Below, piece after piece: positions 1 through 24,045 of a stretch of DNA of 24,045 nucleotides; position 1 is the stretch's first letter; each line of letters opens with the position of its first letter. Both the position numbers and the translations under genes were made by a program. Under the pieces are notes generated by a model, which made no database searches, was not told the DNA's origin, and saw only the letters and a list, made by a program, of their open reading frames with translations. Location of the stretch: positions 1 to 24,045 of the IMG/VR virus record IMGVR_UViG_3300020452_001287; one strand, written 5' to 3'. The stretch comes from a virus.

Positions 1-236
1 TCGCTTGTGAATGCTGGACTTGCGGTTGTGGCGTAGCTACTTAAGCTTGCAGTCGTTGCGTATCCAGCAATATTCGCGCCACTGGGGATCGTGACTGTCC
101 CTGTGAATGTGGGGGATGCCACCGCTGCTTTCGCATTGATTGCCGATGCGCTTGGAATGCCTGAGACCGACAGGCTCACATCTGATCCAGAGTTGTCATA
201 GATCAGGGTGTCAACTTTGACTGATCCATATGCCAT
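1..236 (-). CDS. phage tail/appendage structural protein, N-terminal part
   Basis: This ORF starts with ATG at 236 and runs off the left edge of the window, so only the first 78 residues are visible. It begins MAYGSVKVDTLIYDN and contains ASPTFTGTVTIPSGA followed by alanine/threonine/serine-rich sequence. This is the low-complexity beta-structured style of tail-fibre or appendage proteins in cyanophages. It is the last visible gene of a minus-strand structural operon; its ATG directly follows the TAA of the upstream gene (TAAATG). A virion role is inferred from style and neighbours; no enzymatic domain is seen. Confidence 0.7.
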   Translation of the reverse strand, partial: MAYGSVKVDTLIYDNSGSDVSLSVSGIPSASAINAKAAVASPTFTGTVTIPSGANIAGYATTASLSSYATTASPAFTS

Positions 237-563
237 TTAGAATTTCCCCACTGTCCAAGTAGATGTTGCCGGGACTTCAACGGTCACCCCGCTGTCAACT
301 GCAACGCTGTAAAGAGACAGACCGTTATGGCCTGCGTTCAGAATAACGTCGGAGCTAATTGTTTGTGCGGCCTGCATGATGGGACCGCCTGCACCACCAC
401 CACTTGCACCGATCTCAATAATTGATTCAGTGCCGCTGACTGATTTCTTGACGAACAATTTGCCGTCATAAGTATTGACTGCAATTTCTCCCAGGCTGAT
501 GTCCGAAACTGCCGGGCTCGCCGAGGCGGTGGCCGATCTTTTATGCAGGACTGTATTAGCCAT
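237..563 (-). CDS. phage tail fibre-associated structural protein
   Basis: About 108 residues from ATG at 563 (MANTVLHKRS). A TTG two codons upstream is also possible and would overlap the TGA of the previous gene. The N-terminus, with KRSATA and then LGEIAVNTYDGKLFVKK, matches a module common at the start of phage tail-fibre and appendage proteins. A Gly-rich hinge (GASGGGAGGP) separates it from a short beta-type C-terminal part ending TVGKF. It lies between two similar fibre genes with no spacer, so co-translation is likely. The role as part of a fibre or baseplate appendage is inferred. Confidence 0.75.
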   Translation of the reverse strand: MANTVLHKRSATASASPAVSDISLGEIAVNTYDGKLFVKKSVSGTESIIEIGASGGGAGGPIMQAAQTISSDVILNAGHNGLSLYSVAVDSGVTVEVPATSTWTVGKF

Positions 564-565
564 AC

Positions 566-1480
566 TCAAAAAGTCCCACAGTCGAGGGTCACATTATTGA
601 TGGTGTTGTTTGCTCCGGTAATCGCTACATTTGACATAACTCTGGAAGCACTCAAGACCTGCGTTCCACCGATCTGGACTGTGCCGCTGTTGACGATATT
701 GATCGGCTGGTTAAAGGTCCAAGACCCGGTTGCATCTAGCCACTGAATGGTCTTTGTCGTGGTTCCAGCTAGTGAAATTCCGCCACCGTCTGCTGTGGTG
801 TTAGTCGGTGTGGAGGTATCGCCGAGCAGGATATTTTTATCCTGAACACGTATTTCCGATGTAGCAATTGTTGTCAACGTTCCATTTACTGTCAGATCAC
901 CGCTGACGGTCAGGTCATTCGCGATCGTGACATCATTTGGCAGTCCGACCGTGACGGTGGTTCCGGTCGTTGCAACATCCACCTCATTGGTGGTGCCTTG
1001 AACAGTAATCGCCCCACCCAGGTTGACCGTTCCCCCATTAATTGTGAACGAGCTGTTAGTGAGCGATGTGTTTGGGACTGACGCCAGGCTGAACACACCA
1101 GACGTTGAGTTGTAGGCAATACCCGTCGCGCTGGTTGAGCTAACAGCAGCTCTGGCCCTGGCATCTGTGTAATAGAGGTTTGATACTTCACTAATCACCT
1201 GAGTGGTGATGCCCTGCAACGTTGAGGATGCAAAGTTGACGGTGCCACTAAAGGTCTTATCTCCGTCAATAATTTGTGTTGAGCTGAGGGTGGCGTAAGA
1301 ACCCGAACCTGCAACTGCAATCAATGACGTGGCGTTACCGCTGCCATCGTCACCATATCCGTAATAGAGATTATTATCTGAGGAAACCTCGTTGTAAGCC
1401 AATTCGCCTGACTTAAGCGCCGAGGGTGCCCCTGCGGAGCCGGATGCTGACCGGCGTTTAATTTGAAGAGTTACCGCCAT
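566..1480 (-). CDS. phage tail fibre/appendage protein
   Basis: 304 residues, starting MAVTLQIKRRSASG. Residues 1-40 carry the KRRSA...LKSGELAYNE module seen at fibre N-termini. The middle part is serine/threonine-rich beta sequence with LTVSGDLTVNGTL, VQDKNILLGD and later GSWTFNQPINI. This LTVSGDLTVNG / DKNILLGD arrangement is frequent in structural proteins of cyanophages. No catalytic residues are visible. The gene begins 2 nt after the upstream stop and abuts the downstream gene, so all five genes from 2222 leftwards look like one transcript. It probably forms part of the host-contact apparatus; which part cannot be said from sequence. Confidence 0.8.
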   Translation of the reverse strand: MAVTLQIKRRSASGSAGAPSALKSGELAYNEVSSDNNLYYGYGDDGSGNATSLIAVAGSGSYATLSSTQIIDGDKTFSGTVNFASSTLQGITTQVISEVSNLYYTDARARAAVSSTSATGIAYNSTSGVFSLASVPNTSLTNSSFTINGGTVNLGGAITVQGTTNEVDVATTGTTVTVGLPNDVTIANDLTVSGDLTVNGTLTTIATSEIRVQDKNILLGDTSTPTNTTADGGGISLAGTTTKTIQWLDATGSWTFNQPINIVNSGTVQIGGTQVLSASRVMSNVAITGANNTINNVTLDCGTF

Positions 1481-1482
1481 TT

Positions 1483-1887
1483 TTAAAAGTTCCCCCCGTT
1501 AAGAGTCAGGTCGTTTTCGAGTAATTGAGTGGGTTGAAATAGGGAACCATCCCATTCCAAAACTGCACCTGCATTCCCATTACTTAGGTTGCCAATTGCA
1601 GTGTTGTTGAAAAAAGTTGCCCCTGCAAATGATGGCCCCTGAGGACCTGCTGCAGTCAAAGTGACTACACTTGCCGCCCCTTGTGTTTGTGTCACCACAG
1701 AAGCATTTATATTGCTTACTGCGACGGTACTTGCAGAGCCGACTGTTACTTCTATTTTATTAGATTCTGTCTGAGAAATAGTAACATTTGCTTTCGGTGC
1801 TTTTGTAACTTCCAGTTTATTCTGAAAGTTTTCGGTGATATTGATCAGTTGCGAAACTGGTCTAAGTATTTGAACTTTACTTGTCAT
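1483..1887 (-). CDS. putative phage structural protein with collagen-like turn
   Basis: 134 residues starting MTSKVQILRP. The first 75 residues are hydrophilic beta-type sequence. A short collagen-like AAGPQGPS stretch near residue 85 is followed by a C-terminal segment ending LTLNGGNF. The ATG overlaps the TGA of the preceding gene (ATGA), a normal translational-coupling arrangement. Short Gly-Pro-rich linkers of this kind occur in phage fibre proteins, which with the position between fibre genes supports a virion role. I recognise no named family. Confidence 0.65.
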   Translation of the reverse strand: MTSKVQILRPVSQLINITENFQNKLEVTKAPKANVTISQTESNKIEVTVGSASTVAVSNINASVVTQTQGAASVVTLTAAGPQGPSFAGATFFNNTAIGNLSNGNAGAVLEWDGSLFQPTQLLENDLTLNGGNF

Positions 1888-2222
1888 GGCATCCCTGAAA
1901 TTCCAGTATCAAGAAGTGTTCTTCCCTGGAGTAAATAAAATTTATCTCCCCCTGGTTCAGTAATTAACACGTCATACAGCCCGCTTTGTGTTATGGACTG
2001 GGTTGTGCTTGCGGTAAGCTTCAACCTAAATTTACCAACAGCCTGATCGACAAACGAAGTCACAAAGGTTGCGATGTCTGTTCCACCTTGATCGACAATT
2101 TTAGATGTAACACTGTAACCAGACATGTTCACACCATTACCCGTAGAATCCTTGTACTGTAAGTCCAAAGAAAACGTTGCACCCTGGTGTATTGTTATGT
2201 CAAACGTTGCCGGATCGACCAT
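1884..2222 (-). CDS. putative phage baseplate/fibre-associated protein
   Basis: 112 residues, MVDPATFDITIHQGATFSLDL. The pattern (ITIHQGATFSLDLQYKDSTG, a Gly-Tyr turn, then alternating beta strands ending in YDVLITEPGGDKFYLLQG) resembles the small beta-sandwich domains found at the N-terminus of phage upper-baseplate or fibre proteins. It is the first gene of the minus-strand structural operon; its start lies 67 bp from the divergent lysis block, so the operon promoter should be in 2223-2289. Function is inferred from fold style and position only. Confidence 0.6.
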   Translation of the reverse strand: MVDPATFDITIHQGATFSLDLQYKDSTGNGVNMSGYSVTSKIVDQGGTDIATFVTSFVDQAVGKFRLKLTASTTQSITQSGLYDVLITEPGGDKFYLLQGRTLLDTGISGMP

Positions 2223-2289
2223 AAAGTTTACCGCTTTTCCCTTTTCGTATTCTACTCAAAGCTATTATTAAGTTAGTGGTTTAAATGAA
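2223..2289. promoter_or_regulatory. divergent intergenic region between structural and lysis operons
   Basis: 67 AT-rich bases separate two divergent transcription units, so promoters for both directions should lie here. A TATTAAGTTAG-like string near 2266-2276 weakly resembles the ARGTT half-site found before the replication genes, but no paired half-site is evident. I see no confident -35/-10 pair. Confidence 0.35.
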
Positions 2290-2574
2290 TTGGAACCAGT
2301 GCTACCCCTGAGTATTGTTATATCTGTAGTGGGTGGGGCTGCTGCTGGTTTTCTGACGCTTGGACGTAAGTTCGGAGATATGGAAATTCGTTACTCGACA
2401 CACATAGAAAGGGTAGATCATCGAGTCGATGCGATTGAATTGAAGCTTGCTAAGGACTATATGGACAAATCTGATCTGCAATCCATGATGGAAAGGTTGG
2501 AAGACCGAATGGAACGGGTTGATAACAAATTAGATCGTATTTTGTTGGGTTACGATAGGGACGCCCTGGGCTAA
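2290..2574 (+). CDS. small membrane protein with coiled coil, lysis-region
   Basis: 94 residues from a TTG start at 2290; the nearby ATG at 2285 is out of frame and soon stops. Residues 5-25 (LPLSIVISVVGGAAAGFLTL) form one transmembrane segment. Residues 35-88 are a charged, heptad-like helix (HIERVDHRVDAIELKL, MMERLEDRMERVDNKLDRIL), so an inner-membrane anchor with a coiled coil is predicted. Small proteins of this shape lie next to endolysin genes in many cyanophages. A role in lysis (holin-accessory or similar) is suggested by its place before a second small membrane protein and a GH19 endolysin, but is not proven. Confidence 0.7.
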   Translation: MEPVLPLSIVISVVGGAAAGFLTLGRKFGDMEIRYSTHIERVDHRVDAIELKLAKDYMDKSDLQSMMERLEDRMERVDNKLDRILLGYDRDALG

Positions 2575-2583
2575 TAAATTGTA

Positions 2584-2739
2584 ATGGGACTTATCGAATC
2601 ACCTATTTTTTGGGTTGTACTGGCAGCAGCCAGTGAGATCCTGTCATTGATCCCGAATAAGAAGATTAAAAGCAATAGTGTCATTCAGCTATTGATTGCT
2701 GGAATGGATGCGCTGCTTGCCACACGTAAGGGAAAGTAG
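2584..2739 (+). CDS. 51-residue small membrane protein, possible holin
   Basis: An ORF of 51 residues starting ATG at 2584 and ending TAG at 2737. It opens MGLIESPIFWVVLAAASEIL, a single hydrophobic helix, then SLIPNKKIKSNSVIQLLIAG, a second weaker hydrophobic patch, and a basic tail TRKGK. A hydrophobic helix with a short positively charged C-terminus is the usual build of phage holins, and the gene lies between another membrane protein and the endolysin. Similar short FWVVLAA-SEI proteins are familiar from cyanophages. The holin assignment is inference. Confidence 0.65.
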   Translation: MGLIESPIFWVVLAAASEILSLIPNKKIKSNSVIQLLIAGMDALLATRKGK

Positions 2740-2759
2740 GTTGGCCGCCTGACGGGCGA

Positions 2760-3008
2760 ATGATTTGGGGGGCTAGTACCCGATCCACTCTTCAAACTCT
2801 GGCGCGAATTATTAACGCGAAAAAGTTTTATACGGTGCTGCCAAAGCGGCTGGACCGTGCTGTTGAGGATTGGCACAAAGAGCAGCCCGATGAGCGGCCA
2901 ACAGTGGAAATTTTGGAAGATCCTCCTGATGGTTCCGAGGCGCAAGCACTGCTGGGTGGTGCGCTTCGCTCCAGTTATAAATTTTTTAAGAAAAATGGAA
3001 AGGTTTGA
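2760..3008 (+). CDS. hypothetical protein, 82 residues
   Basis: The ORF begins with ATG at 2760 (MIWGASTRSTLQTLARIINA). It is soluble, mixed in charge, with an acidic, proline-containing centre (EQPDERPTVEILEDPPDG) and a basic end (KFFKKNGKV). Its last 14 nt overlap the start of the endolysin gene, which suggests translational coupling. No family is recognised. The reading frame is preferred over the other frame open here because the endolysin reads well only from its internal ATG at 2995. Confidence 0.55.
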   Translation: MIWGASTRSTLQTLARIINAKKFYTVLPKRLDRAVEDWHKEQPDERPTVEILEDPPDGSEAQALLGGALRSSYKFFKKNGKV

Positions 3009-3726
3009 AGCTGGTAAATTGCAGGATTTTTTCCGTTATTACGATCCTGCAAACCAGAACCACGTAGCCGCGATCAATCTTCTACAGGAAGAGATCGAGG
3101 CACAAGACCCAGATATGTTGGCTGATTATGCCTCATGGGTCAGGCTATACCGCAACAAAAAATCAGCGGCAACCGGCATGAAGTTCACGCCGTTTTTGTT
3201 TGAACAGCTGACCGGTTACAGCGCCAAAAAGTTTTCAGTTGAGTTCTGTCACGACTGCGCCTATCTGTTCGAGGAAACTGGATTTTCAGATTCACTCGAA
3301 GCCTCTCGCATGTTGATGGGTAATTTGCTCCACGAAAGCGGGAATATGAAATGGATGAAAGAAATAGCCTCAGGAGAGGCTTACTGCAACAGGGTAGATC
3401 TGGGGAATACTGAACCCGGAGACGGGCCAAAGTTCAAGGGGACGGGTCCACTGATGGTTACAGGTCGTTACCACTTTACGAAGTTCTACGAGTGGATGCG
3501 CGATGACGAAGGAATTGACGATCCTAAAATTTTAGAAATTGGGTGCGATTATGTAGCCGATAAATATCCTTTCTCGATCGCAATTAACTGGATTAAACGC
3601 AACAACCTTTTGAAAGTATGCCTTGAGGAAGGTTTCGACGCTTGTTGTTATCGCATCAATGGTGGATGGACGGGCTACCAAGATCGCGTCGATAAATACT
3701 ACATCTGTCGTAAGTACATGGTTTGA
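2995..3726 (+). CDS. GH19 chitinase-like endolysin
   Basis: 243 residues from ATG at 2995 (MERFEAGKLQDFF). The frame is open further upstream, but that stretch is the shadow of the 82-residue gene. The GH19 pattern is clear: LLHESGNMKWMKEIASGEAY holds the two acidic residues expected to be catalytic (about Glu114 and Glu128), followed by DLGNTEPGDGPKFKGTGPLM (family form DLGNTQPGDG.RYKGRG) and a C-terminal INGGWTGYQDRVDKYY. In phages, GH19 proteins cleave the glycan strands of peptidoglycan during lysis. No signal peptide is visible, so release to the periplasm probably needs a holin, consistent with the small membrane proteins upstream. Confidence 0.85.
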   Translation: MERFEAGKLQDFFRYYDPANQNHVAAINLLQEEIEAQDPDMLADYASWVRLYRNKKSAATGMKFTPFLFEQLTGYSAKKFSVEFCHDCAYLFEETGFSDSLEASRMLMGNLLHESGNMKWMKEIASGEAYCNRVDLGNTEPGDGPKFKGTGPLMVTGRYHFTKFYEWMRDDEGIDDPKILEIGCDYVADKYPFSIAINWIKRNNLLKVCLEEGFDACCYRINGGWTGYQDRVDKYYICRKYMV

Positions 3727-3729
3727 CTA

Positions 3730-3867
3730 ATGCTTAACAAAGACAATTTTATTACGGGCACGCCCAAAAAGACTTGTATCGGAAACGGTCGTCGCAAAGG
3801 TTCTGACGCTGGCCGAACAAAACGTTCACCACGACGGAAAATTTATCGAGGACAAGGCAAGCGATGA
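3730..3867 (+). CDS. 45-residue very basic protein
   Basis: ATG at 3730, TGA at 3865. The protein has a TPKKTCIGNGRRKGS segment and ends RRKIYRGQGKR; about a third of it is Lys or Arg. Short proteins with an N-terminal PKKT..GNG and a C-terminal YRGQGK occur in many cyanophages, function unknown. It starts 4 nt after the endolysin stop, and its last four bases are ATGA with the next gene, so it is translated as part of the lysis block. The charge would suit nucleic-acid or membrane-surface binding; that is a guess. Confidence 0.65.
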   Translation: MLNKDNFITGTPKKTCIGNGRRKGSDAGRTKRSPRRKIYRGQGKR

Positions 3868-3959
3868 ATGAGTTCCCATGGGATATCTCTTTTATGATCT
3901 TTTGCCTTTTGTGCTTTATAAGTTACATTATTGTGGCGATTATTTCAATGGATGACTAA
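3864..3959 (+). CDS. 31-residue single-pass membrane protein
   Basis: ATG at 3864 overlaps the TGA of the previous gene (ATGA). The product begins MNEFPWDISFMIFCLLCFIS and continues with YIIVAIISMDD: nearly the whole chain is one transmembrane helix with acidic ends. It is the last gene of the lysis block and its stop overlaps the stop of the convergent minus-strand gene by 3 bases. Small size makes it uncertain, but the overlap geometry and clean hydrophobic helix support a real gene, perhaps another lysis accessory. Confidence 0.55.
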   Translation: MNEFPWDISFMIFCLLCFISYIIVAIISMDD

Positions 3960-4162
3960 TTTTTGGGCAGCTCTTCGTGCCGTTTCCAACCTGTTGCCCA
4001 CCCGTAAATCTTAGGGTTTGAGTCCAAGGGGGCCAACTCACTGAACCCCCTTGTCCAACCTTGTTTCCGTAAAATTTCCTCTACGCTATCTCTAATAGCG
4101 TTTAAATCTTCCAGGCTCCCTGTATAGCGGAATCTGAGATATTTGATGGAGTTGTCACCCAT
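3956..4162 (-). CDS. hypothetical protein, diverged partial DUF3310 paralogue
   Basis: 68 residues starting MGDNSIKYLRFRYTGSLEDL. The start resembles the second half of the upstream gene, which reads MTNSIKYIQRYPFKYKGSPE: both share NSIKY(I/L), then a basic Tyr segment, then GS.E and a helix with regularly spaced acidic and basic residues. It therefore looks like a duplicated and shortened DUF3310 C-terminal half followed by an unrelated GWTRGFSELAPLD tail. The ATG overlaps the end of the upstream gene by 8 nt, so the pair is co-translated. No activity can be assigned. Confidence 0.6.
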   Translation of the reverse strand: MGDNSIKYLRFRYTGSLEDLNAIRDSVEEILRKQGWTRGFSELAPLDSNPKIYGWATGWKRHEELPKN

Positions 4163-4565
4163 GCCTAATATTTTTGTCCCCGTGAATCTCCTTATGCAGT
4201 TCGATTGCTGTCTCTAGGCTTCTCTTTGCCTTGATCAAATCATCTAACTGTTTTTCAGGAGATCCTTTGTATTTGAAGGGATAGCGTTGTATATACTTTA
4301 TCGAGTTCGTCATGACAAATATAAATAAACCCTCGGGACCATACATGGATTTTGCAACATCGTAAGGCTGCACACCTTTTTTGTAGTGTTCAGGTTCAGC
4401 CACAGATTTGTCTTTTACGTTATTTATAGGCGCGTCTTTTAAAACTTCACCATATAAAGATCCAGACCCCGATACTTGTGGATCAAGGCCTGGATTTGAG
4501 AGGTAAGTCGGAATGGACAGGTGGTCATCACCCCACCCACCTTGAACGCCGTCATTTACAAACAT
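4155..4565 (-). CDS. DUF3310 protein (nucleotide kinase-like annotation)
   Basis: 136 residues. Residues 1-55 are a Gly/Ser/Asp-rich leader. From about residue 58 the DUF3310 pattern appears: EPEHYKKGVQPYDVAKSMYG, then FVMTNSIKYIQRYPFKYKG, then a helix QLDDLIKAKRSLETAIELHKE. The family signature is HY..G..P.D......G.......AIKYI.R...K....EDL.KA. Such proteins are common in phages and are sometimes labelled nucleotide kinase without much proof. The extended N-terminus is unusual; an internal start at MTNSIKY would leave only half a domain, so the long form is preferred. It heads a short minus operon with the paralogue at 3956-4162. Confidence 0.75.
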   Translation of the reverse strand: MFVNDGVQGGWGDDHLSIPTYLSNPGLDPQVSGSGSLYGEVLKDAPINNVKDKSVAEPEHYKKGVQPYDVAKSMYGPEGLFIFVMTNSIKYIQRYPFKYKGSPEKQLDDLIKAKRSLETAIELHKEIHGDKNIRHG

Positions 4566-4598
4566 TTGAGGAGCACATCTGCCCCTCTATGTAACCGT

Positions 4599-4781
4599 CT
4601 ATTGGATCGGCTGGTTTGGGCAGAACGCCCATGGGCCCGGCCCTGCAGAGGGGTATTCAACCCCCCGATACATCAGCATCTTGGGCTGTGCTTTCACGGC
4701 TACTTTTTGAGCGGCTTTTAAAGCCTGCTTCTTTTGCGTCTTGTTACGGACGATCTCTAACACGTTCATGGCTTGCTCCAT
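4599..4781 (-). CDS. small DUF4278-like cyanobacterial-type protein
   Basis: 60 residues, starting MEQAMNVLEIVRNKTQKKQ. The first 33 residues are a basic helix (QKKQALKAAQKVAVKAQ); the C-terminal part is MLMYRGVEYPSAGPGPW. A (L/M)(M/T)YRG..Y motif is characteristic of the short cyanobacterial DUF4278 proteins, which supports a cyanobacterial host. A G-rich string (GGGGGGTGG on the minus strand) precedes the ATG at a suitable distance for ribosome binding. A start four codons later (MNVLEI) is equally possible. Function unknown. Confidence 0.6.
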   Translation of the reverse strand: MEQAMNVLEIVRNKTQKKQALKAAQKVAVKAQPKMLMYRGVEYPSAGPGPWAFCPNQPIQ

Positions 4782-4893
4782 GCAGCCACCCCCCGTTGCT
4801 TGGGTGGATTCAGTGCAGCCTCACTAGGCTCAACGTATCCCCAGCGTAGCCGTTTATACCAATGTTTGCCCTGTTACAAACGGGCTTTGCAAG
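4782..4893. other. intergenic region 3' of the tRNA gene
   Basis: 112 bases between the DUF4278-like gene and the 3' end of the tRNA. No ORF is supported. A GCCC-N10-GGGC inverted repeat lies at about 4868-4885, directly past the tRNA end on the minus strand; it has no T-run, so it is not a convincing terminator. If the tRNA 3' end is the recombination core, this is one flank of attP. Confidence 0.3.
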
Positions 4894-4966
4894 TGGAGAA
4901 TAGCGGGCTCGAACCGCTGACCTCATCCATGCCATGGACGCGCTCTACCAGCTGAGCTAATTCCCC
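4894..4966 (-). tRNA. tRNA-Ala (anticodon GGC)
   Basis: A complete cloverleaf is present on the minus strand. The acceptor stem GGGGAAT pairs with ATTCTCC along all seven positions and includes the G3:U70 wobble pair that identifies alanine tRNAs. The D arm is GCTC-AGCTGGTA-GAGC, the anticodon stem is CGTCC/GGATG with loop ATGGCAT (anticodon GGC), and the T arm is AGCGG-TTCGAGC-CCGCT. The discriminator base is A, and CCA is not encoded (ACTT follows). The gene lies about 330 bp from the integrase start and could be a working tRNA, the attachment site, or both. Confidence 0.93.
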
Positions 4967-5293
4967 TTTGGCTGTGCGTTTAAGCACCTGACCAATATAC
5001 AGGAGCGCTTTAGGGCAGTGATACGCCCGTTCCCTGAGCGCCGCTTTCGTTACGGAACGACAGAGCCACTGGTAGACAGCTGCTGGTAGAACTGGTAGAA
5101 CGGCTTTGTCAGCCCAGTCCACGACTGCCTTTCTACCTGCATGGCATACAGTTTCACGGAAGCTGAAAACCATTGCAGTCACAGGGTTTTTGGGATTTGC
5201 TGGTAGAAACTTTTTCTACCAACTCCTACCAAATTCACCCTTCTACCACCGAATTTTGGCCTCTTCTACCAGTTATGCAAGGGGTCTCTACCA
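4967..5293. repeat. array of ten TGGTAGAA-type sites between tRNA and integrase
   Basis: This 327-bp stretch has no supported gene. From 5069 to its end it holds ten close copies of an 8-9 bp motif, consensus NTGGTAGAA. In plus orientation: 5069, 5083, 5092, 5200. As TTCTACCA in minus orientation: about 5131 (variant ACCTG), 5214, 5224 (variant TCCTACCAA), 5241, 5264, 5286. The last site runs into the integrase GTG start. Such short repeats beside an integrase and a tRNA are what arm-type integrase or excisionase binding sites look like in attP regions; that role is inferred. The same CTGGTAGA string occurs in the tRNA D arm, as it does in most tRNAs. Confidence 0.75.
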
Positions 5294-7030
5294 GTGGATT
5301 TGGATCGGTATGTTGAGGGCAAGGTTGATCCAACACAACCCTGGAATGAATCGATGGCTCCGGCTGCAGGAACAATCCTTAAGTACGAATTACAGCCCAG
5401 GAATGGGCGACCCCGGTCCATCGCTCTAGAGATCGAAAAGAACACCCGGCATTACCGGATAAGGGCAAGGGATTACAGCCGAGATAAAAACATCATCTCC
5501 AAAAGCCTCGGCCTTAAATGCCCCTCCAATTGCTACTCAACTGACGAGGCGGTCAGTCATCTGCGCGAGCACCCCGAAATATGGATGTTCTTCGAGGGCT
5601 GGAAAGAGACCATGGAGGCCGGCAACTGGCCCAAGGAGCTACGGCAGAAGGTTGTGTCTCAGGGCGTCAGTGCAGCGGCCCGAGCGTTCCCTCACGGTTC
5701 GCTTGGTGACATGCTCCGGTGGTATCTGAAATCACCTCTCGGATCAGAGGGGCAAAAGCAGCAGTTCGCTAGTAATGCTCGCGAAGTTTTAACTCTGAAA
5801 CGAGACAGATACGAGGCTTTTGCTCACCTGGATGCTTCTGATTTAAGCGTTTCCCATGTCAGTGAAATGCTGCGCCAGTGGCAGGCCGAGGGGAAATCAA
5901 TGCACACGTTCCGGCAGGCCTGCACGCTCTTATCAAAGGGGCTGAACACCGCCTGCGACAGGCCGGAACAAACGGGATGCAGACGCGGTCCTGATTACGG
6001 GATTGTCGTCACTGACAAGATGAATTTGCCGAGCAACCCCTTCAACACGGTGCGCCGTGATTTAGATGCGGTGATTGCCCGAAATCGAATGGATGACCCG
6101 GACAAGGGGCCAGATCCGTTTGATCACGACGAGTGCCGAGCAATTCTGACCGTATTCCGCAAGACACCTGCCCTACGACCTTATTGGCCTTTAGTCGCAC
6201 TGTGTCTGTCCACAGGAGCGCGACCTAATGAAATCTTGGCTTTGCCTTGGTCAAACGTTCTTGGTCTGTGGAAGGGCTACTCAATGCGCAGCCGTGAATT
6301 TCTGGTGGACCCTGCAGAGCGCCAGTTGCACGGTGGGCCGGTGATGATTTCGAGGGCCGTTTGTAAATACAACGCCCGACATCTAATGAAAACCATGCGG
6401 TTCAAGAACACAAAGAACCGGAACGAACGTCGTCCAAAATTGAACCGCTATATACCTGGATATGAAGACCTTTTTAAAGCTGCAATTGAGGCGCGGTTAC
6501 CTACTCGCCTAGGCGTCACGAACTTGCCAGAGTTTCGCGACATGTTGGTTTTTCAGGGGCCGCGTTCACGGTCTACCCGGGAGGCCTACCGCACCGATCC
6601 AACCACCACACGCTTGATTCGTAGCGAGCACTCACCAAGCGGCGGTAGTGGTACTGGGAACTCCAGGGTTGCTGAACTCCACAGGTTTAAGGAGCGGGGG
6701 CGAACCGGTCGGCTCACGCACCACATGATCAAACCCTCCTTGGATGCAGATGCACGCGCAACCGCTACCCCAAATTTTGCACTGTTGACCGGGAACAACG
6801 ATCCGTTTCTTCCTTTTGACTGGCACAACTTTGCTCGCTATTGGAAGCAAGGGCTTGAGCTTGCTGGGGTTCGTTATCGGTCCCCGTACCAGATGCGGCA
6901 CACGTATGTGTCATTGATGTTTTACGAGGGTCACGCCGATCACGACATCGCGGCTTGGATCGGTGACACTCCGCAAACGATGAAGGAGCGATATCAGGGG
7001 CGCATTTTGCGCGGCAACCTGGATCTATGA
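5294..7030 (+). CDS. int: tyrosine recombinase / phage integrase
   Basis: 578 residues from GTG at 5294; the first in-frame ATG (MAPAAG) would remove 20 residues. The C-terminal catalytic domain is recognisable: box I LCLSTGARPNEILAL (Arg310), box II PYQMRHTYVSLM (Arg535, Tyr532 where many have His, a common variant), and the Tyr567 nucleophile in TMKERY. The usual GH before the nucleophile is GD here (WIGDTP, Asp558), which is atypical. The protein is long: the gap from box I to box II is about 225 residues and includes a polar, Ser/Arg/Gly-rich insertion (about 420-495). The N-terminal half should hold the core-binding and possible arm-binding domains. It would act on the adjacent tRNA-linked attP and may bind the repeat array overlapping its own start. 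Confidence 0.9.
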   Translation: MDLDRYVEGKVDPTQPWNESMAPAAGTILKYELQPRNGRPRSIALEIEKNTRHYRIRARDYSRDKNIISKSLGLKCPSNCYSTDEAVSHLREHPEIWMFFEGWKETMEAGNWPKELRQKVVSQGVSAAARAFPHGSLGDMLRWYLKSPLGSEGQKQQFASNAREVLTLKRDRYEAFAHLDASDLSVSHVSEMLRQWQAEGKSMHTFRQACTLLSKGLNTACDRPEQTGCRRGPDYGIVVTDKMNLPSNPFNTVRRDLDAVIARNRMDDPDKGPDPFDHDECRAILTVFRKTPALRPYWPLVALCLSTGARPNEILALPWSNVLGLWKGYSMRSREFLVDPAERQLHGGPVMISRAVCKYNARHLMKTMRFKNTKNRNERRPKLNRYIPGYEDLFKAAIEARLPTRLGVTNLPEFRDMLVFQGPRSRSTREAYRTDPTTTRLIRSEHSPSGGSGTGNSRVAELHRFKERGRTGRLTHHMIKPSLDADARATATPNFALLTGNNDPFLPFDWHNFARYWKQGLELAGVRYRSPYQMRHTYVSLMFYEGHADHDIAAWIGDTPQTMKERYQGRILRGNLDL

Positions 7031-7255
7031 CTAGCGAACTTTCTGCAATTCTCGGAGCACCTCCAGTTTGTGGGAGCCCCGACCACCCGACTGACAGAAT
7101 TTTTCGATCCAGGTTGCGTCGTACCGGATCGTCTGCGGTCCAAATTGAACCCAGTGGACACCTCTGACCAAGCGCCCATTTTGACGCCACCGCCTGAGGG
7201 TGTTTGGTGAAATTCCGACCCTTGCGCAGGTCTGAGCCGCATTTATCAAGCTCAC
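7031..7255 (-). CDS. xis: excisionase-like MerR-type HTH protein
   Basis: 74 residues from a GTG at 7255 (the ATG three bases upstream meets a stop at once). The sequence LINAAQTCARVGISPNTLRRW is a helix-turn-helix of the MerR/excisionase type, followed by RQNGRLVRGVHWVQFG, a wing-like segment, and RYDATWIEKFCQ. It is convergent with the integrase with no base between the two stop codons. Small HTH proteins of this type beside an integrase usually direct excision or repress int; the symbol is given on that basis. A 22-bp inverted-repeat element sits 34 bp upstream, the same type that precedes the right-end small genes. Confidence 0.72.
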   Translation of the reverse strand: MSLINAAQTCARVGISPNTLRRWRQNGRLVRGVHWVQFGPQTIRYDATWIEKFCQSGGRGSHKLEVLRELQKVR

Positions 7256-7288
7256 ATCGTTCTAGAAGCTGCAAGCAGTCTGCCGAGC

Positions 7289-7310
7289 CAACTTAATTAG
7301 GTCCAGGTTG
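7289..7310 (-). promoter_or_regulatory. RACYT-N10-ARGTTG element upstream of xis-like gene
   Basis: On the minus strand this reads CAACCT, ten bases, AAGTTG, with exactly the spacing of the elements before the right-end genes at 21701, 22159, 22552, 22861 and 23409. It is oriented towards the excisionase-like gene, whose start is 34 bp downstream. Promoter or operator function is inferred from position and repetition. Confidence 0.6.
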
Positions 7311-7343
7311 AATGCTGCTTTTACAGAATTCCCTCAGAAATGC

Positions 7344-7502
7344 CTACTCGGCGTCTGGCTGCTCCAAAGGTGGGTGTGCCATATAGTCCCCACCCCCGCT
7401 CAGAATCGCCACGCTGCGGCGGTAAAAATGTGAATCAGTCTTTCCGCTAGCTTCAAGAGCTATGCGAATCTTGCGCCAGTTTTCAAGTTCTTGACTGTCC
7501 AT
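7344..7502 (-). CDS. small protein, 52 residues, cyanophage type
   Basis: From ATG at 7502 (MDSQELENWRKIRIALEASG); the frame is open 17 codons further upstream, but that part overlaps the preceding gene, and the ATG follows that gene's stop directly (TAATATG). The conserved-looking part is WRKIRIALEASGKTDSHFYR followed by RSVAILSGGGD. Short proteins with this W.KIR.ALE..GKT...FY pattern are known from cyanophages, without assigned function. It is the last gene of the nrdJ operon. Confidence 0.65.
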   Translation of the reverse strand: MDSQELENWRKIRIALEASGKTDSHFYRRSVAILSGGGDYMAHPPLEQPDAE

Positions 7503-7503
7503 A

Positions 7504-7692
7504 TTAGGTGTGAAAAGGCCAGCAAATTTCAATATCTTGGTGCCAAGCCTCACTGTCTATGGGCCGGGCTTTTGCATAGTCCCTGAACTTATCTTTCAAC
7601 TCTGCAGTTGTGATGTTCAGGGATTTAGCAAGTTTAGCGACATTTGCTTGGCCTTTATAAATAGCGTCTAACGACTCTTCAAGGCTGAGCAT
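7504..7692 (-). CDS. small HTH-like protein
   Basis: 62 residues, MLSLEESLDAIYKGQANVAK. The segment NVAKLAKSLNITTAELKDKF has the shape of a helix-turn-helix (two helices with the turn at SLNIT), and is followed by a short charged helix and a Trp-rich end. It starts 4 nt after the nrdJ stop, so it is in the same transcript. DNA binding is plausible, but the protein is too short to assign to a family. Confidence 0.6.
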   Translation of the reverse strand: MLSLEESLDAIYKGQANVAKLAKSLNITTAELKDKFRDYAKARPIDSEAWHQDIEICWPFHT

Positions 7693-7696
7693 CTAT

Positions 7697-10048
7697 TTAA
7701 GTAATAGGGGCAAACATTGATTCCTTAGAAAAGGGTTTTGGTTTGGCTTCTGCGTCTGCAGAAGAACTCAGGCAGAAGTCTGAATCACACGGTGCAGGCC
7801 CGGCCTCAATCAAATTCCCCCCGTCGTATTTGCGTAAGGCTGAATTAAAATCATCGTTACGTCGGCGCTGGTGGACTTCCGCGACTAAATTGTCGAACTC
7901 GACCTGATTGACAGGTTCAAAGGGAAGCCGTGGAAACGTCTCTAATGAGTCAAAACGGGCCAGCAAGGCAGCTGAAATGTAACCACGATCCATCTGGATA
8001 GATTCCCAGATTTGCTGCGACAGAGGCTCGATTTCGTTCTCCCTAAATTCAATCGTTGCGCTGGTGTTATGCGTCGTATAAAAACGCTGCACCTGCATAT
8101 AAAAATCGAATTGAGCCCCTGCGCTGAATTTTGAGATATCAATCTCATCGCAGCCCTCTAGGCTCGACCAACTAACCGCACTAGGTATTTCTACTAGCCA
8201 TTCAGTGCAGCGAGGATCAAACGGGTCATCTAAAAGGCGACCCTGGTCGTCTTTGTCGCTCTGAGCAGGAATAATGTTGTAGCCAAAGTCTTTGCAGGCC
8301 AGGGCGACTGGGTCGTTTTTGCGGAAGGTGATGCGGCGAATAAACCTGGCCGCCTTGGGAGGATGCCAGCCACTGCTAGCGCCAGTGAGCAAAGACTTAG
8401 TGCCTGCAGGCTGAACGGTGGTAAACCGGTTCGGACATTTAATGCCGTTGCGCTCGCAGTATTCCCGCAGGGTGACCGCAACGACTTTGCGCCAGCGGGT
8501 CAAATAATCCGCCTCTAGTTTCTTGTACTGCCGGCCCTGGTCACCATCTGGGCGACCTGCTTCCCACCAACGCAGCCAGTCCACCCCAAAGGCATGGACA
8601 CAGAAATCAAAAAAGCCAGTGAAGCTGACACCGACAATCGGATCCCATTCACGGCTCTGCTGGTATCGCGGCGTCGTGAATTCGTGGTGAAGCAGTGCTC
8701 CGGCTATCAGCGCCCCAGCCCGGAACGCTTCATCCTGAGCCTGGAAGTCTTTTGGATCAATTTTATTTAGGTGAATCTCGCTCAGGTTGCAGTGAAAGTC
8801 TGTACCAAGAATTTCGCCGCACGGGTTAAGGCCGTAGCGGTCGAGCCGGTGTTCGAGTTCTTCTGGCGACATGGTGACGCCGGATTCTTGCGCCAATTTG
8901 GTCAGGTATCTACCAGCGTCTTCACGACCAAAACGGGTGTAAGCGCACAAAAAGTTTGCCCGTTTTGTTTCGTCACTAAGCAGATCCACATTGGACCGAG
9001 CGATGGCTTCGGGGGCGTACTGAATCGCACCTTCTCCGCTGTAAAACTGACGCGTTACAGCCTCTTTCACAGTCGATAGATCAGGTCGATCGTGAAAGAC
9101 TCGGGTGTGGTTGGCCATGCGTAGCGCATCGCGACGTGGGTCAATTCGCCAGCTCCCGTCCTCGCCCTGACTCCAAAGGCCGTCCTTTGCTGTTGCCGCT
9201 TCAGTGTCATTAGACCCGAACTGGCGCATTCCTGCAGACCGGCGGATGTTTCCCGCTACGACCACAACGGCGGCCTCATCAATTAGCAAGCAGCACTCAA
9301 CAGAGGTCAGCTGGCGTCCGTAAGCGTTGTTCAGGATCTCGACCATCTTCGGGTAGAGGTCGGGAAGTTTGGCCGGGTTGCTGGTGCCTCCAAAGCCTTT
9401 GAGTGGTTCTCCTGCGGGTCTTACACGGCTGCAATCGACGTGCAGGCAGACAGGCCGTGTGTGATCAAATTCAGTGTTGGTAGCCAGGTCTAGAAGCGCT
9501 TCGTAGGACTCGACCCAGCCCCGTCGTGAGTCGCCCACCTGAATGGTGACGGTGTTGCCCACTATCTCGACGTACGTCAGATCACGTCGATTTTCTGGAG
9601 ACGTTCCACCAACGCCCACCACGTCTCTCAGCTCGATGCGATTACGAATTACGGGCAGCTTGGAGATCATCCGCTCTTCCAAGACGGCCCCTGTGCCGGA
9701 TCCCATCATCGCCAGATCCATCATCAAGGCCAACGCCTCCCAGCTGTCAACCCGCGTGGACGTGCAGTTGTAGGAGCCGGAAAAATTACGGGGCTGATCG
9801 ATCCACGGGGTTCCCCCTGTCCAAAGCCAGCGCCCAGACGGCAAGACCTGCATGGTCTCTTGCATCCGACGGACAAGAGCGCTCTCCGTATCGGTAAAAC
9901 GTCCCAGCTCTGAGATGCCCTTAATCGTCCGGTCTGTGACCTGCTCGTACGTCTCGCGACCTGTCTCAGTCATCCGGCTATAGGTCCGGTAAAACACTGG
10001 ATTTGCGGCGGGTGCGCCTGCGTCGTTAAACGTGTTGATCTGTGGCAT
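7697..10048 (-). CDS. nrdJ: monomeric adenosylcobalamin-dependent (class II) ribonucleotide reductase
   Basis: 783 residues; reduces ribonucleotides to deoxyribonucleotides with a B12 cofactor. It matches the monomeric Lactobacillus-type enzyme: active-site NPCGE (Cys410, Glu412, Asn408), the disulfide partners in SYNC (Cys95) and FHC (Cys420), a PAGTKSLLTGASSG loop near residue 580, and a C-terminal CDSDFC pair (Cys754/Cys759) for re-reduction. The spacing Cys-x4-Cys equals that of the Lactobacillus enzyme, and no intein interrupts it. The start ATG has an AGG upstream at a fair distance. It leads an operon with two small genes and has an inverted-repeat element about 50 bp upstream. It would feed phage DNA synthesis together with dcd and thyX. 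Confidence 0.96.
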   Translation of the reverse strand: MPQINTFNDAGAPAANPVFYRTYSRMTETGRETYEQVTDRTIKGISELGRFTDTESALVRRMQETMQVLPSGRWLWTGGTPWIDQPRNFSGSYNCTSTRVDSWEALALMMDLAMMGSGTGAVLEERMISKLPVIRNRIELRDVVGVGGTSPENRRDLTYVEIVGNTVTIQVGDSRRGWVESYEALLDLATNTEFDHTRPVCLHVDCSRVRPAGEPLKGFGGTSNPAKLPDLYPKMVEILNNAYGRQLTSVECCLLIDEAAVVVVAGNIRRSAGMRQFGSNDTEAATAKDGLWSQGEDGSWRIDPRRDALRMANHTRVFHDRPDLSTVKEAVTRQFYSGEGAIQYAPEAIARSNVDLLSDETKRANFLCAYTRFGREDAGRYLTKLAQESGVTMSPEELEHRLDRYGLNPCGEILGTDFHCNLSEIHLNKIDPKDFQAQDEAFRAGALIAGALLHHEFTTPRYQQSREWDPIVGVSFTGFFDFCVHAFGVDWLRWWEAGRPDGDQGRQYKKLEADYLTRWRKVVAVTLREYCERNGIKCPNRFTTVQPAGTKSLLTGASSGWHPPKAARFIRRITFRKNDPVALACKDFGYNIIPAQSDKDDQGRLLDDPFDPRCTEWLVEIPSAVSWSSLEGCDEIDISKFSAGAQFDFYMQVQRFYTTHNTSATIEFRENEIEPLSQQIWESIQMDRGYISAALLARFDSLETFPRLPFEPVNQVEFDNLVAEVHQRRRNDDFNSALRKYDGGNLIEAGPAPCDSDFCLSSSADAEAKPKPFSKESMFAPIT

Positions 10049-10097
10049 CTGGCCTATGACCTGAATTTTTTTAAGTTATCGATTCCAGAACAGCCTT

Positions 10098-10118
10098 CAA
10101 CCTAAAAAGGTTGAACTT
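10098..10118 (-). promoter_or_regulatory. AACCT-N4-AGGTTG element upstream of nrdJ
   Basis: A perfect inverted repeat CAACCT-AAAA-AGGTTG followed by GAACTT, 50 bp before the nrdJ start. Nearly the same 21 bases (differing at three or four spacer-side positions) lie before the primase operon at 16544-16564. Read towards the gene it is AACCT-TTTT-AGGTTG, the short-spacer form also found at 17413 and 21681. Probable promoter or operator. Confidence 0.6.
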
Positions 10119-10153
10119 CACAAAGGCAACAGAAATTAGCTCAAACTGTGCGT

Positions 10154-10321
10154 TTAAGACTCTTTTTTAAGGTCACCCTGGATTTGATGTTGCGTGCGGT
10201 CTATCTGCAACTTCAACGCGGCTCTGGCAGCCGCGCTTAAATTAGGCTGTTCCGCCAATCTAATACAATTTTTAATTTGGCGTTGTAAATCTTCTATAGA
10301 TTCCTGAGAGTATCTTTCCAT
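10154..10321 (-). CDS. 55-residue helical protein, hypothetical
   Basis: An ORF from ATG at 10321 to TAA at 10154. The product starts MERYSQESIEDLQRQIKNC and contains LSAAARAALKLQIDRTQHQI, two amphipathic helices with no hydrophobic segment. The sequence looks coding (no low-complexity shadow features). Its ATG is only 2 bp from the ATG of the divergent AbrB-like gene, so neither has room for a normal leader and each would carry its ribosome-binding site inside the other gene. It may be read from further upstream through the AbrB-like gene. Moderate confidence. Confidence 0.45.
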   Translation of the reverse strand: MERYSQESIEDLQRQIKNCIRLAEQPNLSAAARAALKLQIDRTQHQIQGDLKKES

Positions 10322-10323
10322 AA

Positions 10324-10506
10324 ATGGCACAAAAAACTTGGACAGTTCCTGTTAGTTCGGAGGGCGAAGTCACATTTCCTGAAGAGTTAATTAAGGCTAT
10401 GGATTGGGAAGACGGAACGGTTCTTGAATGGGAATTCAAGACAGATGGATCAATCTCAATTAAGAAAGCGAATTCCGACGGCCCAGATACAGCTCAGCTT
10501 GAGTAA
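10324..10506 (+). CDS. AbrB/SpoVT-like small DNA-binding protein
   Basis: 60 residues, MAQKTWTVPVSSEGEVTFPE. The pattern (WTVPVS..GEVTFPEELIKAM.W..GT.LEWEF) is that of the swapped-hairpin AbrB/MazE-type domain: an initial strand, a PEELI helix, then a GD-like turn and a strand. Such proteins dimerise and bind DNA as transition-state or antitoxin-type regulators; short versions occur in cyanophages without a toxin partner, and no toxin is seen here. The last 47 bp overlap the 3' end of a convergent gene. Confidence 0.7.
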   Translation: MAQKTWTVPVSSEGEVTFPEELIKAMDWEDGTVLEWEFKTDGSISIKKANSDGPDTAQLE

Positions 10507-10624
10507 TTGTTTTGAAATAGTGCCGCTCTCCTTCAATAATTACGAAGAAAGCGGCGCTATCTCCGACGGGAAAACCTACCTCGTAGATCTTGTGACCTTC
10601 ACGCTCGTAGTAGGTCCTAGTCAT
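10460..10624 (-). CDS. hypothetical protein, 54 residues
   Basis: From ATG at 10624 (MTRTYYEREGHKIYEVGFPV), which overlaps the dcd stop by 8 nt; the frame continues upstream inside dcd but coupling favours this start. It is a compact beta-type protein with an IIEGERHYFKTITQAELYL strand-helix end. No family recognised. It closes the long minus-strand replication operon and its 3' end overlaps the convergent AbrB-like gene. Confidence 0.55.
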   Translation of the reverse strand: MTRTYYEREGHKIYEVGFPVGDSAAFFVIIEGERHYFKTITQAELYLGRRNSLS

Positions 10625-11114
10625 CTTTTGCGGCGCTAACAGTTGTATCCCCAAAATAACGGCCAACGTATGGCTGTTCTGCTTTTTCGGCGTACTCAAA
10701 AAACGTTAGCTGAGCAATCCTTAGATCTGGATAGATACCAATTTTGCCGTATTTGAGTATATTTTTAATCTCAAGTGTCAGAACACCTTTCCAGCCTGCG
10801 TCTATTAGTCCTGCAAGAGAGTGATTTAGGCCTTCCCGGGCACGGGAACTGACCAAATGTAAATGCGCCTCAACATTGTCAGGTAGCCGGACATATTCAA
10901 CCGTCTCACCGAGCATAAAAGTGCCAGGTTCCAAATACAGAGGGTTGACCTTGTTATAAACGGACAGGTCTATGTCTAACCAGCCGTTTTCGGTTTCAAT
11001 CCTGGCTTTTGGTCCTAGGTGTACGTCGTATGAACAGGGTTGAACGCACCCATCCACAAAAGGCTTGATCATCTCCTCCGTCAGGCAGAGTTCACGAATG
11101 CGGCGGTCAATCAT
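10617..11114 (-). CDS. dcd: dCTP deaminase
   Basis: 165 residues from ATG at 11114 (MIDRRIRELC); a GTG 11 codons upstream is possible. It converts dCTP to dUTP, feeding dUMP to thymidylate synthase. Family motifs are in place: VQPCSYDVHLG (usual QPASVDLRLG), SSRAREGLNHSLAGLIDAGW with the catalytic Glu of the family in REGL, GVLTLEIKN, and a C-terminal GRYFGD close to the usual nucleotide-lid end. A bifunctional deaminase/dUTPase cannot be ruled out. The ATG overlaps the end of the upstream small ORF (ATGATTGA). With thyX and nrdJ it completes a dTTP-making route. Confidence 0.88.
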   Translation of the reverse strand: MIDRRIRELCLTEEMIKPFVDGCVQPCSYDVHLGPKARIETENGWLDIDLSVYNKVNPLYLEPGTFMLGETVEYVRLPDNVEAHLHLVSSRAREGLNHSLAGLIDAGWKGVLTLEIKNILKYGKIGIYPDLRIAQLTFFEYAEKAEQPYVGRYFGDTTVSAAKDD

Positions 11115-11286
11115 GGAAACGTCCGTAACCTTTTGGTGATTTTCCACGCCATTTAGCGCGGGAGAGCTTTTTTAATTTGTGCCAAGCTATGAACTCTTCA
11201 GCATCAATAACGAGCCTGTGCAGCAGCCCCTGAGGCATCTGCTCTGCCAGTTCGTTAAGACGCCTCAGAAGCTCGTCCCGATACAA
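11107..11286 (-). CDS. hypothetical protein, 59 residues, TTG start
   Basis: An ORF filling the otherwise empty gap between the 85-residue gene and dcd. From TTG at 11286 it reads YRDELLRRLNELAEQMPQG, then LLHRLVIDAEEFIAWHKLKK, then a basic end SRAKWRGKSPKGYGR. The composition is that of a real helical basic protein, and it overlaps both neighbours (32 nt at its start, 8 nt at its end), the packing seen throughout this operon. No ATG is available near the start. Function unknown. Confidence 0.5.
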   Translation of the reverse strand: MYRDELLRRLNELAEQMPQGLLHRLVIDAEEFIAWHKLKKLSRAKWRGKSPKGYGRFHD

Positions 11287-11506
11287 CGTAGCGACCTGAA
11301 CCTGTATTGGTTATACCGGTGATTTGCTCGGCTCTATACCGTTTATAAAAGGCCTGCTCCAAAGCAGTAAGTCGAGGATTCTTCTGGCGTTGGTTTAAAC
11401 AGTGGATGGCTCTGGCTTTTGCCGCTTCAATGTTGCCCTCTGGATTTCTAGAGGGGTGCATCAGGGTTTTGATCTCAGTGGGGACTTTTTTCCTGGGGCT
11501 TGCCAT
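11255..11506 (-). CDS. hypothetical basic protein, 83 residues
   Basis: From ATG at 11506 (MASPRKKVPTEIKTLMHPSR); a TTG two codons earlier is also open. It is basic and helical, with EAAKARAIHCLNQRQKN and ALEQAFYKRYRAEQI. No family recognised. An AGG about 8 nt before the ATG could serve as ribosome-binding site; that AGG is part of a TTTAGGTTG string repeated twice here. It follows polA by about 40 nt in the same operon. Confidence 0.6.
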   Translation of the reverse strand: MASPRKKVPTEIKTLMHPSRNPEGNIEAAKARAIHCLNQRQKNPRLTALEQAFYKRYRAEQITGITNTGSGRYVVSGRASEAS

Positions 11507-11509
11507 GGA

Positions 11510-11536
11510 CAACCTAAAGCTGATTCAACCTAGTCC
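11510..11536 (-). repeat. twin AGGTTG repeats ahead of the 83-residue gene
   Basis: On the minus strand CTAGGTTGA and TTTAGGTTG occur 13 bp apart just before the ATG at 11506. Both match the ARGTTG half-site of the elements before nrdJ, primase and the right-end genes, but here they are direct repeats, and the second overlaps the presumed ribosome-binding site. Confidence 0.35.
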
Positions 11537-11545
11537 TATAAAAGA

Positions 11546-13432
11546 TTATTTTGCTGACCAGTCAGGGCCTGCAGACGGTTCGGCAACGATTGGGACTGAA
11601 ACGATTCCAACCAATGGCGCAGCGTCCTCCATGCACTCTTTAAGGATGTTTTTCACGTGCTCTTCGCGCTCTTTTGGTGCTTCCAAAATAATCTCATCAT
11701 GGACACATGCGACTAATTTTATTTCTGGATCATCGCAAAGATGCTGTTCCCACAGCAGGGCTAAAGCCGCTTTTAGGCAGTCTGCGCCTAAGCCCTGAAT
11801 AGGAGAATTTAAGTTTGTGGTGAAGTTGGATTCACCTTTTTTGCACGGCATAAGGATTCTGCGCCTCCCAAATTTGGTTCTTACCTCTAGCTCTTCGTTG
11901 TTTCCCTGCCGGCGCTGCCAATCAACAACCCCAGGATATGCCTGTTTCCAAGCGTCAAGTTTTTCTTTTGCCTCCTCTACGGTCCACAAAATACCGAACA
12001 TAGATATTGCCTGCTGTCTTAAGGTCTTCGCGCCACACCCGTAAAGCGCCCCGAAATTTACAGCCTTACTCGCTGAACGTTCCGCGCTAGTAATACTTTC
12101 GGGGTCAGTTTTGCCGGTCATCAACATTGCCGACCCTCTGTGTACGTCTTCGCCGCGCAGATAAATGTCCAGCAAATTCGCGTCACCGGATACCTCTGTA
12201 ACAAGTCGAATCTCAAGCTGAGAATAATCAGCTACGCACAGTATCCGGTTTATTTCAGCTAAAAAACCCTTTCTGTATTTGGGCCCTCTTTTCAGCTGTT
12301 GTAAATTCGGATCACTACAACTAGCTCTTCCAGTTCTTACGAGCTGGTTATATCGAGCATGAATACGATTGTTTGGATAATGTTTCGCAATCTTTATTAA
12401 CTTTTCTGTGTAACTACACGCGACTGCTGCTTCTTTGTATTCTTTATAAATCCGAAGAATTTCAGAATCAGCGAGGTAAAAAGCTAAGACATTTTTATCG
12501 CAGCTGTAAGAAACCTTGCCTTTCGAGTCAACTTTGCTTTTGAGTGGCACGCCCACCAAAGCTAAAGCGACACCAAGCTGAGCCGGCGAACCAAGATTGA
12601 AGCCTTTTACCTTGTTCTTACCTCGGCCTGAAAACTCTGGATGGACTAAAAGCTCACCAGTGATTGGACATTTGTAATCTTCGAGAACGCCGTGGTGATT
12701 TAAGTATTTAATTACCTCACGTTTTTTCTCTTCTCTAATGTCGCGATCTTCGGCTAAGACCGCTTCATAATACTTAACGTCTAGTTTAAACCCGTTTACA
12801 TACATCTGGACAAATGCGGGTAATGCGCGGTTTTCCAGCTGCCAGATGTGCTCTAAATTTTGCGAGACACATGTTGCTCGAATCGAATCATATATTCCCC
12901 AAATAGTAGGGCCTACATCGTCAGCAGAATATTGAAGCTGTTCATCTAAAAATTCGCCTTCGTGGCCTACGAAAGATTTTTGAAGCAGGCTTTTTTCTGA
13001 CAGACGCTTGCCCAGAAATCTTTCGGAACAGGCCGCCAAACTGTTCAGGCCTTGCTTTTCAGGCAGACCTGAGGTCAAGACCTTGCTGCCCAAATACGTG
13101 TCAACCAACTGACCGCGCACAGGAAATCCCTGAACCTCAAGCCATCCACAATCAAATGCAAGATTGTGGCCCAGCTTCCCCCATTTGTCAGAAGCCAAGA
13201 ATTCTCGCAACGGAGCTAGGTCATTTCCGCATTTTTGAACATCAACTACGACCGCTTTTTCTCTTGTACCTAGTTGGATCAATAACAGCTGATCATGCCA
13301 GGGGTCTAGGCCTGTAGTTTCAATATCAAGCGCAATCAACCGACTGGTCAGTATCAGCTCTGATAGTGCTGTTATCAGCTGAGATCCGTTTGTGCAGTAG
13401 GTCCACGGATGTTTTGAGTGCATCGATGTCAT
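11546..13432 (-). CDS. polA: family A DNA polymerase with 3'-5' exonuclease
   Basis: 628 residues. The exonuclease domain shows ExoI DIETTG (Asp36, Glu38), ExoII NLAFDCGW (Asp95) and ExoIII YSADD (Asp173), so proofreading should be active. Polymerase motif A is VADYSQLEIR (Asp403), motif B RSASKAVNFGALYG with Phe461 at the position of E. coli Phe762, and motif C CVHDE (Asp580). There is no 5'-3' exonuclease domain, as usual in phage PolA. The ATG at 13432 lies 107 nt inside the 3' end of the upstream gene; it is kept because the exonuclease fold normally begins with the strand-helix WTYC...LITALSEL seen at residues 10-25. It is the replicative polymerase of this phage. Confidence 0.96.
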   Translation of the reverse strand: MTSMHSKHPWTYCTNGSQLITALSELILTSRLIALDIETTGLDPWHDQLLLIQLGTREKAVVVDVQKCGNDLAPLREFLASDKWGKLGHNLAFDCGWLEVQGFPVRGQLVDTYLGSKVLTSGLPEKQGLNSLAACSERFLGKRLSEKSLLQKSFVGHEGEFLDEQLQYSADDVGPTIWGIYDSIRATCVSQNLEHIWQLENRALPAFVQMYVNGFKLDVKYYEAVLAEDRDIREEKKREVIKYLNHHGVLEDYKCPITGELLVHPEFSGRGKNKVKGFNLGSPAQLGVALALVGVPLKSKVDSKGKVSYSCDKNVLAFYLADSEILRIYKEYKEAAVACSYTEKLIKIAKHYPNNRIHARYNQLVRTGRASCSDPNLQQLKRGPKYRKGFLAEINRILCVADYSQLEIRLVTEVSGDANLLDIYLRGEDVHRGSAMLMTGKTDPESITSAERSASKAVNFGALYGCGAKTLRQQAISMFGILWTVEEAKEKLDAWKQAYPGVVDWQRRQGNNEELEVRTKFGRRRILMPCKKGESNFTTNLNSPIQGLGADCLKAALALLWEQHLCDDPEIKLVACVHDEIILEAPKEREEHVKNILKECMEDAAPLVGIVSVPIVAEPSAGPDWSAK

Positions 13433-13679
13433 CTGGGTTCAAGCTCAATGAGATTGATTTTTGACCGCTATCCACAGAAAGCCTTACCGCCACATCGCCT
13501 TCCTCTTGGTGAAAACCAAGGGTTGCGCCAATGGAGCGCTCAATTTCTTCAGCATTTTTTGGACAGTCACCAAGCTCTATTTCGAGGGCAAACTCGAACG
13601 GAGCATCTGCCTGTAAATCAACCTTTGAAGACCGCTGAGTGGACAAAAAGAGAAACTCAAACTGTTTCAGGTTGCCCAA
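13326..13679 (-). CDS. hypothetical protein, 117 residues
   Basis: Begins with TTG at 13679 (GNLKQFEFLFLSTQRSS); a stop lies just upstream in frame and no ATG is available. The protein is acidic in its middle (ELGDCPKNAEEIERSIG) with a beta-type VAVRLSVDSGQKSISLSLN segment and a C-terminal DALKTSVDLLHKRI helix. No family recognised. Its last 107 nt overlap the start of polA in another frame. Position between primase-helicase and polymerase suggests a replication accessory role; nothing in the sequence shows it. Confidence 0.6.
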   Translation of the reverse strand: MGNLKQFEFLFLSTQRSSKVDLQADAPFEFALEIELGDCPKNAEEIERSIGATLGFHQEEGDVAVRLSVDSGQKSISLSLNPDDIDALKTSVDLLHKRISADNSTIRADTDQSVDCA

Positions 13680-13722
13680 AGCCTAGTCCCAATACTGAAA
13701 AGGGATGTGCCTTTTGGGCAAT

Positions 13723-16530
13723 TTAAGATTTCGTTAACGCATCGTCGCCTGTGAACCAACCTAGACCATTTTCGTCAAAACGTGCCTGGTGATACAATTC
13801 GTTGAGGTCAAATTCTGCTCTATCCGTCCCCTCCCTATGTGTTCCTGAATTTGCAACTTTATTCAAATCGCTGTCCTGGGCAGGGTTTAAAGCGTTGCAA
13901 TGGGTATCAGGTGCAACATTAATATTCTGAGAATCCTGACCCGAAAGCGTTTCCATTAATGACGCATCTGCAACGCAATTATTGCCACGCTTAACTTTTT
14001 CAGGTTTTGCAGTGCTTTTGCAGGATTCATCGTTTTGTTGCCGCGCACCTGCAACATTATTCAAATCGCTGTTAGGGACTGTGTTTTTGTAATTATGATG
14101 AGATGATGATCCCCCCCTCTCCTCGCGAGGCGCACTGTTTAAGCGTTCGAGGAGTTCGAGGCCTTCTGCAGTACAGGCGAACCAGTGACTTTCTGGAGCA
14201 CCTCTACGGCCCTCTGCAGGGCCTGGAGCTGATTGGATGAGCCTGCGGGTCTTAAGACGGTTTAAAGCGCTTCTAAGGGTGCTGGCTGTGGCCCTGCGTC
14301 CGATCGACACCTCCAGCTCTTTGCGGGTTGTTGATTCCCCTCTTGTGGTCTGTGTACGGATAAAGCTGTGAACCAGATCAATGACGGGTGTTTTCCCGCT
14401 GTACTTTCTTTTTCTTTCTACGGGCGTGAAATCTTCGATATCCAAAGAGTCATCGTCATGCAGAAGTGTGACTAGCTTGTCATTTTCACGGCCAATTCTT
14501 GATTTGCCAATAGTGATGATTCTGCGCATTTCTGTATCTGGACCATAAACATCTTCCTTGCATTCATCTTCACTGGGTTTATCTAATGCCCAGGTCTCAG
14601 TAACAGCGTCTCCGATACTTGAGTGCCCTCTAAATCCTCCATTGCGATTATTGTGATGTAATATAAGAATTGAACAGGCTGGGAATTCAGTACCATTATC
14701 GACTTCTAAGTCTCTTAGAGGTTTAGATATCTCCTGCTTATTATTATCCACCAAAGGCATACATCCAGACAGTGAGTCAATGATGACTAACTGAGGCTTA
14801 AGCTCGTTTAATTTTTGATAAAAACGGCGCTGCCACTTGAGTCTGAACTTTGGCCACGAATAAAAATTAGGGTCTTCATTGATACCGTGAGACTCTAATT
14901 GGTTCTCAAAGATTTCCCTGGACTGGTCTCCGTTGCACCATAAGACGGTCCCTTTTCGTACCGGCATATTTGCTCCTCTGACTTTAAAGGGACGGCCTTG
15001 CAGGATGTGTTTTGCAATTGCTGCAGCGGTCTGTGATTTACCTGTCCCGTAACCTCCATGCAGGCAGATCACGCTTGGAGTCAGCAATAAATCGGGAATG
15101 ACAAAATCCAGACCTACTAGGCCTTCACGTCGTTGAGTGCAGTTTTGGGGACCCGCCGCGGTTCTGAAGTCGTGGTCGTCCTGTAGGGCCTGATAGATCT
15201 GTTCTGTGCCCCAGCGCAGCTGGTGATCTGAAGCAAGGCGAGCGAACTCAATCGATTGCTCTGCTGGATTTTCAAACGTTTTCTCAATCCACCTGGCCCA
15301 CTCCAACGTGGATTTGTCCTTGGGGTCGTAGGTGACCTCCCGTTTGAAGGCGACAGCTGCCTGAAAATCGTCCGGGTAGGTCTTACCCAGCAGTTTTGCG
15401 CCTTCTATGCAGTATTCCTCCAAGGTGGCGGCATTAGGCCAGCCGGCGTCAATGTCCCCAGTTCTGAGGGCGTGCAACAGCTTGATAGCCCCGCCGCCTA
15501 CACGTTCCTTGTGGCACAACCAGCCAAATAACCCGCGCCCTTTTTCTTTTCCTTCCCCTTGCTGATCAGGCCAAAGGGTGAAGCTGGTTCCTGATTGCGA
15601 GTCATGAAACGGGCAACCTCCGACCAAAGGCTTTTCAGGGTTTCCGTGCTCCCTGGCCAAGGGCTGGCGGTCTTCTCTCCAGACATCAGCCTTGTAAAAC
15701 TGCCAAACCAAAGCGTTCGGATCATCTGGCCCGGTTTGCTTGCCCTGGCTGTCTGTACTGACCAAAGGTTCGAGGATCTGAACCTTGAAATCGCGGGCTA
15801 ATTGCTTGACGTTTTTCCCACTCAGTGGGGCCTTGTCCAAGCCTTGTTCCAGGGACTCCATCAACGCAGCCGGAACATAAGTTTCCGACTGTTGGCTGTG
15901 GTGGTCCATCAACCAGCACAAGATGCGATCAGGCAGATCCGCGACCTTGCCTCCGTTGTATGACAGCCACGAATATTGCCCCTGGGTGTCCGGGTGATAG
16001 GACCCCGGCAACACGGAATAACAACCGCCGTAGCGAATGCACACCTCAGAGTTTCCGCCTTTTTTCAGGTCTTCGTCGAGCTGCTCCCGAATCATTTTTT
16101 CAAAAAACTGGCGGTGGCCCTCTGGCATCCGGTACAGCAATTGGCGATTTGTGGGTTTCCCTCGCCAAGACATGGTCCCCGGGTCAGCTATGGCCGGATA
16201 TTCCTGACCCATAAACGCTTCAAAAACCGCCTCAGCCTCTAGCCCGTCAATATCAACAGCGACCAAATATCCACCCGCAGGACCCGTTAAGACACCGAGG
16301 CCATTCTTTTTGACCGTGCGCAGGGCTCCGGTCTTGCGGTTTTTGACTTTTGATGTTTGACGCCACTTTTTAAAGACCTCCTCAGGGCTCAGGCCTTTGT
16401 TGCAATCTCCGTTGAACGCCCATTCAGGCGTTTTCTGCCCCGTGAACGCGGCCTTGTCTTCAAGGATGTTGTAGGTCCAGTCCTTAGGGAATGTGCCATT
16501 TCTCAACTGGTCTATTGCGCTCTCGTTCAT
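13723..16530 (-). CDS. primase-helicase fusion (AEP prim-pol plus RepA-type ATPase)
   Basis: 935 residues. Residues 30-205 are an archaeo-eukaryotic-type primase/polymerase domain: GVLTGPAGG, the metal-binding VAVDID (Asp93, Asp95), and VLPGSYHPDTQGQY with His179. Residues 300-350 carry a zinc-finger-like CPFHDSQSG...WLCH (Cys306, His309, Cys339, His340). Residues 485-690 form a RepA/RecA-type ATPase: Walker A GGYGTGKS, Walker B LVIIDSL (Asp585) and HHNNRNGGFRGHSSIGDA. Residues 705-800 read as a winged helix (TRKELEVSIGRR...SALNRLKTRRLI). The last 130 residues are polar and probably disordered, with N..VA(N/G/D/P) repeats. It starts the replication operon and should make primers and unwind DNA. 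Confidence 0.88.
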   Translation of the reverse strand: MNESAIDQLRNGTFPKDWTYNILEDKAAFTGQKTPEWAFNGDCNKGLSPEEVFKKWRQTSKVKNRKTGALRTVKKNGLGVLTGPAGGYLVAVDIDGLEAEAVFEAFMGQEYPAIADPGTMSWRGKPTNRQLLYRMPEGHRQFFEKMIREQLDEDLKKGGNSEVCIRYGGCYSVLPGSYHPDTQGQYSWLSYNGGKVADLPDRILCWLMDHHSQQSETYVPAALMESLEQGLDKAPLSGKNVKQLARDFKVQILEPLVSTDSQGKQTGPDDPNALVWQFYKADVWREDRQPLAREHGNPEKPLVGGCPFHDSQSGTSFTLWPDQQGEGKEKGRGLFGWLCHKERVGGGAIKLLHALRTGDIDAGWPNAATLEEYCIEGAKLLGKTYPDDFQAAVAFKREVTYDPKDKSTLEWARWIEKTFENPAEQSIEFARLASDHQLRWGTEQIYQALQDDHDFRTAAGPQNCTQRREGLVGLDFVIPDLLLTPSVICLHGGYGTGKSQTAAAIAKHILQGRPFKVRGANMPVRKGTVLWCNGDQSREIFENQLESHGINEDPNFYSWPKFRLKWQRRFYQKLNELKPQLVIIDSLSGCMPLVDNNKQEISKPLRDLEVDNGTEFPACSILILHHNNRNGGFRGHSSIGDAVTETWALDKPSEDECKEDVYGPDTEMRRIITIGKSRIGRENDKLVTLLHDDDSLDIEDFTPVERKRKYSGKTPVIDLVHSFIRTQTTRGESTTRKELEVSIGRRATASTLRSALNRLKTRRLIQSAPGPAEGRRGAPESHWFACTAEGLELLERLNSAPREERGGSSSHHNYKNTVPNSDLNNVAGARQQNDESCKSTAKPEKVKRGNNCVADASLMETLSGQDSQNINVAPDTHCNALNPAQDSDLNKVANSGTHREGTDRAEFDLNELYHQARFDENGLGWFTGDDALTKS

Positions 16531-16543
16531 CAGAATTAAGTGA

Positions 16544-16564
16544 CAACCTCAATAAGTTGAACTT
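16544..16564 (-). promoter_or_regulatory. AACTT-N4-AGGTTG element upstream of the primase operon
   Basis: Plus-strand CAACCT-CAAT-AAGTTG followed by GAACTT, 14 bp before the primase ATG. Both ends are identical to the element before nrdJ (10098-10118) and only the spacer side differs. The divergent gene at 16669 has its own weaker element at 16603. Confidence 0.6.
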
Positions 16565-16602
16565 ACCTAGAGACTGTCGGCCATTACTGGGACCCATTCT
16601 CA

Positions 16603-16619
16603 TTATTTTTTATAGGTTG
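16603..16619 (+). promoter_or_regulatory. T-rich TATAGGTTG element upstream of the 16669 gene
   Basis: A run of T followed by TATAGGTTGC, 50 bp before the start of the rightward gene. The right half agrees with the ARGTTG half-site of the other elements; the left half is poor. It forms a back-to-back regulatory region with the primase element. Confidence 0.4.
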
Positions 16620-16668
16620 CGTTTGATAGTTGTTCTGGATAAACTCTGAAAAGTCATGCTCGTGCGCT

Positions 16669-17394
16669 ATGTCCAAGGGACCAAAAATCCCCATAGGTTC
16701 TCTGGACCCGTGTTTTGGCGACGGTGCTGTCAATTACGCGGTCTGGTTCAGCAAATTTGTAGACGCCAACGGATGGACGAATCCGAAGCTGATCGCCCTT
16801 GCTAGGCGTTTATTCGGTGACGAAAAGGGCTATATGCACAGCAGCCAAATCCAACAGCTAAAGCTGGGTGGACTTAAAAGCCCTGGGCCCAGGTTCTTTG
16901 CTTCATTGGTGGCCATTTGCGCTGAAATAGATAAGTTCCAAAAGGGGGAACAAACTGCTGATTCCCCAAGTTTCAAAGGCTTAGAGCACTTAATTGAAGA
17001 CGCGCAAATAATGCGAGACGACGAAGGAAATCCCGCATCTTTGGGTTTTCACTTTGAGGTCTTTGTTGGATGGCGAAAACCGCCCATCTCATCTGTAAAT
17101 CTGGATTACAGCCCAGAACAGGCAAAAACCATCAGTTCAAACGCGGCTTACTACATCCGCAGGCTGATGACCGCTCATAACATCGATATTTTCAGGGACA
17201 TCAACCGTCTTTCTGAGACCTATTCCAGCACTGCTGCAGATCAAACAAAATTTGCCGACATCATCCGAGAGCAGACAACATGGGAACCAGACGAGCTGGA
17301 CCATGCCATGAGGTGCCTTTGTAACGTCCTCAAAAAACATTTTAAACAGGACAGAAAGCCTCTGGAACTGATGGACACCTTCCTTAAGAGTTAA
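16669..17394 (+). CDS. hypothetical protein, possible HTH regulator
   Basis: 241 residues from ATG at 16669 (MSKGPKIPIGSLDP); an upstream TTG would add 13 residues. The N-terminal part, NPKLIALARRLFGDEKGYMH, then SSQIQQLKLGGLKSPGPRFF and ASLVAICAEIDKF, resembles a helix-turn-helix fold of repressor type: helix, turn, a recognition-like SSQIQQLKLG, and a packing helix. The rest is helical with no enzymatic motif. It is the first gene rightwards from the divergent region opposite the primase operon, a natural place for a regulator of the early/replication switch. Both the HTH and the role are inferred. Confidence 0.5.
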   Translation: MSKGPKIPIGSLDPCFGDGAVNYAVWFSKFVDANGWTNPKLIALARRLFGDEKGYMHSSQIQQLKLGGLKSPGPRFFASLVAICAEIDKFQKGEQTADSPSFKGLEHLIEDAQIMRDDEGNPASLGFHFEVFVGWRKPPISSVNLDYSPEQAKTISSNAAYYIRRLMTAHNIDIFRDINRLSETYSSTAADQTKFADIIREQTTWEPDELDHAMRCLCNVLKKHFKQDRKPLELMDTFLKS

Positions 17395-17509
17395 TTAAAA
17401 AATACAGGTTATAACTTTTTTAGGTTGCCTGTGGGCAGCACTTAGGGATACAACTCAGGCATCTGGGAGTTGATCTTCATGCCAGACCGTTCTCAACGTG
17501 TTCTGAGCC
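17395..17509 (+). promoter_or_regulatory. leader of the candidate SSB gene with AACTT-N4-AGGTTG element
   Basis: 115 bp between two rightward genes. The element AACTT-TTTT-AGGTTG occupies 17413-17427, the same short-spacer form as before nrdJ and primase, and is oriented towards the downstream gene 83 bp away. The long leader suggests that the SSB-like gene is transcribed separately and strongly. Confidence 0.55.
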
Positions 17510-18226
17510 ATGCCTCTGAAATCTGCATCGAAAAAGCCTGTCAAGGAGTTTCTACCCGCTTCGTTCAAACTTCAGCTTGAAAAAGAAGAACAAGAGCGGG
17601 CAACGCGACAAAAACTAAGCGAGGGACCGGGTCGCTACCTAAGAGCCCCTCAGGAAGTAACAAACGAGAAAACCGGAAAGATTGAACCCGGCTCGATTGA
17701 ATTCAGGGTTATGTCAGAGGCGGTTTTCGGCTTCAACTTGTGGCACGAAACCCCCGAAGGTGGCCGCGCATGTATGCGATGGCTGGCTGAAGATTTGCTG
17801 GCCAAAGGTATTGAAGGCGGAAACATTCCCGCTGACATGCTCCCCGAAAAGTACGAGAAATACGCAAAGAGTGGAAACCCCAAGGTTTCTAAGTGTCTGT
17901 CGATGGTGGTGCTGAACATCAGCGAAAGCTCAAAGAATGATCGCAACGTCTTCCAGATTTGGGACCTAGACAAAGTCACGATCTTGGAGCAGTTCGCGGC
18001 AGCTTGCGCTTCGCAGAATTTTGGGTATCCCACTAATTACGATTTTGTGTGGAGCCGAGTCGGCCAGGGGACCAGCACTAAGCACACGTTGCAGCCACAA
18101 CCCCCCTATGAGCTTCCACAAGACATTCAAGACGATTATTCCGCTCTGTCGGTCAATCTAAAAGCCCATGCCTCTGGCGGGCCTATGGACGAGGTCTGGA
18201 GTGACATTCAGAAACGCGAAGACTGA
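17510..18226 (+). CDS. candidate single-stranded DNA-binding protein
   Basis: 238 residues, starting MPLKSASKKPVKEFLPASFK. After a charged N-terminus comes IEFRVMSEAVFGFNLWHETP and GGRACMRWLAED, then SMVVLNISESSKNDRNVFQI, WDLDKVTILEQF, and GYPTNYDFVWSRVGQGTSTK. In phage OB-fold SSBs (gp32-like group) one finds the same order: a FR....FG..LW...EG strand pair, a W.....VQI.E.... region and a Y D...R.G.G segment; here the tail is acidic-ending (SDIQKRED), as typical for SSBs. A terminator follows directly, so it can be made in excess. The assignment rests on pattern similarity and context, not on a search. Confidence 0.5.
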   Translation: MPLKSASKKPVKEFLPASFKLQLEKEEQERATRQKLSEGPGRYLRAPQEVTNEKTGKIEPGSIEFRVMSEAVFGFNLWHETPEGGRACMRWLAEDLLAKGIEGGNIPADMLPEKYEKYAKSGNPKVSKCLSMVVLNISESSKNDRNVFQIWDLDKVTILEQFAAACASQNFGYPTNYDFVWSRVGQGTSTKHTLQPQPPYELPQDIQDDYSALSVNLKAHASGGPMDEVWSDIQKRED

Positions 18227-18241
18227 ACGTCTTTGAACTAA

Positions 18242-18269
18242 GGGGAGATTTTTTCTCCCCACTTTTTTC
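18242..18269 (+). terminator. rho-independent terminator after the SSB-like gene
   Basis: A 7-bp perfect stem GGGGAGA/TCTCCCC with a five-T loop, followed by ACTTTTTT. It lies 16 bp after the stop of the 17510 gene and 18 bp before the next gene on the same strand, so it must terminate partially or mark a separate transcript start. Confidence 0.8.
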
Positions 18270-18286
18270 TGATTAGGACTAGATGA

Positions 18287-19033
18287 ATGCCACGCCGCTC
18301 CAGGGTTGAAAACATCCCTAAGTATGAATCCGTTCGCACCCAACAGGATGGAAATCGTTTTTATGACACACCGCTGGGATACATGCCCTCGGTAACCACG
18401 GTATTACGCAACGATAAGAAATTTGAGGGTTGGCGTAAGTGGGCAGGAGAGAAGAAAGCTAATTCAATTTTGCAGATGGCATCTGCGCGTGGGACCTGGA
18501 CTCATGACGCCTCTGAACAGTTTCTATTAACCGGAGAGCTGCCACGACATCACCACGTTTACCAGCCATGGTTTAACTCAATGAAGCCTTTCTTAGACAT
18601 CATTGATCACACCTTGCTGACTGAGGGGGCTCTATGGAACGCGGATCGATATGCGGGTGCCTGCGATTGCATTGGTTACCTGTCAGCAAATAACCCGCTA
18701 GTTAAGGATGTAGATCCAAATCAAGCGTGGTTGATCGACTTCAAGACAGCCAACAAACCAATCGGAGGCCCAAAGCTTTACGATTACGAGCTTCAGATTT
18801 CAGCCTATATAAAGGCGGCCAATTATGTATATCAGCAGCAAGGCTTAGTGATTCGCCAAGGGCTTATCGCCTGCGCTGTTCCTGATTATGCGGTTCAAAT
18901 TTTCACTATCGGGCGTGATGATATCAATCAACTCTATGCGCACTTCATTGAACGCCTAGAAGATTGGCACGACAAAAACAGCACTCCTGAAAAATTTATT
19001 CATACCCCGACTAACATCAATGTGGCAGACTAA
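18287..19033 (+). CDS. PD-(D/E)XK (RecB-like) exonuclease
   Basis: 248 residues. The expected elements appear in order: SVTTVL near residue 35, ARGTWTHDASEQFL (His73), RYAGACDCIGYL with the metal-binding Asp127, WLIDFKTA (Asp151, Lys153) and YELQISAYIKAA (Gln170, Tyr174). This is the RecB/Cas4-type nuclease core. In podovirus- and siphovirus-like cyanophages such proteins act as the exonuclease in replication and recombination or in degrading host DNA. It is followed 2 nt later by the next ORF and by thyX and rusA, forming a rightward operon. Confidence 0.85.
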   Translation: MPRRSRVENIPKYESVRTQQDGNRFYDTPLGYMPSVTTVLRNDKKFEGWRKWAGEKKANSILQMASARGTWTHDASEQFLLTGELPRHHHVYQPWFNSMKPFLDIIDHTLLTEGALWNADRYAGACDCIGYLSANNPLVKDVDPNQAWLIDFKTANKPIGGPKLYDYELQISAYIKAANYVYQQQGLVIRQGLIACAVPDYAVQIFTIGRDDINQLYAHFIERLEDWHDKNSTPEKFIHTPTNINVAD

Positions 19034-19035
19034 TC

Positions 19036-19314
19036 ATGAGTTTACGAATCTCCGATTTTTTCTGGGAAGACTTGCTTGAAGAGCAACATCGCTGGTCTAT
19101 TGAGCAGATTGCGATTTTTTACCAGACATCAATTGAAGAGGTTATATCCGCATTAGCCAAGGCCAATGAGAAGTATGCCAAAGACCCTAGATCATCTCTG
19201 TACTATCTGTCTGACAGCGACAGCGTCGGATCTATCACTGATCCCCTACCTGAAACATCACGCCGGAATGTTCATGGTTCTAGAGGGAAAACTAGGCCGA
19301 AAGATGGCCCGTGA
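19036..19314 (+). CDS. hypothetical protein, 92 residues
   Basis: Begins MSLRISDFFWEDLLEEQHRW and continues SIEQIAIFYQTSIEEVISAL, a helical segment with an HTH-like turn at YQTSIEEV, then loses regular character after about residue 50 (LYYLSDSDSVGSITDPLPET and a basic end). The coding quality therefore appears to move into the next frame, where a hydrophobic-charged helix follows. Either this is a complete short gene overlapping another, or the C-terminal part is the product of a frameshift. Confidence 0.55.
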   Translation: MSLRISDFFWEDLLEEQHRWSIEQIAIFYQTSIEEVISALAKANEKYAKDPRSSLYYLSDSDSVGSITDPLPETSRRNVHGSRGKTRPKDGP

Positions 19315-19381
19315 GTGGCTGATCGGAATTGCTGTCGTTGAATTATTTAAAAACAATGGAAAACAAAAACCCTCCGGTTGA
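19268..19381 (+). CDS. small ORF overlapping 19036 gene and thyX
   Basis: 37 residues from ATG at 19268 (MFMVLEGKLGRKMAREWL, then IGIAVVELFKNNGK). The same frame is open from 19166, where the sequence just before this ATG, SLIPYLKHHAG, also looks coding. It overlaps the preceding gene in a +1 relation and the start of thyX by 26 nt. It may be an independent small gene or the continuation of the 19036 gene after a +1 shift. Low to moderate confidence. Confidence 0.4.
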   Translation: MFMVLEGKLGRKMAREWLIGIAVVELFKNNGKQKPSG

Positions 19382-20018
19382 TCTCGACGGTTCAGTTTCA
19401 GTGGTGCAATGTTCAGACGACGCTGAAAAGCTGATCGTAAAAATTGCCCGAGTAAGCAATCCAAAAAATGAGAGCAACTGGGGAACCGGTCCTAAGTTGT
19501 TGAAATTTTTAATAGATAACAGCCATTGGTCTCCCTTCGAGCACGCTTTTCTGACTGTAAAAATTTTCACTCAGGTTGATATAGCGGCCCAAATTTGTAG
19601 GCACCGCTCCGCTGTTTTCAGTCAATTTTCACAGCGTTATGCAAAGTCAACCTCTGCAACGATGCCAAAATTTAGAGCAAAACATCCCACGAATCGACAG
19701 GCCTCTCTTGATAATTTGCATCCAGAGATTATCGCAAGTGCTGAGGAAACAACGCAGGCACTTTTTGACCAAGCATTCAGTCTCTACGAAAGATTGCTAG
19801 AAAAAGGAGTAGCCAAAGAGTGCGCCCGAAGAATACTTCCACAGGCAACAAATACAAATTTATATATGACAAATAATCTTAGGAATTGGCTGATGTATGT
19901 GGCTGTCAGGACTGACCCCAGCACACAACTTGAGCACAGATTGATTGCTGAGGAAATCAAAAAGATTCTTATTTGGAAATTCCCGATCACATCTGAGGCC
20001 ATGGGATGGCTCGAATAG
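19356..20018 (+). CDS. thyX: flavin-dependent thymidylate synthase
   Basis: 220 residues from ATG at 19356 (MENKNPPVDL). ThyX makes dTMP from dUMP with FAD, NADPH and methylene-tetrahydrofolate. The diagnostic RHR-x7-S motif is present as RHRSAVFSQFS (Arg82, His83, Arg84, Ser92), with SHWSPFEH near residue 60, ARRILPQATNTNLYMTNNLR and DPSTQLEHRLIAEEI towards the end. Length is normal. It is in an operon with the RecB-like nuclease and RusA, and works downstream of dCTP deaminase (via dUTP and dUMP; a dUTPase is not seen in the window). More AT-rich than nrdJ or the integrase. Confidence 0.95.
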   Translation: MENKNPPVDLDGSVSVVQCSDDAEKLIVKIARVSNPKNESNWGTGPKLLKFLIDNSHWSPFEHAFLTVKIFTQVDIAAQICRHRSAVFSQFSQRYAKSTSATMPKFRAKHPTNRQASLDNLHPEIIASAEETTQALFDQAFSLYERLLEKGVAKECARRILPQATNTNLYMTNNLRNWLMYVAVRTDPSTQLEHRLIAEEIKKILIWKFPITSEAMGWLE

Positions 20019-20377
20019 ATTACAGGCCAAGGCTTTTTATTTTAGATATTGAACCCAAGCCAGCAGCCCGCCCCCGCTTCTATAGGGGCAGAGTACACAC
20101 CGAGCCTAAGTACCGCGACTGGCAAATCAGATGCGAACAACTCTTAAGGCCTATGTGGTCAGGCGATCCCTTGGAAAGAGTCCAAAGGATGGAGATGTTG
20201 TTTATCGGAGCAAATCGCAGAATGGATTTAGACAACTGCATAAAAGCTGTCCTTGATGTCTATGTCTCGTGCAAAATACTCCGTAACGATAATTTGGCGG
20301 TTTTGGATTCTCTTTCTGCAAATTATCATCACGCCAAAGATAAAGACCCCTGCATCATCGTCAAAATTTTTGACTAG
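20006..20377 (+). CDS. rusA: RusA-like Holliday junction resolvase
   Basis: 123 residues; the ATG overlaps the end of thyX by 13 nt. RusA enzymes cut four-way DNA junctions as dimers. Seen here: EPKPAARPRF near the N-terminus (the P.P..RPR start of the family), and RMDLDNCIKAVLDVY followed by ILRNDNLAVL. Asp74, Asp76 and Lys80 correspond to the catalytic Asp/Asp/Lys set, and Asp95 to the fourth acidic residue; the usual DD pair is ND. It should resolve recombination or replication intermediates before packaging. Confidence 0.85.
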   Translation: MARIDYRPRLFILDIEPKPAARPRFYRGRVHTEPKYRDWQIRCEQLLRPMWSGDPLERVQRMEMLFIGANRRMDLDNCIKAVLDVYVSCKILRNDNLAVLDSLSANYHHAKDKDPCIIVKIFD

Positions 20378-20407
20378 GTACGATTGATTTAAGCCAAGAA
20401 AACTGAA

Positions 20408-20914
20408 ATGCAGGTTGCACAATCGCCCAACGATTTGCTGTTCAACCTCACAGAAATACGGCCAAAGTATGCGGTAAAACGATTTAGAAAGTCAATAATC
20501 CAGGATTATCCTGGTGATCGTTGTGCTTATTGCGATCGAAAGGCTACTAGCTGGACCATAGATCATGTCATCCCAATCAGCCGTGGGGGTCCAAAATTAA
20601 TGCGCTGGAATATGGTTCGATGCTGTTCTGAATGCAACGGATCAAAAAGTAATCATCAAGTGCTGCCCTGGTGGCGTCCCCAAACGATTTGGGATGAACA
20701 CAGAGAAGAAACACTTTTCTCTTGGATGCGTGAAAATTATTCAAGTGTTGACGCCAGTGCCATGATCGCCTTAGAAGAATCACTAAAAAAAGGCACCCTA
20801 GATGTGGATGCCTTGCATGAACTTAAAAATCCCAAACCCACCAGAGAAGAATATTGGGACTCTTATTGTGCGATTCACTATGACGCGCCGGAGTGTCTAG
20901 TTTATGACTGTTAA
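20408..20914 (+). CDS. HNH endonuclease
   Basis: 168 residues. A zinc-bound HNH core is clear: CAYC (Cys39, Cys42), IDHVIPISRGG (Asp52, His53), WNMVRCCSECNGSK (Asn68, Cys73, Cys76, Asn77, Lys80). The first 35 residues include KRFRKSIIQDY, usual before the CxxC. The 80-residue C-terminal part is acidic and unassigned. Free-standing HNH proteins in phages may be homing nucleases, or cut host or phage DNA. It is the last gene of the rightward operon and lies 16 bp from the convergent gene. Confidence 0.85.
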   Translation: MQVAQSPNDLLFNLTEIRPKYAVKRFRKSIIQDYPGDRCAYCDRKATSWTIDHVIPISRGGPKLMRWNMVRCCSECNGSKSNHQVLPWWRPQTIWDEHREETLFSWMRENYSSVDASAMIALEESLKKGTLDVDALHELKNPKPTREEYWDSYCAIHYDAPECLVYDC

Positions 20915-20930
20915 AGGCAAATTAAACAAT

Positions 20931-21533
20931 TTAGTACTTCAATAAATCTGAGAAACTAATGCACCCTGCCGCCCGTCGTTCTGGGCGAACGCCATCTGGA
21001 TCGGGCAAAGCTGGTAGCAAGTCAGATCGTCGAGTGTGCGTGCTGCCCTTCATTTCTAGGAGCCAGTCCTGCAGCTCGTTTAATTCCTGACAGGTTTCGT
21101 CCAAACTTTGCAGCACATCCAGCAACGGACAACGTTCTGGATATCGGAACCGGTAGCGCTCGAACTGCGCAACGTTCAGATCTCGCCAACCAAACAACGT
21201 GCGCTCAACGTCGTCAATTTCATCGTTCGACATCTGCAGGGTTACTAGACCTTGTCTGAGTGTTGTCCAAAGCGCGACGGGCCCGAGCTGGTGTCGTTCT
21301 CCGATATATCCGTAAGCAAGTCTGATTACGCGGTTAAACCTGGAAACGTCCTCAGGGCTAACCCTTGACGGTTCCGAAGCCTTTAAGGCTGAAGGACTTT
21401 TAACCTGAATCTCTAAAGGTGAGAACCACCGCTGTAGGCCTTTACTAAGCCAAGACCCGGAAAGTACATCCAGATTCACTGAACGTTGAAAATCCTGCGA
21501 GGGCTTAATCAAATTTCGCTTTTTACTAGCCAT
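20931..21533 (-). CDS. hypothetical protein, 200 residues
   Basis: Starts MASKKRNLIKPSQDFQRSVN. No family recognised. The N-terminus is basic; residues 65-175 are mostly helical with several Trp and Leu residues (RLAYGYIGERHQLGP, ERTLFGWRDLNVAQF, LDVLQSLDETCQELNELQDW), and residues 175-200 are Pro/Arg-rich. It is a single-gene unit on the minus strand between two rightward blocks, divergent from the right-end array, with no Shine-Dalgarno before its ATG. A regulatory role would fit the position; the sequence does not show one. Confidence 0.65.
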   Translation of the reverse strand: MASKKRNLIKPSQDFQRSVNLDVLSGSWLSKGLQRWFSPLEIQVKSPSALKASEPSRVSPEDVSRFNRVIRLAYGYIGERHQLGPVALWTTLRQGLVTLQMSNDEIDDVERTLFGWRDLNVAQFERYRFRYPERCPLLDVLQSLDETCQELNELQDWLLEMKGSTHTRRSDLLPALPDPDGVRPERRAAGCISFSDLLKY

Positions 21534-21744
21534 GGAGGGGACTGGCGAGGGGCCAAACGCAAAACCCTGTCGCGTTTGAGTTCTAACCGTAACCCATAGA
21601 GGTCGGCTTTGCAGCCTCTGCCGATTAAATTTCGCAAGACTTAAGAAAGTTAACTGATGGCGTGTTCGATTATTTAATTGGACTTTTTTAGGTTGCGCTT
21701 AACCTGTTCGCTTTTAAGTTGAAAGCTCTCACCTTCTTGAACCA
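21534..21744. promoter_or_regulatory. divergent regulatory region with several inverted repeats
   Basis: 211 bp without a gene. It holds a 7-bp perfect inverted repeat CAAACGC/GCGTTTG (21554-21560 and 21572-21578), two interlocked inverted repeats AGAGG/CCTCT (21598, 21615) and TCGGC/GCCGA (21603, 21620), the short-spacer element GACTT-TTTT-AGGTTG (21681-21695) and the long-spacer element AACCT-N10-AAGTTG (21701-21721). It should control both the 200-residue gene and the right-end array. Confidence 0.55.
21701..21721 (+). promoter_or_regulatory. AACCT-N10-AAGTTG element before the 73-residue gene
   Basis: First of five long-spacer elements in the right-end array; spacer GTTCGCTTTT. It ends 23 bp before the ATG at 21745 and lies 5 bp after a short-spacer element. 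The leader carries no clear Shine-Dalgarno and ends AACCAATG, as in three later genes. Confidence 0.65.
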
Positions 21745-21966
21745 ATGAAAACCGCTACAGCCTGGGACCATGTCTGCTGGGCCAATCAATCGATGAGAGC
21801 CCACGGGGTCCCCTATTGGATCATTCAATGCGCCCCCGGAATGTACGAACTGCGCCGCCTTGATGAGAACGGCTCAAGCTTGGCTGTTGCCTGCACTAAG
21901 AAAGACTCACAAGCGATCGTCAAGTGGGCCAAAAAACTCGCGTGGGTTTTAGATGGCAATTACTAG
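21745..21966 (+). CDS. hypothetical protein, 73 residues (array gene 1)
   Basis: MKTATAWDHVCWANQSMRAH begins a compact soluble protein with an aromatic-rich centre (GVPYWIIQCAPGMYELRRLD) and a C-terminal helix (SQAIVKWAKKLAWVL). The order strand-turn-strand-helix suggests a small alpha/beta fold. No family recognised. It is the first gene of the right-end array and carries the standard upstream element; its 3' end overlaps the next small gene by 14 nt. Confidence 0.65.
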   Translation: MKTATAWDHVCWANQSMRAHGVPYWIIQCAPGMYELRRLDENGSSLAVACTKKDSQAIVKWAKKLAWVLDGNY

Positions 21967-22096
21967 AACCGTTTTTTATGGGATCAGTTTGGCGGTTTTT
22001 GTCTTTGCTCTGACCGCCTTCGAGCCATTGCCCAGAATCGAAGTCTGCCAACGTCTATATGAAGGCCACCCGGATTGTCCAAGGCTCAAGCCTTGA
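21953..22096 (+). CDS. 47-residue signal-anchored or secreted small protein
   Basis: ATG at 21953, TGA at 22094, overlapping the previous gene by 14 nt in another frame. It opens MAITRTVFYGISLAVFVFAL, a basic start plus a 16-residue hydrophobic helix, then TAFEPLPRIEVCQRLYEGHP and DCPRLKP with two cysteines ten residues apart. This is a signal-peptide or signal-anchor plus a short Cys-containing exported tail. The terminator follows within a few bases, which supports a real gene. Function unknown; an envelope target in the host is a reasonable guess. Confidence 0.6.
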   Translation: MAITRTVFYGISLAVFVFALTAFEPLPRIEVCQRLYEGHPDCPRLKP

Positions 22097-22108
22097 GCGA
22101 GGCTTTTT
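22088..22108 (+). terminator. rho-independent terminator
   Basis: AAGCCT-TGAGCG-AGGCTT followed by further T residues; the stem starts inside the last codons of the 47-residue gene. It separates the first array unit from the next. Confidence 0.7.
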
Positions 22109-22158
22109 AGTGGGCCACCTTATGCCGATTCATTGGCTGGCACTTTGTGGCTACTGAG

Positions 22159-22180
22159 CAACCTATAAGCGTTTAAGTTG
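22159..22180 (+). promoter_or_regulatory. CAACCT-N10-AAGTTG element before the 84-residue gene
   Basis: Spacer ATAAGCGTTT, identical to the copies at 22861 and 23409. A conserved TGGCTA lies about 10 bp upstream, and a GGCTGGCACT block, shared with the 22861 copy, precedes that. The gene starts 23 bp downstream. Confidence 0.7.
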
Positions 22181-22202
22181 TTCTCAGTTCAGGGGAGACC
22201 CG

Positions 22203-22457
22203 ATGAAAGTTGAAACGATGCCCGGCGGAATCCACGGACGCAAGGTCTGGGTAGACATGCCCCATATGGCCGATTACTTCCCTGGCGCTGTCATGCGGGC
22301 CGAGTTGATCGACGACCGCTACATGCACCGGGATGCTCGACCCGGTATGGCTTGGGTCCGACAGCTGGCAACTCCAGCCCTGCCGAATCCAGGCGAGGAC
22401 GGGGGATGGGTCAGCGAGCAACCCAGAACGCGAATCGATGCCAATTGGGGTTGGTGA
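22203..22457 (+). CDS. hypothetical protein, 84 residues (array gene 2)
   Basis: MKVETMPGGIHGRKVWVDMP is followed by HMADYFPGAVMRAELIDDRY and a Pro/Gly/Trp-rich end (PNPGEDGGWVSEQPRT, DANWGW). No family recognised. This gene has a real ribosome-binding string (AGGGGAG, 6 bp before ATG), unlike most of its neighbours, and that string can also pair with CCC next to the ATG. It is bounded by its own promoter-like element and a strong terminator, so it is a monocistronic unit. Confidence 0.65.
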   Translation: MKVETMPGGIHGRKVWVDMPHMADYFPGAVMRAELIDDRYMHRDARPGMAWVRQLATPALPNPGEDGGWVSEQPRTRIDANWGW

Positions 22458-22462
22458 CCCCG

Positions 22463-22484
22463 AGCCCCCAAGGGGGCTTTTTTT
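22463..22484 (+). terminator. rho-independent terminator
   Basis: AGCCCCC-AA-GGGGGCT followed by seven T residues: a classic strong terminator directly after the 84-residue gene. Confidence 0.85.
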
Positions 22485-22551
22485 ATGGCCCACGTAAGCT
22501 AGAAAACCGGATGTGTGCCAATTCAAGGCGTGTCCTGTTGTGGCTACTGTT

Positions 22552-22573
22552 TGACTTGTTCGGGTTTAAGTTG
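22552..22573 (+). promoter_or_regulatory. GACTT-N10-AAGTTG element before the 66-residue gene
   Basis: A diverged copy of the array element (spacer GTTCGGGTTT), closer to the 21701 copy in its spacer. GTGGCTACT upstream matches the 22159 copy exactly. The leader then forms a GAGG-CACAG-CCTC hairpin. Confidence 0.6.
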
Positions 22574-22616
22574 TTTTCAACCGAGAGGCACAGCCTCCAC
22601 CCCACCCTTCGCTCCC

Positions 22617-22817
22617 ATGGCTTCCAATTTTCACTGCATCATTCGCCAACAGGGAACCACCGGACCCGAAGGCATCTGGGATCAGTTCTTTGCTAACGAT
22701 CCTGTAGAAGGCAAAGCGACTCTGACTCGCAGGCTTAACCAACTGCCTGGCGGGATGATCCTGACCCTGAGTGGCCCCAAGGCCTACGAGGTCCAGATCT
22801 TCGACCTGAGGGCATGA
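22617..22817 (+). CDS. hypothetical protein, 66 residues (array gene 3)
   Basis: From ATG at 22617 (MASNFHCIIRQQGTTGPEGI). The frame is open 34 codons upstream but that stretch is the promoter and leader. The protein has KATLTRRLNQLPGGMILTLS and GPKAYEVQIFDLRA, an alpha/beta pattern. No family recognised. It has its own upstream element and no Shine-Dalgarno near the ATG. Confidence 0.65.
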   Translation: MASNFHCIIRQQGTTGPEGIWDQFFANDPVEGKATLTRRLNQLPGGMILTLSGPKAYEVQIFDLRA

Positions 22818-22860
22818 GCCCCTGGGACGCTTTGGAGGCTGGCACTCTTTGGCTAGTTTT

Positions 22861-22882
22861 CAACCTATAAGCGTTTAGGTTA
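22861..22882 (+). promoter_or_regulatory. CAACCT-N10-AGGTTA element before the 140-residue gene
   Basis: Identical spacer (ATAAGCGTTT) to the 22159 and 23409 copies. The left and right half-sites (AACCT/AGGTT) are perfectly palindromic here. The leader after it is nearly the same as that of the 23486 gene. Confidence 0.7.
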
Positions 22883-22933
22883 GTTGCAACGGAGGGGACT
22901 CACCCCACCACAACCAACTCTCACCCCAAACCA

Positions 22934-23356
22934 ATGACCAAATTCATCCCCGTCAAAGACGCCCTTAAGGCTCTGGCCGCTGCAGGCCACGACGTACAGA
23001 AGCCCAGCCGCAAGCAAGACCGAGTCGCCGGCTTTGGTGGCCCCCACTATCTGGTGGATGGCGAGTGGATCAACCTCAGCTCAGTCCGCGCCATGGTCGC
23101 CGACCTGGGCCTGGAGAAGAACACCAAGGCCACAGCAGACAAGCCCCGCCGCGAGATCGAAGACATCGCCGAGGCCGTCCGTAATCACCCCAGCTGCCAG
23201 AAGCGGCAAGTCGTGGTCGGCACCTGGGGCGAGCGCAACCTCCACGGCCAGGTTGTCTACGCCTTTCGCATGGTCAGCAAGGAAGGCAAGCAGATCGGCG
23301 GAATGAAGACCCTCCGCGCCATCCGCGAGTGGGCCACCAAGAACGGGGTGATCTGA
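22934..23356 (+). CDS. hypothetical protein, 140 residues (array gene 4)
   Basis: Starts MTKFIPVKDALKALAAAGHD. The first 60 residues (KDALKALAAAGHDVQ, GGPHYLVDGEWINLSSVRAM) look like a small DNA- or protein-binding fold with a helix, a hairpin and a second helix. The rest is basic and helical with a QVVVGTWGERNLHGQVVYAF beta section. No family recognised. The codons are visibly GC-rich compared with thyX or the lysis genes, which suggests a separate origin or strong codon adaptation. Confidence 0.7.
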   Translation: MTKFIPVKDALKALAAAGHDVQKPSRKQDRVAGFGGPHYLVDGEWINLSSVRAMVADLGLEKNTKATADKPRREIEDIAEAVRNHPSCQKRQVVVGTWGERNLHGQVVYAFRMVSKEGKQIGGMKTLRAIREWATKNGVI

Positions 23357-23408
23357 TCAACCCCCTTGGCTGTGCCGGTTGGAGACCTGGCCCAATGTGG
23401 CTAGGCTT

Positions 23409-23430
23409 CAACCTATAAGCGTTTAAGTTG
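23409..23430 (+). promoter_or_regulatory. CAACCT-N10-AAGTTG element before the 106-residue gene
   Basis: The 22 bases equal those at 22159 exactly. GTGGCTA again lies about 10 bp upstream. The following leader is a near copy of the one before the 22934 gene, although the coding sequences are unrelated. Confidence 0.7.
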
Positions 23431-23485
23431 TATTCATCGGGAGGGCACTCACCCCACCGCAACCAACTCTCACCAAATCAAACCA

Positions 23486-23806
23486 ATGCGCAGCCCTTAC
23501 GAGCAATTCAGAGCCCAGCCTCAAACGGTCATCTGTGTTGATGACTTTGTCGAGTTTGGAAAGTCTTTCGCCAAGTTCTCGGGGATGGTCAAAACCCCTA
23601 TTCAGATCACCAAGCCCAATGGCCAGACGATCGAATCAAACGGTTTGCTCTCCATCCACCACCGCTGGCACATCAACCGCCCGGTCCAAGAGATCCAGAT
23701 CTCAACTCTGAATGGCCCCCTTTGTGTACCGGCTGGAACTCAAATTCGCTTTATCAAACCGACCGGAGCCAAGGCGACACGCAAGCCCAGTTCAGCCACC
23801 CACTGA
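23486..23806 (+). CDS. hypothetical protein, 106 residues (array gene 5)
   Basis: MRSPYEQFRAQPQTVICVDD, then FVEFGKSFAKFSGMVKTPIQ, and a beta-rich second half (PVQEIQISTLNGPLCVPAGT, IRFIKPTGAK) with a basic end. No family recognised. It has the standard array element and leader ending AAACCAATG without a Shine-Dalgarno. Its downstream neighbour has no element of its own, so the two are probably one transcript. Confidence 0.65.
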   Translation: MRSPYEQFRAQPQTVICVDDFVEFGKSFAKFSGMVKTPIQITKPNGQTIESNGLLSIHHRWHINRPVQEIQISTLNGPLCVPAGTQIRFIKPTGAKATRKPSSATH

Positions 23807-23813
23807 CCCACCA

Positions 23814-23830
23814 GGGGCCACCACGGCCCC
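23814..23830 (+). other. hairpin between array genes 5 and 6
   Basis: GGGGCC-ACCAC-GGCCCC, a perfect 6-bp GC stem, 29 bp before the ATG at 23859. No T-run follows, so it is not a normal terminator. It occupies the same place as the weaker leader hairpins of the other array genes. Confidence 0.5.
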
Positions 23831-23858
23831 AACTCCTCACCCTCTCGCCCCCAAACCA

Positions 23859-24045
23859 ATGACCAAACTTCAGAGCTACATCGTCAAAACCTTGCCCCCA
23901 GAAATGGGCATGGACACCCTGCGCGAGTCGCTGACCGAGTGGCTGCCATCCGAGACCCTGCCCGATTTTCATTCGTATGGAATCTCATTCCGTCCCCTAT
24001 TTGTCGAGCTAGTCGAGAGCCTGCCAGATCAGACACTCAGCGAAT
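23859..24045 (+). CDS. hypothetical protein (array gene 6), 5' part
   Basis: ATG at 23859, preceded by CCCAAACCA as in other array genes; runs off the right edge after 62 codons. It reads MTKLQSYIVKTLPPEMGMDT, then LRESLTEWLPSETLPDFHSY and SFRPLFVELVESLPDQTL: helical, acidic and leucine-rich. No family recognised. Confidence 0.6.
   Translation, partial: MTKLQSYIVKTLPPEMGMDTLRESLTEWLPSETLPDFHSYGISFRPLFVELVESLPDQTLSE

Follow-up and report, generated by a model that had tools for sequence, protein, structure and literature searches.

A ten-site array between a phage tRNA-Ala gene and an integrase gene resembles an attP and surrounds a putative tRNA-derived core

Published attP sites carry four to six arm sites, placed to either side of the core, and in phage CrimD these are inverted across it (PMC3203893); the attP of lambda has five (PMC4880445). 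Where tRNA and int genes are divergent and recombination sites cover the int promoter, autoregulation is predicted (PMC2951348). In actinobacteriophages a further arrangement, tRNA-dependent lysogeny, has been described, in which cores of 8-17 bp occur together with a phage tRNA (PMC10865867). The operators of recombination directionality factors (RDFs) have relaxed specificity and follow one another as direct repeats at intervals of one helical turn (PMC7498355).

Here we analyse a linear virus record of 24,045 bases (the window), in which repeated sites lie between a complete tRNA-Ala(GGC) gene and the gene of a tyrosine integrase (int; Table 1). Like the attP of lambda, CrimD and Pixie, this region appears to have arm-type sites flanking a short core, together with a tyrosine integrase that has an N-terminal extension, and as in CrimD the groups of sites are largely inverted across the proposed core. 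Unlike these three, with their four to six sites, the window has up to ten, the last of which touches the start of int, and binding of the sites by the integrase is predicted from sequence.

Table 1. Features of the putative attP region and its surroundings in the window; site assignments and the core are proposals.
Feature	Position	Strand	Evidence or remark
Glutamine-II riboswitch (RF01704)	4785-4838	-	34.7 bits, cut-off 33
Complete tRNA-Ala(GGC)	4894-4966	-	ARAGORN; Rfam RF00005, 59.3 bits, full length; proposed replacement of the host copy
tRNA D-arm, CTGGTAGAGC	4942-4951	-	13.1 bits by the array matrix; candidate eleventh site
Arm-type site 1, TGGTAGAC	5070-5077	+	Left group; unchanged in relative
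Arm-type site 2	5084-5091	+	Left group; unchanged in relative
Arm-type site 3	5093-5100	+	Left group; unchanged in relative
Site 4, AGGTAGAA	5131-5138	-	Overlaps left flank of proposed core; unchanged in relative
Proposed attP core, CCTGC-ATGGCAT-ACAG	5136-5151	+	7-bp overlap ATGGCAT (5141-5147), imperfect inverted repeats flanking; unchanged in relative
Arm-type site 5	5201-5208	+	Right group, 60 bp from core centre; unchanged in relative
Arm-type site 6	5214-5221	-	Right group; unchanged in relative
Arm-type site 7, TGGTAGGA	5224-5231	-	Right group; unchanged in relative
Arm-type site 8	5241-5248	-	Right group; unchanged in relative
Arm-type site 9	5264-5271	-	Right group; unchanged in relative
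Shine-Dalgarno-like AAGGGG of int	5278-5283	+	Sequence reading
Arm-type site 10, TGGTAGAG	5286-5293	-	Between Shine-Dalgarno and GTG; unchanged in relative
Tyrosine integrase, 578 aa	5294-7030	+	PHROG 1, E 7e-17; Foldseek: Tn1549 Int, E 8e-6, lambda Int, E 1.3e-3
HTH_17/excisionase-like protein, 74 aa	7031-7255	-	PHROG 66, E 1.4e-6; Pfam HTH_17, 5.8e-5, below its cut-off

The interval between tRNA-Ala and int holds ten matches to TGGTAGAA, each with at most one mismatch, between 5070 and 5293 (four on the plus and six on the minus strand). GGTAG is constant in all ten, in nine the 8-mer is preceded by C or T, and with that base included the consensus reads YTGGTAGAA. Ten copies of an 8-mer in 225 bp compare with no more than seven in 207 other pieces of the window, a maximum reached by a low-complexity word, and with no more than five in 150 dinucleotide shuffles of the array region. 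By weight matrix the array sites score 11.8-17.0 bits, while the best place in the window apart from the array and the tRNA D-arm scores 12.0. The array is confirmed as real and lies far above chance, in agreement with an earlier, sequence-only reading that had described ten near-identical sites in both orientations. That reading gave most spacings as 11-25 bp and had the sites fill the whole 225 bp; both statements need correction, since the starts are 14, 9, 38, 70, 13, 10, 17, 23 and 22 bp apart and a site-free gap of 62 bp extends from 5139 to 5200. We think that this gap is the most informative part of the array. The array does extend to int as first described, site 10 with one further base (5286-5294) finishing on the G of the GTG codon.

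The sole relative found is IMG/VR contig 3300035228_002511, which is 86% identical across 3.1 kb, and the array is carried by these two sequences only. Loss of the sites in a close relative had been named beforehand as evidence against the earlier reading; the relative keeps all ten, with 0 of 80 bases changed in sites versus 11 of 144 in spacers (Fisher p 0.009), a test that is weak with two sequences but points in the expected direction. A scan of IMG/VR with the motif retrieved seven stretches versus zero for the reversed motif, four of which (L004-L007) look like chance or coding sequence. In an unrelated phage (IMGVR_UViG_3300040856_002599, 3334-3678), eleven TGGTAGAR-like sites occupy 300 bp behind a primase-helicase gene, several of them exactly 10 bp apart and with two copies of GTTGGTAGAAATAAGCTTTTTCTACCAA; no match to the window integrase and no tRNA were found in it. 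Another stretch (IMGVR_UViG_3300031566_000704, 2598-2656) has two TTGGTAGAA-N8-TTCTACC inverted repeats within a tRNA cluster, between tRNA-Arg and an HNH-like ORF, the second overlapping an ATG in operator-like fashion. A scan for direct repeats returned mostly periodic arrays, none with an integrase. Searches with the integrase by tblastn against phages and plasmids gave only weak partial matches, the primase as bait found no relatives, and the integrase alignment as bait yielded no usable or confirmed loci.

For comparison, 120 IMG/VR stretches were collected with a degenerate pattern for the box RYR.PYQ.RHT. The best 8-mer family per flank has 3 to 7 members (187 flanks of 105 integrases), which bears out the earlier claim that the ten sites of the window exceed ordinary arm-site sets. 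Four of the comparators (L048, L075, L101 and L109) have clear arm-site sets, in which about six sites are split by 104-129 bp (start to start) that contain none. In the window the sites starting at 5093 and 5201 are 108 bp apart, much like those of these comparators, if the site at 5131 is counted with the core; judged by its position, this site may serve in core binding and not as an arm site. The left-group sites lie at -47 to -70 from the core centre, and the right-hand sites, which begin at +60, +73 and +83, are close to the positions of P'1-P'3 in lambda. Leptolyngbya phage Lsp-JY17 (PP438409) resembles the window in having a complete tRNA beside int and a related integrase, although the relationship is weak and distant (E 4e-5; 26-31% identity in alignments). 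It has about six repeated 8-bp sites; unlike those of the window, its TTGAGCAA sites flank the tRNA itself, a complete tRNA-Gly inside a 151-bp site-free stretch, so that crossover there is probably inside the tRNA. In Planktothrix phage PaV-LD (2120-2147), three GATTAGAC repeats with exact 10-bp spacing lie just before the integrase gene and are possibly unannotated arm sites.

In the window integrase Tyr567, Arg310 and Arg535 are conserved; the third-box position, usually His, is Asp558, and a mostly low-confidence insertion of about 80 residues (425-506) precedes the second Arg box. The AlphaFold2 model, built from 39 sequences, has a mean pLDDT of 60.7, and residues 28-101 are predicted as three strands followed by helices, the layout of an arm-binding domain, at a pLDDT of about 55 or lower. 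We propose that this N-terminal domain binds the ten YTGGTAGAA sites as arm-type sites and that the array serves both as attP and as the control region of int. That the array comprises the arm-type sites of an attP we regard as very probable. The large integrase complex suggested by the sequence-only reading gains indirect support from the low-confidence N-terminal fold, the specific sites in mixed orientation and their conservation in the relative, and that interpretation of the array is, overall, partly supported.

A different ligand would be the 74-aa HTH protein, whose gene is convergent with int and which, by its match to PHROG 66 ('excisionase and transcriptional regulator'), is a candidate RDF. 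Coating of the region by such a protein, with the sites as its operators and int repressed, would be in keeping with its HTH_17/excisionase-like family. Some RDFs, such as Apl of phage 186, are also transcriptional repressors with 5-7 operators, located at promoters or at att (PMC7498355). The direct repeats of RDF operators were not found here: the array has both orientations, an irregular spacing of 9-70 bp and five invariant bases, and the weight-matrix scan placed no site near the HTH gene itself. Because mixed orientation, irregular spacing and five invariant bases contrast with RDF operators, this site pattern makes the integrase the likelier ligand, and we consider operators of the HTH protein improbable.

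The region might also consist of iterons, a replication origin or a partition site lying before int by accident. The eleven similar sites behind the primase-helicase gene of the unrelated phage lend this some weight, as does a cumulative GC skew that changes slightly near 4-5 kb. In the window, however, no replication or partition gene was recognised adjoining the array, its own primase-helicase gene (13723-16530) is more than 8 kb off with no sites nearby, and the last site overlaps the start region of int, leaving an explanation of this kind with little probability.

The position of the last sites raises the question of control. An integrase occupying the right-hand sites, of which site 10 is located between Shine-Dalgarno and GTG, would also repress int; such autorepression is plausible by precedent and from the position of site 10. 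The layout is like that of the KplE1 intS type (PMC2951348) in that probable integrase sites lie over the int 5' region and tRNA and int are divergent. Unlike KplE1 intS, the window has no recognised int promoter (a scan for sigma-70-like promoters of int recognised nothing), and repression is here suggested by site position alone. An array concerned with int only, as operator or RNA leader, would explain why six sites are within 93 bp of the start with one between Shine-Dalgarno and GTG; in a leader, repeats of UUCUACCA could pair with tRNA D-arms, to which CUCUACCAG is complementary. An RNA hairpin in the int leader was rejected, the predicted structure being no better than shuffles (z -0.53). 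The left-hand sites, moreover, lie 200 bp away from int, most of them in the opposite orientation, and the D-arms of folded tRNAs are not free for pairing, so that a purely int-regulatory array seems very improbable.

The gap contains a sequence that the sequence-only reading had missed and that changes the meaning of the adjoining tRNA. Its centre, ATGGCAT, is identical to the anticodon loop of the phage tRNA-Ala(GGC), and the isotype of that tRNA agrees with the anticodon of the core. The similarity extends further in the tRNA-Ala(GGC) genes of Ruegeria, Novosphingobium and Methylorubrum, whose anticodon arm reads CCTGC-ATGGCAT-GCAGG: extended by one base (CCTGC-ATGGCAT-ACAGT, 5136-5152), the core agrees with these alphaproteobacterial arms at 15 of 19 positions, 12 of them contiguous, compared with 13 of 19 for E. 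coli tRNA-Ala(GGC); with the phage's own tRNA it has 8 bp in common. The core was noticed post hoc and its best-fitting tRNA picked afterwards, which flatters the shuffle figures: the alphaproteobacterial match was equalled by 2 of 3000 shuffles, and ATGGCAT with three or more of the five stem pairs occurred in 0.17% of shuffles of the intergenic region (1.5% for the 7-mer alone). A 70-bp run around the core is unchanged in the relative and is not significant (P ~0.17). Around the proposed core the repeated sites are divided four to the left and six to the right, whereas they would be one-sided if the core were in the tRNA. We favour a core at 5141-5147, with appreciably less assurance than the attP itself.

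The arm sites would thus flank ATGGCAT as a copy of the anticodon arm of a host tRNA-Ala(GGC). Integration at this core is expected to split the host tRNA-Ala gene without rebuilding it: with the Ruegeria tRNA as a stand-in for the host gene, neither model junction at 5141-5147 is a tRNA by ARAGORN, a result conditional on both core and stand-in. The complete phage tRNA-Ala(GGC) would then replace the broken host copy and keep the lysogen alive. By reading, this tRNA has the G3-U70 alanine identity pair and A73. Its anticodon stem, CGTCC/GGATG, has intact pairing and is spelled differently from that of the core, which we infer would spare the phage tRNA from its own integrase. Cyanophages such as S-BM1 have a tRNA-Ala(TGC) with nearly the same body, and there the stem is CCTGC/GCAGG.

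The short putative core, the predicted lack of a rebuilt tRNA and the complete phage tRNA of the same isotype lead to a reading as tRNA-dependent lysogeny, and by analogy the arrangement resembles the one described for actinobacteriophages. As in the systems of Fionnbharth, Gaia and other actinobacteriophages, the short core, if it is tRNA-derived as proposed, would have junctions that do not rebuild the tRNA, and a complete same-isotype phage tRNA is nearby. Unlike those systems, the window is not an actinobacteriophage by any match, its tRNA is about 175 bp from the core, and both lysogeny and the disrupted host gene are predictions. Taken with all its steps as set out above, from arm-site binding to repression of int, we hold this account to be evenly poised between right and wrong. 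Against it stand the post hoc recognition of the core, the restriction of the array to two sequences, the low confidence of the N-terminal fold and the failure of the searches to find a host, lysogen or integrated relative. In addition, the readable tRNA-Ala(GGC) genes with a CCTGC stem are alphaproteobacterial, while tRNA body and integrase point to cyanobacteria, and the presence of a complete tRNA next to int would also suit a conventional crossover within that tRNA.

Such a conventional tRNA attP is the main rival. Crossover would take place inside the phage tRNA-Ala and rebuild the host tRNA, the arm sites would be one-sided, and ATGGCAT in the gap would be there by chance. The phage tRNA is identical in the window and its relative although the aligned DNA differs by about 14%; a model swap inside its anticodon loop still yields a tRNA by ARAGORN; in Lsp-JY17 the repeated sites flank a complete tRNA adjoining int; and divergent tRNA-int pairs are a known shape (PMC2951348). 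All this would fit a tRNA-borne core, but known and comparator attPs are two-sided, and the far (left) side of the phage tRNA has no site above 9.9 bits by weight matrix, under the array minimum of 11.8. In addition, about 140 bp separate the anticodon loop from the nearest site, and joining the phage stem CGTCC/GGATG to a host half with CCTGC/GCAGG would produce mispairs. On balance we judge a conventional crossover inside the tRNA unlikely, though deserving of serious consideration.

The earlier observation that the motif recurs in the D-arm of the adjoining tRNA is sound: there CTGGTAGAGC scores 13.1 bits and outscores every other place in the window outside the array. The string TGGTAGAG is common in tRNAs. 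From its sequence, the D-arm copy may be an eleventh site, the source of the array or a chance match; growth of the array from tRNA sequence, as first suggested, is neither supported nor excluded. A stand-in alphaproteobacterial tRNA carries CTGGGAGAGC in place of CTGGTAGAGC, and the motif is therefore no general feature of the proposed target. Some 30 bp ahead of the 5' end of the phage tRNA, TGTATATT (4992-5003, minus strand) is kept in the relative and is a possible -10 element of the tRNA's own.

The window also encodes a B12-type ribonucleotide reductase, a DNA polymerase I-like polymerase, a primase-helicase, ThyX and a dCTP deaminase. Integrase and polymerase have weak matches to phages or plasmids of Leptolyngbya, Planktothrix and Pseudanabaena, and together with the tRNA body and the glutamine-II riboswitch these sequence similarities point to a cyanobacterial host. 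The riboswitch is directly before a 60-aa ORF (4599-4781, minus strand) that contains YRGVEY and whose peptide has no Pfam match. A paper on a marine methylophage (PMC9004378) reportedly uses the term glutamine riboswitch many times, so the riboswitch alone is insufficient to settle the host. The exact phage tRNA (57 nt) and a looser 3' pattern were absent from the genome collection, and no host, lysogen, or integrated copy or relative was found.

It is a tentative and rather doubtful proposal that tRNA-dependent lysogeny occurs here outside actinobacteriophages, probably in a cyanobacterial phage, with a ten-arm attP, a host-derived core and a replacement tRNA-Ala with a rewritten anticodon stem. 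If it is true, phages far from actinobacteriophages would also break a host tRNA gene and supply the replacement, which would give one reason for the single tRNA genes found beside integrases, and the anticodon stem of replacement tRNAs would be predicted to deviate from that of the host copy. An attP with ten sites would also offer a natural case for the role of more than six arm sites, be it in the order of assembly or in a strong shut-off of int.

Follow-up and report, generated by a model that had tools for sequence, protein, structure and literature searches.

Dispersed inverted repeats in two fixed spacings as putative operators of a cyanophage-like virus

Introduction

The lysis/lysogeny choice of temperate cyanophages is, to our knowledge, poorly known. 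Repressor sites described in other phages include the CIRs of phiC31, inverted repeats that occupy many intergenic regions and adjoin early promoters, and the operators of 434-type lambdoid phages, which are 14-bp dyads of the form ACAA-N6-TTGT. In SPbeta, a short motif at about ten promoter regions (SPBRE) was proposed from sequence and later shown to represent the sites of MrpR (PMC10516654). Mycobacteriophage L5 carries dispersed repressor sites, the stoperators, which vary in sequence from one related phage to another (PMC6550527). Among cyanobacterial elements, the SufR box reads CAAC-N6-GTTG (PMC8593673).

Here we describe about 12 copies of one short dyad signal, in exactly two spacings, in a cyanophage-like virus (IMG/VR record IMGVR_UViG_3300020452_001287; the whole 24,045-nucleotide stretch analyzed is referred to as the window). 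As with SPBRE, one motif is repeated over several promoter or intergenic regions of one phage, but SPBRE is a single 15-bp motif whereas the present element is a dyad whose arms stand at either of two fixed spacings, and no MrpR-like protein was identified for this phage. The L5 stoperators are 13 bp long, oriented with transcription and mostly off promoters, whereas the present sites are mostly symmetric and within 100 nt of starts; neither the single orientation nor the mostly promoter-independent placement of stoperators was found here, the copy at 22861 being reversed. The phiC31 CIRs have one spacing rather than two, and a different sequence and host. The 434-type operators match one of our forms in being 14-bp dyads, but their sequence differs, the longer, 20-bp form has no counterpart among them, and no HTH_3 repressor was found here. 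The SufR box has the outer four dyad bases in common with our element, with a spacing of 6 as opposed to 8 or 14. The first-pass annotation knew of no described element of this form. This agrees with our literature searches, in which the unusual two-spacing layout was not found described, but the kind of arrangement is known, dispersed operators being represented by SPBRE/MrpR and the stoperators.

Results

A pattern scan of the window located the exact form RACYT-N4-ARGTTG at 10098/10099, 16544/16545, 17413 and 21681, and RACYT-N10-ARGTTG at 7289/7290, 21701, 22159/22160, 22553, 22861 and 23409/23410 (Table 1). The 4-bp form is a 14-bp dyad, AACC-N6-GGTT, and the 10-bp form spans 20 bp; their half-sites lie 9 bp and 15 bp apart, start to start, a difference of about half a helical turn. 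When RACYT-Nn-ARGTY was counted at spacings 0–30 in intergenic DNA (3,569 bases), only N4 (n = 6) and N10 (n = 7) stood out, with 0–1 matches at each remaining spacing, in agreement with the two fixed spacings first noted. The real counts exceeded those of all 1,000 segment-wise shuffles, in which genes and intergenic stretches were kept apart: N4 and N10 had a shuffle mean of 0.08 and a maximum of 2, and the best of the 31 spacings always stayed below 4. With one mismatch allowed, 13 matches were found for the N4 form (shuffle mean 3.2) and 20 for the N10 form (3.3), counts that no dinucleotide shuffle reached for either form. The pattern read backwards, used as a control, gave 0 matches versus 7. 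The enrichment is spacing-specific, with 13 intergenic matches at 12 places, and the proposed association with gene starts was borne out, all copies lying within 100 nt (approximately 10–94 nt) upstream of a start codon.

Table 1. Dyad copies and neighboring genes in the window
Feature	Position	Strand	Remarks
Excisionase-like HTH protein, 74 aa	7031..7255	-	downstream of the 7289 dyad
Dyad, 4-bp and 10-bp forms superposed	7289..7309	no strand	upstream of excisionase-like gene
Class II ribonucleotide reductase NrdJ	7697..10048	-	59% to S-CBP2 and Cylindrospermopsis phage enzymes
10-bp form	10058..10077	no strand	nrdJ leader; overlaps putative -10 (TAACTT); missed in first-pass annotation
4-bp form, perfect dyad CAACCTAAAAAGGTTG	10098..10113	no strand	~50 nt upstream of nrdJ
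Primase/helicase	13723..16530	-	phrog_1156 DNA primase, E=1.3e-15
4-bp form CAACCTCAATAAGTTG	16544..16559	no strand	~14 nt upstream of primase/helicase start
Right half-site TATAGGTTG	16610..16619	+	TTG-N20-TAAACT promoter-like arrangement before gene 16630
All-helical conserved protein, helix-turn-helix-like N-terminal part	16630..17394	+	regulator candidate
4-bp form AACTTTTTTAGGTTG	17413..17427	+	~83 nt upstream of SSB-like gene
SSB-like protein	17510..18226	+	phrog_8542 (unknown function), E=1.2e-6; phrog_1192 ssDNA-binding protein, E=0.008
4-bp form GACTTAAGAAAGTT	21638..21651	no strand	missed in first-pass annotation
4-bp form at array head	21681..21695	+	TTG as -35-like box, TTGCGC-N16-TAAGTT
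10-bp form	21701..21721	+	right arm TAAGTT as -10-like box of promoter with 21681 TTG
Array of small genes of unknown function	21745..24045	+	elements head 21745, 22203, 22617, 22934, 23486
10-bp form	22160..22180	no strand	between terminator 22084-22098 and small gene 22203
10-bp form	22553..22573	+	after terminator 22462-22479, before small gene starting 22617
10-bp form	22861..22882	-	before small gene 22934; ARGTTG reading directed away from gene
10-bp form	23409..23430	no strand	before small gene 23486

The copies do not always face the gene, as had been claimed. Five (10098, 16544, 7289, 22159 and 23409) show CAACYT...ARGTTG whichever strand is read and have no direction, 22861 points away, and a gene-facing reading is possible only for 17413, 21681, 21701 and 22553. 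The supposed weaker copy at 16603 is a single right half-site with the left arm absent. The two forms do adjoin at 21681-21721 as described, and they also occur together at 7289, where AACTT-N4-AGGTC and AACTT-N10-AGGTT use one common AACTT arm, and at nrdJ. A division into a 4-bp form for replication and a 10-bp form for excision and small genes is only roughly right: the small-gene array begins behind a 4-bp form (21681), both forms are present at the excisionase, and nrdJ has a 10-bp form at 10058.

Judging from sequence fits, promoter position likely separates the forms better than gene class, with an arm of the 4-bp form on the -35 and an arm of the 10-bp form on the likely -10. The putative core promoters fit TTG-N19-TAnnnT and TARGTT, as before nrdJ, where the gene-side TTG of the 4-bp form stands at the -35 position (TTG-N19-TAACTT); in a scan with the sigma-70 consensus, none of the sites was called as a promoter. 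The array promoters from 22160 to 23410 carry no TTG at -35 and have a fixed GTGGCTA-N20-TARGTT layout. With TARGTT as anchor, the ribosome-binding site of the array elements follows 9–12 nt downstream. Homologs of 22934, 23486 and 22617 were found in the elements L113-L115, and in L115 the homologous small genes have an unrelated repeated promoter block, TTGnnn-N17-CATAMT, with a ribosome-binding site distance of 10–12. By this comparison, TARGTT is the likely -10 under the arm of the 10-bp form; GTGGCTA as the array -10 is less consistent, one copy being without the final T and the ribosome-binding-site distance being longer than in L115. A common architecture with box sequences that differ between elements is as expected for element-specific regulators.

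The array elements are located between terminators and genes. Three of them (22160, 22862 and 23410) belong to a duplicated block of ~64 nt, are nearly identical and are therefore non-independent. Searches of phage and plasmid records with the right-end sequence and the small proteins encoded there gave no match.

Read as RNA, the arms pair badly. In the arms of the 10-bp form, C.A is the most frequent pairing (4/7 sites); it occupies the Y/R position in 5/12 sites, and leader folds are inconsistent, which points to duplex DNA as the intended site. A cis-acting RNA hairpin or riboswitch was rejected, arm pairing with compensatory changes not being found, and a hairpin or B12 riboswitch before nrdJ was ruled out by the C.A mismatches and by the lack of an Rfam match there; the sole Rfam matches, to a tRNA and to a glutamine-II riboswitch, lie elsewhere.

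The nrdJ 4-bp form is kept in syntenic IMG/VR relatives, with AACC-N6-GGTTG invariant in six sequences (the window, L009, L010, L011, L013 and L015). Across this footprint, identity is 100% in AACC, 40% in N6, 100% in GGTTG, 50% in N9 and 100% in CTGG, with 41% in the upstream flank. The 10-bp form before the excisionase recurs at the equivalent position in L009-L012 as AACCT-AGACCATTCC-AGGTT, with spacer letters unlike those of the window, and L010, L011 and L012 also have a 4-bp form in the leader of the dcd operon. We dropped a correlation with lifestyle, in which the palindrome would be restricted to integrase-bearing relatives. The other relatives have a different protein of ~390 aa at the integrase place, with weak integrase matches in two only (L014, phrog_1, 2.9e-5; L019, phrog_216, 0.02). 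A close relative, represented by L110, shows 98% identity at the start of the integrase. The exact 10-bp consensus had two matches among 84,980 prokaryote genomes, in unrelated bacteria, and one in IMG/VR, in an unrelated record, all taken as chance.

Searches for a regulator or polymerase covered the window and its relatives. Sigma70_r2 (sigma-70 region 2) was absent from the window and relatives of up to 74 kb, all of whose records may be incomplete, while the control was found in 10 genomes; a single-subunit T7-like RNA polymerase was absent from the same, possibly incomplete, records, while the S-CBP2 positive control was found. The window and its syntenic relatives yielded no repressor of the HTH_3 or S24 type. 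Two proteins in the window are candidate regulators. The excisionase-like protein, whose own promoter region carries the dyad, matches HTH_17 (E=5.8e-5 for the window copy, 4.3e-7 for the L009 copy) and phrog_66 "excisionase and transcriptional regulator" (E=1.4e-6). The gene 16630 product is syntenic in relatives (34–46% identity) and has an AlphaFold pLDDT of 87.5, and was without a significant family or fold match (none in PDB at E<=0.001); the top probability among the matches listed was 0.28, to the XRE protein 2ofy (E 6.4), which is not evidence. Gene 20931, also considered by fold, gave a poor model (pLDDT 66.6) and no match. A repressor encoded beyond the 24-kb fragment is no less likely than either candidate.

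Discussion

We see about an even chance that the dyads are dispersed operators of one regulon, read by one phage regulator or by a pair sharing the half-site in the manner of CI/Cro. Such a regulator would govern replication and nucleotide genes jointly with the excisionase gene and the small early genes. The 14-bp form would sit just upstream of and on the -35, and the 20-bp form across the spacer and likely -10 (TARGTT), and RNA polymerase would be blocked at the bound core promoter elements. As the sites appear to cover these elements, we infer that the ligand is most likely a repressor, predicted to be of the lysogeny type. The confinement of the enrichment to intergenic DNA and to two spacings argues for operators, whereas the primase site is too close to the start codon for a -35 site. 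Of the options left open earlier (repressor, activator or modified polymerase), the polymerase is weakened, neither a sigma factor nor a single-subunit RNA polymerase having been found in the possibly incomplete records, and the repressor is favored.

How many proteins would read the two forms is a separate question. The half-turn difference means that one rigid dimer should not bind both equally. It is possible, though doubtful, that two proteins with a common half-site, like CI and Cro, serve one form each, a reading that overlaps with a shared set of operators and differs only in protein number; an assignment of the 14-bp form to replication genes and of the 20-bp form to the excisionase and array is equally tentative. 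The change in helical phase brought by 6 bp and the three places with both forms would suit two proteins, but no evidence points to a second one, and one flexible protein would account equally well for the superposition of arms at 7289. Somewhat less probable is a single phage protein that reads 5-bp half-sites at both spacings, the spacing being a code for the position of promoter occlusion. Occlusion would then fall on the -35 at replication promoters, through 14-bp sites, and on the -10 at those of the excisionase and small genes, through 20-bp sites; the first promoter of the array carries both forms.

Other readings dispense with repression. Rather unlikely, in our estimate, is an early phage protein that binds the dyads on or beside the -35 and brings host RNA polymerase to weak promoters, turning on replication and small genes. 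The arms of the 4-bp form do end at the -35, and the array promoters, lacking a TTG there yet fixed in layout, could need an activator. However, the 10-bp form covers the likely -10, a rare place for activators, the primase site is ~14 nt from the start codon, and the GTGGCTA spacing rests on duplicated copies. Less probable still are plain promoters, with the right arms serving host or phage-modified RNA polymerase as -35 and -10 boxes and the left arms lacking any function of their own. TARGTT in the -10 position would fit this, as would the relatives that have lost the left arm and still keep GGT[TC]G-N9-CTGG and the downstream TAnnnT. Against it stand the left-arm AACC, invariant in six sequences beside a diverged N6, the fixed arm spacing of 4 or 10, and the negative searches of relatives for genes encoding a sigma factor or a T7-like RNA polymerase. 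It is very improbable that the dyads are sites of a host transcription factor. The half-sites resemble both the SufR box (CAAC/GTTG) and the cyanobacterial Pho box, direct repeats CTTAACCT-N3 at 11 bp (AACCT), but the spacing here is CAAC-N8/N14-GTTG, the sole N6 match (7597) lies within a gene, the half-site shows no enriched spacing as a direct repeat, and the two matches of the exact 10-bp consensus in prokaryote genomes are in unrelated bacteria.

For this uncultivated family of cyanophage-like viruses that carry an integrase, a set of operators would be a handle for finding the regulator and would help in recognizing the early regulon of related contigs. A layout with two spacings, in turn, would offer a direct test of the flexibility of a phage regulator dimer.

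An inverted repeat with two fixed spacings

We scanned the window with the symmetric pattern RACYT-Nn-ARGTY at every n from 0 to 30, so as not to fit the pattern to the answer. The 3,569 intergenic bases contained six matches at n = 4, seven at n = 10 and at most one at any other spacing. When each gene and each intergenic stretch was shuffled on its own 1,000 times, n = 4 or n = 10 gave a mean of 0.08 matches (maximum 2) and the best among all 31 spacings was always below 4. Only the two spacings proposed by the first-pass annotation (4-form and 10-form) thus stand out from shuffled sequence, and a pattern search located both where it had placed them. Three of the seven 10-forms fall within one duplicated block of ~64 nt, which leaves closer to 5 independent copies, a number that chance would still be far from giving. 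All intergenic copies are located about 10–94 nt upstream of a start codon. Two copies were added to the original list, and a supposed weaker copy at 16603 proved to be a half-site. The claim that copies always face the gene held in four cases; the copy at 22861 points away and most are symmetric, so that direction is defined solely where the outer base differs.

Positions of the elements and of other features in the window and related contigs
Feature	Position	Remarks
4-form	10098, 16544, 17413, 21681	nrdJ, primase, SSB-like gene, array
10-form	21701, 22159, 22552, 22861, 23409	array
Both forms	7289	excisionase-like gene; built on one common arm
Added copies	10058, 21638	nrdJ, array
Excisionase-like HTH protein	7031-7255 (-)	
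Gene 16630	16630-17394 (+)	all-helical, helix-turn-helix-like N-terminal part
Small-gene array	21745-24045	right end
140-aa protein	22934-23356	also in L113-L115, within short-gene arrays; 63-66% conservation across elements not otherwise related
Glutamine-II riboswitch	4785-4838 (-)	Rfam RF01704, 34.7 bits (gathering 33)
60-aa ORF (...MLMYRGVEYP...)	4599-4781	directly downstream of riboswitch
tRNA-Ala (GGC)	4893-4966 (-)	complete-looking, near integrase gene; possibly phage tRNA or attachment-site part
psbA-like gene (photosystem II D1)	L014, 8011-9093 (-)	Pfam Photo_RC, E=1.6e-87; L014 is a syntenic relative
Integrase-like gene	L014, 9185-10381	
17-19-bp direct repeats (CCCCTAGGATCTCG...)	L089, ~4200-4370; L090, ~200-410	next to AT-rich tract and duplicated 20931 homologs; look like iteron-type replication origin; absent from window
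CTTAACCTnnn, up to 12 tandem copies	L114, 4449-4591; also L113, 4609-4707	11-bp period, form like cyanobacterial Pho boxes; then 29-bp GATCCTGATACG repeats

At nrdJ, the gene-side arm provides a TTG 19 nt upstream of TAnnnT (TAACTT in the window, TACCTT in the syntenic contigs L013 and L015). The same 19 nt separate the 4-form TTG from the 10-form TAAGTT at 21681-21721, so these adjoining forms resemble the two boxes, -35 and -10, of a single putative promoter. Throughout the remaining array the 10-form right arm reads TARGTT, 9–12 nt upstream of the ribosome-binding site. A sigma-70 consensus scan called no promoter at any assigned site, and the promoters at nrdJ and in the array are putative.

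Each small gene of the array has its own putative promoter and often its own terminator. Homologs of two array genes (60–63%) occur on the otherwise unrelated contig L115, where a different block precedes each of four genes, reading TTGnnn-N17-CATAMT in clear cases and lying 10–12 nt from the ribosome-binding site, matching the array distance. Contigs L113 and L114 carry yet another block, GCTGTACAATTCTG. The array architecture therefore appears to be shared and the boxes element-specific.

Conservation among related phages

The IMG/VR virus record of 24,045 bases is classed as linear and is perhaps a fragment. Its genes (NrdJ, 59% to S-CBP2; PolA, primase, dCTP deaminase, ThyX, RusA-like, HNH-like, integrase and tRNA-Ala) assign it to the cyanophage-like temperate phages. 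No relatives of the primase and right end were found among 50,697 phage records. IMG/VR searches with NrdJ and primase yielded syntenic contigs with the same order, prim-polA-dcd-nrdJ-lysin-tail. In five relatives (L013, L015, L016, L017 and L019) the integrase position, flanked by nrdJ and the gene 4155 homolog, encodes a ~390-aa protein that matches known families poorly or not at all and is probably a divergent integrase.

Upstream of nrdJ, AACC-N6-GGTTG-N9-CTGG is kept in six sequences (window, L009, L010, L011, L013, L015; N10 for N9 in L011): AACC, GGTTG and CTGG are invariant, with N6 40%, N9 50% and the upstream flank 41% identical. A stricter pattern is exact only in the window, L009 and L010, with one mismatch in L011, L013 and L015; L014, L016 and L017 have GGT[TC]G-N9-CTGG and lack AACC. 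L009-L012 carry a 10-form, AACCT-AGACCATTCC-AGGTT, about 35 nt upstream of the excisionase-like gene, with a spacer differing from that of the window. Because L009/L010 and L011/L012 are close pairs, this site represents three lineages rather than five. A 4-form lies in the dcd leader of L010-L012, and the elements are absent from more distant family members.

Candidate regulators and mode of action

Neither sigma region 2, HTH_3 or S24 domains, nor a T7-like polymerase (positive control, S-CBP2) were found in the window or syntenic relatives; an HTH_3 protein occurred only in the 45-kb contig of L114. One candidate regulator is the excisionase-like protein: the family it matches bears the description 'excisionase and transcriptional regulator', and its own putative promoter carries the element. 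Another is the product of gene 16630, which is conserved and adjoins primase. In an alignment of its homologs (A3), the putative recognition segments of the window (HSSQIQQLKLGG) and L012 (HSSQLSQLRIGG) are more alike than those of members without sites (HSSQIAGLRAAR), a likeness that also follows relatedness and proves nothing. A fold search with gene 16630 gave no match backing a regulator role.

At 5 of the 12 sites the variable position of the arms shows a C.A combination, so the arms are signals in DNA and not in RNA. Known boxes were rejected as identities for the elements: the SufR box (PMC8593673; spacing scan), the Pho box (direct-repeat spacing scan) and stoperators of the L5 kind (PMC6550527). 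A limited literature search found no published description of the sequence or the two-spacing layout. The elements would work the same way as SPBRE/MrpR of SPbeta, as a repeated promoter element; SPBRE was first recognised in silico, and binding by its repressor MrpR was shown 24 years later (PMC10516654).

Half-site starts are 9 bp apart in the 4-form and 15 bp in the 10-form. The 6-bp difference is roughly half a helical turn of B-DNA, and is the real puzzle. Activator sites and plain promoters are less likely readings of the elements, as are sites for two proteins, which overlap with our main proposal. That proposal, operators of a lysogeny-type repressor, we give about an even chance. A protein sitting on -35 or -10 boxes would most simply block them, and a lysogeny repressor would keep silent just such a regulon, one spanning replication, nucleotide supply, the excisionase and small early genes.
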